Shown here one piece after another: positions 1 through 53,371 of a stretch of DNA of 53,371 nucleotides. Each line of letters opens with the position of its first letter. Within the stretch, counting starts at the first letter, position 1. The notes below the pieces were generated by a model. It ran no database searches. It saw only the letters and a program-made list of their open reading frames with translations, and was not told the DNA's origin. The DNA lies in assembly GCA_028692875.1 (NCBI GenBank), contig JAQUWL010000016.1:1-53371 (forward strand), given 5' to 3'. Origin of the DNA: Sulfurospirillaceae bacterium (lineage in GTDB: Bacteria; Campylobacterota; Campylobacteria; Campylobacterales; Sulfurospirillaceae). The translations under genes and the position numbers were made by a program.

Positions 1-26
1 AGTTCTTCTTTATTTAAAATGTTCAT
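1..26 (-). CDS. Start of an unidentified gene running off the left edge
   Basis: On the minus strand an ATG at 26-24 is preceded by AGGA about eight bases upstream and opens a frame reading MNILNKEE before the window ends. It has the same direction as plsC upstream of it, separated by about 70 bases, so it could be the next gene of the same operon. Only eight codons are visible, so no function can be given. Confidence 0.45.
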
Positions 27-98
27 TTGTAAATCCTTTGAATAAATTTACCAGATAAAGCAACTTTCAAGCCTTCCTGATAAATTAAATTTTTGGAT

Positions 99-803
99 TT
101 ACACAGTTATTTTGACACTACCTATGGCTTGTAGCTCTGCGTTTAAAACCTCTTGCATTTTAGCGTGCACCTTTGCATACCAGTTTTCGTCATCTGCGGG
201 ATTTATCGGCTCAAGATAGACTACTCTAACATCTCCGCTGTGTGCCGATAGATTTTTTGAATCAAAAACATATCTTGTGCCAACGACAACAACGGGTTGC
301 ACGACAAGATTGAGTTTTTCTGCGAGTACTTTTGCACCATTTTGAAATTTTAAAAGTTTTTCACCTTTGCCTCGTGTGCCTTCTGGAAATATAGCTATAA
401 CTCTTCCTTCGCTGAGTCTTTCTTTCGCTTGCTTAAGCATCTTAACCATAGAGCGCGAGTCTTTTCTGTCTATCTCTATCATCTTTGGTGCTCTTAAAAT
501 ATGCCCAAAAAGCGGAATGTCTCCTATCTCTTTTTTGGCAACCCAGCACAAATTTTTTGGATAAATTCCCTCTAGCGCAACTATGTCAACGAGACTTTGG
601 TGGTTAAGCATAATCATTTTGGCATCATCGGAGGGTTTGTTTTTGATGAGTATATTAAAACTCATCAGATAAGTTTGCATTTTTGCCCACACAAGACGTA
701 TCTTATGTGTTTTGCTTTTAAAGGCATACATCAGTACAATCGTAATAAGAACCGTTACAACAAATTGAAAAATAGTTATTATGCCTCTAATTTTTGACAA
801 CAT
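99..803 (-). CDS. plsC: 1-acyl-sn-glycerol-3-phosphate acyltransferase
   Basis: PlsC transfers an acyl chain to the sn-2 position of lysophosphatidic acid, making phosphatidic acid for membrane phospholipids at the inner membrane face. The 234-residue protein has an N-terminal hydrophobic segment (about residues 8-27), the catalytic NHxxxxD motif (NHQSLVD, near residue 67) and the acceptor-binding FPEGTRG motif (near residue 139), all in the family order. Its start overlaps the end of the preceding BatD/SH3-like gene by 17 bases, so it is the last clearly visible gene of the ctpA-pur operon. Assignment to the family is firm; exact acyl preference cannot be read. Confidence 0.93.
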   Translation of the reverse strand: MLSKIRGIITIFQFVVTVLITIVLMYAFKSKTHKIRLVWAKMQTYLMSFNILIKNKPSDDAKMIMLNHQSLVDIVALEGIYPKNLCWVAKKEIGDIPLFGHILRAPKMIEIDRKDSRSMVKMLKQAKERLSEGRVIAIFPEGTRGKGEKLLKFQNGAKVLAEKLNLVVQPVVVVGTRYVFDSKNLSAHSGDVRVVYLEPINPADDENWYAKVHAKMQEVLNAELQAIGSVKITV

Positions 804-1893
804 TTGTCTCCTTTACCCATCCGATTTTGCTATTTGGAAGTAAGATTTTGATGTAACCATTTTTTTGGCCCAGCTTCTCTACATGTAAGGATTTTTCTGT
901 TGTGTAAAATACTGAAGATTTTGCTGTTGGCAAAATCATAACATTCGTATTTTCAGCAATAACAACGGCATTAAGATGTGTTTTTTCAAAAAAGAAAAGC
1001 ATTGTAAAGGCGATAGAAAATAGCAGATATATAAACTTTCTTCTTTTGAGGAAAATTAAAAAAATAATCCCAGCAAGGATAGCATAACTCATACTTTTGT
1101 ATAGTTGAAAACTGCTCTCTTTGGGATTAAGTCCTATTTGAGTGCTTACTTCATCGCTATCCAAAACAACGGAAATAGTGTTTTTGATGTATTTGTTTGT
1201 TTTAGTGTCAAAATAGGTAAATTCAAAATTTTGCTGATGTTTTGGAATGATAGCATAGTAGTAAATTTTTTGTACTGGTGAAGTATCCAAAAATGAGTCA
1301 ATATTGTCTTTAACAACCCATTCAAGCGAAAAATCCTTGAGATTTGAGTTTGTTGCTTCTATCTCTAGGACAATAATAAGATTTTTCTCATCGTAAACAG
1401 TTGTTTTGTCTTTTTTGACGACCAATGACTCTGCGATAACATTGCTAAAGTATTTGTCTTTTTTAAGTTGAAAAATCTTTACGGGCGGAAAGCTGATTTG
1501 CTCTGTTTCGATGATTTTTTCGCCAGATAGAACAGAAACGTTTAATGTCGGAGGCGTTACGTTTTGAGATTTTGCCTTGATGTAAAATGTGTTATAAAAT
1601 ATATTGTCGCTATACCATTGCCATTTTGCTTCAGGGTTTGTAATCTCTATGTATTTATTTGGAGAGAAATTATTGGTAATATCATCAAAGTTTTCATCTG
1701 AGATTATAGCTTTTATTCTTACTGGAAAAACCTCTCCAACGTAAGCTTTTGCTGGAGAGGCCTCGCATGATAAAAATAGTGATTTTGATTTTTTGAAAGG
1801 CTCATCTTGAAATGTTTCATCTTCTTGTGCTGACAGAAAAGATGAAAAAATCAGACAAAGTGATAAGATAATCCAGAAAAATCTTTTATTCAT
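787..1893 (-). CDS. Secreted BatD-like protein with C-terminal SH3b domain
   Basis: This 368-residue protein has a signal peptide (MNKRFFWIILSLCLIFSSF, then a cut near SAQ), a long beta-rich region resembling BatD/oxygen-tolerance proteins, a transmembrane stretch near residue 275 and a C-terminal bacterial SH3-like domain ending in a GWVK motif, usually a peptidoglycan-binding module. The frame can be extended upstream into purQ, but the ATG at 1893 places the signal peptide at the N-terminus and leaves four bases after the purQ stop, so I prefer it. One TACATGTA copy encodes Leu-His-Val inside the SH3 domain. The family is recognised only loosely and the function is unknown. Confidence 0.72.
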   Translation of the reverse strand: MNKRFFWIILSLCLIFSSFLSAQEDETFQDEPFKKSKSLFLSCEASPAKAYVGEVFPVRIKAIISDENFDDITNNFSPNKYIEITNPEAKWQWYSDNIFYNTFYIKAKSQNVTPPTLNVSVLSGEKIIETEQISFPPVKIFQLKKDKYFSNVIAESLVVKKDKTTVYDEKNLIIVLEIEATNSNLKDFSLEWVVKDNIDSFLDTSPVQKIYYYAIIPKHQQNFEFTYFDTKTNKYIKNTISVVLDSDEVSTQIGLNPKESSFQLYKSMSYAILAGIIFLIFLKRRKFIYLLFSIAFTMLFFFEKTHLNAVVIAENTNVMILPTAKSSVFYTTEKSLHVEKLGQKNGYIKILLPNSKIGWVKETNVVKN

Positions 1894-1897
1894 AGGC

Positions 1898-2569
1898 TTA
1901 TTTGATAAAGCCTTGAAGCATCTTGACGCCATCTTCTGAGCCCAATAGTGTCTCCATTGCACGCTCTGGATGAGGCATAAGACCAAATACATTTTTGTTT
2001 TTGTTGCAAATGCACGCAATCTCATCAATAGAGCCATTTGGGTTGTCAGTGTTGCCATTTTCATCGCAGTACTTTAGTAAAACCTGATTGTTAATATATA
2101 GCTCTTTGAGTCCATTTTTGTCAATAAAATAGTTTCCCTCTCCGTGTGCAATAGGAATGTTGATAATATCATTATTGGATAGTTTACGAAGAAATTGGTT
2201 GTTGTTGTCAATGACTTTAAGATGTTGATATTTTGAAACAAAGTGAACATTTTGGTTACGCTTCATAGCTCCTGGTAGAAGATGTGCCTCTAGCAACATC
2301 TGAAAACCGTTGCAAATACCCAAAACATAACCACCGTTATTGGCAAACTCAATTACAGCTTTCATGATAGGTGAAAACTTTGCGATAGCTGCACTTCTAA
2401 GATAGTCGCCATAGCTAAAACCACCAGGCAAAACAACCAAATCGGTTCCTTGCGGAAGTTTTTCCTCTTTGTGAAAAACTAAAACCGCCTCTTGACCAAG
2501 TTTTTCAAACGCATATTTGGTGTCCATTTCACAGTTGGTTCCTGGAAAAACAGCAACAGCTACTTTCAT
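1898..2569 (-). CDS. purQ: Phosphoribosylformylglycinamidine synthase, glutaminase subunit
   Basis: PurQ releases ammonia from glutamine and passes it to PurL, which converts FGAR to FGAM in purine synthesis. The 223-residue protein begins MKVAVAVFPGTNCEMD and shows the class I amidotransferase nucleophile in GICNGFQMLLE (Cys near residue 87) and the late His/Glu pair in MPHPERA. The chosen ATG at 2569 overlaps the purS stop as ATGA; the longer frame upstream would lie wholly inside purS and lacks family similarity. PurS and PurC are the preceding genes, while PurL is at 18.7 kb. Confidence 0.97.
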   Translation of the reverse strand: MKVAVAVFPGTNCEMDTKYAFEKLGQEAVLVFHKEEKLPQGTDLVVLPGGFSYGDYLRSAAIAKFSPIMKAVIEFANNGGYVLGICNGFQMLLEAHLLPGAMKRNQNVHFVSKYQHLKVIDNNNQFLRKLSNNDIINIPIAHGEGNYFIDKNGLKELYINNQVLLKYCDENGNTDNPNGSIDEIACICNKNKNVFGLMPHPERAMETLLGSEDGVKMLQGFIK

Positions 2570-2808
2570 GCTGGAAACTCGATAGAGTATGTTTCTATTA
2601 CCGTATTTGCCAAAAGCTCTTCGCACATTACTTGAACTCTTTGCTGTGCCTTTGTTTTGTCGTTTTCGTTGATTTCTAAGATAATCTGCTTTCCTATTCT
2701 AACATCAGACACTTCGTTAAAATGCAAAGAGGATAGGGCGTGATGAACGGCTTTTCCTTGAGGGTCTAGAACACCGTTTTTTAGTTGAATATTGACGATA
2801 ACTTTCAT
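2566..2808 (-). CDS. purS: Phosphoribosylformylglycinamidine synthase subunit PurS
   Basis: PurS is the small structural subunit that bridges PurQ and the small-type PurL in the FGAM synthase complex. The 80-residue product has the family pattern of a VxIxLKxGVLDPQGKAVHHAL opening followed by a V..vR.GK..eleI segment, and is normal in length. It overlaps purQ by four bases (ATGA), suggesting translational coupling, and lies 11 bases after purC. A separate PurS fits the 733-residue PurL found elsewhere in the window, which is the short form that needs PurS and PurQ. Confidence 0.96.
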   Translation of the reverse strand: MKVIVNIQLKNGVLDPQGKAVHHALSSLHFNEVSDVRIGKQIILEINENDKTKAQQRVQVMCEELLANTVIETYSIEFPA

Positions 2809-2819
2809 TAAAAAAATCC

Positions 2820-3536
2820 TTATTTATGGGTTAAAATTCTTTTTAAAACTTCTTCATAGGCAACTTTGACATTTCCTAGTCCTTGTCTAAATCTATCTTT
2901 GTCTAATTTTTCATTGGTTGTAGCATCCCAAAATCTGCAACTATCTGGGCTGATTTCGTCTGATAGGAGGATGTTTCCATCTTTGTCTACTCCAAATTCA
3001 ACTTTGAAGTCAACTAGCTTAAGTTCTCGCTCAGCAAAAAATGATTTTAATATGCTGTTGATCTCTCTTCCTAGTCTTTTAAGCTCTTCTAGGTCGGATT
3101 CACTCTTTACTAAGTCTAACAGCAAACAGTGTTCATCGTTTATGAGTGGATCGCCCAAAGAGTCATCTTTGTAGTAAAACTCTACCAACGTAAAAGGGAG
3201 CACGGTGCCATCTTTGATGCCAAGTCTTTTACTTAGTGAGCCAGTTGCAATGTTTCTAACTACAACCTCAATAGGAATAATATTTACTTTTTTGATTAGT
3301 TGTTCCGTATCGTTTAGTGTTTTAATAAGATGTGTCTGAATACCATTTTCTTCCAGCAGTCTAAAGAGTTGATTACTGATTTTGCAATTAAGGGCACCTT
3401 TTCCATCTTCATTGCCTCTTTTTTCTGCGTTAAAGGCTGTTAAATCATCTTTAAATACGGCAATGAGTCTATTTTCGTCATCTGTTTTAAAGAGTTTTTT
3501 ACCCTTTCCTTCGTATATTAGTTCACGTTTTTCCAA
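2820..3536 (-). CDS. purC: SAICAR synthetase
   Basis: PurC joins aspartate to CAIR using ATP, giving SAICAR, the eighth step of IMP synthesis. The 238-residue protein starts [16 protein letters not shown] and shows typical family blocks: [10 protein letters not shown], the [17 protein letters not shown] core, and [14 protein letters not shown] near the C-terminus. Length is normal for the short bacterial form. It lies 14 bases after ctpA and 11 bases before purS, so these genes are very likely cotranscribed. Confidence 0.97.
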
Positions 3537-3550
3537 TGGTTTCTCCTGTT

Positions 3551-4894
3551 TTATTTTTTAATCGAAAGCACTTTGATGATATCAACGGCAGTTTTGAGTT
3601 GCAAGTCTTTCATTAGGTCTTCTGTATCAATCTTATCTTTTTTCAATTTTCCAATATTTTCTGATTTTTTATCGCTTTTTTCTTTATCTTTTTTGCTACT
3701 GTCTTCGCCATTTTCAAGCTTTAGAAGTTCGCCTTGAAGATGTTTTTTCAAATCTTTTTCTTTTATAGCAGAAGCAACTGCTTCATTTGATTTTTGTGGT
3801 ACAGCTGCTGGATATACGACAATATCAGGAGTTACTCCCTCTGCTTGTATCGTTCTTCCGCTCGGTAGATAATATCGTGCTACTGTCAATCTTAAACCCT
3901 CGCTATTAGGCATAGGGATTACCACCTGAACACTTCCTTTGCCAAATGTTTTTTCTCCAATAATAATCGCCCTTTTGTGGTCTTGTAAAGCTCCACTTAC
4001 AATCTCACTTGCACTTGCACTTCCACCATTGACAAGTACAGCAAGTGGTGTTTTGGAAAGCGTTCCCTCTTTTGTGGCTTTGTATTCTGTGTTTTGGTCT
4101 TCCATTCTGCCTTTTTGAGAGACGATAATTCCACTCTCTACAAATATATCTGTAAGCTCAACTGCTTGATTTAATAATCCACCAGGGTTGTTTCTTAGAT
4201 CCAAAACAATTCCTTTTATATCTTTATTTTTGGAAATAGCCTCTTTTGCATCATCTACAATATTTTTATCGAAGCTAACGATGCGAAGATATAAAATATT
4301 TTCATTTTCTATAATTTTTGAGTAGACAGAGTCAATTTTAATAATATCTCTAACGATTGTTATCTTTATAGGCTTTGTTTCACCTTCTCTTACAAGTGTA
4401 AGTTCAATGCTTGTCTTTGGCTTTCCTCGCATAATCGCAACAGCTTCGTCAATGGTCATATTTAGCGTGGATTGTTTGTTTATTTTTAAAATAACATCGC
4501 CTGCTTTAACACCAGCCGCTTCAGCAGGAGTGCCTTCCATTGGGGAAATAACGGTCAATGCACCATCTTTGATGCCAACAGTAATGCCAAGCCCTCCAAA
4601 TTCGCCCTCTGTTTGAATTTTTAGGTCTTTGTAGTGTTTGCTATCAAGATAAGAGGAATGGGCATCCAGATTGGTAAGCAATCCTTCTATTGATTTTGTG
4701 ATAATTTCGTTAATTTTCAAATCATCAATGTAGTATTTTTCAATAGTTGCAAGAACTCTTGTGTATTTGGTTAGTGCAGACAATCTGCTTTCATTGTTTT
4801 CAGCATTTTCTGCAAACAAAGAGGTGGAGAAAATCAAAGAAGTGCCTAGCAGTGTTGTGGCAAAGCCAAGTGTTGCAAATTTTAAGTGTTTCAT
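3551..4894 (-). CDS. ctpA: C-terminal processing serine protease, S41 family
   Basis: This 447-residue periplasmic protease has a signal peptide ([20 protein letters not shown]...), a PDZ domain for substrate tails ([25 protein letters not shown], about residues 95-180) and the S41 catalytic core. The nucleophile is the serine in [10 protein letters not shown] and the general base is the lysine in [10 protein letters not shown], about 25 residues later, as in CtpA/Prc. The C-terminal about 90 residues are highly charged (runs of Lys, Asp and Glu) and probably disordered. It is the first gene of the minus-strand operon leading to the purine genes. Substrates in this organism are unknown. Confidence 0.94.
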
Positions 4895-5070
4895 GTTGAG
4901 TGTGTAACTCCCTAGTTTTTAATAAAGCCTTTAAATTGAAGGTAAATTATAGTCAAATTTCCCTAAATTTTTGCATAACCCATACGATAACTTTTGTTTT
5001 TAAAAGTCCTTTAAATAGGCAATAGTGAGTGATAACATGAAAGATATTTATAAAAATATACTAAATAAAC

Positions 5071-5100
5071 TTGACAATGATAGACTAAAGTTGTAGAATA
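5071..5100 (+). promoter_or_regulatory. clpB promoter with HAIR-like HspR operator
   Basis: A near-perfect sigma70 promoter is visible: TTGACA at 5072-5077, a 17-base spacer and TAGAAT at 5095-5100, leading to clpB at 5132. The sequence CTTGACA-N7-ACTAAAG at 5071-5091 has the same 7-7-7 layout as the HAIR operator of HspR (CTTGAGT-N7-ACTCAAG), with three mismatches in 14. It covers the -35 box and spacer, where a repressor would block polymerase. HspR controls clpB in Campylobacter and Helicobacter relatives, so heat-shock repression here is a reasonable inference. Confidence 0.6.
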
Positions 5101-5131
5101 TATCCCATAAAAAAACACAAGGAGTCGCACC

Positions 5132-7705
<2,574 letters not shown>

Positions 7706-7712
7706 GTGTCTT

Positions 7713-7741
7713 TACATGTAGGGGCAAAATCCCTACATGTA
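7713..7741. repeat. Inverted pair of TACATGTA forming a hairpin after clpB
   Basis: Eight bases after the clpB stop, TACATGTAGGG (7713-7723) is repeated in perfect inverse as CCCTACATGTA (7731-7741) around a seven-base loop, giving an 11-bp stem. No U-run follows, so it is not a classical intrinsic terminator, although it could end or protect the clpB transcript. Each arm holds a full copy of the dispersed palindrome. This arrangement is like paired uptake sequences at gene ends in Haemophilus and Neisseria. Confidence 0.8.
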
Positions 7742-7799
7742 GCATCTCTAAAGTCCATATTTTAGGCATATCATAAAATAATACATATAGTTTTATGTA

Positions 7800-8222
7800 T
7801 TATTTGCAGTCCATTATGTCAACGGTAAATCGAAACAGCTCTTCATCTTTTATATCAAAAAAGAGATAAATAAAAATACCGCCTTTGCTCATAATATATC
7901 TCGTGTCCTCATTTCTACATAAATCTTTTCTGTTGCTATCAAAAGTATCCTCAACAACATCGTCGAGCCCCTCTTTTAGCATTTTTGCAATGGTTTGGTT
8001 GTTTGTGTTAATTTTATTTCTGTACTCTAGAGTATTTTTTTTGGCAATAACGCCGACTAGTTGTGTTAGTCTATCTAGCTGTATCGGAAGAGTCTCTTTT
8101 GCTTTTTCCTCAATAAGTATCATTATTTTTTCAACATCTTCACTTTTCATGTCATCAAATTCTTGTGTAGCATCAGCCCATAAAAACAGGCACAAAAGAG
8201 ATAAAAGTACTATTTTTTTCAC
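7800..8222 (-). CDS. Small secreted protein of unknown function
   Basis: The 140-residue product has a clear signal peptide (MKKIVLLSLLCLFLWA, cut near ADA) and no further hydrophobic segment, so it is probably periplasmic. The mature part is mainly charged and helical (SEDVEKIMILIEEKAKE), followed by a more beta-like end containing two cysteines (DLCRNE and the final DCK) that could form a disulfide. It stands alone between clpB and a divergent Cys-rich gene. I do not recognise the family. Confidence 0.7.
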   Translation of the reverse strand: MKKIVLLSLLCLFLWADATQEFDDMKSEDVEKIMILIEEKAKETLPIQLDRLTQLVGVIAKKNTLEYRNKINTNNQTIAKMLKEGLDDVVEDTFDSNRKDLCRNEDTRYIMSKGGIFIYLFFDIKDEELFRFTVDIMDCK

Positions 8223-8332
8223 AATAACTCCTTTGATGAAATTCTACTACAAAAAATGTTTGTTTGAGTCAAAAAAAATGACAAATATGCTACAATTTTT
8301 TCAATAAAGCGTTAGTTTCAAAAGGGGTATTA

Positions 8333-8761
8333 GTGAGTTATCTCGAATGGTTTGAAAATCACGGCAACAAGCATCTTGAGATAGTGCAAAAGTTGCAAAG
8401 CAAACACTATACAAAAGAGCAAATAATTGACTATTTTTCTTTTGATAACATGTGTAAAAACGAAAGTGATTTTTGCTATCTTTACGCTCAAAATAAAAAG
8501 TGCCATAAGATTACTTATTTAAATTGCTACATGTGTGCATGTCCACATTTTAGATTTAACGACAATGGTTTATTTGAAAAGGATGGAGTTATTGTTAAAA
8601 GTACATGTACTATTGACTCTAAAAAGGCTATATTCTCTACATGTAGCGGCGTATCGCACTTGGATTGCTCTAACTGTACTGTGCCACATTCAAAAAGATT
8701 TATCGTGCAAAATTTTTCAGATGACTGGTTTGAAATTATGAAAAAGTGTAAGAGGGATTAG
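8333..8761 (+). CDS. Cysteine-rich protein of unknown function
   Basis: This 142-residue protein has no signal peptide and 11 cysteines, clustered as CxxxxxFC, KCH, NCYMCACPH and DCSNCTVPH. The spacing suggests a bound metal or iron-sulfur cluster, though no known motif fits exactly. The start is GTG at 8333 with AAAGGGG close upstream. Two TACATGTA copies fall in the gene, both read as Thr-Cys, so two of the cysteines are encoded by the repeat and may not be structural. It is convergent with the RraA-like gene, four bases away. Function is not assigned. Confidence 0.72.
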   Translation: MSYLEWFENHGNKHLEIVQKLQSKHYTKEQIIDYFSFDNMCKNESDFCYLYAQNKKCHKITYLNCYMCACPHFRFNDNGLFEKDGVIVKSTCTIDSKKAIFSTCSGVSHLDCSNCTVPHSKRFIVQNFSDDWFEIMKKCKRD

Positions 8762-8765
8762 CCTC

Positions 8766-9245
8766 TTACATGCTTAGCGGTGTTTTGCTTACGATAATGC
8801 CATCTTCATCGGCATATATATAGTTTCCATTTTCAAATTTTACGCCTGCAAAATTGAGCGTTATCCCAATATCTGCATTGGATGGCTCAGGGCATTTTTT
8901 CGGGCATGTTCCTAGCGCAAAGAGCCCAACTTCTATGTTTTTGGTGTTAACTATATCTCTCACGTAGCCATTTATTAGAATGCCAGACCAGTGGTTTTCT
9001 TGAGCAAATCCCATAAGAATATCGCCAACAACCGCAACGTATTTTGCATCAACATCAACAACCGCAACCTTTCCTTTGCCATTTGTTTTTAAAAGTGTTA
9101 CTAAGTCTTTGTTGTTATCTTGAAGTCTAATAGTGACAATTTCGCCCTCAAAATAGGACTTTCCACCGTATGACTTAAATAGTGGTAGTGCAACTTGAAC
9201 ATCATCTTTGTATTTGTCGCATAAATCAGAAGTATAAAATTCCAT
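8766..9245 (-). CDS. RraA-family protein (RNase E regulator or HMG aldolase type)
   Basis: The 159-residue protein matches the RraA/MenG-like fold family, which includes inhibitors of RNase E and class II 4-hydroxy-4-methyl-2-oxoglutarate aldolases that also decarboxylate oxaloacetate. Seen motifs are GDILMGFAQENHWSGILINGYVRD, with the conserved Arg-Asp pair used for substrate and metal binding in the aldolases, and a DADGII-like end. The ATG at 9245 has GGAGA seven bases upstream and is chosen over a longer frame. It is divergent from the glutamate mutase operon. Which activity it has cannot be decided from sequence. Confidence 0.8.
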   Translation of the reverse strand: MEFYTSDLCDKYKDDVQVALPLFKSYGGKSYFEGEIVTIRLQDNNKDLVTLLKTNGKGKVAVVDVDAKYVAVVGDILMGFAQENHWSGILINGYVRDIVNTKNIEVGLFALGTCPKKCPEPSNADIGITLNFAGVKFENGNYIYADEDGIIVSKTPLSM

Positions 9246-9308
9246 GGTTTCTCCAGCTTTTTTTGATGGCAAAATTATACCTTGTATATCATACTTTTTA
9301 AATATTTT

Positions 9309-9324
9309 TTCGCTAAAATGCGAA
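9309..9324 (+). promoter_or_regulatory. Probable -10 box of the glutamate mutase operon in a palindrome
   Basis: TAAAAT at 9314-9319 is a Campylobacter-type extended -10 box, 32 bases before the chosen glmS start. It sits exactly at the centre of an inverted repeat, TTCGC (9309-9313) and GCGAA (9320-9324). The symmetry around the -10 would suit a repressor, but the arms are only five bases, so a chance match is possible. No clear -35 is visible, which is common in this phylum. Confidence 0.4.
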
Positions 9325-9350
9325 CCTTACACAAAATGTTGGTGGTTAAG

Positions 9351-9755
9351 ATGAAAGTAGTTACTGGGGTAGTGGGAAACGATATCCACGTGGTCGCAAA
9401 CAGACTAATCGATATCTCCTTGCAAGCAAGAGGTTGCGAAGTTTTTAATTTAGGTGTTAATACGTCGCTAGAAGAGTTTATAGATGCCGTTGTTGAGACA
9501 GATGCTGATATTTTGCTTATATCTTCACTGAACGGCGAAGCCGAAGGATGGTGTAGGGATTTGCAATTTTTAAGAGCCGAATACCAACTTAGAGATGTGG
9601 TTTTTGTTATTGGCGGAAACCTAGCGGTCGGAGAAGCAAAAGATAGTGATATCGTGCCAAAATATAAATCTTATGGATTTGATTTGGTGTTTCATCAAGT
9701 TGATTTAAATACTGGTTTAGACGCACTAGAACAATATATGAAAGACAGATCATGA
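9351..9755 (+). CDS. glmS: Glutamate mutase, B12-binding sigma subunit
   Basis: GlmS binds adenosylcobalamin and, with GlmE, interconverts L-glutamate and threo-3-methylaspartate. The 134-residue protein starts MKVVTGVVGNDIHVVANR. The base-off motif DxHxxG is present as DIHVVA: the Asp and the cobalt-ligating His remain but Gly is Ala. The later SSLNGEAEGWC and VIGGNLAVG blocks match the family. The ATG at 9351 has GGTGG upstream and follows the -10 box, so an upstream extension of the frame is rejected. It overlaps glmE by four bases (ATGA). Confidence 0.9.
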   Translation: MKVVTGVVGNDIHVVANRLIDISLQARGCEVFNLGVNTSLEEFIDAVVETDADILLISSLNGEAEGWCRDLQFLRAEYQLRDVVFVIGGNLAVGEAKDSDIVPKYKSYGFDLVFHQVDLNTGLDALEQYMKDRS

Positions 9756-11116
9756 GTTTACTGCAAAGAGAAAGAGACGTTATTGTCAATAATGAATATG
9801 TCGATAAATTTGATTTTGAAGAGATAGAATCTTTTATAAAAAATGCCCCAAAAGAGCTTTTCATATCCCACCATTTTAAAAAACGAGATAGGCTTTTAGT
9901 TCAGCCTCGTGGCGGATTTCCAACTTACAAAAAGATGTTTGCACTTTATGAAGAGTTTATGAAGGCAGACATAGATGTTTTGCCTTTAACGGTTGATAGC
10001 AATACTAGACTTAATGACTATGCTATGTCCAAAAAAATGCTAGCACTTTCTGAGGAAAACGAGATGGATATGCTCAATGGATATCCACTTGTAACTCACG
10101 GATATCGAACAACAAGAAAGATGATAACTCACTTCAATAAACCTGTTAGTTTGCGCCACGGTACACCAGATGCAAGGCTTTTGGTTGAGACGGCTTTGGG
10201 TTCTGGTATTTTTGAGATTGAGGGCGGTCCCATAACCTACATGTTGCCATATTCAAAAAATTTTCCACTCGATAAGGCGTTTTTGTATTGGAAATATGTT
10301 GATAAGGTTTGTGCCAAGTATTCGCAACTCAATGAGCCAATAAACCGTGAATCTTTCGGACCTTTGACTGCTACTTTAGTTCCTCCATGTGTCGTAATAG
10401 TTATACAGATTGTGGAGATGTTGCTATCTTTGGAGGAGGGCGTTAAGTCTTTTTCTGTAAGTTTTTCGCAAAACGGCTCTATGATGCAAGATATAGTAAC
10501 CTCCAATGTTATAAAAAAGCTTTCTCGCTTCTATGCTGATAAATTGGGATATAGCGATACAGTTATAAATCTAGTTTATCATCAGTGGATGGGGGCATTT
10601 CCTCGAAACAAAGAGCTTTCAGATTCTCTAATCAATACAAATACAGTTATAGCAGCGATGGTAAGAGCTGATAAGATTATCATCAAAACCCGTGATGAAG
10701 CGTTTGGAATACCAACAATGCAGTGCAATGCCCAATCAGTCGCAAATACCAAATACACACTTAGAACACTTAAAGGACTTCCTGTTGTGCATGATGAAGA
10801 GGAGGAGGCAAATCTAGAGGCCGAAGTTATTTCTATAATGGACGCTGTTTTAAGTGACCATGCCGATACTTTGTGGCGTAAAGTGTTTAACTCCATCAGA
10901 AGTGGCATTATTGACGTTCCTTTTTCGCCACATATTATCAATAAAAACGAGGTTATTACTATTCGTGATGACAACGGCAATATTCGCATTATCGACAAAG
11001 GAAAATTGCCAATTAGCGACAAATGTTTTGCCTATGAAAAATCAAAAGTAAACCTACCTCCAACGCAAACAGAGGTTATCAATAAAATTATCCACGATAT
11101 AGGGGCGATGCTATGA
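9752..11116 (+). CDS. glmE: Glutamate mutase, catalytic epsilon subunit
   Basis: GlmE is the TIM-barrel subunit that binds glutamate and carries out the radical carbon-skeleton rearrangement. The 454-residue protein is slightly shorter than the clostridial enzyme (about 483), mostly at the C-terminus. The three arginines of the substrate-binding claw, as I recall them from Clostridium cochlearium, have counterparts in VQPRGG, NTRLN and LRHGTPD. Also conserved are the EGG...YMLPY region, INRESFGPLTATLVPP and the Lys/Glu pair in IKTRDEAFGIPT. This supports real glutamate mutase chemistry rather than a diverged relative. It overlaps glmL by four bases. Confidence 0.92.
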   Translation: MSLLQRERDVIVNNEYVDKFDFEEIESFIKNAPKELFISHHFKKRDRLLVQPRGGFPTYKKMFALYEEFMKADIDVLPLTVDSNTRLNDYAMSKKMLALSEENEMDMLNGYPLVTHGYRTTRKMITHFNKPVSLRHGTPDARLLVETALGSGIFEIEGGPITYMLPYSKNFPLDKAFLYWKYVDKVCAKYSQLNEPINRESFGPLTATLVPPCVVIVIQIVEMLLSLEEGVKSFSVSFSQNGSMMQDIVTSNVIKKLSRFYADKLGYSDTVINLVYHQWMGAFPRNKELSDSLINTNTVIAAMVRADKIIIKTRDEAFGIPTMQCNAQSVANTKYTLRTLKGLPVVHDEEEEANLEAEVISIMDAVLSDHADTLWRKVFNSIRSGIIDVPFSPHIINKNEVITIRDDNGNIRIIDKGKLPISDKCFAYEKSKVNLPPTQTEVINKIIHDIGAML

Positions 11117-12318
11117 ATGAATTACTGATTGATATCGGAAGCACCTATTTTAAAGTTTGCTCAAAAGAGGGAATATCTCAGCATTTTAGGGATTTTAAGA
11201 AAAACATTTATGACGACCTAAATACTAAATGTGCCGACATACTCTCAAAGTATGCAAAAGAAGATACCTATATCTGCTCTTCTGCAAATGGCGGTTTAAG
11301 TACGCTTATTATTGGAGTGACAAATTCATTTAGTCTAAAATATGCCAAAAATATTGCCTACAACTCAGGCATAAACATAATAGACACAGTTCTTTATGGC
11401 AAAATACAAGAGAGTAAGATACCTTCAGAAACACTAGATGTTGTGATTATTGTTGGTGGCATTGATAGTGTTGGTGGATTTTTTGATGAAAAGTTATTTG
11501 CCTACTTGAAAAAACTTACATATAGCAACATTGTTTATGTCGGCTCTTCTAAAGATGCACACTACTTGAGTGAAAACATTGCCAATTTAAAAATTCTTAG
11601 CAATATCATTACCGACAAATTAAAATTAAACGAAGGAGAGCTAAAAGAGTATCTAACCAATCTATATCAAGAAGATATTGTTGGCAAGGAGGATATTAAG
11701 CATCTTTACGACATCACTTCAAACCAAATATATTCTACGCCATATATTGTAAACCGTTCTTTGCCTTTTATTGATGCTGAGTTTGATGTGGTAAATCCAT
11801 TTATTGTTGTGGACATTGGTGGTGCAACGACAGATATCCACTATAGTAGGGATTTAGTGCGAGACAATATGTTGACTGAGAGCGAGTACGATAGACTGGT
11901 GTTTAAGAAATTAGGCGTCTATAAGTCACGCGAAACATTGATACATGCAGCCAAGAACAATGAGTTTGTTTATGAGCTTTTGGCATATTTAAATGTGACG
12001 GAAAATATTTTGGATGAGCAGAGTGAAAAAGCGTTACGTATTTTGATGCAACTCTCTATATTTTTGGTTCTTTGTAAGGTTTCAAGGCTTAATAGTGTAT
12101 ATGTTACGTTAAAATTAGAACAGCTTAAAAGCATTGTTCTTACAGGTGGTATCACTAAGGTTTTAACACATGAAGAGTGCGAGAGCATTATAAGCTTTTT
12201 TTATCGAAAGATTATGAATTTACATCATATTCCAACAATCGTTTTGGATTCAAATTATGATATTTGGACATTGGGTATGGTTCAGCAACATCATCAAAGG
12301 AGCGAGACATGTCGATAA
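11113..12318 (+). CDS. glmL: Glutamate mutase-associated ASKHA protein, GlmL/MutL
   Basis: GlmL proteins are actin-like ATPases found with glutamate mutase and thought to reactivate the cobalamin enzyme. The 401-residue product has the ASKHA phosphate-1 motif IDIGSTYFK at the N-terminus, a second phosphate loop VVDIGGATTDIHY near residue 235 and the late LTGGITKVL adenosine motif. It is shorter than clostridial GlmL (about 460) and lacks a recognisable partner subunit. It overlaps glmE by four bases and the ligase gene by ten, so translation of the four genes is probably coupled. Confidence 0.85.
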   Translation: MNELLIDIGSTYFKVCSKEGISQHFRDFKKNIYDDLNTKCADILSKYAKEDTYICSSANGGLSTLIIGVTNSFSLKYAKNIAYNSGINIIDTVLYGKIQESKIPSETLDVVIIVGGIDSVGGFFDEKLFAYLKKLTYSNIVYVGSSKDAHYLSENIANLKILSNIITDKLKLNEGELKEYLTNLYQEDIVGKEDIKHLYDITSNQIYSTPYIVNRSLPFIDAEFDVVNPFIVVDIGGATTDIHYSRDLVRDNMLTESEYDRLVFKKLGVYKSRETLIHAAKNNEFVYELLAYLNVTENILDEQSEKALRILMQLSIFLVLCKVSRLNSVYVTLKLEQLKSIVLTGGITKVLTHEECESIISFFYRKIMNLHHIPTIVLDSNYDIWTLGMVQQHHQRSETCR

Positions 12319-13886
12319 ACTGCATAAGAACTTTAATCGAAAAGGCGAATCAAAAGTGTCCTGATAAAATCGCTTTGATTGACGGGGTTAAAAAAATAAC
12401 ATACGCAGAGCTTTTTAGTAAAGTAAATCAAGTAGCAAAATATTTTAGCGAGCTAAAACTTGAAAAAGGCTCAAGAATCGGCATATATTCACATAAAAAC
12501 AGTGAGCAGGTAATTGCTATTTTGGCTCTGCTTTCTACGGAGTATATTTTTGTGCCGATTTCTCGTTTCCTGAAACCAGAACAAGTAGAACACATTATCA
12601 AGGATTGTGGTATTGTCTGTTTGATTACTGATTCTGCGAAGATTAAAAGCATTGATGAGATTGATTATGAAGGTATGGTTGTAACTTATGAGGCGATTAA
12701 GCGTGATATTGTCTCTTTTGAGGAGATTTATAAGTGTTGTAGCGATAGCTATACATGTAGCATTGGTGGCTACAAAAATGCCGTTATTACGTACAGTTTT
12801 GGCTTAACCGGTTTTCCAAAAGGTATTGTTATTACGCATCGAAATTTGATAGATAGTGCTAGAGTGGTTTCGCAGTATTTAAGTTTGAAAGAGGGCGATG
12901 TTATTTCGGGTTTACTTCCTTTTATTCTTGATTATGGATTAAATCAGATTTTTTGCTCCATTTACAATAACGCCACACTTGCTATTCACAGTATGCTTTT
13001 GCCGGCAGATTTTTTCAATCATCTAATCAACGACAATGTTACTGTTTTGCCTTTGATGCCAATACATATAACTCAAATGTTTGATGCAGAGGTTCAAAGA
13101 GTTCCAAATGCTAAGCTTTTAGGCAAGATAAGAATTATTACCTCATCTGGTGGTAAGCTCACGCCAAAGATGATTCAAGATATCGAAATGCATTACTCAA
13201 GTGCAAAATTTTTCTCTATGCATGGACTAACCGAGGCTTTTCGCTCAACCTACCTAGACCCAAGCCAGCTTAAAATACGTCCAAATTCTATTGGAAAGCA
13301 GATTCCAGGTGTTGATATACACATCATTAATGATCAAGGAATGGAGTGTGTGCCTAGAGAAATAGGCGAGCTTGTTCACAGAGGAGACTATATCTATAAA
13401 GGATATTGGAACTCTAGGGAAGATACTGATAAGCGTTATAAAAGCATTAAAGTTCTTAAAAATATTGTCAATCTTGAGGGAGATTTGACCGATGAGATAG
13501 TCGTTTGCAGTGGTGATTATGTTTATCGAGATGAAGAAAACTATATATACTTTGTCGGCAGAAAAGATGACATGATAAAGTCATGCGGTTTTAGAATAAG
13601 TCCATATGAGATAGAAAGTGTTGCAAAAGATAAGATATTAAACATCATCGAATGTGCTGTTTTTTCAGTAGAGAATGAAAAAATCGAAGAAGAGATTGTT
13701 ATGGCATATAGTGCAAAGCGTGAAATTCCAAAAAATGAAATCCTCTTTGAGTTAAAACAGCATTTGCCAAACCATATGATACCTTCCATCATAATTTACA
13801 AAGAAAAGTTGCCATTGACCTCTTTAAGTGGTGGCGGAAAAGTAGATAAAGAGGCTCTAAAAAAAGAGGTTTTAAGTTTAAAATAG
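12309..13886 (+). CDS. AMP-forming ligase, resembling exosortase-A-associated ligases
   Basis: This 525-residue ANL-superfamily enzyme activates a carboxylate as an adenylate. Core motifs are A3 as SFGLTGFPKG (the usual SGTTG is degenerate), A5 MHGLTEAFRS, A7 SGDYVYRD, A8 GRKDDMIKSCGFRISPYEIE and A10 with the catalytic lysine in GGGKVDKEAL. The blocks FILDYGLNQ, HGLTEAFRSTYL, RPNSIGKQIPG and EIGELVHRG recall the acyl-CoA ligase family of exosortase A systems (TIGR03098). The ATG at 12309 is within the end of glmL; a longer frame is unlikely. Position suggests a product of glutamate mutase is activated, but no carrier protein or decarboxylase is present nearby. Confidence 0.82.
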   Translation: MSINCIRTLIEKANQKCPDKIALIDGVKKITYAELFSKVNQVAKYFSELKLEKGSRIGIYSHKNSEQVIAILALLSTEYIFVPISRFLKPEQVEHIIKDCGIVCLITDSAKIKSIDEIDYEGMVVTYEAIKRDIVSFEEIYKCCSDSYTCSIGGYKNAVITYSFGLTGFPKGIVITHRNLIDSARVVSQYLSLKEGDVISGLLPFILDYGLNQIFCSIYNNATLAIHSMLLPADFFNHLINDNVTVLPLMPIHITQMFDAEVQRVPNAKLLGKIRIITSSGGKLTPKMIQDIEMHYSSAKFFSMHGLTEAFRSTYLDPSQLKIRPNSIGKQIPGVDIHIINDQGMECVPREIGELVHRGDYIYKGYWNSREDTDKRYKSIKVLKNIVNLEGDLTDEIVVCSGDYVYRDEENYIYFVGRKDDMIKSCGFRISPYEIESVAKDKILNIIECAVFSVENEKIEEEIVMAYSAKREIPKNEILFELKQHLPNHMIPSIIIYKEKLPLTSLSGGGKVDKEALKKEVLSLK

Positions 13887-13938
13887 CGTAGCGTTGAGAA
13901 TATTCTAAAAGTTAGCTTATTCAAATTTAAGTAAAACA

Positions 13939-13957
13939 AAGGTAAAATCCATACCTT
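13939..13957 (+). promoter_or_regulatory. Probable rpmH promoter -10 within an inverted repeat
   Basis: GGTAAAAT at 13941-13948 fits the extended -10 of Campylobacterota sigma70 promoters, 37 bases before the rpmH start. AAGGTA (13939-13944) and TACCTT (13952-13957) form a six-base inverted repeat with a seven-base loop over the box. AAAGGA at 13974-13979 is the rpmH ribosome site. Confidence 0.4.
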
Positions 13958-13984
13958 AAATTATTTTTTATCAAAGGACTTTTA

Positions 13985-14119
13985 ATGAAAAGAACGTTTC
14001 AACCGCATAATACACCAAAAAAACGAACTCATGGTTTTAGAGCGAGAATGAAAACTAAAGGCGGTCGCAAGGTAATTATGGCAAGACGTGCCAAAGGCAG
14101 AAGAAGATTGGCCGTTTAA
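13985..14119 (+). CDS. rpmH: 50S ribosomal protein L34
   Basis: The 44-residue product, beginning [18 protein letters not shown] and ending KGRRRLAV, is a complete L34, a basic protein of the large ribosomal subunit near the exit tunnel. AAAGGA lies six bases upstream of the ATG. It opens the conserved rpmH-rnpA-yidD-yidC-jag-mnmE cluster, and its 3' end overlaps the probable start of rnpA in another frame. Confidence 0.98.
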
Positions 14120-14445
14120 AAAGTTATGAAACTCTCAAGGATACAAGAGAGTATTCATCAATCTATAAAAACGCAAATAAGTGGCATTCGGTTAGTGTTT
14201 TAACTTTTTGCAATAGCGTTTCAGAAAAAAAAGTAGGATTTACCGCCAGCAAAAAGGTTGGTAATGCCATCAAGAGGAATTTGGCTAAGCGTAGATTGAG
14301 AGCCATTTTCCTAGAGATTCAAGAGAGTCTAGACGACGGTATTTACGTGTTTGTAGCAAAAGAGAAAATCAGTGAAATGACATACGAAAATCTCAAAAAA
14401 GAGGTTCTTTGGTCGCTTAGAAGACTGAATTGTATTAAAACGTGA
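14107..14445 (+). CDS. rnpA: Ribonuclease P protein component, non-canonical start
   Basis: RnpA is the protein subunit of RNase P, which trims tRNA 5' ends. The frame contains the family signature [16 protein letters not shown] followed by LAKRRLR (RNR motif) and a normal C-terminal half, ending at TGA 14443-14445. From the upstream stop at 14056 to the conserved core there is no ATG, GTG or TTG in frame. The best candidate is ATT at 14107, inside the rpmH end, giving 112 residues ([16 protein letters not shown]). The rpmH overlap and the following yidD overlap (GTG inside the stop) fit coupled translation. An unseen sequence error is the alternative; the start is uncertain, the gene is not. 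Confidence 0.85.
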
Positions 14446-14825
14446 GAAGAGTAGCCCTTTTTCTAATTAAACTTTATCAAAAGTTTTTAACGGTTTTAAG
14501 TTATGGAAGCTGTAGATACTATCCTACATGCTCTCAGTATGCTAAAGAGCAACTTCTTTTTAATGGATTTTTCAAGGCAATCTTCTATAGTTTATTGCGT
14601 GTTTTAAGATGCAACCAGCTTTTTGCTGGAGGGGTTGACTATCCTGTCGTCACTAAAACATTCACAATTCCTCCTCTTTCTACTACATGTAAGTTCAATT
14701 TTTCAAATATTTCTTTTTGGTTTATTCCAAAAGATTCTAAAAGCTTTTATGTTGTAAGGGCTTTTAAAACACTTAAAAAAGGGACTTCGCAATGGACAAA
14801 CTCAGCAGTCAAACCAGAATTATAA
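14442..14825 (+). CDS. yidD: Membrane protein insertion efficiency factor YidD
   Basis: YidD is a small amphipathic protein that assists YidC in inserting membrane proteins. The core has the family motif SCRYYPTCSQYAKEQL (about residues 23-38) after an N-terminal helix, and the RVLRCNQL block. At 127 residues it is longer than the usual 70-90; the extra C-terminal tail resembles the extension seen in Campylobacterota. It starts with GTG overlapping the rnpA stop and overlaps yidC by 34 bases. A TACATGTA copy (14684) falls in the tail, read as Thr-Cys. Confidence 0.92.
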   Translation: MRRVALFLIKLYQKFLTVLSYGSCRYYPTCSQYAKEQLLFNGFFKAIFYSLLRVLRCNQLFAGGVDYPVVTKTFTIPPLSTTCKFNFSNISFWFIPKDSKSFYVVRAFKTLKKGTSQWTNSAVKPEL

Positions 14826-16378
14826 TCGCAACGGTTTTATCATTTTTATTTTTTGCGGGATATGATTATTTTTTTATTCCAAAGTCTCAGCCTAATGTCG
14901 TTTCGACTACACAAGAGCAAAAAGATACTGCTAAAACTAATATTCCCTCAACTCCAAAAAATGAAAGTGTTGTAGCTTCAGCCGTTACGCCTTCAGTGCC
15001 AGTTGCTCAATCAGAAGAGGTTATTGCGGTTGTGAAAGCGGATTTTTATGAGATGCATATCGACAGACTCGGTAGAGTTTCAAAATTTTATCTTAATGAG
15101 CCAAAATATCTTAATGAAAGCAATGAGCGCATACAGTTGATTGATGTATCAAAAAAAATCTTCCCACTTGAGCTTAGATTTGTTGATACAGCTATAAACA
15201 ATGAAGCTTTTTCTTTGGCGTATAGTGCGGACAAGAATGCTATAGAAGTTAGCAAGGATGGCAAAGGTGTTTTGGTATTGACTCAATCGTTGAGCGGACT
15301 TAGTGTTATAAAGACAATAACTTTTTATCCGGCGGGCAATTTTGATGTAAATATAAAACTAAGTCAAGAAAAAGAGTATTTTGTCACACCAGGTTTTCAC
15401 TCTGGCGTAGCTGTAGATAGTTATACGTTTCATGGTGCATTAATTCAAGATGGTGATGGAACCATAAAGACCATTGACGATGGTGATGCCAAAGAGAATA
15501 CAAATTTTACAAATGCAAAGATAGTTTCAATATCTGACAAATATTATACCTCTGCTCTATTTGAGCTAAAAGACGGCGTTAGTGCCGTTGCTGTTCCTGA
15601 TAAAGATAAAAATCCAACTCTATTTATTAAAGGTAATAAAGATTTTACACTAGGTGGATACATAGGACCTAAAGAGTATACGCGTCTATATGCTATAGAT
15701 GCACAACTTACAAAAATTATTGAATATGGATTTTTTACATTTATATCTAAACCTCTTTTTACACTTCTGGCATATTTGCACGGTCTTGTTGGCAACTGGG
15801 GTTGGGCGATTGTAATCATGACTATTATTATACGCCTTGCACTTTACCCGTTGACCTACAAAGGTATGGTTTCAATGAATAAGCTAAAAGAGCTTTCCCC
15901 AAAAGTAAAAGAGCTTCAAGTGAAATATGCGGATGATAAGCAAAAACTAAATGTCCATATGATGGAGCTTTATAAGAAGCATGGTGCAAATCCAATGGGT
16001 GGTTGTTTGCCTATTTTGCTTCAAATACCTGTCTTTTTTGCTATTTATAGAGTGTTGCAAAATGCTATCGAACTAAAGGGTGCAGAGTGGATTTTATGGG
16101 TGCAAGACCTTGCTGCAATGGATCCTTATTTTGTCCTTCCTGTTGCGATGGGTGCAACTATGTTTTTTCATCAAAAAATTACACCAACAACTTTTACAGA
16201 CCCAATGCAAGAGAAGATTATGAAGTTTTTACCACTTATTTTTACATTTTTCTTTGTAACATTCCCAGCAGGATTGACGCTTTACTGGTTTGTGAACAAT
16301 CTTTTCTCAATCGCACAGCAGTTTTATGTAAACAAACTTTTTGCAAAAAAACATGAAGAAGTAAAGGTTGTAAAATGA
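14792..16378 (+). CDS. yidC: Membrane protein insertase YidC
   Basis: YidC inserts and folds inner-membrane proteins, alone or with SecYEG. The 528-residue protein has an N-terminal anchor (residues 10-26), a Ser/Thr/Pro-rich linker, the large periplasmic beta domain (about residues 75-315) and the conserved five-TM core with GWAIVIMTIIIRLALYPL, whose Arg sits in the hydrophilic groove, and the GCLPILLQIPVFFAIYRVL hairpin. Length and order are those of Gram-negative YidC. GGGAC lies upstream of the ATG inside yidD. It overlaps jag by four bases. Confidence 0.97.
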   Translation: MDKLSSQTRIIIATVLSFLFFAGYDYFFIPKSQPNVVSTTQEQKDTAKTNIPSTPKNESVVASAVTPSVPVAQSEEVIAVVKADFYEMHIDRLGRVSKFYLNEPKYLNESNERIQLIDVSKKIFPLELRFVDTAINNEAFSLAYSADKNAIEVSKDGKGVLVLTQSLSGLSVIKTITFYPAGNFDVNIKLSQEKEYFVTPGFHSGVAVDSYTFHGALIQDGDGTIKTIDDGDAKENTNFTNAKIVSISDKYYTSALFELKDGVSAVAVPDKDKNPTLFIKGNKDFTLGGYIGPKEYTRLYAIDAQLTKIIEYGFFTFISKPLFTLLAYLHGLVGNWGWAIVIMTIIIRLALYPLTYKGMVSMNKLKELSPKVKELQVKYADDKQKLNVHMMELYKKHGANPMGGCLPILLQIPVFFAIYRVLQNAIELKGAEWILWVQDLAAMDPYFVLPVAMGATMFFHQKITPTTFTDPMQEKIMKFLPLIFTFFFVTFPAGLTLYWFVNNLFSIAQQFYVNKLFAKKHEEVKVVK

Positions 16379-17304
16379 TACGAATTGAAGCAACAACTTT
16401 AGAAGAGGCATACTCTAAAGCCGCAAGCGAGCTATCTTGCTCTGTTGTTGATTTGAAAATCAATATTATTCAAAATGCCTCAAGTGGTTTTTTGGGGATG
16501 TTTAAAAAGAATTCCATCATTGAGGCAGAAAAGATAGGTAAAGAGGATAGAAATGCTCCAAAAAGAGTAGAGTTCAATGCTCCTCCTTCTGCCCAAAATG
16601 AAGACTTTTCTGACGAAAGAAGAGATAAGAACAGAAGAAATAAGAACAGAAGAAATAAAAATAAAAATAGAGATTTTGTTAAAAAAGATGATATTTTGCC
16701 AGTTAAACCTATTGAAAAAGAGGTGGAAAAAGAGCAAAACATTCAGTCTCAAGTACAAATAGTCAAAGAGGATAAAAAATTATTTGTACAGTCGCCCGTT
16801 GGCGTTTTGAGAGAGTTTCATCAGCAAAAAAAAGACGTTGATGAGGTTTTGCCAGAAGTTAAAATGCAAATAACAAACCTTTTTAAATATAGCTGTTTTA
16901 CCCTAGGTGAGATTAGTGTTTCAAAATACAATGACGAAACTATACTTTTGGAGTTTAGTGGCGAAGATGCTGCTCTTTTGATAGGAAAAGAGGGTTACCG
17001 ATATAAAGCGTTATCGTATCTTCTTTATAATTGGATAAATATCAAGTATGGTTTGGGCATAAGGCTTGAGATAGCTGAATTTTTAAAAAATCAAGAAGAG
17101 ATGATAGCTAAGTATTTGGTAGGTATTGTTGAGCGTATTAAAAACACTGGAAGAGGTCAAACTCGTATATTGGATGGTGTTTTAATTAAGATAGCTCTTG
17201 AGATACTACGCAGTGAATTTCCAGATAAATATGTTGGTATAAAATCTAGCAGAGATGGCGGAAAATTTATTGTTGTTAATGATTTTAATAGGAAAGCTCC
17301 ATAG
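16375..17304 (+). CDS. jag: Jag/KhpB family RNA-binding protein
   Basis: The 309-residue protein has an N-terminal Jag_N domain (MIRIEATTLEEAYSKAASEL), a disordered charged linker, a KH domain with the GKEGYRYKALSYLLY loop near residue 203 and a C-terminal R3H-like domain. KhpB/EloR proteins bind RNA and affect cell elongation and division in Gram-positive bacteria; the role in this phylum is not known. The linker holds a short tandem repeat of Arg-Arg-Asn-Lys-Asn units at about 16620-16680. It overlaps yidC by four bases and mnmE by four. Confidence 0.88.
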   Translation: MIRIEATTLEEAYSKAASELSCSVVDLKINIIQNASSGFLGMFKKNSIIEAEKIGKEDRNAPKRVEFNAPPSAQNEDFSDERRDKNRRNKNRRNKNKNRDFVKKDDILPVKPIEKEVEKEQNIQSQVQIVKEDKKLFVQSPVGVLREFHQQKKDVDEVLPEVKMQITNLFKYSCFTLGEISVSKYNDETILLEFSGEDAALLIGKEGYRYKALSYLLYNWINIKYGLGIRLEIAEFLKNQEEMIAKYLVGIVERIKNTGRGQTRILDGVLIKIALEILRSEFPDKYVGIKSSRDGGKFIVVNDFNRKAP

Positions 17305-18638
17305 ACACTATTTGCGCCATAGCAACCAGTCACGGCATCGGCTCCATCTCTGTTATCAGGGTTAGTGGGTCAGATGCTTTGCTCTTTGCTCAAAAACTCT
17401 CACATAAAGATACATTTTCTCCCAGACATGCAACACTCTCCTATCTGTACGACTCAAAAAATGATGTTATTGACCAAGCTATTGTTATCTATTTTAAAGC
17501 ACCATTTAGCTTTACCGCCGAAGATGTTGTTGAGTTTCAATGCCATGGTGGTGTTGTTGTTGCACGTATGGTTATTGACGAGCTCTTACATGTAGGTGCT
17601 AAACTTGCTCAGCCGGGAGAGTTTTCTAAGAGAGCATTTTTAAATGGAAGGATTGACTTAAGCGAAGCCGAAGCTATAGCCTCTTTGATAGAGACCAAAA
17701 GCATTGATGCAGCAAAGATACTTGCAAGACAGATGAAGGGCGATTTGAAGCATTTTGTTAACGATACACGCGATGCTTTGCTTGAAATTTTGGCATTTGT
17801 GGAGGTCAATATCGATTACGCAGAAGAGGATTTGCCAAGTGATATTATGCGACTTATTTTGGAAAAACTTCTACATGTAAAGGCTTTGTTGCAAAAAACT
17901 TATGAGACAAGCAAGCAAAGAGAAGGGCTGATAAGCGGTTTTAAAGTTGCGATTGTTGGTAAGCCCAATGTTGGCAAAAGCTCTTTACTAAATATGCTTT
18001 TAAACTACGATAGAGCTATTATTAGCGATATCGCTGGTACAACGAGAGACACTATCGAAGAAGAGGTGCGAGTCGGTACGCATTTGATTAAGATAGTTGA
18101 TACAGCTGGTATTCGAGAGGCGAGCGATAGTATTGAAAAAATTGGTATAGAACGCTCAATTCAGGCGATGGATGATTCTGAGATTATTATTGCTATGTTT
18201 GACAATGCCTCAATTTGCGATGAGCAAGATGCTAAGATGTTGTCTATTTTAAATAATTATAAGAAAGACAAACATATTGTTATGGCTTTAAACAAGTGCG
18301 ATTTGGATAATAAATTTGATACGTCTTTGTTAGGCGAGGATTATGTTTCTTTGAGCTGTCATCGCAATGGAGATGTTATTATTGAGAGGTTAAAACTTTT
18401 ACTAGACAAGACCCCGATAGACGATGGTTTGATTTTGACAACTAAGCGACAAATGGAGGCTGTGAAGTTTGCTTTTGAGGAGATTCAAAATAGCGAAATG
18501 CTTTTGAGTGAGGGCGAATTGGAGCTTTTTGCTTTTCATATTAATACGGCTATTGAGAGTATAGCATCTATTAGTAGACCATTTGAACGAGACGAGATTT
18601 TGGACAAAATGTTTGGCAGTTTTTGTTTGGGCAAATAG
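17301..18638 (+). CDS. mnmE: tRNA modification GTPase MnmE, apparent ATA start
   Basis: MnmE, with MnmG, adds the carboxymethylaminomethyl group to wobble uridine 34 of tRNAs. The frame gives IDTICAIATSHGIGSISVIR at its N-terminus, which is the normal MnmE opening with ATA in place of ATG at 17301. The next standard start is a TTG at 17379, 26 codons in, which would remove the conserved first strand. The G domain has GKPNVGKSSL, DIAGTTRDT, DTAGIRE and NKCD, and the protein ends in the catalytic CLGK tail. Length from ATA is 445 residues, normal. The ATA overlaps the jag stop (ATAG). Confidence 0.92.
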   Translation: MDTICAIATSHGIGSISVIRVSGSDALLFAQKLSHKDTFSPRHATLSYLYDSKNDVIDQAIVIYFKAPFSFTAEDVVEFQCHGGVVVARMVIDELLHVGAKLAQPGEFSKRAFLNGRIDLSEAEAIASLIETKSIDAAKILARQMKGDLKHFVNDTRDALLEILAFVEVNIDYAEEDLPSDIMRLILEKLLHVKALLQKTYETSKQREGLISGFKVAIVGKPNVGKSSLLNMLLNYDRAIISDIAGTTRDTIEEEVRVGTHLIKIVDTAGIREASDSIEKIGIERSIQAMDDSEIIIAMFDNASICDEQDAKMLSILNNYKKDKHIVMALNKCDLDNKFDTSLLGEDYVSLSCHRNGDVIIERLKLLLDKTPIDDGLILTTKRQMEAVKFAFEEIQNSEMLLSEGELELFAFHINTAIESIASISRPFERDEILDKMFGSFCLGK

Positions 18639-18703
18639 CTTTTTAGTACTTATTTAGCACTTATTTAGTAGAATGAGTGAATTTTATTATGCAGGGTATA
18701 TCT

Positions 18704-20905
18704 ATGGAAAATCTTGATGAAGTTTTAAAAAAACACAAATTAACAATGGACGAGTATAAAAATATTTTGTCGATTTTGGGTCGTGAGCCCAACATGCTTG
18801 AGATGGGAATCTTCTCTTCCATGTGGAGTGAGCACTGTTCTTATAAGTCTAGTAAAAAATATCTTAGAGGTTTTCCAACTAGTGCACCGTGGGTTATACA
18901 AGGACCTGGCGAAAATGCTGGTGTTATCGATGTTGGCGATGGTATGGCGGCAGTTTTCAAAATGGAAAGTCACAACCATCCTAGTTTTATTGAGCCGTAC
19001 CAAGGTGCAGCAACTGGCGTTGGCGGTATTTTAAGAGATGTTTTTACGATGGGTGCTCGACCAGTAGCCAATATGAATTCACTTCGTTTTGGAAATATAA
19101 CCAACAATGACAAGATATCAAAGCATCAACGATATTTGGTGCGAGGTGTTGTTGCTGGTATTGGGGACTATGGTAACTGTATGGGTGTTCCTACTGTGGG
19201 TGGCGAGACTTTTTTTGATGAGAGTTACAATGGCAATATTTTGGTAAATGCGTTTACTTTGGGTCTTGCCAAAACTGATGAGATTTTTTATGGACGTGCT
19301 GAGGGCATAGGCAATCCCGTTATCTACGTAGGAAGCAAAACAGGTCGTGATGGACTAGGTGGAGCCGTGATGGCAAGTGATAGTTTTACAGAAGAGAATA
19401 AATCACTTCGCCCAACCGTTCAAGTGGGTGACCCTTTTGCTGAAAAGTTGTTGCTTGAGGCGTGTTTAGAGCTATTTAAGAAAGATTATATTGTGGGCAT
19501 TCAAGATATGGGTGCTGCTGGTTTGACATCAAGCTCTTTTGAGATGGCAGGACGTAGTGGAAGCGGTATGAAGATGTATCTTGATAAGGTTCCAGCACGT
19601 GAGCCAAATATGCAACCGTTTGAATTTATGCTCTCGGAGTCTCAAGAGAGAATGCTTATTTGTGCAAAAAAAGGCTATGAAGATAAAGTTTTAGATATTT
19701 TTAGAAAATGGGATTTGGATGCTGAGGTTATAGGAGAGGTTACTGATACGGGCAATATGGAGCTGTTTTGGCATGGTGAGCGTGTAGCAAATATGCCTGT
19801 TCAGCCTGTTGGCGAGCAAGCACCTGTATACGATAGACCAGTTAAAGAGCCAGAGTATTTAGCAAAAATAAAAAACACTTCTTTGTATGATTTTCAAAAA
19901 ATAGACAACCAAGAGGCATTTGAAAAACTTTTTTGTAGTGTTGAGGTGGTCGACAAGTCGTGGATTTTTGAACAGTATGATTCGATGGTGCAGACAAATA
20001 CTGTTAAAGCCCCAGGAAGTTTAGATGCGAGTGTGATTCGCATAAAAGAAAATGGCAAAGCTTTGGCTATGAGTAGTGATTGCAATCCTCGCTATAACTA
20101 CATCGACCCATTTAAAGGTGCCGCCGCTGCGGTAGTTGAGAGTGGACGAAATGTTGCGATGAGTGGTGCACGTCCTTTGGCTATAACGGATTGTCTAAAC
20201 TATGGCAATCCTGAAAATCCAGAAGTTATGTGGCAGTTTGCACAGGGCTGTTATGGCATAAAAGAGGCGTGTGCAAAACTAAATACACCTGTTGTAAGTG
20301 GCAATGTTTCTCTCTATAATGAAACAAACAAAATAGGTGTTTTTCCTACGCCAGCGATAGTTATGGTTGGGCTCAATGATGATGCAAATAAGACACTTCC
20401 TTCAAGCTTTCAAAAAGAGGGTAGTAGTGTTTATCTTATAGGCGACACAAAGAGTGATTTTGGCGGTAGTTTGTATATGAAAGAGCTTTTTGGAAAAGTT
20501 GAGGGAAGTTTGTCTGAGATTGACTATGAAAAAGAGCTAAAGCTTTGGAATTTAGTCATTGAAGCAAATAAAGATGGTTTATTGAGTTGTGCCAAAGATG
20601 TAAATGTTGGCGGTATAGCTATCGCATTGGCTAAGATGGTTGCGGTAAGTGGCAAAGGTATTGATGCTAATGTGGAGCTCAATGATAAGCGTGATATTTT
20701 TAGTGAATCTTTTTCAAGAGCTATAGTGGAGGTTGTTGACGGCAATGCTTTTGAGGCAAAAGCAAGAGATATTGGGATAAATGTGACTAAAATAGGCACC
20801 GTAGGCTCAAATATGCTTAAGATAAACGATATAAGCATGGCTGTTGATTCAGTAAAAAAAATCTACTTTACTCGTTTTAAAGAAGTCGTTGAACAAGATA
20901 TTTAA
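18704..20905 (+). CDS. purL: Phosphoribosylformylglycinamidine synthase, PurL subunit
   Basis: PurL converts FGAR to FGAM with ATP and ammonia from PurQ. The 733-residue length is the small form that works with PurS and PurQ. Signature blocks include [18 protein letters not shown], the KMESHNHPS catalytic His motif, [11 protein letters not shown], and the GGVAIALAKM-like [10 protein letters not shown] block near the C-terminus. I chose ATG 18704, which has CAGGG seven bases upstream; a GTG at 18677 and an ATG at 18689 in the same frame are less well placed. It follows mnmE by 65 bases and is ended by a strong hairpin. Confidence 0.97.
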
Positions 20906-20918
20906 CTCTTACATGTAA

Positions 20919-20959
20919 GGTTGAAAGGGCTTTTTATGGGCTTTTTCAACCCTTTTTTT
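20919..20959 (+). terminator. Intrinsic terminator of purL
   Basis: GGTTGAAAGGGC (20919-20930) can pair fully, using two G-U pairs, with GCTTTTTCAACC (20940-20951) across a nine-base loop. Seven Ts follow at 20953-20959. This is a classical rho-independent terminator. A TACATGTA copy (20910-20917) lies between the purL stop and the stem. Confidence 0.85.
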
Positions 20960-21013
20960 ACATCTTTGTCTATTATGGTCGATATTATAAACATCAAATT
21001 TTAAAGGCGTGCT

Positions 21014-23764
21014 ATGCAAAACCTGTACGATTCAAGTGTGGCAATAAAATGCAATACTGATTTGGAGTTGAGGGTTTATACCTCTAGGCTTTTGGGCATG
21101 GATGCTGATTTGGTTTTGCACGGTGGTGGCAATACCTCTGTAAAAACGAATGAAAACAATCAAGATGTTCTGTATGTAAAAGGTAGCGGATGGGATTTGG
21201 CAACGATTAAGCCCCAAGGCTTCTCATCGCTAAGGCTAGACGCACTCCAAAAAGCTGTCGAGATAGAGTCTTTAAGCGATACACAAATGGTTGAATTGCA
21301 AAAAGAGGCAATGATAAACAAGAGTGCACCTTCGCCCTCCGTTGAGGCAATACTTCATGCGATTATTCCTTATAAATTTGTTGACCATACGCATGCTGAT
21401 GCTGTTGTAACTATCTCGAACTCAATACACGGCGAAAAATATATAGAAGAGATATATAAAGATTTTCTAATAGTTCCTTATGTTATGCCTGGATTTATTT
21501 TGGCAAAAAAAGTTTACGAGCTAACAAGAGGGATGGATTGGTCTACATGTAAGGGTATTATTTTGCATCATCACGGAATATTTACCTTTGCCAATAATGC
21601 AGAGGAGTCTTATGACAAAATGATTGATGCTGTAACTTTGGCAGAAAAGTTTTTGGATTTGAAAGCACCTTTACATGTAGAGAATAAAGTGGCTAAGGGC
21701 GAATTTGATTTTGATGTGCTTAAAGATTTGATTTGTGCCGAAAAAGGTCATGAGGTTTTTGTAAAGGTAAATACCTCCAAACTTGCCAAAACATATGCAT
21801 CGCAAACAAACATCAAAACACTTTGTAAGAAAGGGGTTTTGACGCCAGAGCATATTTTGCGAACCAAGCGAGAACCGCTTTTTATAGATAGCTATAATCT
21901 TCAAGAGATTGTTGATATTTATAAAAAGGAATATATGAGTTATTTTAAGACATTTTCCAAAAATAGTGAGATATGTCTAAATCCATCTCCAAATTGGGCT
22001 GTTATAAAGGGCTACGGAACGGTTAGCTTTGGAAAAGATGAAAAAGAGGCTTCTATCATCGAGGATATAAATAATCATACAATGAGAGCAGTTTTGAGAG
22101 CCGAGTTGTTAGGTGGTTTTAAAAGCATAGGACTTAAAGATAGTTTTGCGATGGAATATTGGGAGTTGGAGCAGGCAAAACTCTCAAAAGAGAAAGCACA
22201 GCAGAACAAAGAGCGTTATATTATGAGTATCGACGCAGGTACCGGCAGCGTTAGAGCTGTTATCTTCAATCTTGATGGCGTGTTGATATCGGTTGGGCAG
22301 GAGGAGTGGTCTCATTATGAACAAGAGGGTATTGCCAACTCTATGAATTTTGACTGCAAACAAAATTGGCCTATTATTTTGCGATGTATCACAACGGCTT
22401 TAAAAAAAGCAAATATTCACGGCGAACAGATAATAGCCGTAAGTGCTGCTAGTATGCGCGAAGGAATAGTGCTTTATGATAAGGATTTAAATGAGATTTT
22501 TGCCGTAGCCAATGTAGACGCCAGAGCCGAGCAGGAAGTGGTAAAACTTAAAGAGGTTGTTGGGCTTGAGGAGAAATACTATGAAAAATCTGGACAAACT
22601 TTTGCACTCGGGGCATTGCCTAGACTTCTTTGGGTTAAAAGACATCAACCACTTATTTATGAGAAGATTTTTAAGATATCAATGTTGAGTGATTGGATAC
22701 TCTTTAAACTAAGCGGAGTTATTGCTAGTGAGCCTAGTAATGCTGGCACGTCAGGCATATTTTCCTTGCATAAAAGGGAGTGGTTTCCAAAAATGGCTAG
22801 TAAGATAGGCATAAAGGATACTATTTTTCCGCCTTGTTATGAAAGTGGAACAGTTCTAGGAAAGGTTACATGTAGAGATTCAAAGCTAGGGCGAGAGACG
22901 CTTGTTGTTGTTGGTGGAGGTGATGTCCAGATGGCAAGTTTAGGGTTGGGTTTGGTTGATATTGGAGATACCGCCATTATAGGTGGTACATTTTGGCAAC
23001 AAGTGAGAAATATCCCCTCGACTACAATACCGCCTCTAGATATGAGTATGCGTATCAATCCACATGTTATTTCTGGTCAGTCACAAGCAGAGGGGATTAC
23101 ATTTTTTAGTGGACTTGTGATGCGATGGTTTAGAGACGTTTTTTGCGAATCAGAAAAAGAGCTGGCAAAAGAGAGAAAAATAGATCCTTATACTATTTTA
23201 GAAGAGATGGCATCAACTGTTCCAGCCGGTTCAAATGGCGTTTTGCCTATTTTTTCGGATAGTATGAAATACTACAAGTGGTATCACGCTTCGCCGAGTT
23301 TTCTAAATCTCTCCATTGACCCAAAAGTTTGCAATAAAAGCGTTATGTTCAGAAGTTTGCAAGAAAACGCCTGTATTGTGTCGTGGATAAATTTGAAAAA
23401 TATAGAAAAGTTTACGGACACTAAAACAAAAGAGATTGTTTTTGCAGGAGGAGCCAGCAAGGGAGCTTTGTGGTGTCAAATTCTTGCTGATGTGACAGGT
23501 CTTAAGGTAAAAGTTCCTGTTATTAAAGAGGCAACCTCCCTAGGGGTGGCGATTGTTGCGGGATTTGGAGCTGGTGCATATCGTGATATTTCAATAATGA
23601 CAAAAAAATTGGTAAAATGGGAAAAAACGTATCTTCCTAATCCTCAAAATCATGAAATCTATAAAGATGTAAGAAAAAGATGGCAAAAGGCTTATGAGGC
23701 ACAACTGAAACTTGTGGATGAAGGTGTTACGACCTCGATGTGGAAATCCCCTGGAATGTCATAA
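21014..23764 (+). CDS. Fusion: class II aldolase plus LsrK-like FGGY kinase
   Basis: This 916-residue protein joins two enzymes. Residues 1 to about 395 are a class II aldolase of the RhaD/YuxG type, with zinc ligands in VDHTHADAVV and ILHHHGIFTFA and a catalytic Glu in APSPSVEAIL. From about residue 405 an FGGY kinase begins (MSIDAGTGSVRAVIFNLDG) that closely follows E. coli autoinducer-2 kinase LsrK as I recall it: SMREGIVLYD, NVDARAEQEV, SNAGTSGIFSL, VVGGGDVQMASLG, GGTFWQQV, MRWFRDVFC and FAGGASKGALW. Such a pair could phosphorylate a small ketose and split it to a triose phosphate and an aldehyde. No Lsr transporter or LsrG/F is nearby. Four TACATGTA copies would be expected by none; three are present (21544, 21672, 22867). 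Substrate is unknown. Confidence 0.88.
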   Translation: MQNLYDSSVAIKCNTDLELRVYTSRLLGMDADLVLHGGGNTSVKTNENNQDVLYVKGSGWDLATIKPQGFSSLRLDALQKAVEIESLSDTQMVELQKEAMINKSAPSPSVEAILHAIIPYKFVDHTHADAVVTISNSIHGEKYIEEIYKDFLIVPYVMPGFILAKKVYELTRGMDWSTCKGIILHHHGIFTFANNAEESYDKMIDAVTLAEKFLDLKAPLHVENKVAKGEFDFDVLKDLICAEKGHEVFVKVNTSKLAKTYASQTNIKTLCKKGVLTPEHILRTKREPLFIDSYNLQEIVDIYKKEYMSYFKTFSKNSEICLNPSPNWAVIKGYGTVSFGKDEKEASIIEDINNHTMRAVLRAELLGGFKSIGLKDSFAMEYWELEQAKLSKEKAQQNKERYIMSIDAGTGSVRAVIFNLDGVLISVGQEEWSHYEQEGIANSMNFDCKQNWPIILRCITTALKKANIHGEQIIAVSAASMREGIVLYDKDLNEIFAVANVDARAEQEVVKLKEVVGLEEKYYEKSGQTFALGALPRLLWVKRHQPLIYEKIFKISMLSDWILFKLSGVIASEPSNAGTSGIFSLHKREWFPKMASKIGIKDTIFPPCYESGTVLGKVTCRDSKLGRETLVVVGGGDVQMASLGLGLVDIGDTAIIGGTFWQQVRNIPSTTIPPLDMSMRINPHVISGQSQAEGITFFSGLVMRWFRDVFCESEKELAKERKIDPYTILEEMASTVPAGSNGVLPIFSDSMKYYKWYHASPSFLNLSIDPKVCNKSVMFRSLQENACIVSWINLKNIEKFTDTKTKEIVFAGGASKGALWCQILADVTGLKVKVPVIKEATSLGVAIVAGFGAGAYRDISIMTKKLVKWEKTYLPNPQNHEIYKDVRKRWQKAYEAQLKLVDEGVTTSMWKSPGMS

Positions 23765-23777
23765 AAAAAGGAAAAGA

Positions 23778-24149
23778 ATGTATTTGACAAATGAAAAAGA
23801 GCATAATTATCGTTTTGAAATGTATGGACCAAAATATCTTACAAATGGTCCAAGGATTGATTTTGGTATCGTTGTAATTACGCCCAATGAAGCACATCCT
23901 TGCCATAAGCATGTTAAGCAAGAAGAGTCGTTTTTTGTCTTAGAGGGAGAGTGTGTAGTCTATGTTGATGGCAAAAGAGTACTTATTCAAAAAGGTGATT
24001 ATTTGCGATGCGAACCAGGCGAATCACACCTGTTTAGAAATGAAAGCGATAAGGATTTTAAAGCGGTATTTGTAAAAGCACCTTTTTTTGAGGAGAAGGA
24101 CTCGGTTTACATACAGTGGCAACCAGGAGAAGAGTTTTCTGATGTCTGA
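23778..24149 (+). CDS. Small single-domain cupin
   Basis: The 123-residue protein is one cupin barrel with both metal-binding motifs intact: HPCHKHVKQEESFFVLEGE (motif 1, two His and a Glu) and GDYLRCEPGESHLFRN (motif 2, third His). Such cupins isomerise, epimerise or oxidise small metabolites, or act as sensors. The ATG at 23778 follows the aldolase-kinase stop by 13 bases with AAAAGGA upstream; a longer frame runs into that gene and lacks similarity. Co-location suggests it acts on the same substrate as the fusion, for example as a sugar or sugar-phosphate isomerase. The reaction is not known. Confidence 0.85.
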   Translation: MYLTNEKEHNYRFEMYGPKYLTNGPRIDFGIVVITPNEAHPCHKHVKQEESFFVLEGECVVYVDGKRVLIQKGDYLRCEPGESHLFRNESDKDFKAVFVKAPFFEEKDSVYIQWQPGEEFSDV

Positions 24150-24152
24150 TAT

Positions 24153-25034
24153 TTAGGTTTTAAGGGTCTTTTTTGCTTTGCTTTTTTTGATTTTCTTTTT
24201 TTGCTGTAAGTTTGCCAGTTTGGCAGGTTTTTTATCTAAAAATTCACTAAAAACCTTTGTGGCAACTTTCCATCTATCGGCTCTTGAATCAAGCATAATT
24301 AGCACAAGGTCTTTATTGTCTTTTTTTGCTCGTGCCACCAAGCAAGGTCCAGCTTTGCTTGTGTAGCCAGTTTTGATACCCACGGCATATTCGTATTTAT
24401 CTAAGAGCTTATTATGATTTTTGGCGGTATATTTTTTACTTGTACTGAGTGACTGAAATTGGTGTGTTTTGCTTTTTACAATGGCGTTAAAAAGTTGATT
24501 TTTTATGCTGTACTCAGTTAGCTTAAGTAGATCCTTTGAAGTTGTATAGTGATTTTTATGCTCCAGCCCGTTAGGATTGACAAAGTTTGAGTTACGCATG
24601 CCTATCTTTTTCGCTTTTTCATTCATAGTTTTTGCAAAGTTCTCAACTGAGCCTGAAAGAAAAATAGCAATCGCCAATGATGAGTCATTTGCGGATTGAA
24701 TCAGTGCCGAGTTTACCAAGTCTATCAAGTAAAACTGTTCTCCTACCTCAAATCCTGCCTTTGATGGCTCCACTTCAGTCATCTCTTTTGTGATTGTTAC
24801 AACGCTATTAAGTTTTCCGCTCTCGAGAGCTAAGATAGCAGTCATCATTTTTGTTAAACTAGCAGGTTTAATTCGCTTGTTTATATTGCTTGAAAAAAGT
24901 ATTTTGTTGGATTTTAAATCCTTGAGAAGTAGGGCGTCAAATTGGCTGTCGATTTTATTTAGTGTTGGTATATTGGCGTTTAAAGTTGTTAAAAAAAGCA
25001 GTATAAGTAAAATTTTTTTCACGTTAAATGTCAT
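24153..25034 (-). CDS. D-alanyl-D-alanine carboxypeptidase, PBP5/6 family
   Basis: This serine carboxypeptidase removes the terminal D-Ala from peptidoglycan stem peptides in the periplasm. The 293-residue protein has a signal peptide (MTFNVKKILLILLFLTTLNA), the SxxK nucleophile motif in PASLTKMM (Ser near residue 61), the SxN motif in QSANDSS and the KTG motif in GIKTGYTSKAG. It lacks the C-terminal amphipathic-helix domain of E. coli PBP5 and ends in a lysine-rich tail, so membrane attachment may differ. It is convergent with the cupin gene, three bases apart. Confidence 0.92.
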   Translation of the reverse strand: MTFNVKKILLILLFLTTLNANIPTLNKIDSQFDALLLKDLKSNKILFSSNINKRIKPASLTKMMTAILALESGKLNSVVTITKEMTEVEPSKAGFEVGEQFYLIDLVNSALIQSANDSSLAIAIFLSGSVENFAKTMNEKAKKIGMRNSNFVNPNGLEHKNHYTTSKDLLKLTEYSIKNQLFNAIVKSKTHQFQSLSTSKKYTAKNHNKLLDKYEYAVGIKTGYTSKAGPCLVARAKKDNKDLVLIMLDSRADRWKVATKVFSEFLDKKPAKLANLQQKKKIKKSKAKKTLKT

Positions 25035-25125
25035 TTAAGCTCCTTATTAGTCCGAGATTATAGCCAATTTTATTGTTAATTTTATATAAATCATGAGGTA
25101 TGAATATTTTTTCTTTTATTTTTTT

Positions 25126-25157
25126 TGGTGCAAAGAGGTTTTTCTTTGCACCATTTT
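25126..25157. other. Perfect hairpin downstream of dsbA-like gene
   Basis: TGGTGCAAAGA (25126-25136) and TCTTTGCACCA (25143-25153) form an 11-bp stem with a six-base loop, followed on the plus strand by four Ts. It lies five bases past the end of the minus-strand DsbA-like gene. Its U-run orientation is plus, while both flanking genes are minus, so it may be a processing or stability hairpin, or stop antisense transcription, rather than a terminator of dsbA. Confidence 0.55.
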
Positions 25158-25162
25158 AAGTT

Positions 25163-25804
25163 TTAAAGTTGGGACTCAACCAATTTTCTAAGTTGTGTGT
25201 AGCCAAAACTCTGAAGAGGTTTGCCGTTTACGAAAAAGGCTGGCGTTTTTGTAGCGCCTAGTGTTTGAGCATCTTGAAGGTCTTGCATAACTATTTTTGA
25301 GATCTCATCTTTTTTGATATCTTCTTGAAGCTTGCTAACGTCAAGTCCAATTTCTGAAACCACAGACCAAATAAAGCCAATATTTGCAGGTGCTGTATGG
25401 CTTGCCCATTTGTCTTGATATTTAAAAAGCAGTCCTAGCATTTCGTCGTATTTTCCCTGAAGTCTTGCTCCTTCAAGCATTTTAACGACATACTCAGAGT
25501 TTGAATGATAAGGGGCGTAGCGCAAAACAAGGCGAATTTTACCCTCATTTTCTTTCATAAGTGTTTTTACGAACGGATGAAAATCTTTACATGTCTCGCA
25601 TGCAGGGTCAAAAAACTCAACGATAACAGTTTTGGCATTTTCATTGCCATATGCCATAGAGTGAGGTCGCACAAAAACAGAGGCATTTTCTTTTGCCATA
25701 AATCCAAGTTTGTCGGATTGTGCATTTTTATATATGCTTCCTCCTACAATAAACGTCACAACAAGGATAAGCCCCGATATCACGATAAGTATCTTTTTGT
25801 TCAT
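25163..25804 (-). CDS. DsbA/DsbG-like periplasmic thiol oxidoreductase
   Basis: The 213-residue protein has an N-terminal membrane anchor or signal (residues 4-22), a thioredoxin fold with the active site CETC in FFDPACETCKDF (near residue 72), an inserted helical domain and the cis-proline loop in TKTPAFFVNG. These features mark the DsbA family, which oxidises or isomerises disulfides in exported proteins. The partner is the DsbB-like gene just upstream, two bases away. The CETC dipeptide is unlike the CPHC of DsbA, so redox potential and direction are uncertain. Confidence 0.87.
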   Translation of the reverse strand: MNKKILIVISGLILVVTFIVGGSIYKNAQSDKLGFMAKENASVFVRPHSMAYGNENAKTVIVEFFDPACETCKDFHPFVKTLMKENEGKIRLVLRYAPYHSNSEYVVKMLEGARLQGKYDEMLGLLFKYQDKWASHTAPANIGFIWSVVSEIGLDVSKLQEDIKKDEISKIVMQDLQDAQTLGATKTPAFFVNGKPLQSFGYTQLRKLVESQL

Positions 25805-25806
25805 AT

Positions 25807-26238
25807 TTAAAATCTCCTTTTTAAAATAGTTAGAAAAATCGCAATAATCGTAAATGCGATTAGTGAAAGCATAGGAATAGTTAAAAAACCAAACCAGTTA
25901 ATGTAGATACTTGTGCACGAAACTCCTTGAGTGCATGGCTGAGCACTTTCTGGGATGATTCCATAGTGTAGTAAATTTTGGTATCCAGCTAAAAAAATAC
26001 CTAAAAATACCAATGGAAAAGAGTATTTTATGACACTTCTATCTGGCGAAATTAGCGCCACTAGAAAAATAACCACAAGCGGATACATGCAGATTCTTTG
26101 GTACCAGCACATAACACACGGCGGAAAAAGCATTATCTCGCTAAAAAATAGACTTCCTAGCATCGCTATTGTTGCCACAATCCAAGAGGCAAACAGGAGA
26201 TACCAAGAGAGCAAATCTGTTTTTTCTTTTTTTTGCAT
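25807..26238 (-). CDS. DsbB/BdbC-like disulfide oxidoreductase
   Basis: This 143-residue inner-membrane protein has four transmembrane helices and two periplasmic cysteine pairs: CVMC after helix 1 and the C-x5-C pair in QPCTQGVSC between helices 3 and 4. That is the layout of DsbB/BdbC, which passes electrons from the DsbA partner to quinones. It is about 30 residues shorter than E. coli DsbB, like BdbC. It is first in a two-gene operon with the DsbA-like gene. Confidence 0.87.
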   Translation of the reverse strand: MQKKEKTDLLSWYLLFASWIVATIAMLGSLFFSEIMLFPPCVMCWYQRICMYPLVVIFLVALISPDRSVIKYSFPLVFLGIFLAGYQNLLHYGIIPESAQPCTQGVSCTSIYINWFGFLTIPMLSLIAFTIIAIFLTILKRRF

Positions 26239-26350
26239 AAACCCCTCTGTAAAGATAAATTTTTTGGTTATATTATCTTTTTTATATTAATAAAACATAA
26301 ATACTAAAAATAGCCAAAAGACCTATATTTAGGGCTTTGCTTGTATATTA

Positions 26351-26447
26351 TTTTATAATTAATATTATAAAAAGTTATTTTTATCAAGATGTGTTTTTAA
26401 TTTTTTTTATCTTTTTTAGGTCATCTAAAAATAACTTATTGTAAAAT
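26351..26447 (+). promoter_or_regulatory. purH upstream region with nested inverted repeats
   Basis: The 242-base gap before purH is over 75% AT and contains no gene. It holds a perfect palindrome, TTTTATAAT-TAAT-ATTATAAAA (26351-26372), and a 12-base inverted repeat, AAGTTATTTTTA (26372-26383) and TAAAAATAACTT (26426-26437), 42 bases apart. TTGTAAAAT at 26439-26447 resembles an extended -10 box, so the right arm lies over the -35 area. These may be operator half-sites; no known purine riboswitch core is seen. A TACATGTA copy (26461) merges with the AAGGA ribosome site of purH. Confidence 0.4.
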
Positions 26448-26480
26448 CCATTCAACTATTTACATGTAAGGACATTATCA

Positions 26481-28013
26481 GTGAGAGCATTGATTAGCGT
26501 AAGCGATAAAACGGGGATTGTGGATTTTGCTAAAGAGTTAAAAGGTTTTGGCTTTGAGATTGTTTCGACTGGCGGAACATTTAAATTGCTTAAAGAAGAG
26601 GGCGTTGATGCTCTTGAAATCAGCGAAGTAACAAAGTTTCCAGAGATGTTTGATGGGCGTGTTAAAACACTAAACCCGATGATACATGGGGGCATTTTGC
26701 ATCGAAGGGATTTGCCTTTACATGTAGAGACTGCAAAAAAGCATGGTATTGTCGGTATTGATTTGGTGTGCGTAAATTTATATCCATTTAAAGAGACGAT
26801 TGCTAAAACTAATGATTTTGATGAGATTATAGAAAATATCGACATCGGCGGTCCTGCGATGGTGCGAAGTGCAGCGAAAAACTTTCAAGATGTGATTGTA
26901 GTTACAGATGTTTTGGACTATGATGTAGTTATTGAAGCCATAAAAGAGAAGAAGAATACTCTTGAATTTAGACGAAACTTGATGATAAAAGCATATGAGC
27001 ATACCGCAGCGTACGATAGTATGATAGCAAACTATATGAATGAGCGTTTCAATGGCGGTTTTGGAGAAAAACAGTTTGTTGTTGGAACGAAAGCATTTGA
27101 TACACGTTATGGCGAAAATCCTCATCAAAAAGGTGCTCTTTACGAGTTTGACTATTTTTATACAAACAACTTTAAAGCCCTAAAAGGCGAGGCAAGTTTT
27201 AATAATATGACTGACATTAACGGCGCAGTCAAAATAGCAGCCTCTTTTGGAGATGCTCCAGCGGTTTCTATTATCAAACATGCCAATCCTTGCGGTTTTG
27301 CGATTGGGGAGAATTTGCTTGACTCTTATGTAAAAGCTCTAAAATGCGACCCAGTTTCTGCTTTTGGTGGTGTTGTGGCGATTAACGGAACGCTCGATAA
27401 GGCTTTGGCGGAAAAGATTAACGAGATTTTTATTGAGGTAATCATCGCAGCCAATGTGGACGAAGATGCTCTGGCTGTTTTTGAAAGCAAAAAGCGTATC
27501 AAGGTATTTACACAAGAGAGCAAATATCTTGTATTGAGTGATGATGCATATGATTTTAAGCACGTTGATGGCGGATTTGTCTATCAAGATAGTGATAGAG
27601 TTGGCGAGGATGAGGTTAAAAATGCAGAGCAAAAAAGCCAAAGAGGTGCTACAAAACAAGAGTTTTCAGATTTGGAGATAGCCTACAAAGTAGCAAGCCT
27701 AACCAAATCAAACTGTGTGGTTTATGTCAAAAACAGTGCTATGGTTGCTATCGGAATGGGTATGACAAGCCGAGTAGATGCTGGAAAATGCGCATTGATG
27801 AAAGCAAAAGAGATGGGGCTTGAAGTTGAAGGTTGTGCTATGGCAAGTGAGGCATTTTTTCCATTTCGTGATAGTGTTGATACCGCTGCTCGTGCTGGAG
27901 TTAAGGCGATTATTCAGCCAGGTGGAAGCATTCGAGATGATGAAGTTATACAGGCTTCAAATGAACATGGCATGGCTCTTTATTTTACAGGGATAAGACA
28001 TTTTTTACACTAA
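26481..28013 (+). CDS. purH: Bifunctional AICAR transformylase/IMP cyclohydrolase
   Basis: PurH carries out the last two steps of IMP synthesis: formylation of AICAR with 10-formyl-THF, then ring closure. The 510-residue protein has the N-terminal cyclohydrolase (MGS-like) domain, [19 protein letters not shown] with GGTFKLL, and the C-terminal transformylase domain with the [11 protein letters not shown] motif (Lys-His catalytic pair near residue 265) and the final [11 protein letters not shown] and GIRHFLH blocks. It starts with GTG and has AAGGA ten bases upstream. A TACATGTA copy in the gene reads Leu-His-Val. Confidence 0.97.
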
Positions 28014-28112
28014 AATTTAATTAAGAGTTTTTTTGTCTTAAACTTGATAAACATCAATGAATTTTTTTGCTCTACATCTTACAATACGGGATAAATTTTA
28101 GGAGAAGATGTT

Positions 28113-28454
28113 ATGTGGCCAAAAGATGCCAAAGAACTAAAGATTGAAAATGCGACGGTTCCGTTTTTTGCATATGTAAAAGATGGTCATAATTTTATAG
28201 GTTTTGATACCTCTATGTGTGTTCCTCCAGAACCTATGGTTAATGCGATGGTGGCACTTGAGAGCTTATGTGATGCCGATACAAGTATCGTTATGATTAA
28301 CCATCGAAGTCCTGTTGGTCTTCTTGCAAAAGTAAAAGATTTTTACGATATAGCAACCGAAGAGTTAGGCGAGGGCAAAGTAAAATTAACATTTACACAC
28401 CTTAAGGGAAAAAGCGAAAAAGCTGATCTTAGTAAAAAAAGCTGTGCTGGCTGA
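28113..28454 (+). CDS. DUF2249-like small protein
   Basis: The 113-residue product shows a DUF2249-like pattern: CVPPEPMVNAMVALESL, then IVMINHRSPVGLLAKVKDFYD and a KVKLTFTHLKG strand. DUF2249 proteins are often found beside nitric oxide and haem-copper genes and are proposed to bind haem or metal, but no biochemical function is settled. Here it overlaps the 12-TM membrane protein gene by one base and is followed by a DUF59 gene. GGAGAAG is the ribosome site upstream of ATG. Confidence 0.68.
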   Translation: MWPKDAKELKIENATVPFFAYVKDGHNFIGFDTSMCVPPEPMVNAMVALESLCDADTSIVMINHRSPVGLLAKVKDFYDIATEELGEGKVKLTFTHLKGKSEKADLSKKSCAG

Positions 28455-29713
28455 TGCGTGGTCTAGCAACTGAAATGGCGCCACCTTTTGTATTGGTGGC
28501 ACATTTTTTTATCGCATCGGTATTTTTCTTAATGGTTTCTTTGGGTTTTCTTCCTTTTTTATTTGAAGAGACTGGGGGTTTTTTTCTCACACCAAATTTA
28601 GCCTCCTTTGCACACCTTTATCTTCTTGGTTTTGTGATGATGGTTATATTTGGTGCTATGTACCAGCTTGTTCCTGTTGTTCTTGAGGTAAGCGTTTTTT
28701 CAAAAGATTTTGCATATATTCAGTTTTACATGTATGTTGTTGGTTTTGTCTTGCTGGTTGTTGGTTTGTATACCCCTTCTTTGACGGCACTTATCCCCTA
28801 TGGAGCTATTTTAACCTATGTTTCTATGCTTATTTTTTGTGTAAATATTTTTTTAACTTTTGGAGAGCTGGAAGAGATTAATCTTGTTGGAAAATACCTT
28901 CTTGTTGCCACAATATTTTTATTTATTTCTGTAACTTTGGGTTTATTTATGGGATTAGTACTGGGACATGGTCTATTTGAGATAAATATTATATCTTGGG
29001 TTAAGGCCCATGCGGTAGGAACCCTTGGCGGGTTTGTGTTGATGATTGTTTCGGGAGTTGCTTTGGTGCTTATTCCTATGTTTTCACTTGCACACAACTT
29101 TAACGATATGGCAAGCAAGATAGCTTTTTATCTTTTTTGTATTTTTGTTCCAGTATCTATAGCAGGGTATATTTTTGAATTTAGTAAATTTTTGATTGTT
29201 TTTGCTATTTTTGGGGTTGCATTTGCTGTTTTTGCTACCATTTATCAGCTTGGTTTAATTTTAGCAAAGAGGGTAAGAAAGCAAAATGATTATTGGTTTA
29301 AGAGTCTTGTTTTTTCATTTTTTTCTCTATTTTTCTCTATTTTGGTATGGTTGGCCACCTTTTTTGTAGATATATTTAGATTGCCCATTGTTGCAGGCTT
29401 TTTGTTTTGTTTTGGATTTTTATTTCCTTTTATTGTGGGACATATCTATAAAATTTTGCCATTTTTGGTTTGGTATGACAAATTTTCTCCATTGGTCGGA
29501 AAGCAAAAGGTTCCTATGTTGCACGATATGATTCATGCCAATGTAGCAGATTTTCAGTTTTGGAGCATGGGATTTGCTGTTTTTGCAATGCTTATTGGTA
29601 TTGTATTTCAGATTTATATTGTTTTTGTGATAGGTGCAATTGTGATGATATTTTCTGGTGGATTAGTTTTATATAATGTTTATTATACATTTACTTATAA
29701 AATAAAGGAATAA
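28454..29713 (+). CDS. 12-TM membrane protein, haem-copper oxidase/NnrS-like
   Basis: The 419-residue protein is almost wholly hydrophobic, with about 12 transmembrane helices. Histidines at the start of helices 1 and 2 (VAHFFIAS, FAHLYLLGFVMM) and in KAHAVGTLGGFVLM and LAHNF are placed like the haem ligands of NnrS or haem-copper oxidase subunit I. The full set of copper ligands is not evident, so oxidase activity is unlikely. GHIYKILPFLVWYDK is a further recognisable block. It is translationally linked to the DUF2249-like gene and lies two bases before the DUF59 gene. A haem-binding role in nitrosative or respiratory metabolism is inference. Confidence 0.65.
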   Translation: MRGLATEMAPPFVLVAHFFIASVFFLMVSLGFLPFLFEETGGFFLTPNLASFAHLYLLGFVMMVIFGAMYQLVPVVLEVSVFSKDFAYIQFYMYVVGFVLLVVGLYTPSLTALIPYGAILTYVSMLIFCVNIFLTFGELEEINLVGKYLLVATIFLFISVTLGLFMGLVLGHGLFEINIISWVKAHAVGTLGGFVLMIVSGVALVLIPMFSLAHNFNDMASKIAFYLFCIFVPVSIAGYIFEFSKFLIVFAIFGVAFAVFATIYQLGLILAKRVRKQNDYWFKSLVFSFFSLFFSILVWLATFFVDIFRLPIVAGFLFCFGFLFPFIVGHIYKILPFLVWYDKFSPLVGKQKVPMLHDMIHANVADFQFWSMGFAVFAMLIGIVFQIYIVFVIGAIVMIFSGGLVLYNVYYTFTYKIKE

Positions 29714-29715
29714 AA

Positions 29716-30015
29716 ATGGCTATTAGTGAAGAGCAGGTTTATGCTGGAATTTCGACTGTAATTGACCCAGAGGTGGGTTTTGATATTGTCTCACTAGGTT
29801 TAATTTATGGGGTTAAGATAGAAGGAGAACATGTACATGTAACAATGACTCTTTCAACAAGAGGTTGCCCTCTGCACGAGCTTATTAAGCAGTGGACGAA
29901 GGAGTCTGTTGAAAAACTTGAGGGTGTAAAAACTTGTGAGGTTGAAGTGGTTTGGGAGCCAGCTTGGAATATTAGTATGGCAAGTGATATTGTGAAAAAA
30001 GCCTTGGAGGCATAA
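29716..30015 (+). CDS. DUF59/MIP18 iron-sulfur assembly factor
   Basis: The 99-residue protein is a single DUF59 (MIP18, SufT/PaaD-like) domain: VIDPEVGFDIVSLGLIYGV, MTLSTRGCPLHELI with the conserved cysteine, and VWEPAWNISMAS. The family helps to mature iron-sulfur proteins. It ends the cassette with the DUF2249-like and 12-TM genes, which suggests these three act together. One TACATGTA copy reads Val-His-Val. Confidence 0.87.
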   Translation: MAISEEQVYAGISTVIDPEVGFDIVSLGLIYGVKIEGEHVHVTMTLSTRGCPLHELIKQWTKESVEKLEGVKTCEVEVVWEPAWNISMASDIVKKALEA

Positions 30016-30098
30016 TTTTTTATTTTTTTAAAATTAGTTTTTAAAATTAAATGAAATTACACTATAATAAACACAAGTTTATTGAAGTGGAGGAAGTT

Positions 30099-30407
30099 AT
30101 GCAAATCTCAAGTGTTCCTACTGGAGACGGTATTGATATAGTTGTAAAAGACAATATTAAAACACCCGAAGATTCAAAGTTGATTAAAAGTGCTATTTTG
30201 CTAGCAAATGAAAAAGGCAATAAGAATATAAAAATTATAATTGAGGATTCTTTTATTATTACTTCATCGGTTATTGGTTTTATCGTCAAATCAATAAAAA
30301 TTGACAAAATGAATATTGCTCTTGCTGTTAAGAGCGATGACCTTTATGAAATGCTTAAAGAGATGAATTTGATAGATGCTATGAATGTTACAAAGGTGGC
30401 AAGATGA
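30099..30407 (+). CDS. STAS-like small protein coupled to a chemoreceptor
   Basis: The 102-residue protein has alternating strands and helices ([20 protein letters not shown], then [25 protein letters not shown]) like STAS domains of anti-sigma antagonists, with Ser-Ser where the phospho-serine often lies. I start it at ATG 30099, which has GGAGG at 30089-30093; an ATG at 30051 would lie upstream of a likely -10 box (TATAAT, 30063-30068). It overlaps the following chemoreceptor gene by four bases, so the two products are probably made together. The family call is moderate. Confidence 0.62.
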
Positions 30408-31993
30408 AAAAAAGTATTGGTATAAAGATAGCACTTACGTTGATTCCAGTTTTGTTGTTTAGTTTTATTGTGTTGGAATTTTTAATTGTCCGTGAGTTTA
30501 AGAGTGTGACTCTAGATCAGAGTGAGAAAAATCTTGACATGTTGAGTCATTCTGTTTTTCAGACTGTAAGAGCAGCTATGAATTTAGGTGATGCAAAGAT
30601 GATTAAGGCAGCACTTGATGATGCATCTAAAATGGAGGGCATTCGTGAACTTACTATACACAAATCACAAGCCGTTATAGATACTTTTGGTATGAAAACA
30701 ACTATTAGTAGTGACTCTCAAGTTAAGGAGATTTTTGCAAATCCTGTTGTTAAAAATATACCACTTGACGATGAGGGTGGACATAGGTTGAGACTTTTAA
30801 GACCTTTGGTTGCTACCGACGAGTGTTTGGCTTGCCATCCGACCTCTAAAAAAGGTGATGTTCTTGGTGTTATGGATTTGACCTATTCGTTTGAACAAAT
30901 TGATAACAATATCGCTTCTGTTAGCTTTAAATTTGTAGTTATTTTTATTTTATCTCTTGTTTTTACTGCCGCACTAATTATGCTTGTGATGAAAAAAGTT
31001 GTTGGTGACCCACTATCTTTATTGCTTGATAGGGTCAAAGATTTGGCAAGTGGGGATGGGGATTTGACCGCAAGAGTTAAGGTGCAAAGTGAAGATGAGG
31101 TTGGAGATGTAGCAACCAACATCAATAAATTTATAGAAAAAATTCAAAAAACAATACTCTCGTCACAAAATATCTCTGAAAATGTTGAAAGTACAGGTGA
31201 AAAGTTGAGCTCAAATGCTCTTAGTTTGACACACAGTGCAAGTGAGCAGACAAAACAGATAAAAATGTCATTTGACCTTATGCAAGATATCGAAAAAGAT
31301 TTGGATTTGTCGGAAGAGCTTGCTATACGAACAGTTGAGGATAATAGCTCTTCTTTTGAAGTTCTTGAGAGTATGAGCAGGTCACTAAATGATGTTGTTG
31401 CTAAGATTATTGATTCAAGCGACAAAGAGCAAGACATGGCAAGTCAAATTCAAACTGTTGTGGCACAAACTGACCAAATCAAGGGCGTTTTGGAGATGAT
31501 TAAAGATATCGCTGACCAGACCAATCTTTTGGCTCTTAATGCGGCTATTGAAGCTGCTCGTGCAGGTGAGCATGGAAGGGGATTTGCGGTTGTTGCGGAT
31601 GAGGTTAGAAAACTTGCAGAGCGAACTCAAAAATCACTAGCTGAAATCGATGCAACCATTAGTGTTATCGTTCAAGGCGTAACACAGTTAAGTACAAGTA
31701 TGGAGGTAAATGCTGAAAACATTCGCCATATTTCCGAGAGTGCTCATAGCGTTCAAGGCGAGACTGAAGAGACTAAAAACAGAACACTTGAGTCTATCGA
31801 AGTGTCTAAAAAAGCATCTAAGAAAGTTGTAGAGATTTCGCACATGACAAATGTTATGATGGAGCAGATGAAAAAGACATTGAGTCTATCAGACGACAAT
31901 GAAAAAATAGCCGATGAGCTTTCATCTATATCTCAGCAGATGTCAAAGATGTCTAAAGATTTGGATTTTACTCTTTCAACATTTAAAGCATAG
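30404..31993 (+). CDS. Methyl-accepting chemotaxis protein with periplasmic c-haem motif
   Basis: The 529-residue receptor has TM1 (residues 9-28), a periplasmic domain (about 29-180), TM2, a HAMP domain and a cytoplasmic signalling domain with the hairpin tip near [19 protein letters not shown]. The periplasmic domain ends in DECLACHP, a CxxCH c-type haem-binding site near residue 140, as in the Geobacter GSU0582/GSU0935 haem-PAS receptors. It may therefore sense redox state or a gas such as NO or O2. It is coupled to a STAS-like gene and sits just after the DUF2249/DUF59 cassette. A strong hairpin ends it. Confidence 0.92.
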
Positions 31994-31999
31994 TTTTAA

Positions 32000-32040
32000 A
32001 GAAGAAGAGGCTTACATGTAAGCCTCTTCTTCTAATTTTT
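32000..32040. terminator. Bidirectional terminator with TACATGTA at its apex
   Basis: A perfect 34-base palindrome (32000-32033) has arms AGAAGAAGAGGCTTACA and its exact complement, with TACATGTA (32013-32020) in the middle. TAATTTTT follows on the plus strand. It lies six bases after the chemoreceptor stop and overlaps the stop codon of the ABC-F gene on the minus strand, so it can end transcription of the plus-strand gene and perhaps the minus one. Confidence 0.82.
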
Positions 32041-33976
32041 GTTTATGTTTTCTATCTTTTCTTCTATCTCCAATAATTCATCAATCAACATATCAACCTC
32101 CTTCTCTTTTTGAGTTAGCTTTTGGCTTAGCTCAAGTAGTCCGATTTTTTGATAGCACTCTGGGTTGCCAAGACATTGTTTAATTTGAGCTATTTCATCT
32201 TCGATAGATTCAATCTGTTGAGGCAATGACTCATAGGCTTTTTGCTCTTTGTAGCTTAGTTTTACACTTTTTTGCTCTTTGTTCTTTTGTTTTTTATCGT
32301 CATCGCTATCTGGATTTTGTGTTATATTTTCAAGCTCTTTAATCTCTTTTTCGATATCCAAATACTCGCTATATGTTTGGTAGCTCTCTTCGATTATTCC
32401 ATTACCCTTGAATACATAGAGTTTATTTGCCATTTTGTCAACAAAATATCTATCGTGACTAACAAAGATAACCGCACCCTCAAAGCTTTTTATATACTCT
32501 TCCAATATATTTATCGTCGGTATGTCTAGGTCGTTTGTAGGCTCATCCATGATGAGGCACTCTATCTTTTTGGTAAACAAAAGCGCCAAAGCTACTCGGT
32601 TTTTTTCGCCACCGCTTAAGATACCTATCTTTTTATATAGACCATCTTTCGGAAATAGAAAATTTTTCAAATAACCAAAAACATGCATATTTTTTCCACA
32701 CACATCAACTCTATCGCCACCTTGAGGACAAAAAGTCTCTAGGATGTTTTTGTTTTCATCAAGCATCTCTCTTTGTTGGTCAAAATATCCTATCTTAAAA
32801 TCGCCAACCTTGAGCACTCCAGAGTCGATGGGTAGTTGTTGCATAAGCATCTTCAAAAGAGTTGATTTACCTGCTCCGTTTTTGCCAACGATGGCTATTC
32901 TGTCTTTTTGAAGAATGCGTGCAGAAAAGCTTTTGATAAGATTTTTATTGCCCAATGTTTTACAGATGTGTTCAAGCTCGAAAAGCATTTTTTGTTTATT
33001 TAAAGATTTGTCGCCATTGAAATTGTGTTTTTCACGCTCAAGTTCTAGTTTCATTTTATGAATCAGCGAGGGATTTTTTTTGGCACTTTCTCTTAGCTCA
33101 AAAACCCTCTGTTTTCTGCCTTCGTTTCTCTTGAGTCTTGCTTTTACGCCGCGTCTCAACCACTCCTCTTCGCCTTTAAGAAACTTCAAAAGATTGTCGT
33201 GCTGTTTTTGCATACCAAGCATCAGTTGCTCTTTAGCTGTTAGATAATTTTCATAACCACCTTGAAAGCTTCTGATTTTGAAGTCATCTATCTCAATGGT
33301 GCGTGTGGCAATAGTGTTGATAAAATATCTATCGTGTGAGATAAAAACAAGGGTAAATTTTTCTTTAAGTAGCATCTCCTCTAAGAATGCCACCATGTAG
33401 ACGTCAAGGTGGTTTGTAGGCTCGTCAAGAAGCAAAACATCTGGCTTTTTAAGTTATAAGCCCAGCAAGAGTAACTCTTCTTTGCTCGCCTCCGCTAAGA
33501 AGATTTACTTGTCTGTTTTCAAACTCTTTGAGGTCAAACTCTTGCAAAACTCGCTCCACTTTATCATCTAGATTCCAAGCTTTGTGGGTATCTAGAAAAT
33601 TAACAAGACTCTCTTGCTCTTTAAGGAGTGTCTCATTTTCAAAGTCGCTCTCTAGCTTTTTTAAAACCTCTTCGTATCTTGATTTGGCGTCTTTTAGCTC
33701 TTTAAGTTCGTCTTCTATCGCTTCTTTAACGCTTTTGTTTTCCTCAAAGCGTGGTGTTTGGTCTAGCATTTCAACCTTGAGATTTTTCTGGACAATCCTT
33801 CTTCCTGAGTCCACTTCGAGTGTGCCATTTATGATCTTCATTAGTGTTGATTTTCCACCACCATTTTTGCCTATGATGGCTATTCTCTCGCCCTCGTTGA
33901 TAGAAAAATCTATCTCATTGAGTATCATTTGTGATTCGTAGGATTTACTAATGTTTATCAGGTCTAAAAGTGCCAT
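32032..33976 (-). pseudogene. uup: ABC-F ATPase (Uup-like), frameshifted
   Basis: Two adjacent frames make one ABC-F protein of about 647 residues. The first (33976-33449) has Walker A GKNGGGKST and signature LLSGGEQRRV, then stops at TAA after LAGLIT. The second resumes one base over with KKPDVLLLDEPTNHLD, the Walker B, and carries the linker, the second ATPase (GKNGAGKST, LSGGEKNRV, MDEPTNDLD) and a C-terminal coiled coil. The join falls at ACT-TAA-AAAG (near 33454-33445); skipping one T restores a register that matches E. coli Uup residue for residue. It could be an inactive gene, +1 frameshifting or a sequencing error. Uup-type proteins act on ribosomes or DNA; function here is not known. 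Confidence 0.83.
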
Positions 33977-34025
33977 TTTCCACCGTTTTTGTTTGTTTTT
34001 GAAGTGTTATTTTAGCTAAAAGAAG

Positions 34026-34259
34026 TTGAAGAGTACTAGTTGCATTTTTAGACAAAATGTATTGATTTTATTAAAACAATACGACAGTCGAAAGATAGTG
34101 CAAAGTTTTGGTGTCAGGATTATGGGGGTTGTAGGAATTTTAAAGTTTTTATATCAGAACAAAACACACACAAAAGAGAAAACCATAGAGATAATAGAAC
34201 AATTGAAGGGGTCTGATTTTAGGATAGAGGGTAAATTGTTAGAATTAATTTTAAATTAG
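34026..34259 (+). pseudogene. Remnant of a DUF3368 PIN-domain toxin
   Basis: The frame of up to 77 codons contains YDSRKIVQSFGVRIMGVVGIL, then KTHTKEKTIEIIEQLKGSDFRI, which match the end of DUF3368 PIN-domain nucleases (the usual DDxxGRxxA...GTLGIL and FRIS.ELY blocks). The N-terminal two thirds, with the catalytic aspartates, is missing; no antitoxin is present. The TTG start at 34026 is arbitrary. It is most likely a decayed toxin gene. It lies beside a DUF234 ATPase and a frameshifted ABC-F gene. Confidence 0.6.
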
Positions 34260-34304
34260 CCATCGAATAACAATGGATGAATGATGGAAAATTGACACCA
34301 CTTT

Positions 34305-35609
34305 TTACATATCTTTTAGTGAATAGCCTTTGTATTCGATAGCGTAGGATTTAAAGGCTTCACCCAATGTAAGGCTTTTTTGTTTCACGACCTCCAAGTC
34401 AATTTTTCTCGCATTGAGTTTGACTTCAGCAATGAGTACTTTTTTGTCGATTTCATTGATAGCTACAATATCAAGCTCATTTTGATTGGATCTTTCCCAA
34501 TAGGTGCCAATGGCTGAATACTCTCCTGAAGTCTTTAATGTTTCTATAAAATATTTTTCCAAAAACTTCCCAGAAAAAAGGCTAAAATCACGCTCAACAA
34601 TAGAGCGGACATAGGCGTAATTGCCTATCTCTACCGCACTTTTGTTTTTATAGATGAAACGAAACCAGAAATTAAAAAAATTATCGCTGATCTCATATTT
34701 TTGAGTACGGCTTCCTTCTTTGGCAAGGATAGGTTTGATCTTTTTTATCACGGTGTATTCATTCTCCAATCGATCCAAATAGCCTCCGATATTTCGCTCT
34801 AAAATCGATTCAATAGCACTTCTGGATGTTTTAGAAGAAGCAATCAACGAGAGAATTGAAAAATAGGTGGTGTACTCTTTTCCAAACTCTTCGATTAAGA
34901 GGTTCTTTCCTTCATCTAGAAAAAGAGAGTCTTCACTGAAAATGAGATCTAGTTGTTTTTCTTTTGTAAAGGCTTTTGCATTGACAAACAACTCTACATA
35001 CTTTGCAACGCCCCCTGTAAACATATAAAACGATAATAAATCCTCATTGCTAAAGGTTGGAAAGTAATCTTTGAGTATCTCTTTGAGTGTCTTCACACCA
35101 AAGGGCTGTAAATGGATCTTTGCATCCGCACGACCAAAGAGAGGCTCTTTTTTATCTTCAAAAATCTTTTTCATCAGTGAATAGATGGACCCACTCAAAA
35201 TCAAATTCATTTTAGTGGTGTCTTTATAGGTATCCCAAATGTTTTGCATATCAGAGTAGATGGAAGGGTTAATCTGTAAAAACTCTTGAAATTCATCGAT
35301 GATCAGCGTAAGGGCTTTTTCTTTAGATAAAAGCATCATGTATTCAAAAAGATCTTTAAATTTTGTGAAATGACCTAAAACTTTTTGATTGAGCGTGTTT
35401 TGAAGTACAGTTATAAACTCTTCACACAACAGTGCTTCATCTTTTTTGGAGACAAAGAGATAGACTTTTTGTTCAAACGCTTCTTTAATCAGTTTGGTTT
35501 TACCAATACGACGCCGTCCTACAACAACAGTCATTTTGGAGCCATTGAGAGAGCTTTCTTCTATGTGCCTGAGTTTTTCTAACTCTTTTTCACGATTATA
35601 AAATTTCAT
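34305..35609 (-). CDS. ATPase with DUF234 nuclease-like domain
   Basis: The 434-residue protein belongs to the archaeal-type AAA ATPase family with a C-terminal DUF234 domain. Seen are Walker A GRRRIGKTKLIKE (near residue 30), Walker B LTLIIDEFQEF, sensor LILSGS, a winged-helix stretch (about 240-310) and the PD-(D/E)XK-like end NELDIVAI...LIAEVK with Asp and Glu-x-Lys. These genes are often mobile or in defence-type islands, but their function is unknown. It has no TACATGTA copy, and it sits in the longest well-defined gap of that repeat in the middle of the window. Acquisition by transfer is inference. Confidence 0.85.
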   Translation of the reverse strand: MKFYNREKELEKLRHIEESSLNGSKMTVVVGRRRIGKTKLIKEAFEQKVYLFVSKKDEALLCEEFITVLQNTLNQKVLGHFTKFKDLFEYMMLLSKEKALTLIIDEFQEFLQINPSIYSDMQNIWDTYKDTTKMNLILSGSIYSLMKKIFEDKKEPLFGRADAKIHLQPFGVKTLKEILKDYFPTFSNEDLLSFYMFTGGVAKYVELFVNAKAFTKEKQLDLIFSEDSLFLDEGKNLLIEEFGKEYTTYFSILSLIASSKTSRSAIESILERNIGGYLDRLENEYTVIKKIKPILAKEGSRTQKYEISDNFFNFWFRFIYKNKSAVEIGNYAYVRSIVERDFSLFSGKFLEKYFIETLKTSGEYSAIGTYWERSNQNELDIVAINEIDKKVLIAEVKLNARKIDLEVVKQKSLTLGEAFKSYAIEYKGYSLKDM

Positions 35610-35812
35610 GGATTCTCTTTTCGTAAAATGTATTATTGTAATGTATGTTACTATAATATGATGAGTGTGTCAATGCCATGTAAGTCTCCATCTTGCAAAG
35701 TCCGCAAAAATATCCGCAATCTGATTTAATAACCCCAAAAACTCTTCAAAATTGACAGATTTTGTCATTCAATACGCATACAATTACTCAAATTTTTTAA
35801 AAAGGAAAAAAT

Positions 35813-36232
35813 ATGACCGTTTTATTTATCATTGGCACTTGTATATTGGTTGGTCTTGTTTGGTTGCTCGTTGCAAGCATTGATAGATATAGTTATATGT
35901 GCTATAAATACAAATTTTTTAGCTGGAGTAATTTTATTTTGATATTTTTTAGTAACTTATCATTGGCTTTTGGGTATAAATGGTACACAAATGCACAAGT
36001 TGAAGGAGGAGATCTCTTGAATGGCGAAATTCTTATATTTCTAGGTGCGGCAGGCCTTCTTTGTATAATATATCAAAATTTTAAATACACCTCTTTTTCA
36101 TTGGGGCTGTTTGGTTCTTTTGTCCAGATGGTTGTTTTTGCAATGCTCTCTGTGTTTTTTTTCATAGCAATACTTTTTGTGATAGCACTTTTGTTTGAAA
36201 CAAAGCCAGTTTACAACATAAATAATGATTAA
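35813..36232 (+). CDS. Small four-TM membrane protein of unknown function
   Basis: The 139-residue protein has about four hydrophobic segments (residues 2-23, 39-58, 77-93 and 100-132) and little soluble sequence. It has AAAGGA upstream of the ATG and lies 30 bases before the TraT-like lipoprotein gene, with which it may be cotranscribed. I do not recognise the family. Confidence 0.62.
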   Translation: MTVLFIIGTCILVGLVWLLVASIDRYSYMCYKYKFFSWSNFILIFFSNLSLAFGYKWYTNAQVEGGDLLNGEILIFLGAAGLLCIIYQNFKYTSFSLGLFGSFVQMVVFAMLSVFFFIAILFVIALLFETKPVYNINND

Positions 36233-36262
36233 AAATAAAACCAAAATTTAGGAGAATCAAAA

Positions 36263-36883
36263 ATGAACAAAGTTTTTTCTTTGTGTGTCGTTGCTTTGGG
36301 CTTGTTGTTTCTAAGTGGTTGTGCTACAACAACCTTGCAAACACAAGCAAAAACAACAAGAACTATCTCTTTGAGTCCAGATGTGCTTCAAAGCAAGAGC
36401 GTCTTTTTGAGAGTTACTGGTACCAGTGCAAGTGTTTTAGAGTTGGAGGAGCCACTAAAAAAAGCCCTTCAGGAGAGAGGTGTTAAGCTGGTTGAAGACC
36501 AAAACCTCGCAAATATAAGCCTACATGTAAATACTCTGTTTGCAAACAATCTAAAAGAGGCGTCAAATTATCAAGCTACTTTTGGGGCTGGCGTGACATC
36601 TGGAGTTATCTCTAGGATGGGGGGCAATAGTGGAAAGGATAGTATCTTAATAGGCATAGCCGTAGCAATCGCTATGGGTGTGGCACAAAATGCTCTTGCG
36701 GATGATACATACAGAGCGGTTATAGATATATCTGTACGCACAAAACCAGAGGGAAAAGAGTGGAGCAATGAGGATAAGACAAGAGTCCTTGTTGAGGCGG
36801 TCAAGATGGGTTTGGATGCCAAAGAAGCAAAACCTGTTATGGAAAAACAAGCTGTCCAAAAGATAGCAGATATTTTAAGTTAA
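36263..36883 (+). CDS. TraT-family outer-membrane lipoprotein
   Basis: The 206-residue protein has a lipoprotein signal (LLFLSGC, Cys at residue 19) and matches TraT, the surface-exclusion and complement-resistance protein of F-type plasmids. The match covers SLSPDVLQSKSVFLRVTGTS, a small-residue hydrophobic hairpin (GIAVAIAMGVAQNAL) and the end KEAKPVMEKQAVQKIADIL. No conjugation genes are nearby, so here it is a chromosomal relative of unknown role, perhaps in outer-membrane stability. A TACATGTA copy reads Leu-His-Val. Confidence 0.85.
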   Translation: MNKVFSLCVVALGLLFLSGCATTTLQTQAKTTRTISLSPDVLQSKSVFLRVTGTSASVLELEEPLKKALQERGVKLVEDQNLANISLHVNTLFANNLKEASNYQATFGAGVTSGVISRMGGNSGKDSILIGIAVAIAMGVAQNALADDTYRAVIDISVRTKPEGKEWSNEDKTRVLVEAVKMGLDAKEAKPVMEKQAVQKIADILS

Positions 36884-36893
36884 GGGGAAAAAT

Positions 36894-37448
36894 ATGAAAA
36901 AAACAGTTTTTATATCTACATTGATGGCTTTTGGAGTGGCGGTGTTGATGAGCGGTTGCTCTAGTAAGGTGGTGTCTTGCGAGTACAAGAATGGTTATCC
37001 AAAAGGCGATACAAAACAGAGAGCTTTTTGGCTCAGTGCAAAAGAAAATTGGAGAAGTCCATCGGCTGCGTACAACGTCAAAACAAGGAATATTCACTTA
37101 TTGCAAAATGCGTCCGAAGTTACATTGCATCACGGGTTAAAATACTTCTCTTTTGTTGCCCCAAACAACAAGGTAAATAACAAGCAAGGCAGTCTTATCA
37201 ACACTGCAGAGGGATTTATAGAGGCTTGTAGCCCCGTTACAGATGCAAATCCTTTGACTGTCTTTAACTCGCCTTGTGGTTATGATGCAAGGTCGGCGAT
37301 GGCTGACGCTGTTATCTATGCCTACAAAGAGCAACCATATGATTTGTTGAGTTACGATGCACAAGCAGTTAAAGACTATTTGGTTTCAAAAGAGCTTTGG
37401 AGAAGTGATGGGATTGAAGAGTACCAGCAATGGTGTGGTAAAAAATAA
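36894..37448 (+). CDS. Lipoprotein of unknown function
   Basis: The 184-residue protein has a lipoprotein signal peptide ending in LMSGC (Cys at residue 22). The mature part holds four further cysteines (SCEYKN, EACSPV, SPCGYD and QWCGKK) and no known motif. It follows the TraT-like gene by ten bases with AGGGGA before its ATG, so it is probably made with it. I do not recognise the family. Confidence 0.65.
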   Translation: MKKTVFISTLMAFGVAVLMSGCSSKVVSCEYKNGYPKGDTKQRAFWLSAKENWRSPSAAYNVKTRNIHLLQNASEVTLHHGLKYFSFVAPNNKVNNKQGSLINTAEGFIEACSPVTDANPLTVFNSPCGYDARSAMADAVIYAYKEQPYDLLSYDAQAVKDYLVSKELWRSDGIEEYQQWCGKK

Positions 37449-37521
37449 AATAGTTACATAAGGTGTTGTTTATTAACTTCGTTTCGTTACAATTTTACAA
37501 AATTTAAAAGGATGATTTATT

Positions 37522-38748
37522 ATGTTTTGGACATTGGTTTTGATTTATCTGTTCTATGCAGGCTTGGAGATTTACGCAAGTGTTAACGAGATACGTTTTG
37601 TTTCAAAGGCGAAATATTTTAAGCCTATCATTTTAAGCCCAGAAAACTATACGATAGCAGCAGATTATAAAATTGCTTCAGAAAAATTTGAAATCGTAAA
37701 TGAATTATATAGTTTGGTTGTTTTTTTTGGATGGCTTGGCTTTGGGCTTAAGGCACTTGAGGGGCTTTTTATGGAGCAAGGCCCTATTGTTGGCTCAGTG
37801 TTTTTTGTTCTAACGCTTATTGGTGTTAATTATATTTTGGGGCTTCCGTTTTCGATTTATGAAGCGTTTTTTTTGGATAAAAAATTTGGATTTTCGACCA
37901 TTACGCCTAAGATATTTATCACAGATCAGATAAAAGCTGGTTTGCTGTTTTTGACCATCGGCTCATCGGTTTTATGGGCAGTAAGTGCCATTATAACAAA
38001 CTTTGAGATGTGGTGGATTTGGGGTTTTTGTTTGATTTATTTTGTTATTGTGTTTATCGCAATGGTTTATCCAACGTGGATTGCACCGATTTTTAACAAA
38101 CTTGAGCCGATGGAAGAGGGCGAGCTAAGAGGTGCTATCGAGGGTTTGCTTCAAAAAGCAGGACTTCAAAGTGGCGGAGTTTTTCGAGTTGATGCAAGCA
38201 AGAGAGACAATAGACTAAATGCCTACTTTGGAGGTTTTGGTAAAACAAAAAGAGTAGTGCTGTTTGATACTTTAATTGAAAAACTAAGCAAAAATGAGCT
38301 TTTGGCTGTTTTGGGTCACGAGCTAGGGCATTTTAAGCACGGTGATATATTTAAAGGTTTGATTATAAATGGAGTTATGCTTTTTGTTGCATTTGCATTG
38401 TTTGGAAATATACCAGCATCTGTTTTTGAAGCTCTTGGTTTGCAAGTAGGGGCACATTCTCAAATCACTTTGTTTATGTTTTTTTCGCCTATTTTATTTT
38501 TCTTGATGACTCCGATAAATGGTATGATAAGCAGACGAAATGAATATAGTGCCGATGAATACGGAAGCGAGTGCGAAAGCAAGGAGGCTCTAGGAAGTGC
38601 GCTTGTAAAGCTTGCGGATGAAAACAAAAGTTTTCCATTGTCCCCAGCATTGAGTATATTTTTATACTTTACACATCCGCCATTGCCACAAAGACTCGAA
38701 AAATTGGGAATGTTCAAGCAAGAGGCTGTCGTTGAAAGTGCAAATTAA
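37522..38748 (+). CDS. M48 family membrane metalloprotease (Ste24-like)
   Basis: The 408-residue protein is a multi-pass zinc protease like CAAX protease 1/Ste24. It has about seven transmembrane segments, the zinc motif HELGH in LGHELGHFKHGD (near residue 273) and the third ligand Glu in RRNEYSADEYGS. In bacteria such proteases deal with membrane protein quality control; CAAX processing itself is not expected. It overlaps prmC by 17 bases. AAAAGGA precedes the ATG. Confidence 0.92.
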   Translation: MFWTLVLIYLFYAGLEIYASVNEIRFVSKAKYFKPIILSPENYTIAADYKIASEKFEIVNELYSLVVFFGWLGFGLKALEGLFMEQGPIVGSVFFVLTLIGVNYILGLPFSIYEAFFLDKKFGFSTITPKIFITDQIKAGLLFLTIGSSVLWAVSAIITNFEMWWIWGFCLIYFVIVFIAMVYPTWIAPIFNKLEPMEEGELRGAIEGLLQKAGLQSGGVFRVDASKRDNRLNAYFGGFGKTKRVVLFDTLIEKLSKNELLAVLGHELGHFKHGDIFKGLIINGVMLFVAFALFGNIPASVFEALGLQVGAHSQITLFMFFSPILFFLMTPINGMISRRNEYSADEYGSECESKEALGSALVKLADENKSFPLSPALSIFLYFTHPPLPQRLEKLGMFKQEAVVESAN

Positions 38749-39562
38749 AAAAGCACTGAACGAGGGTGCTTTGCAACTTCTTGAAGTGAGTGATATTCCC
38801 AAAAAAGAGGCGATGATATTTTTATCAGAAGTGTTGCAAAAAGAGACTGTCTGGCTTATAGCAAATAATGATGCTATCGTTGATATCCCTCAAAAGTATT
38901 TTGATTTTATTGAAAGAAGGGCTACATGTGAGCCTTTGGAGTACATCCTAAATAAAGCCGGTTTTTATAAGGAAGAATTTTATGTCGACAAGAGAGTGTT
39001 GATTCCTCGACCTGAAACAGAGATTTTGGTGGACAAAGTTGTGGAGTTAGCCTCTTTTGTAGAAAATCCTCGTATCGTTGAGATAGGCACAGGAAGTGGA
39101 ATTATAAGTATTATGCTCTCTAGGCTTTTGAGCGACCTACATGTAAGGGCAACGGACATCTCAAGTGATGCTTTGGAGGTCGCAAAACTCAATGCCGAAA
39201 AATTTAAAGTCTCAAATAAGATAGATTTTGTGCACGGAAGTTATCTTGATGGCATAGATACTCAAATTGATATTTTGGTTTCAAATCCTCCATATATCGC
39301 AAAAGATGCTAGACTTGAGAAAAATTTGAGCTATGAGCCATCCTTGGCACTTTTTGGTGGAGAAAAAGGCGATGAGATGTTGTTTGAGATTATTGATTTG
39401 GCATTTGAGCGAGATGTCCGATTTTTGGTTTGTGAGATGGGATATGATCAAAAAAAGCCTATATCGGATCATGTAGCCAAAAAAGGTGCTACGACCTATT
39501 TTTATGAAGATTTTCAAGGATTTGATAGAGGTTTTTGGGTTGATTTGGGAAAGAGGAGATAA
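38732..39562 (+). CDS. prmC: Release factor glutamine methyltransferase
   Basis: PrmC methylates the glutamine of the GGQ motif in release factors 1 and 2. The 276-residue protein has a helical N-terminal domain, the SAM-binding block IVEIGTGSGIISIML (near residue 110) and the catalytic VSNPPYI motif (near residue 180). The start is TTG 38732 inside the M48 gene; GTG at 38738 is equally possible. A TACATGTA copy reads Leu-His-Val in the SAM domain. Its stop lies in a hairpin shared with the ftsZ side. Confidence 0.94.
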   Translation: MKVQIKKALNEGALQLLEVSDIPKKEAMIFLSEVLQKETVWLIANNDAIVDIPQKYFDFIERRATCEPLEYILNKAGFYKEEFYVDKRVLIPRPETEILVDKVVELASFVENPRIVEIGTGSGIISIMLSRLLSDLHVRATDISSDALEVAKLNAEKFKVSNKIDFVHGSYLDGIDTQIDILVSNPPYIAKDARLEKNLSYEPSLALFGGEKGDEMLFEIIDLAFERDVRFLVCEMGYDQKKPISDHVAKKGATTYFYEDFQGFDRGFWVDLGKRR

Positions 39563-39582
39563 AAGGCATCTCCTCTTATTTT
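39551..39582. terminator. Hairpin between prmC and ftsZ
   Basis: AAGAGGAGAT (39551-39560) pairs perfectly with ATCTCCTCTT (39568-39577) around a seven-base loop, followed by ATTTTA. It includes the prmC stop codon and lies 20 bases from the end of ftsZ on the other strand. It probably terminates prmC and may also serve the minus strand. Confidence 0.68.
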
Positions 39583-39601
39583 AGAGTAGGGGGTATCTTT
39601 T

Positions 39602-40741
39602 TTAATCCATTTGATGTCTAAGATAAGTAGGGATGTCGAGATAATCATCTTGTCCTTCATATCCACCACTTACTTTTCTAAGGCGTAAAGTTCGCTCTTT
39701 TCTGAAATTTTCTTGTGCACTATCTAGAGTTTTAAGCTCTTTTGGAGCCTCTTCTGTTTTCTTTTCAAAGCCTGTTGCTACGATAGTTACCTTTACGCTA
39801 CCTTCTTCCATGGTTTCGTCGGTAGTTGTGCCAAAGATAACATCTGCATCAGAGTGAACGCTATTGTAGACAACATCCATTGCCTGACCGATATCGTTAA
39901 GTGGACAAGTTGGCGGGATATGAAAATGAACAAGTACTCCAAGTGCCCCATTTATAGACATATTGTCAAGCAGTGGAGATTCTATTGCACTTTTGATGGC
40001 TTCAACAGCAGCATCTTCTCCGATACTCTCTCCAACGCCCATCAGTGCCATACCCTTATGGCTCATAATCGTTCTAACATCTGCAAAGTCAAGATTGATG
40101 TCGCTTTGCCCAGAGGATAATACAACCAAGCTCATACCGCTAACAGCACGACTTAAAACATCATCAACAATTTTAAAACTATCTTTAATGCCCATTCTCT
40201 TATCTATAATAGAGAGAAGTTTGTCATTTGGAATAACAACGATAGAATCGCTCTCTTTTTTGAGCTCATTAAGTCCTTTATCTGCTAGGTCGGAGCGTCT
40301 ATTTCCTTCGAATTTAAAAGGTTTTGTTACAACAGAAACAGTTAGTGCTCCAACTTCTTTTGCAGCCTGTGCGATGATAGGAGCAGCACCAGTTCCAGTG
40401 CCTCCACCAAAACCAGAGGCGATAAAAACGATATCAGAATTTTCAAGAGCACTTTTTATCTCTTCATAGCTCTCTAGGGCTGATTCTCGACCGATGTCTG
40501 GCTTCATTCCAGCACCTAGTCCTTTTGTTTTTTTCTCACCAAGTTGAATTTTTGTTTTAGCTAAGGAGTGTTCTAGGGCTTGAGCATCTGTATTTGCAAC
40601 AATCAAATCAATACCTTCAATGCCTTCACGTATCATATGGTTAACCATATTTCCGCCTCCACCACCAACACCAATTACCTTGATTTTAGCTCCATAAACA
40701 TATTTTGATTCTTCAATGCTAAATCCATTCATTTTGTACAT
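39602..40741 (-). CDS. ftsZ: Cell division GTPase FtsZ
   Basis: FtsZ polymerises at mid-cell to form the Z ring. The 379-residue protein has the tubulin GTP-binding signature GFGGGTGTGAAP (near residue 107), the first loop VIGVGGGGGNMVNHM, the T7 synergy region (NLDFADVRTIM) and the conserved C-terminal tail DDYLDIPTYLRHQ, which binds FtsA. I start it at the ATG at 40741; the ATG at 40732 is also possible, with GAGGGGA upstream. It follows ftsA by eight bases on the minus strand. Confidence 0.97.
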   Translation of the reverse strand: MYKMNGFSIEESKYVYGAKIKVIGVGGGGGNMVNHMIREGIEGIDLIVANTDAQALEHSLAKTKIQLGEKKTKGLGAGMKPDIGRESALESYEEIKSALENSDIVFIASGFGGGTGTGAAPIIAQAAKEVGALTVSVVTKPFKFEGNRRSDLADKGLNELKKESDSIVVIPNDKLLSIIDKRMGIKDSFKIVDDVLSRAVSGMSLVVLSSGQSDINLDFADVRTIMSHKGMALMGVGESIGEDAAVEAIKSAIESPLLDNMSINGALGVLVHFHIPPTCPLNDIGQAMDVVYNSVHSDADVIFGTTTDETMEEGSVKVTIVATGFEKKTEEAPKELKTLDSAQENFRKERTLRLRKVSGGYEGQDDYLDIPTYLRHQMD

Positions 40742-40749
40742 ACTCCCCT

Positions 40750-42126
40750 CTAAAATAATTGTGTAAGGCGATTCCACAAGCGTGAGCCTAAGCTCTCTTT
40801 GTGGATATTATCTTGAATTGTTGCTATATTTGCTAATCTCTCTTTTTGTGTTACCAGTCCAGAGAGTTCTTTTCCCATTTCGTCCTCTATATCATTTTCG
40901 TCATCTTGTTGATTTACAGGAATGTTTTTTACCGGTTCTATTGTCTCATTTTTATACCGTAATTTTCTATTTGAATCTATCTCGTAAGGCGTAAAATGAC
41001 CAGCTCCATAAAGTATCAATCCAATGGCTGTTGAATAACTAGGGTCTCTTATTGTCTCAAAAAGACCTTCCATCTCTTTTGGTTTAGCTATGCGTATTGG
41101 AATGTTGTCAAAAATTGCCGAGGCAAGATCTCTAATGCCATCCAATTTGGTCATTCCTCCAGTTAAAACAACTCCAGCACCGAGCTTATCTTTATATCCA
41201 CTATCTTCTATCATCTTTGCCAATATCATAAGTGTCTCTTCTGCTCTTACATAGATAACATTGGAAACGATGTCTAAAGAGACTTCGTGTGTCGAACCAT
41301 CATCGCCGATAATTGGAAGCTCTACCAACTCACTTGAGTTGCCTCTTAGCGAGCCATAATTTATCTTTATGTCTTCTGCTGCACCCAGTGGGGTGTGAAG
41401 TGCTGTTGAAAGGTCATTTGTTATATTTTGTGAACCTACACCCAAAAAATCGTTAAATCTAACGGAATTTCCTGCATGTACAATAAGATTACATGTAGCT
41501 CCACCAATATCAATAACTCCTACACCCAACTCTTTTTCATCACAGTTTAGTACAGCTATGGCTGAAGCGTATCCTCCTAACACAACATTGTCTATCTCAA
41601 TGCCTGCTGATTTAACGGCTTTTTTGAGATTGCTTAGTGATGAGCGTTGAGCTGTAATGATATGTGCTTGAACTTCGAGTCTTGCACCATTCATCCCAAA
41701 AGGGTCTTCTATAAACTCTTGATCATCTACTTTAAAATTATATGGGAGTACATGCAACTTCTCATACTCGTTTGGAATGCTAGCGTTATGGTCTGCCATT
41801 TGTATAGCACGGTTTATCTCTTTTATGCCAATATCTCTATTTGGGATATTGACAATACCGCTACTATCAATGCTTTTGGTGTATGCGCCAGAGATAGATA
41901 CTATTACACGTTCATATTGTGTTCCAGCAACTCTTTTGGCATCATTTAGAGCATTTTTTATAGACTTTGACGCCAACTCAATATTGGTAATAATGCCCTT
42001 TTTAAGTCCTTGTGACTTTGCGATACCAGCACCCAGAATTTTTACATCACCATTATCATCTTTTTCTGCGATAATAGCACAAATCTTTGTAGAGCCGATG
42101 TCAATACCTAAAATCGTAGTGCTCAA
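40750..42126 (-). CDS. ftsA: Cell division protein FtsA
   Basis: FtsA is the actin-like membrane tether of FtsZ. The 458-residue protein opens with ILGIDIGSTKICAII and has ASKHA motifs VIDIGGATCNLIV (near residue 205) and VLTGGMTKLDGI, and ends in an amphipathic helix (SLGSRLWNRLTQLF) that binds the membrane. The start is TTG at 42126 with AAGGA upstream, directly after the ppiD-like stop. A TACATGTA copy falls in the second phosphate loop, read as Thr-Cys. Confidence 0.96.
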   Translation of the reverse strand: MSTTILGIDIGSTKICAIIAEKDDNGDVKILGAGIAKSQGLKKGIITNIELASKSIKNALNDAKRVAGTQYERVIVSISGAYTKSIDSSGIVNIPNRDIGIKEINRAIQMADHNASIPNEYEKLHVLPYNFKVDDQEFIEDPFGMNGARLEVQAHIITAQRSSLSNLKKAVKSAGIEIDNVVLGGYASAIAVLNCDEKELGVGVIDIGGATCNLIVHAGNSVRFNDFLGVGSQNITNDLSTALHTPLGAAEDIKINYGSLRGNSSELVELPIIGDDGSTHEVSLDIVSNVIYVRAEETLMILAKMIEDSGYKDKLGAGVVLTGGMTKLDGIRDLASAIFDNIPIRIAKPKEMEGLFETIRDPSYSTAIGLILYGAGHFTPYEIDSNRKLRYKNETIEPVKNIPVNQQDDENDIEDEMGKELSGLVTQKERLANIATIQDNIHKESLGSRLWNRLTQLF

Positions 42127-43587
42127 CTATTTTCCTTTATAGTACTGCTCAATCTCATATCGTGATGCAAGCTTTTTAATTAGATTTTCTGTCAATTCAG
42201 CTTGTTTCATTTGTTCGATATTTTCTTTAATCAAGCTAACATAATGTTTGGACTTCTCTTCACTAAGCAACTTTTGTTCCAAAATGTCGTAAATAATGGC
42301 TTTCGAGTCGATTATTTTATAACCTTTTTTTTGATTGTTATCAAACACGTGATTTAGAAACTCTGATGTCTTTGCCTCATCCAATCCAGCAATAGACTTG
42401 ACGCTATCTCTACTAACAAAACCGATATCTTCGCCTTTAAATGTCTCTAGTCTGGCTTGAGCTTTTTTAGCCAGCACTAGGCTTTGCATTTGCTCTTTAA
42501 GCTCTTTTTGCACAATAGGTTTTGCCATTTCATAGCTCATTGGCTCTGGAAAGTTTACCGATTTGACTCTCGCTATGAGATAGCCATTGTCTTGCAATAT
42601 AGGCTTAAGTACTTCGTTTTGAGTGACATTTTTGAGTTTCTCAATAGGAAATTTGGCATCATCTTCATGAATTGTTATCTCAGAGGTTGGGTTAATTTGA
42701 AGTTTTTTAAGTAATAAATAGGATTCCAGAGCAATTTTTTTTGTATTTTTAAGTCTTAAGTTTTGAGTTATTTTGTCTTTTGCCTCTTCGAGAGTCATCA
42801 ATTTTCCATCATCTTTCGCATAATCTTGTTTGTTCGTATTGTGCTCTTCGGATATTTGGGCTTCACTTATCTCGTCAGCAGAGACTGGTATTTGTATCGT
42901 TTCAAGAGTAAAACTTTTTTTTGTTAGATATTTTGGTTTATTTGCACTCCAAAATGTTTCAATATCTTTTTCGCTAACAAGTGTATCGTGGGAGTCCAAA
43001 GTAACAGTTGCTACGGATAGCTTATCTTCCATAAAAAGTGCCGATGTAAAAATCTTAATCTCTTCTTCGGAAGGTTTTGTCTTAAGTAGTCCTTGCAATT
43101 TTCCTATCAAAATCTCTTTCTTTAGACCATTTTCGTAGTCCCTAGGTGCTATTTTAGAGTTTTGAAGTGTCGCATAGTAAATCTCTTTGTTAAATACGCC
43201 TTTGTCTTTAAATGCTTCGTCATTGGCTATTTTTTCCTTAATCTCACTATCTAAAACGCTCAGACCAAGTTCGTCAGCAAAGTTTAAAAGAAGTGTTTGA
43301 TTTATGATGTTTTTCATAACAATATTTTCAAGTCCCATCTTGTCGGCTTCTTCTTGTGTTAGTTTGCCTTCCATCAGATTATTGTAAAAGCTGTAGTGAT
43401 TTGCATAAGCCAGTTGGAACTCTTGCACAGACACTTTGCGACTTCCCACTTTTGCAACAGACGCAGCACGATCTGTATTGAAATCATACGCCCCCCAGCC
43501 CACAAAACCTGCGCCGACAAAAGCAATAGTGCTAATCCAAATCGTGATAACTAAATACTTCTTATGCTTCTGCATCCACGTAATCAT
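42127..43587 (-). CDS. PpiD-like peptidyl-prolyl isomerase family chaperone
   Basis: The 486-residue protein has a cytoplasmic N-terminal stretch, one TM helix (residues 12-30) and a large periplasmic part beginning with a SurA_N-type chaperone domain (SVQEFQLAYANHYSFYNNL...). The later parvulin-like region is diverged, so isomerase activity is doubtful. PpiD-type proteins help newly exported proteins at the Sec translocon. It is first in a minus-strand operon with ftsA and ftsZ, its stop touching the ftsA start, an order I recall from other Campylobacterota. Confidence 0.85.
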   Translation of the reverse strand: MITWMQKHKKYLVITIWISTIAFVGAGFVGWGAYDFNTDRAASVAKVGSRKVSVQEFQLAYANHYSFYNNLMEGKLTQEEADKMGLENIVMKNIINQTLLLNFADELGLSVLDSEIKEKIANDEAFKDKGVFNKEIYYATLQNSKIAPRDYENGLKKEILIGKLQGLLKTKPSEEEIKIFTSALFMEDKLSVATVTLDSHDTLVSEKDIETFWSANKPKYLTKKSFTLETIQIPVSADEISEAQISEEHNTNKQDYAKDDGKLMTLEEAKDKITQNLRLKNTKKIALESYLLLKKLQINPTSEITIHEDDAKFPIEKLKNVTQNEVLKPILQDNGYLIARVKSVNFPEPMSYEMAKPIVQKELKEQMQSLVLAKKAQARLETFKGEDIGFVSRDSVKSIAGLDEAKTSEFLNHVFDNNQKKGYKIIDSKAIIYDILEQKLLSEEKSKHYVSLIKENIEQMKQAELTENLIKKLASRYEIEQYYKGK

Positions 43588-43683
43588 TGATGTCCTTTTT
43601 TATACTGACTTTATATTTTTGATATAATTTTATCTTTATAGTTATTAAACGACCATAAAAACGACTTCTTAAGAGGATATTAG

Positions 43684-44994
43684 ATGAGCTTTTTTGCAAA
43701 TGAAATGATAGCTGAAGATTTGAAGTATATTTGGCATCCTTGTACTCAAATGAAAGACCATGAAAACATTCCTCTGGTAGCGATAAAAAGTGCAAAAGGT
43801 GTCTATTTAAATGATTATAATGATAACAGTTATATTGATGGTGTTAGCTCATGGTGGGTAAATTTATTTGGTCATTGCAATGATTATATAGGTTCAAAAA
43901 TCAAGCAACAGCTTGATACGTTAGAGCATGTTATTTTTGCTGGATTTACACATGAGCCTATCGTAACTCTATCACAAAGACTTTGCAAGTTAGCTCCAGA
44001 AGGACTGTGTAAATGTTTTTATGCGGATAATGGTTCTAGCGGTGTAGAGATAGCACTAAAGATGAGTTTTCAGTACCATAAAAATTCTGGAAAAATACGC
44101 CCTTTTTTTCTCTCTTTGGAAAACAGTTATCATGGCGAAACGTTAGGTGCTTTATCGGTAGGGGATGTAACGCTTTATAAAGATGTTTTTAACGAGATTA
44201 TTATAAAGACTATCCAGACAAGCTCTCCTAAAAATCAAACCATAGATGAGGCAAAAAGAGCCGCTTGTGAGCTTGAAAAGTTATTAAAACAAAGGGGAGA
44301 TGAGATATCGGCTTTTATTATTGAGCCATTGGTGCAGTGTGCTGGGTCGATGAAAATGTATCATCCACTTTATGTTACTTTAGCAAGAGAGTTGTGTACT
44401 AAGTACGGAGTTCATTTGATTGCCGATGAGGTTGCGGTTGGATTTGGAAGAACGGGAACTATGTTTGCATGCGAGCAAGCTAGTGTGAGTCCTGATTTTA
44501 TGGTGCTTTCAAAAGGTATAACGGGCGGATATCTGCCACTTTGTGTTGTTTTAACCACGCAAGATGTTTATGATAGATTTTATTGTGATTATCTTGAGTA
44601 TAAGGCTTTCTTGCACTCACATAGCTATACGGGAAATCCTTTGGCGTGTGTTGCGGCAAACGCTGTTTTAGACATCTTTGAAAATGAAAATGTGATACAA
44701 AACAATCAAAAAACAATCGCCTATATCGCTGAAAAACTTAAAAAGTTTGAAGGGCTTTCAAATGTTCAAGAGGTTAGGCAAACCGGTATGGTTTCAGCTA
44801 TTGAGCTTTGTGGGTATTCTCCTCAAGAGAGAGTAGGTTTAAAGATTTTTGAGTATGCCCTTGCTAGAGGCGTGCTACTAAGACCTTTGGGTAATGTTAT
44901 CTATTTTATGCCACCTTATATCATTACATGTAAAGAGATTGATAAGGTTTTAGATACTGCATACGATGCTATATCGTCACTTGTATTGCTTTGA
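43684..44994 (+). CDS. bioA: Adenosylmethionine-8-amino-7-oxononanoate aminotransferase
   Basis: BioA makes 7,8-diaminopelargonate in biotin synthesis, using SAM as amino donor. The 436-residue PLP enzyme has the N-terminal IWHPCTQMKD, the SSWWVNLFGHC block, the DEVAVGFGRTG motif and the PLP lysine in LSKGITGGYLPL (near residue 280). Length is normal. AGAGG precedes the ATG, and a TATAAT box lies at 43623-43628. A TACATGTA copy near the 3' end reads Thr-Cys. It overlaps the end of the convergent aldolase-like gene by 18 bases. Confidence 0.96.
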   Translation: MSFFANEMIAEDLKYIWHPCTQMKDHENIPLVAIKSAKGVYLNDYNDNSYIDGVSSWWVNLFGHCNDYIGSKIKQQLDTLEHVIFAGFTHEPIVTLSQRLCKLAPEGLCKCFYADNGSSGVEIALKMSFQYHKNSGKIRPFFLSLENSYHGETLGALSVGDVTLYKDVFNEIIIKTIQTSSPKNQTIDEAKRAACELEKLLKQRGDEISAFIIEPLVQCAGSMKMYHPLYVTLARELCTKYGVHLIADEVAVGFGRTGTMFACEQASVSPDFMVLSKGITGGYLPLCVVLTTQDVYDRFYCDYLEYKAFLHSHSYTGNPLACVAANAVLDIFENENVIQNNQKTIAYIAEKLKKFEGLSNVQEVRQTGMVSAIELCGYSPQERVGLKIFEYALARGVLLRPLGNVIYFMPPYIITCKEIDKVLDTAYDAISSLVLL

Positions 44995-45549
44995 CATGTA
45001 GAGTAGTTTACAACTATTTTCTAGGATGGCTATATTTTTTATAACCTCATTTATGTCTCTCCCATGTGCATAAACGCTAAATCCCTTAATAACCATAAGG
45101 TGTTTTTCGCTCTTTTTCATATATCGAAAAATCTCTGTTTCTGCTCTTTCGTACCAATCATCAAAATTGTTTGGATTGTAAATCTCAACAGAACCCAATG
45201 TTTTATACCCAAAATAGTCCTTTGGGTGTATGGTCTCTCGGTTGTGTGAGTATGCCAATGTATATGGAGGATAAACGCAACAAATATATCTTGCATCACT
45301 AATATTTTCATAGATATTTAGATGAATTTCGGAATCAATACTTGCGTCTTTCCAGCGATAATCTTTCTTTGAGCTAAGCTCTATAAAGTCGCCCTTGTTG
45401 AGCTTGTCAAATATAGCGCTATTGCGGTTGATGATAAATTTTCCATCTTCTGTTTTAGCCGAAATAGAGCCGTGAAAAATACCAAAAAAATCCTTTCTAA
45501 AAAGAGACAAGGATACATTTTGCAGTTCGGATATCAGGTAGTCTTGCAT
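44977..45549 (-). CDS. Class II aldolase-like protein with degenerate metal site
   Basis: The 190-residue protein has the class II aldolase/adducin fold pattern (FFGIFHGSISAKTEDG, ICCVYPPYTLAYSHN, KGFSVYAHGRDINEVIKNIAILE). The usual HxHPPYT zinc motif is CCVYPPYT, so both histidines are replaced, and the later third His position (normally NHG) is KGF. It is therefore probably not a zinc aldolase and may be structural or regulatory. The N-terminal Gly-Asn/Ser phosphate loop is partly kept. Its place next to bioA and rsmH is a recurring arrangement as far as I recall, but its function is unknown. Confidence 0.8.
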   Translation of the reverse strand: MQDYLISELQNVSLSLFRKDFFGIFHGSISAKTEDGKFIINRNSAIFDKLNKGDFIELSSKKDYRWKDASIDSEIHLNIYENISDARYICCVYPPYTLAYSHNRETIHPKDYFGYKTLGSVEIYNPNNFDDWYERAETEIFRYMKKSEKHLMVIKGFSVYAHGRDINEVIKNIAILENSCKLLYMSKQYK

Positions 45550-45612
45550 ATTAAACCTTTTTAAATCGCATCTTTGGTATTATATCTCAAAATTATTGAC
45601 AGGACAAAACAG

Positions 45613-46539
45613 TTGGAGATACCCCATATTCCAGTGCTTTTAGAGCAAGTAAAGCATACTTTTTCTGATATTGGTGACGGCTACATTGTGGACTGTACGC
45701 TAGGATATGGCGGTCATAGTGAAGCACTACTAACTCAAAATCCACATGTTAGGCTTATCTGTTGCGATCAAGATGCTGAAGCGATAGCCTTTAGTCAAAA
45801 AAGATTGGCAAATTTTAAAGACAGAGTCCTCTTTGAACATGCTAGATTTTCTACTGTGGTTAAAAAGTATGCCCACTTTCCAATAAGAGGTGTTTTGGCG
45901 GATATTGGGGTATCCTCTTTGCAGTTGGACAAAAAAGATAGAGGTTTCGCTTTTGACTCAGACGTGTTGGATATGCGTATGAATCCGCAAAATCCTCTAA
46001 GTGCCTACGAGGTTGTAAATAACTACTCTAAAAACGAGCTTGAGGAGATACTAAGGGAGTATGGAGAGGTAAGTGGTTTTCAAAAAATAGCCCAATCAAT
46101 CTGCGACGAAAGAGCGATAAAACCTATAAAAAGTGCCAAAGAGTTGTGCCAAATAATAGAAAAAGCGGGCTTTAAGAGAACGGCGAAAATTCATCCTGCG
46201 ACACTTGTTTTTCAGGCAATAAGAATTGAGGTCAATAATGAACTTGGCGAGCTTGACACTTTGCTTGAGAGCATATACCGATCAAATATCAACGATTGTA
46301 CGGTGGCAATCATAACCTTTCATTCGCTAGAAGATAGGATAGTTAAGAGAACTTTTAAGGATTGGGCACAACCTTGTGTTTGTCCTCCACATGTGATGCG
46401 TTGTGTGTGTGGAAAAAACCACTCTCTGGGAAAAGTTTTAACCAAAAAGCCAATCGAAGCCAAAGATGATGAGATTAGAGCAAATCCTAGAAGCAGAAGT
46501 GCTAAAATGCGTGTTTTCAAGCTAGAGAGGGACGTATGA
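45613..46539 (+). CDS. rsmH: 16S rRNA m4C1402 methyltransferase
   Basis: RsmH (MraW) N4-methylates C1402 of 16S rRNA. The 308-residue protein has the family opening HIPVLLEQV, the SAM motif VDCTLGYGGHSEALL, GVLADIGVSSLQLD, GFAFDSDVLDMRM and the C-terminal FHSLEDRIVK and NPRSRSAKMRV blocks. I start it at TTG 45613, with AGGA nine bases upstream, which gives the typical N-terminus; the longer frame adds 13 residues with no similarity. It overlaps the FtsL-like gene by four bases, as mraW-ftsL do in many bacteria. Confidence 0.95.
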   Translation: MEIPHIPVLLEQVKHTFSDIGDGYIVDCTLGYGGHSEALLTQNPHVRLICCDQDAEAIAFSQKRLANFKDRVLFEHARFSTVVKKYAHFPIRGVLADIGVSSLQLDKKDRGFAFDSDVLDMRMNPQNPLSAYEVVNNYSKNELEEILREYGEVSGFQKIAQSICDERAIKPIKSAKELCQIIEKAGFKRTAKIHPATLVFQAIRIEVNNELGELDTLLESIYRSNINDCTVAIITFHSLEDRIVKRTFKDWAQPCVCPPHVMRCVCGKNHSLGKVLTKKPIEAKDDEIRANPRSRSAKMRVFKLERDV

Positions 46540-46820
46540 GCGGAAAAGACGAACTTTTAGAAGATTATGATAGTGAAAATACAAAAGAGGTCAATCTTGA
46601 TTTCAAATTTTTAGTAGCTGTTTATATGTTTATCTTTGTGGGATTATTGGTGTTATTGCCAAAAGTGTATATTAAAAATCAAATTTATTATATTAGCCGA
46701 GATATTAGTAAGCTTTATGGCGAGTATTCAATGCTTAAAGAGGAAAATAGGCATCTAAAGCAAAATGTTGAGTCGATGCGATTTAAAAATCAAATACTAG
46801 ATACTATTTTTATAGAGTAG
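46536..46820 (+). CDS. FtsL-like divisome protein
   Basis: The 94-residue protein is a bitopic membrane protein: an acidic cytoplasmic head, one TM helix (about residues 25-43) and a periplasmic coiled coil (YISRDISKLYGEYSMLKEENRHLKQ). Size, topology and position straight after rsmH match FtsL, which joins FtsB and FtsQ to activate septal peptidoglycan synthesis. Sequence alone is too diverged for certainty. Confidence 0.72.
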   Translation: MSGKDELLEDYDSENTKEVNLDFKFLVAVYMFIFVGLLVLLPKVYIKNQIYYISRDISKLYGEYSMLKEENRHLKQNVESMRFKNQILDTIFIE

Positions 46821-46841
46821 TTTTAATCAAGAAGGATTTTT

Positions 46842-49800
46842 TTGATACATAGTTTTATAAAATTTTCGGTAGAAAAGTCCGTACTTAACCACATATTTCT
46901 TATTTTTTTAGTTGTTTTGGGTGTATTTTCTTATCAAAGTATCCCAAAGGAGATATTTCCCCCTTCAAATCTTGATGCTATTGCCGTCACTGGCGGATAT
47001 GAGGGCACTAGCCCCGATGTTTTGGATAAGATGGCGGTAAAGCCTATAGAGGAAGATATCTCCAATTTGAACGACATCGACAGAATTGAAAGTAAGTTGT
47101 CAAATGGTGCTTTTGGCATCACAATATATCTAAAAGAGGGCTCGGACGTGGGAGAGTCACTTGAAGATATAAAAGATATTGTTTCTTCCAAAAAGAAAGA
47201 TTTTCCAGCAGATATGAATGAGCCTGTATCTAAAATTCTTAAAACTTCTTATCCCCTTGTTGCCATAGCCCTAGCTTCTGGAGAGTCGATGGAGGAGATG
47301 CTACATGTAGCCGACAATCTCAAAAGTGAGATTTCAAAAATCCAAAATCTGAGTGACATAAAAATCAATGGCGATGCGGACAAAGAACTTGTTATCAAAA
47401 TAGACGAAAAAAAATTAGCAGCATTGGATATTAGTCCTCAAGATGCCTTCAATGCAATATCTTCTTTGAGTACTGTTTTTCCAATAGGAATAATAAAGGA
47501 GAGGGGCAGACATCTTTTTGTTAGCACTTTGGGTGGAGAGGATGTTTTGGATAAGATTCAAAATAGTCGTCTTTTGGTTGGGGATAAAAAGATATTTTTT
47601 AAAGATATCGCAAAAGCAGAATTTACGCTATCTGATGTTTTTGAGGTTTCCCACTTTAATGGCAGACCAAATATATCCATCACTATCAATAAGTCTAAAG
47701 AGGGCAATGCAATCGCACTTGTAAAAGAGATAAAAAAAGTTTTAAATGCCTATAAGGAACAGTATACGGGTTATGATTTTGAAGTTTATAGCGATACTTC
47801 GGTATGGATACGCAATCGTCTAAATACCGTAATATCCAATATTGCACTAGGGCTTATATTGGTTTATTTGTCTATTTTTTTGTTCATCAATGGCAGGGTG
47901 GCTTTTATCGTCGGAATAGGCATTCCGGTAAGTTTTATCATAGGTTTGATCGCAAGTGAGCTGATGGGCTATAGCCTAAATATGCTCTCCTTGCTAGGTG
48001 CGCTTATTGCTCTGGGTATGCTTGTAGATGAGGCTATCGTGGTGTCGGAAAATATTTATCGGCATATCGAAAATGGCAAAGATGCTAAAACTGCCGCCAT
48101 TGATGGTGCTTATGAGATGTTTCCAGCTGTATTAACAGCTACGGCGACGACTATATTTGCTTTTTTACCTATGTTGATTATGAGTGGAGAGATGGGTGTT
48201 TTTATGCGTATTTTGCCAATCATAATATCCATACTGCTTGTCTCATCGCTTTTTGAGGCTTTTTTCTTTCTTCCTCTACATGCAAAGGATTTTTTAAAGA
48301 CAGAGATTAAGAGAAAAAAACTTCATTCGTGGCTTGAAGATTGGGGTAGGATTTATAGAAAAATATTGTCATTTTTATTGGCGTATAAAAAGAGTTTTAT
48401 GGCTCTGTTTTTGATTTTTGTTATATTTGGAACGGTAATGCTATTTAAAAGAAGCAATTTTCAGCTTTTTCCTGATTTTGACAATACTCAAATCTTTATC
48501 ACTGGAAAAGTCAATATAAATAACTCTGTTCAAGAGACGCAGGAGATTATTTCTAGGGTTGAGAAGATTTTGTTGGAAAATCTTTCAAAAGATGAGGTAT
48601 CTTCTATCACTTCAACCTCTGGATTTATGCTTGATGCGAAGTTTCAGCCACATATTGCCGAAAACAATTTTCATATTTTTATCAATCTTTACGAAGCGTT
48701 GCCTGTCAATTTTTTGGATAAATATATAAATCCTTATCTCTCGCCAGAGCATGATGATGAAAACGCTAGAAGAGGGCGTAGTGCAAATGCGATTTTGGTT
48801 GATGTTAAAAGATTGACGCAGGAGATTAGCCAAAGTAAGGATTTTGAAGAGTTTAGAGCTCTTGTTCCTGGTGCGGGGCTTGTTAAAAATGATATCGAGA
48901 TAGCATTAAGCTCAAAAGACGAACAACTTGTTCAGGAGTCTGTTGATATGCTTTCTAAAAAACTTAAAGAGATGAATGGCGTTTATAATGTAAGCAATGA
49001 CCTTTTAGAAGGCGAGAAAGAGCTCAAAATTCGCATTAACGCCTACGGTCAATCTTTGGGCTTTAGTGAAAAAAGTGTTGCCTCGTTTTTGCGTCCATAC
49101 TTTTTTAAGGCTGAGGCTGCGAAAATGTATTATGAAAATGAGCTTATTCGTGTTAAAACACAAGAGAAGATGAAAGATACTTTTGAAGCACTTGACTCTT
49201 TTTATCTTTTTGTTCCAAGCCAAAACAAAAGGGTCTCATTGCGTGAAATTGCTGATTTTGAGGTTAAAAATGGATATGCAAATATCTACAAATATAATGG
49301 CAAAAGGACAAGTACAGTTTTTGGTTCTTTGACAAAATCCACTCTTACGTCTGCCAAATTTTTAAAATTGATTGAGCCAGAGTTGGAGAAAGTGCGACAA
49401 AAAGGGGTCGAGGTTGATATAAAAGGGGAGCAAAAAGAGAATAAAAAAATTCAAGCAGAGATGGCAAAAGCAGCGGTTATAGCTATTTTTCTTATCTTTT
49501 TAGCACTGGTTTGGATGTTTGATTCTATTTTCTTGTCTTTGGTGGTTTTAAGTGTTATACCTTTGTCTCTACTTGGGGTTTTGGTGGGACACGAGATTAT
49601 GGGACTAAATCTGACTATGCCCGGAGTATTGGGCATAGTTGGCTTGTGTGGAGTTGTTGTAAATGATGGAATTATTATGATTAAGTTTTTAAAGGATGCC
49701 AAAACAATAGAAGAGGTTTTGGATTTGGCGATGCTTCGTTTAAGACCTATAATGCTAACTTCCGTAACTACAATTTTGGGACTATCTTCGTTGATATTTT

Positions 49801-49940
49801 TTGCCTCTGGACAATCTGTTATATTACAGCCGATGGCAGTCTCTTTGGGGTATGGTTTGGTATGGGCAACACTACTCAATCTTTTTTATGTTCCTGTTTT
49901 GTATGTTTTACTTAAAAAAAGGCAGTTAAATGCAAAATGA
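46842..49940 (+). CDS. RND-family efflux permease
   Basis: The 1032-residue protein is a full RND transporter (AcrB/MexB type) with 12 TM helices and two large periplasmic loops. Recognisable parts are the GMLVDEAIVVSENIYRHIENG helix-4 motif with its proton-relay Asp (near residue 398), and the second-half GVVVNDGIIMIKFLKDA. It starts with TTG and has AAGGA upstream. No membrane-fusion or TolC-type gene lies beside it, unlike most such pumps; substrates are unknown. It overlaps rmuC by 11 bases. One TACATGTA copy reads Leu-His-Val. Confidence 0.93.
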   Translation: MIHSFIKFSVEKSVLNHIFLIFLVVLGVFSYQSIPKEIFPPSNLDAIAVTGGYEGTSPDVLDKMAVKPIEEDISNLNDIDRIESKLSNGAFGITIYLKEGSDVGESLEDIKDIVSSKKKDFPADMNEPVSKILKTSYPLVAIALASGESMEEMLHVADNLKSEISKIQNLSDIKINGDADKELVIKIDEKKLAALDISPQDAFNAISSLSTVFPIGIIKERGRHLFVSTLGGEDVLDKIQNSRLLVGDKKIFFKDIAKAEFTLSDVFEVSHFNGRPNISITINKSKEGNAIALVKEIKKVLNAYKEQYTGYDFEVYSDTSVWIRNRLNTVISNIALGLILVYLSIFLFINGRVAFIVGIGIPVSFIIGLIASELMGYSLNMLSLLGALIALGMLVDEAIVVSENIYRHIENGKDAKTAAIDGAYEMFPAVLTATATTIFAFLPMLIMSGEMGVFMRILPIIISILLVSSLFEAFFFLPLHAKDFLKTEIKRKKLHSWLEDWGRIYRKILSFLLAYKKSFMALFLIFVIFGTVMLFKRSNFQLFPDFDNTQIFITGKVNINNSVQETQEIISRVEKILLENLSKDEVSSITSTSGFMLDAKFQPHIAENNFHIFINLYEALPVNFLDKYINPYLSPEHDDENARRGRSANAILVDVKRLTQEISQSKDFEEFRALVPGAGLVKNDIEIALSSKDEQLVQESVDMLSKKLKEMNGVYNVSNDLLEGEKELKIRINAYGQSLGFSEKSVASFLRPYFFKAEAAKMYYENELIRVKTQEKMKDTFEALDSFYLFVPSQNKRVSLREIADFEVKNGYANIYKYNGKRTSTVFGSLTKSTLTSAKFLKLIEPELEKVRQKGVEVDIKGEQKENKKIQAEMAKAAVIAIFLIFLALVWMFDSIFLSLVVLSVIPLSLLGVLVGHEIMGLNLTMPGVLGIVGLCGVVVNDGIIMIKFLKDAKTIEEVLDLAMLRLRPIMLTSVTTILGLSSLIFFASGQSVILQPMAVSLGYGLVWATLLNLFYVPVLYVLLKKRQLNAK

Positions 49941-51135
49941 TATGATGATATTTGGTGTAGCTTTAGTTGTTTTGGTTCTTACATGTAGCGTTGTTTTGTT
50001 TGTTAAAATCTCATCTTTGGATATGAGAGCTTTGTTTGATAAGCATAAGGATTTTATATATGAAAAAATGGTTGACAATGCCAAAAGTGCTGGCGAGCAG
50101 ATAGAAAAAAATGCAGAACTTTTTCTAAAAATATCAACTTCACAAGAAAGGATGAAGGAAGAGTTGCAAAAGCTTTTGTTTCAAATGAACAAAGATATAC
50201 TCCAAAGCGTGACAGTGTCGCTTAAAGAGCAAAAAGAGCAATCCAGTAAAGACTTTGAAAAACTCTCAAAAGAGGTAGATATAAGACTTCAGGTTATTAA
50301 CGAAAAAGTTGAAAAAAGGCTTGAAAAAGGGTTTGAAAATATTGATAAAACCTTTAAAGATATCATAGTAGGAATCGCCAAAATCGGTGAAGCACAAAAG
50401 AAAATAGAGAGTCTTAGTAGTGAAGTAACCTCACTTCAAAGTGTACTAACGGATAAAAAATCCAGAGGTATATTTGGTGAGGTTCAGCTAAGTGGCATTT
50501 TGAAGTCTATTTTTGGCGAGCGTCACGACATGTACGAGCTTCAATACTCGTTTAAAACAGGCGTTATCGCTGATGCTATCATCAAAGCTCCATCGCCACT
50601 AGGGATTATTTCGGTGGATTCTAAGTTTCCGCTTGAAAATTATACTCGGATGATTGAGGATAAAAAATTTACATCGGATTTTAAGCAAAATATCAAAAAA
50701 CATGTAAACGATATTGCGTCTAAATATATCATTAACGGTGTTACTGCGGATATGGCGATACTATTTTTACCAGCTGAGGCTATCTTTGCAGAGATTAACG
50801 CATATCATGAAGATTTGATAGATTATGCACGTCAATGCAAAGTTTGGATAGCCTCTCCAACAACCTTTATGGCATTATTAACAACAGTTACGGCTATCGT
50901 GCGAGATATTAAAACACAAGAACAAGCCAAGAAAATCCAAGAAGAGTTGCTTAAGCTCTCTGTTAATTTTAAGCGTTACAAAGAGCGTTGGGACAGCCTA
51001 TCTAAGCATATAGATACGGTAAATAAAGATGTTAAAGAGATAACTGCCACGACCCACAAAATCTCTAGCGAGTTTGAGCGAATAGAAAAGGTTGAGTTTA
51101 AAGATGAAGAGGTTTTATTGCCTCCTAGCGTTTAA
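49930..51135 (+). CDS. rmuC: DNA recombination protein RmuC
   Basis: The 401-residue RmuC-family protein has an N-terminal membrane anchor (residues 4-26), a long coiled coil (about 35-165) and a nuclease-like core with SRGIFGEVQLSGIL, IISVDSKFPLENY (PD-(D/E)XK-type Asp...Lys) and VWIASPTTFMALL. RmuC limits inversions at short repeats and has been linked to defence against foreign DNA. A TACATGTA copy lies in the anchor, read as Thr-Cys. It overlaps the RND gene by 11 bases. Confidence 0.93.
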   Translation: MQNDMMIFGVALVVLVLTCSVVLFVKISSLDMRALFDKHKDFIYEKMVDNAKSAGEQIEKNAELFLKISTSQERMKEELQKLLFQMNKDILQSVTVSLKEQKEQSSKDFEKLSKEVDIRLQVINEKVEKRLEKGFENIDKTFKDIIVGIAKIGEAQKKIESLSSEVTSLQSVLTDKKSRGIFGEVQLSGILKSIFGERHDMYELQYSFKTGVIADAIIKAPSPLGIISVDSKFPLENYTRMIEDKKFTSDFKQNIKKHVNDIASKYIINGVTADMAILFLPAEAIFAEINAYHEDLIDYARQCKVWIASPTTFMALLTTVTAIVRDIKTQEQAKKIQEELLKLSVNFKRYKERWDSLSKHIDTVNKDVKEITATTHKISSEFERIEKVEFKDEEVLLPPSV

Positions 51136-51140
51136 ACTCT

Positions 51141-53114
51141 TTAGTCTATCGTTTTAAACAATTCTGGTCGGTACTCAAAGTGCATTGTGTCATAGTGGTA
51201 CCACCGCCCGCCCCAGATAAATCCGTGTCGCTCAAAAATATCTACAATAACCTTAGGAATAGCATTGGAAAAGCGATATTGCTTATCCCACTTCCAATAT
51301 GCTGAGTGCTGGGTGTTTAGGTCAATAGCGATACCGTATGAGTGAGCACTTAGGCGTTTTGTTCCAGCGATATTGCGATAGGCAAATGTTCCATTTATGT
51401 TTTTGACGTATTTTAGGTATTCGGTTGGAAGTTTATCAAGCTCGTTTGAGACTTTTTGAAGTTGTTTTGCGGCGTTTTCTTTTCCGTTAAAATAGATTTT
51501 TGCCCCTTCGTTTTTTGGAAGCCATATCACTTGTGCTAAGTTTTTTCTAACCTCATCCTCGGTTTCGCCATAGAGTTTTTTAAAAAACGCCTCGTTTCTA
51601 AAGCGACCAGGGTCTTCGTCTGTTTTTGGCTCCACAATCTCAGCAAAAGCTGGATATGACTGTGAAATCTGATCTTCAATATCTGCATTTTCAAGTTTTT
51701 GTTCAAATGTTTTTGTTTGTCCGTCATCGTAAGCAAGAGATGAGCCATCAGCAAAATAGACACTATTATCTTTTATATTTTTAATGCTCGGATATTTGTC
51801 TTTAAAGCGAGTCTCAATGCTATTTTTAGATGGCTCTACAACAATTCCTTCAACTCTGCTGATAAGCAAAGCTTCATTTGGAACATCGGGCTGATTTTCT
51901 CCTACATGTAGGTCTGAAACTATGGCTTTGCCGATGATTTTTCGACCCTCTTTGCCATCATTTAATGTTTTCACACCCCATGTGTTATGGACAACCATGG
52001 CTTTATTGTCGAATTCTCCAGCGTATAGCATGATGTGACCGCTAAGATACAATAGGCTTACAAACGGTATAGCATTTTTAACTATCATTGCCTCTTTTTC
52101 CTCGTTAGATAAGTTTTTTAAGGAGATATATTTTCCAAAATTTTTCTGTGCGCCAGAGTTTCTAGGTATCCATACGCCAAAAGGGGTAAAATAATCCCTT
52201 GTCATAGCAGAACAATCCCTATTTCCTAGATATCCGCCCCAGCCATAATTTTCTCCAAGCAATGAGCTTACAACAGCTTTGACGTTTTGTTTTTCAAAAT
52301 CAATAGGAAACTTTTTTGCATCTTTTTTTGATACTTTTATTGTAACTTTTGCGGGTTCGTTTTTGGCATCAGTGTGATACATGTAAGCACTATATGTTTC
52401 GTTATTTTCCTCTGTCGTCGGTAGTAAAGTTCCAATTTTTGAGTATGTTAAAAATCTATTGTTATCGCTATATAGTGGAGTGTTGTCTGTTATTATGACT
52501 ATTTTTGGCTGTAGCAATAAAGCGACTCTACTTGAAGCATCTAGCTGTACAAATGTATCTACATGTAGCCATCCCATAGAAAATGAGCTTTTTATAAATG
52601 CCCACGCACCGTCTTTTGAGTAGTGTGAAAGTATAATAGGCTCATTTATATTTATGCGTGAATTTTGCAGATAATCAAATGGAAAACCCTCTCCTGGAAG
52701 AGTTGTTTTTTTAAAAAACGGTTTGTCTGTTGGAAGATTTCGCATCTGAGCATTTTGTACCATAATCGCATGTTCATTTAAAGAGCCGTAAGCATCAAAA
52801 TTTGTATTTTCAATAACCTTTTCAATCGTCTCATCTGGTATTGGCAACATTGTTTCGCCATAGTATCGCTTTTTAATGCCAAATGTTTTATGTGACCACC
52901 TAGCATCTTCTTTTGATGTTTCAATATTTGTTAAAAACCAAGGCTTGTAGTAGCGATAGATAAAATCCTTTTGTGCCACCTCTCTTTGCGTGATAGTGTG
53001 TTCTAAAAAATTAACATTTTGTGGGTATGTCAATAGCGGTTCTGGGTGTTTAGGCAGACATCCGCTCAAAAAAAAGGCTACATGTAAGATGAGTATAATA
53101 TTTCGATATGACAT
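51141..53114 (-). CDS. Lipoprotein fusing NlpC/P60 and M15 peptidoglycan peptidases
   Basis: The 657-residue protein has a lipoprotein signal (FFLSGC, Cys 19), SH3-like modules (about residues 125-235), an NlpC/P60 endopeptidase domain with catalytic Cys 301 (NRDCSAMTRDYF), His 360 (LSGHIMLYAGE) and NTW near 377, and then a C-terminal M15 carboxypeptidase domain (about 490-657) with zinc motif SAHSYGIAIDLN and HYDTMHFEYRPEL. One chain could thus cut both peptide stems or cross-links and terminal residues of peptidoglycan. Four TACATGTA copies fall in the gene (51903, 52378, 52560, 53079), the highest number in any gene of the window. Confidence 0.9.
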   Translation of the reverse strand: MSYRNIILILHVAFFLSGCLPKHPEPLLTYPQNVNFLEHTITQREVAQKDFIYRYYKPWFLTNIETSKEDARWSHKTFGIKKRYYGETMLPIPDETIEKVIENTNFDAYGSLNEHAIMVQNAQMRNLPTDKPFFKKTTLPGEGFPFDYLQNSRININEPIILSHYSKDGAWAFIKSSFSMGWLHVDTFVQLDASSRVALLLQPKIVIITDNTPLYSDNNRFLTYSKIGTLLPTTEENNETYSAYMYHTDAKNEPAKVTIKVSKKDAKKFPIDFEKQNVKAVVSSLLGENYGWGGYLGNRDCSAMTRDYFTPFGVWIPRNSGAQKNFGKYISLKNLSNEEKEAMIVKNAIPFVSLLYLSGHIMLYAGEFDNKAMVVHNTWGVKTLNDGKEGRKIIGKAIVSDLHVGENQPDVPNEALLISRVEGIVVEPSKNSIETRFKDKYPSIKNIKDNSVYFADGSSLAYDDGQTKTFEQKLENADIEDQISQSYPAFAEIVEPKTDEDPGRFRNEAFFKKLYGETEDEVRKNLAQVIWLPKNEGAKIYFNGKENAAKQLQKVSNELDKLPTEYLKYVKNINGTFAYRNIAGTKRLSAHSYGIAIDLNTQHSAYWKWDKQYRFSNAIPKVIVDIFERHGFIWGGRWYHYDTMHFEYRPELFKTID

Positions 53115-53191
53115 ATTTTTTCCGGTTTGTTTTCTAAATGCTATAATAGCGAAAAACCGACCTTTATTGGTGTGTGATTATTGAAGGAAAT

Positions 53192-53371
53192 ATGTTGAAA
53201 TATTTTGAAAAAGTTCTTGATTTGCTAAAAGAAAACAACCTCTTTTTGACTGGAGGCGGAGGTGTTGGCAAGAGTTATCTCGCTCAAAATATAGTCTCAC
53301 ATTTGAAAAAAGAGGGCAGGCAAGTTGTGGTGCTAGGAAGCACAGGAGTTAGTGCTGTAAATGTGGGAGGG
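53192..53371 (+). CDS. PIF1/RecD-like helicase, N-terminal part
   Basis: The gene runs off the right edge after 60 codons. The visible part has Walker A FLTGGGGVGKSYLAQNI and the motif Ia stretch VVVLGSTGVSAVNVGG, which match PIF1-type superfamily 1B DNA helicases. The ATG has GAAGGA upstream. Its full domain content cannot be seen. Confidence 0.78.
   Translation, partial: MLKYFEKVLDLLKENNLFLTGGGGVGKSYLAQNIVSHLKKEGRQVVVLGSTGVSAVNVGG

What the first reader, a model, noticed from the sequence alone, without database searches (positions are those of the whole stretch)
880..53086. A highly iterated 10-base palindrome, YTACATGTAR, dispersed through genes and gaps
I count 29 exact TACATGTA in 53.4 kb, about one per 1.8 kb, where base composition (about 36% GC) predicts about two. 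In 24 of 29 the flanks extend the symmetry to YTACATGTAR, against a quarter expected by chance. Inside genes it is read as Leu-His-Val (12), Val-His-Val (1), Thr-Cys (9) or Tyr-Met (2) in unrelated proteins, so neither codon bias nor a protein motif explains it. The pattern resembles HIP1 of cyanobacteria or uptake sequences of Neisseria and Haemophilus. Possible roles are DNA uptake or self-recognition, a methylation site, or a nucleoid or segregation mark. I know of no described system of this kind in Campylobacterota.
Basis: partly seen in the sequence, partly recalled or inferred. Interest (0 to 1): 0.9.

Follow-up and report, generated by a model that had tools for sequence, protein, structure and literature searches.

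The report
Sulfurospirillaceae genomes tagged with palindrome
These bacteria carry hundreds of scattered, well-preserved copies of one short mirror-image DNA word, and it behaves much like the "self" tags that some competent bacteria use to recognise their own DNA for uptake, a use not tested here.

Summary
TACATGTA occurs 29 times in the window (shuffle mean 0.8; synonymous-codon shuffle 2.3 against 23 in genes) and 887 times in the 1.94 Mb genome (control word 28). The unit is longer than reported: a graded 14-bp palindrome, CTTTACATGTAAAG. The genome belongs to Sulfurospirillaceae (Campylobacterota); 32 of 37 family genomes hold 259-1727 copies. Scattered genomes of other families of the class carry the same word; most are at background. 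Sites are kept: between motif-rich genomes of 75-80% identity 404 of 562 aligned sites are intact, against 16% of other 8-mers; in eight motif-poor loci 2 of 274. Copies are 13-fold denser in convergent gaps than in genes (other palindromes 1.4-fold), lie a median 21 nt from stop codons when in gaps, and sometimes pair into hairpins. By presence, no D12, N4/N6 or C5 methyltransferase and no extra ParB tracks the motif. ComEC and, where the contig shows it, pseudopilin genes beside priA occur in motif-rich genomes, but also in motif-poor ones. Best reading: a palindromic DNA-uptake-type self tag (inferred, about 0.45); rivals are a HIP1-like, methylation-linked repeat or a chromosome-binding protein's site. 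Function is untested.

The parts
880..887 (.). TACATGTA, in ORF 787-2064 (-), read LHV
5232..5239 (.). TACATGTA, in ClpB-type ORF 5132-7705 (+), LHV
7713..7720 (.). TACATGTA, begins 8 nt after a stop codon; left arm of hairpin pair
7734..7741 (.). TACATGTA, right arm of the same hairpin pair
7706..7745 (+). hairpin built from two copies of the motif (MFE -18.9 kcal/mol, z -5.1); no T run follows
8602..8609 (.). TACATGTA, in ORF 8333-8761 (+), Thr-Cys
8638..8645 (.). TACATGTA, in ORF 8333-8761 (+), Thr-Cys
12752..12759 (.). TACATGTA, in ORF 12264-13886 (+), Thr-Cys
14684..14691 (.). TACATGTA, in YidD ORF 14442-14825 (+), Thr-Cys
17587..17594 (.). TACATGTA, in MnmE ORF 17379-18638 (+), LHV
17872..17879 (.). 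TACATGTA, in MnmE ORF 17379-18638 (+), LHV
20910..20917 (.). TACATGTA, begins 5 nt after the stop of ORF 18677-20905 (+)
21544..21551 (.). TACATGTA, in ORF 21014-23764 (+), Thr-Cys
21672..21679 (.). TACATGTA, in ORF 21014-23764 (+), LHV
22867..22874 (.). TACATGTA, in ORF 21014-23764 (+), Thr-Cys
26461..26468 (.). TACATGTA, gap just upstream of the AICARFT/IMPCHase-type ORF 26481-28013 (+)
26719..26726 (.). TACATGTA, in AICARFT/IMPCHase-type ORF 26481-28013 (+), LHV
28727..28734 (.). TACATGTA, in ORF 28454-29713 (+), Tyr-Met
29834..29841 (.). TACATGTA, in the gap after ORF 28454-29713
32013..32020 (.). TACATGTA, centre of a convergent-gap hairpin
32000..32033 (+). perfect 15-bp terminator-like hairpin centred on the motif, followed by AATTTTT, between convergent genes (MFE -23.4, z -5.9)
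36522..36529 (.). TACATGTA, in ORF 36263-36883 (+), LHV
39138..39145 (.). TACATGTA, in ORF 38732-39562 (+), LHV
41490..41497 (.). TACATGTA, in FtsA ORF 40750-42126 (-), Thr-Cys
44925..44932 (.). TACATGTA, in ORF 43684-44994 (+), Thr-Cys
47302..47309 (.). TACATGTA, in AcrB-type ORF 46842-49940 (+), LHV
49980..49987 (.). TACATGTA, in ORF 49930-51135 (+), Thr-Cys
51903..51910 (.). TACATGTA, in ORF 51141-53114 (-), LHV
52378..52385 (.). TACATGTA, in ORF 51141-53114 (-), Tyr-Met
52560..52567 (.). TACATGTA, in ORF 51141-53114 (-), LHV
53079..53086 (.). TACATGTA, in ORF 51141-53114 (-), LHV

Best explanation
The motif is a genome-wide self tag that works like the DNA uptake sequences of Neisseria and Haemophilus, but palindromic. 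Shown: a fixed 8-bp core in a graded 14-bp palindrome (CTTTACATGTAAAG), one copy per about 2 kb, in genes and preferentially in convergent gaps close to stop codons, kept at the same places over long divergence and eroded in some lineages. Inferred: a symmetric DNA-binding part of the competence machinery (for example a pseudopilin encoded beside priA and near comEC) prefers double-stranded DNA that carries the tag; biased uptake followed by recombination spreads and repairs tags (molecular drive), mostly where they cost least; when the preference is lost or changes, the tags decay by point mutation.
For: Density: 32 of 37 Sulfurospirillaceae genomes hold 259-1727 copies, backward control 16-74. 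Similar extended consensus in other lineages: flank +1 A 95%, +2 A 78%, +3 G 47% in S. diekertiae JPD-1 (G019); 84/71/67% in G404; 85/78/68% in G099; weaker in G389 (A 53%, G 35%, G 43%); seen in coding and intergenic sites. Permissive placement: per 10 kb 3.87 coding, 9.6 divergent, 15.2 tandem, 50.2 convergent; convergent/coding ratio 13.0 against 1.4 for the 255 other palindromes pooled. Of 131 gap sites with a flanking stop, the median distance is 21 nt, 73 within 30 nt; 36 pairs within 40 nt, 19 of them in gaps. Neisseria uptake sequences also form close inverted pairs at terminators (passages of PMC2397512; PMC3630211). Conservation: 338 of 704 sites intact at 70-75% identity against 10% of other 8-mers, 404 of 562 against 16% at 75-80%; 2 of 274 in eight motif-poor loci (pairs not independent). 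Erosion by distinct positions: G031 9 of 11 and G010 8 of 10 intact, G022 5 of 12, G016 1 of 11, G013 0 of 9. No origin/terminus trend in 20 sampled stretches. Plasmid pSulSP depleted: 34 in 200 kb, 97 expected at the JPD-1 density. ComEC in 60 of 60 genomes; pseudopilin, priA and comEC in 20 of 20 regions.
Against: No uptake experiment exists. [quoted passage not shown] ComEC and the pseudopilin-priA genes are equally present in motif-poor G003, G013, G245 and G401, so nothing found tracks the motif; no receptor was identified. Plasmid pSDCE1 is not significantly depleted (14 against 19.3). Palindromes suit hairpin terminators whatever their role. The alternate palindrome of G093 shows no gap enrichment. 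A paper states that efficient genetic tools are lacking for organohalide-respiring Sulfurospirillum (passage of PMC8865925), and my searches listed no report of natural transformation there.
Confidence: 0.45

Rival explanations
1. A HIP1-like highly iterated palindrome tied to DNA methylation: an orphan methyltransferase recognises an inner word (CATG, ACATGT or the octamer), and methylation-directed repair or selection for methylated sites keeps the words.
For: Palindromic octamer with extended palindromic flanks, as for HIP1 in 12 cyanobacterial genomes (section 2.4 read); among single-mismatch sites the largest excess is at the outermost base (T>C 24 against 4.3 expected), as HIP1 deviations favour the ends (abstract); an alternate palindrome, CTATCATGATAG, in G093 and G091, as alternate HIPs occur in some cyanobacteria (abstract); C. 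jejuni uptake depends on methylation.
Against: No methyltransferase of three families is shared by the motif-rich genomes: D12 in 37 of 45 genomes, N6_N4 in 25 of 45, C5 in 39 of 60, and motif-rich G033 (671), G016 (342) and G023 (259) have none of the three; the most widespread D12 clade also sits in motif-poor G003, G088, G091, G093. Type I, IIG and III families and MutL were not searched, so this is not closed.
Confidence: 0.2
2. The binding site of an unknown abundant chromosome-organising or segregation protein (a dimeric helix-turn-helix or ParB-like protein).
For: A symmetric graded 14-bp consensus looks like a dimer's site; copies in all 20 sampled stretches of one chromosome; few long gaps (1 above 6 kb, 5.5 expected; 20-kb stretches under-sample long gaps).
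Against: ParB_N search of 58 genomes: exactly one match in 51, two or three in five (G002, G012, G039, G072, G095), none in G096 and in motif-rich G098; no paralog follows the motif. No ori/ter trend in 20 stretches of G019. Hundreds of sites kept one by one in coding sequence would need a selection per site that is hard to imagine (inference).
Confidence: 0.2
3. A terminator or transcription element, or protein-coding bias, that merely happens to be palindromic.
For: Convergent-gap and hairpin placement near stop codons.
Against: 416 of 577 sampled sites are in genes, read mainly as Leu-His-Val, Thr-Cys or Tyr-Met; shuffling synonymous codons removes nearly all of them.
Confidence: 0.05

Closest known systems
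DNA uptake sequences of Neisseriaceae (DUS) and uptake signal sequences of Pasteurellaceae (USS)
   Same: One short word per 1-2 kb; enriched in permissive and intergenic places; close inverted pairs at terminators; conserved at position; family-wide with deviating genomes; one mobile plasmid depleted (34 of 97 expected).
   Different: Known ones are not palindromes; here no receptor and no uptake data; pSDCE1 is not depleted; different phylum.
HIP1 (GCGATCGC) of cyanobacteria and alternate HIPs (Elhai 2015, PMC4390886)
   Same: Octamer palindrome with palindromic extension, about 0.5 per kb here against about 1 per kb; lost or replaced in some relatives (abstract).
   Different: A+T-richer; no methyltransferase of the three families searched is shared; 13-fold convergent-gap enrichment, for which I saw no HIP1 counterpart in the parts read; found in Campylobacterota.
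Methylated RAATTY discrimination in Campylobacter jejuni natural transformation
   Same: Same phylum; palindromic word; self/non-self DNA uptake; a pilin-like gene beside priA (Cj0683) (passages).
   Different: There the methyl mark matters; here the word itself is strongly over-represented and no shared methyltransferase was found in three families.
parS and Noc-type sites (recalled)
   Same: Symmetric TTTnnn-nnnAAA layout of a 12-14 bp site (recalled from memory, not tested).
   Different: Hundreds of copies; no ter gap in the stretches sampled; no ParB paralog that follows the motif.

Membership tests
DNA uptake sequence (DUS/USS) | Gross over-representation of one short word genome-wide | tested here: met
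   887 against 28 control in G000; 259-1727 in 32 of 37 family genomes
DNA uptake sequence (DUS/USS) | Intergenic enrichment and inverted pairs at transcription terminators | tested here: met
   hairpins folded for 3 window sites, 2 stand out
DNA uptake sequence (DUS/USS) | Positional conservation above the local background | tested here: met
DNA uptake sequence (DUS/USS) | Rare in recently acquired DNA | tested here: inconclusive
   pSulSP 34 against 97 expected; pSDCE1 14 against 19.3, not significant
DNA uptake sequence (DUS/USS) | Competence machinery present in carriers | tested here: met
   ComEC 60 of 60; pseudopilin, priA, comEC in 20 of 20 regions; but both also in motif-poor genomes
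DNA uptake sequence (DUS/USS) | Non-palindromic word | tested here: not met
   14-bp palindrome; known ones are not palindromes
DNA uptake sequence (DUS/USS) | Enhances DNA uptake through a specific receptor | not testable with these tools
   needs an uptake experiment
HIP1-type highly iterated palindrome | Highly frequent octamer palindrome, palindromic extension | tested here: met
HIP1-type highly iterated palindrome | Cognate methyltransferase generally present with the word | tested here: inconclusive
   not met for three families: G033, G016 and G023 have none; type I, IIG and III not searched
HIP1-type highly iterated palindrome | Methylation of an inner word | not testable with these tools
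   no long-read signal data
ParB/Noc binding sites | Cognate ParB-family paralog | tested here: not met
   exactly one ParB_N match in 51 of 58 genomes, none in motif-rich G098

The most novel reading that the evidence does not exclude
CTTTACATGTAAAG is the first palindromic DNA uptake sequence and a third group of genome-wide uptake tags, shared by several Campylobacterota lineages, lost repeatedly by erosion, with another CATG-centred word (CTATCATGATAG) iterated in a neighbouring lineage.
Probability: 0.38. Interest if true: 0.88.

Novelty: new variant of a known kind. Interest (0 to 1): 0.77.

Why it matters
Genome-wide self tags are known in few groups, and why they exist is debated. Here a whole family, with complete genomes of named strains (S. 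diekertiae, S. cavolei), carries one at hundreds to nearly two thousand copies, while relatives are caught at several stages of losing it. That natural series allows a direct test of whether such tags are kept by uptake bias, by methylation-linked repair or by a structural protein, and how they relate to C. jejuni's methyl-dependent uptake. A working tag could also help to transform Sulfurospirillum species, some of which dechlorinate solvents.

Tried and rejected
Methyltransferases: PF02086, PF01555 and PF00145 profiles do not follow the motif; clustering of 30 D12 proteins, after a first script that ignored strand was redone, gave one widespread clade (CtsM-like is my recalled label) in motif-rich and motif-poor genomes alike. 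ParB paralog: rejected. A discriminating gene near comEC-priA: in 20 genomes by 20 kb each, none is in all 16 motif-rich and absent from the 4 motif-poor. Active removal of sites in motif-poor genomes: the 0 of 44 in G013 and 0 of 43 in G072 shrink to 10 and 11 distinct positions, and sites gained after the split would also look absent, so plain decay suffices; G072 counts as motif-poor there although it holds 270 copies. GCAATTGC in Arcobacter-like loci looked like another dialect but is coding-only, with flanks that give no clear palindromic extension: dropped. ATCCGGAT (8 against 1.0) was not followed up. G003: TATCATGATA 166 copies, control 2, but only 10 in a 240-kb sample and no clear flanks: a weak excess, not a clear swap. 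T-rich tract at flank +5 to +9 is mostly an intergenic effect. Not run: MutL, HsdM, Eco57I searches; structure prediction.
Full report
Observation. TACATGTA occurs 29 times in the 53,371-base window; 100 dinucleotide shuffles average 0.80 and reach at most 4. An order-3 Markov model expects 0.47, and it has the highest z of all octamers; the next ones are words overlapping it. 24 of 29 are YTACATGTAR against a chance of 0.25, and shuffling synonymous codons over 43 window ORFs leaves 2.3 on average (maximum 5, 20 repeats) where 23 are seen. Over the whole genome (1,935,516 bases, 44 contigs) there are 887, against 28 of the backward control word.

Which organism. An MnmE scan of named genomes returned Sulfurospirillum and Sulfurospirillaceae records as nearest relatives (60-68% identity for L005-L036). 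G019 has the contig length of S. diekertiae JPD-1 (2,814,086) and G022 that of S. cavolei UCH003 (2,698,323), and Sulfurospirillum is placed in Sulfurospirillaceae, so I take the genome's family 'f1' to be Sulfurospirillaceae.

Distribution. Of 60 genomes, 37 are in f1: 32 hold 259-1727 copies and five (G003 28, G013 109, G014 104, G015 165, G025 92) fewer; the other 23, from 21 other families, hold 1-23. In a class-wide draw of 397 genomes, 374 lie outside f1: ten hold 221-1480 (G201, G212, G265, G278, G376, G389, G397, G404, G424, G434), three 91-113 (G245, G306, G409), the others 61 or fewer. Among 40 genomes reached through named loci, three more that are not Sulfurospirillum by name are rich: G095 1072, G098 406, G099 1031 (kinship is not told there). 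So the word is family-wide here and patchy elsewhere in the order.

The true unit. In 199 sites of 23 loci the flanks continue the symmetry. Per lineage the outward flank reads A, A, G: G019 95/78/47%, G404 84/71/67%, G099 85/78/68%; the window's genome has R 91%, then A 43/G 34%, then G 48%; G389 is weaker (A 53, G 35, G 43%). It is seen in coding and intergenic sites. YTACATGTAR makes up 699 of 887 in G000, 1239 of 1480 in G404, 982 of 1072 in G095, but 347 of 848 in G265, the lowest of 15 genomes (with totals). Single-mismatch octamers are few; only the outermost T>C is clearly in excess (24 against 4.3).

Placement. Over 577 sites sampled in six groups, 416 are coding, 153 in gaps, 8 at stretch edges; per 10 kb there are 3.87 in genes, 9.6 in divergent, 15.2 in tandem and 50.2 in convergent gaps; the convergent/coding ratio is 13.0, against 1.4 for the other 255 palindromes pooled and 4.8 for the next of those with 60 or more copies. 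Genes were called by a simple longest-ORF script. Of 131 gap sites with a flanking stop codon the median distance is 21 nt, 73 within 30 nt; 36 pairs lie within 40 nt: 14 coding, 19 in gaps, 3 at edges; two copies of a palindrome always form an inverted repeat. In the window, 7713/7734 and 32013 fold into hairpins (z -5.1 and -5.9), only the second followed by a T run; 20910 does not stand out (z -1.5). In S. diekertiae JPD-1 20 spaced 20-kb stretches (400 kb of 2.81 Mb) hold 5-15 copies each without an origin or terminus trend; spacing has more close pairs (17 against 4.7) and fewer gaps above 6 kb (1 against 5.5) than random, though short stretches under-sample long gaps.

Maintenance and loss. 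Aligning two syntenic regions all against all, between motif-rich loci the octamer is intact in 338 of 704 cases at 70-75% identity (other 8-mers 10%) and 404 of 562 at 75-80% (16%); against eight loci treated as motif-poor (from G003, G013, G401, G245, G072, G093, G091, G088; G072 holds 270 copies) 2 of 274 are intact. These pairs are not independent, and loci under 9 kb were left out. By distinct positions seen in at least two sources, intact copies are G031 9 of 11, G010 8 of 10, L012 10 of 11, L013 10 of 12; G033 5 of 10 (and L011, with the same genome total, 9 of 11); G022 5 of 12 (L024 5 of 11); G016 1 of 11 (L019 6 of 12); G013 0 of 9; G072 0 of 7, five of them one substitution away. 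This looks like maintenance in rich genomes and erosion in poor ones.

What could read it. Three DNA methyltransferase families fail to follow the motif: D12 in 37 of 45 genomes, N6_N4 in 25 of 45, C5 in 39 of 60; motif-rich G033, G016 and G023 show none. ParB_N gives exactly one match in 51 of 58 genomes, two or three in five and none in two. ComEC is in 60 of 60. The priA profile is over its cut-off in 28 of 30 genomes; G025 has a fragment at a contig end and G014 only a weak match. Beside priA, where the contig reaches, lie one to three small proteins with a type IV pilin-like N-terminus (N_methyl domain in the two of G000). The priA-proximal pseudopilin, priA, an IspG-like gene (named from recall) and comEC are in 20 of 20 regions examined, 16 motif-rich and 4 poor. 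A pilin pattern found nothing in the fetched comEC regions of G044, G046 and G103, all motif-poor, nor in the short G091 stretch, but did in motif-poor G039, G088 and G093. In C. jejuni the pilin-like Cj0683 next to priA is needed to start DNA uptake, and uptake needs methylated RAATTY (passages). This makes a pseudopilin receptor plausible, not shown.

Mobile DNA. Plasmid pSulSP of Sulfurospirillum sp. 'SP' has 34 copies in 200,000 of 200,667 bases where the JPD-1 chromosomal density predicts 97 (part of it is a duplicated region); pSDCE1 of S. diekertiae has 14 against 19.3, four of them inside its DNA adenine methylase gene and five in and around its LexA-type gene beside DNA polymerase IV.

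A second word. G093, with 18 TACATGTA, carries ATCATGAT 91 times in 96.4 kb against 10.1 expected, extended to CTATCATGATAG (+1 A 91%, +2 G 63%); G091 has 12 in 21 kb. It is not enriched in gaps. In the class draw only G003 stands out for TATCATGATA (166, control 2; the next is 23), but the excess there is weak and without clear flanks. Alternate palindromes are known for HIP1 (abstract) and dialects for Neisseriaceae (passages).

Judgement. Works like: an uptake-type self tag is the best fit (gap placement near stops, core precision, positional conservation, competence genes), about 0.45. Is a member: no; palindromy departs from known DUS/USS, one paper disputes a downstream bias of those, and uptake is untested. 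HIP1 membership is not supported on the methyltransferase feature as far as three families go. Literature was searched in ten queries; no listed title or abstract start describes this motif in Campylobacterota. Of PMC4390886 I read the abstract, section 2.4 and the first of two parts of section 3.4; of PMC8865925, PMC4687349, PMC2397512, PMC10046745, PMC3630211 and PMC1939737 passages only.

Noticed in passing
L454-L457, L039 (G093) and L036 (G091): A different highly iterated palindrome, CTATCATGATAG (ATCATGAT 9.4 per 10 kb in G093), in a lineage with background TACATGTA; about equally dense in genes and gaps.
   Followed up: partly
G003 genome (L437-L441, L475-L480): The one f1 genome with background TACATGTA has 166 TATCATGATA (control 2), a weak diffuse excess of TATCATGA.
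   Followed up: partly
L338 (pSDCE1) 1692-2732 and 20494-21355: Motif copies cluster on a plasmid: four inside a DNA adenine methylase gene and five in and around a LexA-type gene beside DNA polymerase IV.
   Followed up: no
L402-L421: Pseudopilin genes lie directly upstream of priA and near comEC; by eye the first pilin varies much between species and the priA-proximal one less.
   Followed up: partly
L048 and pooled higher-GC loci; G046 stretches L450-L453: ATCCGGAT (8 against 1.0 expected in seven pooled loci) and, in G046, TAAATTTA (112 against 30) are also over-represented palindromes.
   Followed up: no
L085-L094: A second D12 methyltransferase clade (270-298 aa) occurs in ten genomes, motif-rich and motif-poor, including G000.
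   Followed up: no

Follow-up and report, generated by a model that had tools for sequence, protein, structure and literature searches.

What a class II aldolase joined to a kinase resembling the autoinducer-2 (AI-2) kinase LsrK, and followed by a cupin, might do in a member of the Campylobacterota is the question raised by the locus analyzed here. The window, meaning the whole stretch of DNA that was analyzed (53,371 nt), is an entire contig of a 1.94 Mb genome that is 99.9% complete. To our knowledge, LuxS is very common, and an intracellular route for consuming its product is known only in Lsr-type bacteria. The reading that we consider probable is that the locus encodes the intracellular half of a catabolic pathway for AI-2 (DPD), with a class II metal aldolase in place of LsrF.

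The module consists of two same-strand genes lying between purL and a dacA-like gene (Table 1). It is a new transcription unit that starts downstream of a terminator-like hairpin, which was identified by consensus match only, and no regulator or transporter gene adjoins it. The first gene is a single open frame of 916 codons encoding both aldolase and kinase. The separate genes of relatives show how this frame departs from the usual arrangement: their aldolase terminates in AKLKK followed by the stop, their kinase begins M-K-Y-L-x-A-I-DAGTGS, and where the two genes adjoin on one strand (64 pairs) the aldolase stops a few codons past AKL and the kinase starts just ahead of YLxAIDAGTGS. In the fused frame the aldolase stop is absent and the start Met of the kinase is now Glu. 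A sequencing error or one-base artefact was rejected as the origin of the fusion, given the loss of both the stop and the start codon and the presence of a linker. The evolutionary step leading to it is short, because some relatives carry aldolase and kinase in the same frame with one stop separating them. No fused aldolase-kinase was found at any of 80 named loci of relatives, nor in the 102 other genomes with matches among 399 genomes of the order (103 matches including this genome); the long open frames returned by the order-wide scan contained stops where checked. The fusion, for which a search in relatives had been suggested by an earlier sequence-only reading of the locus, is thus confined to this genome so far, whereas the module itself is not. 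A structure model of the fusion predicted the aldolase half well and the kinase half poorly (pLDDT 72.7, only 14 sequences), and is therefore uninformative on how the two domains are placed relative to each other; its best structural matches were three LsrK structures.

Table 1. Features of the aldolase-kinase-cupin locus and of comparable cupin genes in other records.
Feature	Position	Strand	Remarks
Terminator-like hairpin, end of upstream purL	20919..20951	+	Consensus match only
Fused ORF: class II aldolase, linker, LsrK-type kinase	21014..23764	+	916 aa plus stop
Class II (metal) aldolase half	21014..22183	+	Residues 1-390
Linker SKEKAQQNKE	22184..22213	+	Residues 391-400; aldolase stop and kinase start Met of relatives both missing
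LsrK-type autoinducer-2 kinase half	22214..23761	+	Residues 401-916
Cupin_2 protein, 123 aa	23778..24149	+	Pfam match, metal-site pattern
Conserved cupins downstream of lsrK (Salmonella, Deinococcus)	L198 10574-10924; L200 10563-10961		

Judged by its sequence, the kinase half is a true LsrK, and phosphorylation of DPD is inferred from this identity. Residues 402-644 and 688-851 match Pfam FGGY_N and FGGY_C, respectively, and residues 399-914 match the NCBIfam model for autoinducer-2 kinase (NF008187) with 801 bits, against an equivalog cut-off of 528 and scores of 1001 and 863 for the LsrK proteins of E. coli and S. meliloti. The closest solved relative is E. coli LsrK (5ya0), matched over its full length with E = 1e-180, which bears out the earlier description of this half as LsrK-like throughout; sequence identity to E. 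coli LsrK is 53%, versus 17-24% to XylB, FucK, RhaB, GlpK and AraB. In a phylogenetic tree, for which clustering with xylulokinases had been named as the refuting outcome, the kinase half falls on the LsrK side together with enteric and alphaproteobacterial LsrK (support 92/90), away from xylulokinase and fuculokinase. In E. coli LsrK, ten residues are proposed to line the DPD site (T21, S91, M92, R93, D253, V254, F276, Q278, E308 and I310; PMC8016206); every one of them is identical in the kinase half, and the set is not kept in any other FGGY family tested. On the grounds of low identity and of DPD-site residues that none of them keeps, assignment of the kinase to XylB, FucK, RhaB, GlpK or AraB was rejected. 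A search of plasmids (E <= 1e-40) returned 79 records, all below 60% identity and covering at least 80% of the kinase length; the matches listed were 44-53% identical to the kinase, and the annotated gene beneath the match, where present, was lsrK.

The genes that accompany the kinase were surveyed in a sample of 298 genomes of the class, requiring scores above the cut-off for the kinase, >340 bits for the aldolase and >100 bits for an ABM protein. Kinase and aldolase were observed in exactly the same 35 genomes, without exception, and the ABM protein in 33 of these 35 and in none of the remaining 263, the two genomes of the sample in which it is missing at this threshold being the present one and G238. 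The corresponding Fisher probabilities (p = 2e-46 for kinase with aldolase, p = 7e-42 for kinase with ABM) are too small, because relatedness is not taken into account. The usual gene order in relatives is ABM, aldolase and LsrK, sometimes followed by the cupin, with gene ends that often overlap, and LsrG was the sole NCBIfam match of the relatives' ABM protein. The absence of LsrG asserted by the sequence-only reading therefore holds for this genome, which has no ABM gene, but not for its relatives, which carry an LsrG-like one. The lack of an Lsr transporter and of LsrF, asserted alongside it, proved right for this genome: no orthologue of E. coli LsrF was detected in 40 kinase-bearing genomes including this one, six of which gave weak partial matches of 30%, and none of E. 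coli LsrB in 40 kinase-bearing genomes of the order, again including this one, apart from one 19% match.

A search for LuxS, also suggested beforehand, located it in this genome, outside the module, and in 35/35 kinase-bearing genomes of the class sample, versus 254/298 overall; in a wider set including fragmented genomes it was present in 75 of 80. Because LuxS occurs in 85% of the class, its association with the kinase is weak when based on presence alone (p = 0.004, relatedness ignored). Physical linkage was observed in one genus (g50), where luxS adjoins the module in all six genomes, divergent from the aldolase-ABM genes and with the kinase convergent. Among other neighbors, a gene recognized by eye as mqnC-like (CofH/MqnC-type radical SAM, futalosine pathway) often lies 3' of the kinase (L080, L083, L089, L106, L117, L129 and others). 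Two database records carry unexpected labels: a MAG assigned to Thiomicrospira cyclica (L175) encodes an aldolase, kinase and cupin of Campylobacterota type, reflecting either horizontal transfer or misbinning, and a MAG record labelled Helicobacter pylori PMSS1 (L126), probably wrongly, encodes an ABM protein and aldolase of environmental Campylobacterota type.

The same aldolase family was also found within lsr operons of other bacteria. Annotated lsrACDB operons have a class II aldolase as their last gene, right after lsrB, in Thalassospira marina, Ensifer canadensis, Sinorhizobium meliloti, Paracoccus aminophilus, Alloyangia pacifica and Roseateles sp. XES5, and in these six the divergent lsrR-lsrK-like unit has an ABM gene as its last gene, after lsrK. 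The same aldolase/ABM arrangement was found by HMM in Tritonibacter, and in Roseicitreum an aldolase-ABM pair lies beside a different transporter, near lsrK. The ABM proteins of four scored lsr operons matched E. coli LsrG with E = 1e-22 to 1e-31. In a plasmid search for LsrF, matches came from Salmonella, E. coli, Klebsiella, Enterobacter and a few others, and LsrF was absent from the records with an lsr-operon class II aldolase. For S. meliloti, AI-2 uptake and a response to AI-2 produced by other bacteria are reported (Pereira et al. 2008, cited in PMC2728841). A separate cluster in Sagittula sp. P11 (L195 3333-6947) has consecutive genes for a non-LsrK FGGY kinase, LsrF and a class II aldolase, accompanied by one for a G3P dehydrogenase. 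It thus combines the two types of aldolase, and its LsrF is 72% identical to that of E. coli.

In alphaproteobacteria the aldolase family and ABM form part of complete lsr operons that also encode LsrACDB and an LsrR-like regulator, which could be taken to mean that the module serves AI-2 interference or quorum sensing, foreign AI-2 being taken up and destroyed or phosphorylated AI-2 acting as an inducer; LsrK plus a set of enzymes consuming P-DPD is, moreover, the core of Lsr uptake and quenching. We nevertheless regard this explanation as unlikely, given that no LsrB orthologue was detected in the 40 kinase-bearing genomes of the order that were searched, that the module has no regulator or transporter next to it, and that nearly all genomes bearing it make their own DPD via LuxS. 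Since LuxS is present and LsrB is not, the more likely role is recycling or detoxification of DPD made by the cell itself, rather than uptake of a foreign signal. Where the sequence-only reading had left AI-2 quenching and salvage side by side, quenching consequently loses ground and recycling of the LuxS product is favored.

The aldolase half matches Pfam Aldolase_II (residues 21-211) and, over residues 1-397, the aldolase half of PRK08324-type aldolase/SDR proteins (NCBIfam). Its E111, H125, H127 and H187 align with E73, H92, H94 and H155 of FucA, the catalytic Glu and the metal-binding His triad, and the metal and catalytic residues are conserved across all long aldolases compared. The earlier description of an intact RhaD-type zinc aldolase is supported in this respect. 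The class II aldolase site is intact as far as residue conservation can tell; bond cleavage and its products are inferred, without biochemistry. Between Campylobacterota and alphaproteobacteria the aldolases share only 37-39% identity and fall into separate clades, so that recruitment in the two groups may represent two events, with reactions that differ in detail. In several LsrK-bearing Campylobacterota (L178-L183; G040, G169, G205, G225, G238 and G316) the sole aldolase of the family lies in a longer frame (~540-670 aa), apparently fused to an SDR domain and located away from lsrK; such a fusion may add a redox step, reduction or oxidation, that lies outside the scheme proposed below. A second Aldolase_II protein is encoded on the contig at 44977-45549 (-) (190 aa); it belongs to family PRK05834 ('hypothetical protein'), scoring 267 bits where the cut-off is 139, and is not MtnB by score.

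An aldolase of this class could alternatively act in salvage of 5-deoxy-pentoses of the DHAP-shunt type, in which the kinase would phosphorylate C1 of 5-deoxyribulose (or methylthioribulose) and the aldolase would release DHAP and an aldehyde, disposing of a radical-SAM by-product. A class II aldolase performs exactly such a cleavage in the 5-deoxyribose disposal pathway (PMC6079011), and the frequent position of mqnC, a radical SAM gene, just downstream of the relatives' kinase fits this function. The kinase of that pathway, DrdK, however, resembles MTR kinase and has two aldoses, 5-deoxyribose and MTR, as its specific substrates, being inactive on 5-deoxyribulose (PMC6079011), whereas the kinase encoded here is not MTR-kinase-like but an FGGY/LsrK protein with all DPD-site residues. 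Nor was an MtnA/DrdI-type isomerase seen in the clusters inspected, where the recurring partner is the LsrG-like ABM, and the linkage to luxS and lsr operons would be left unexplained, which makes this function quite unlikely. General catabolism of a rhamnulose- or fuculose-type sugar by an ordinary ketose kinase and ketose-1-phosphate aldolase, suggested by the membership of the aldolase half in the rhamnulose-1-phosphate aldolase/SDR protein family, is barely credible in the absence of any accompanying isomerase or sugar transporter and with a kinase that lacks the substrate residues of XylB, FucK, RhaB, GlpK and AraB. Among the substrates put forward by the sequence-only reading, namely DPD/AI-2, 5-deoxyribulose or another deoxy-ketose, DPD/AI-2 is therefore favored by the identity of the kinase, the presence of LuxS and the luxS/lsr linkage, and the others are less so.

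The cupin reported earlier next to the fusion is confirmed by a Pfam Cupin_2 match of 64.5 bits (threshold 27.2), its start being likely the ATG at 23778 rather than the TTG at 23712. Its metal-site pattern (H43, H45, E50, H84) is invariant in 15 homologues. Homologues were found directly after lsrK in Salmonella (46-47% identity; 47% over 105 residues) and in Deinococcus psychrotolerans (43% identity), and the conserved cupin next to lsrK is apparently an unnamed accessory of AI-2 metabolism. A fold search gave generic matches only, to phosphomannose isomerase-like and quercetinase-like cupins with TM of about 0.6-0.8. A role as a plain substitute for the missing LsrG-like protein was considered and is unsupported, since the two occur together in several relatives and, in Salmonella, the cupin gene accompanies a full lsr operon that includes LsrG. 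Its role is inferred only, and is perhaps to open or isomerize ring forms of DPD.

In the DPD catabolic pathway proposed here, LuxS, encoded elsewhere in the genome, would convert S-ribosylhomocysteine to DPD, which the LsrK half would then phosphorylate at C5. LsrK is known to phosphorylate DPD at this position and LsrG to isomerize P-DPD, after which LsrF, an enzyme of class I aldolase fold, transfers the acetyl group onto CoA with release of DHAP (PMC2728841, PMC8016206). Isomerization of P-DPD to 3-hydroxy-2,4-pentanedione-5-phosphate would be catalyzed in relatives by the LsrG-like ABM, and in this genome it might be spontaneous or be carried out by the cupin or by another enzyme. Class II aldolases of the FucA/DrdA type hold the DHAP part of their substrate on the metal and use a glutamate as base (PMC6079011). 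Because the LsrG-made isomer bears the CH2OP-CO-CHOH part that class II aldolases bind, the aldolase is inferred to cut the same carbon-carbon bond as LsrF: its metal would bind this part as FucA and RhaD bind a ketose-1-phosphate, and cleavage, with the metal-bound DHAP enediolate as leaving group, would free DHAP and a two-carbon acetyl unit. The latter might exit as acetate, as acetyl-CoA or, after reduction, as acetaldehyde, a redox step that the SDR-fused aldolases of some of these genomes would fit. The fusion would thereby place the first and the last step on one chain.

Several points count against this pathway, which has no enzyme data for the aldolase behind it: the lack of the ABM isomerase in this genome, the several genomes in which an SDR-fused aldolase is unlinked to the kinase, the low identity between Campylobacterota and alphaproteobacterial aldolases, and the weakness of the kinase/LuxS association when judged by presence alone. 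A more specific proposal, to which we would give slightly less than an even chance, is that the phosphorylated AI-2 isomer is the substrate of the class II aldolase, which would act on it as a metal-dependent carbon-carbon hydrolase or acetyl transferase. Under this proposal the enzyme evolved independently of LsrF, occurs widely among Campylobacterota and in the lsr operons of alphaproteobacteria, and is here fused to LsrK in one protein that starts and ends AI-2 breakdown. We know of no record of a carbon-carbon hydrolase or acetyl transferase reaction for the class II aldolase family. In the open-licence literature, no paper was found that connects a class II aldolase in an LsrF-like role with LsrK or AI-2; subscription papers were outside the search, and prior mention is not excluded. 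If it acts as proposed, the aldolase is a candidate for a missing step: it would be a metal-dependent stand-in for LsrF, to which it is not homologous. Its association with LsrK is perfect in the Campylobacterota sampled, and it would also explain lsr operons without LsrF, that of S. meliloti among them. These results point to an overlooked yet widespread route of AI-2 recycling without LsrF and suggest that DPD is recycled even in many bacteria that lack an AI-2 receptor; AI-2 levels in communities may therefore reflect metabolism, not signaling.

Compared with known systems, the module shares with the DrdA/DHAP shunt a class II aldolase that yields DHAP downstream of a kinase (PMC6079011), but that shunt uses another kinase family and another type of isomerase and has no LuxS or Lsr context. 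The RhaD-type bifunctional aldolase/SDR proteins (PRK08324, TIGR02632) have an N-terminal domain in common with the fused ORF over ~400 residues, the SDR domain being absent here and the kinase occupying its position. With E. coli LsrK (5ya0) the kinase shares whole-length homology and the DPD-site residues, yet it sits behind an aldolase and its counterparts of the HPr-contact residues E122, A155, M210 and A211 are K, K, K and I; control by the PTS via HPr is therefore unlikely. Relative to LsrG, a P-DPD isomerase of the ABM family, the Campylobacterota ABM copies reach only 30-34 bits where the LsrG cut-off is 135, and in relatives the ABM gene lies before that of the aldolase or after lsrK. 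The Lsr system as a whole differs in possessing the LsrACDB transporter, LsrR and LsrG, the last of which is lacking from the module in this genome. The pSymB lsr operon of S. meliloti has in common LsrK, the LsrG-like ABM class (present in relatives of this genome), the same aldolase family and the lack of LsrF, and is set apart by LsrACDB, a regulator and unfused genes, its aldolase being 38% identical to that of the fused ORF. LsrF itself (3-hydroxy-5-phosphonooxypentane-2,4-dione thiolase, PMC2728841) is presumed to occupy the pathway position that the aldolase has here and, if the proposal is right, cuts the same bond with release of DHAP, but with an unrelated fold and mechanism, a lysine Schiff-base barrel instead of a metal-dependent aldolase; the aldolase may work like LsrF but, being an Aldolase_II protein, is not an LsrF.
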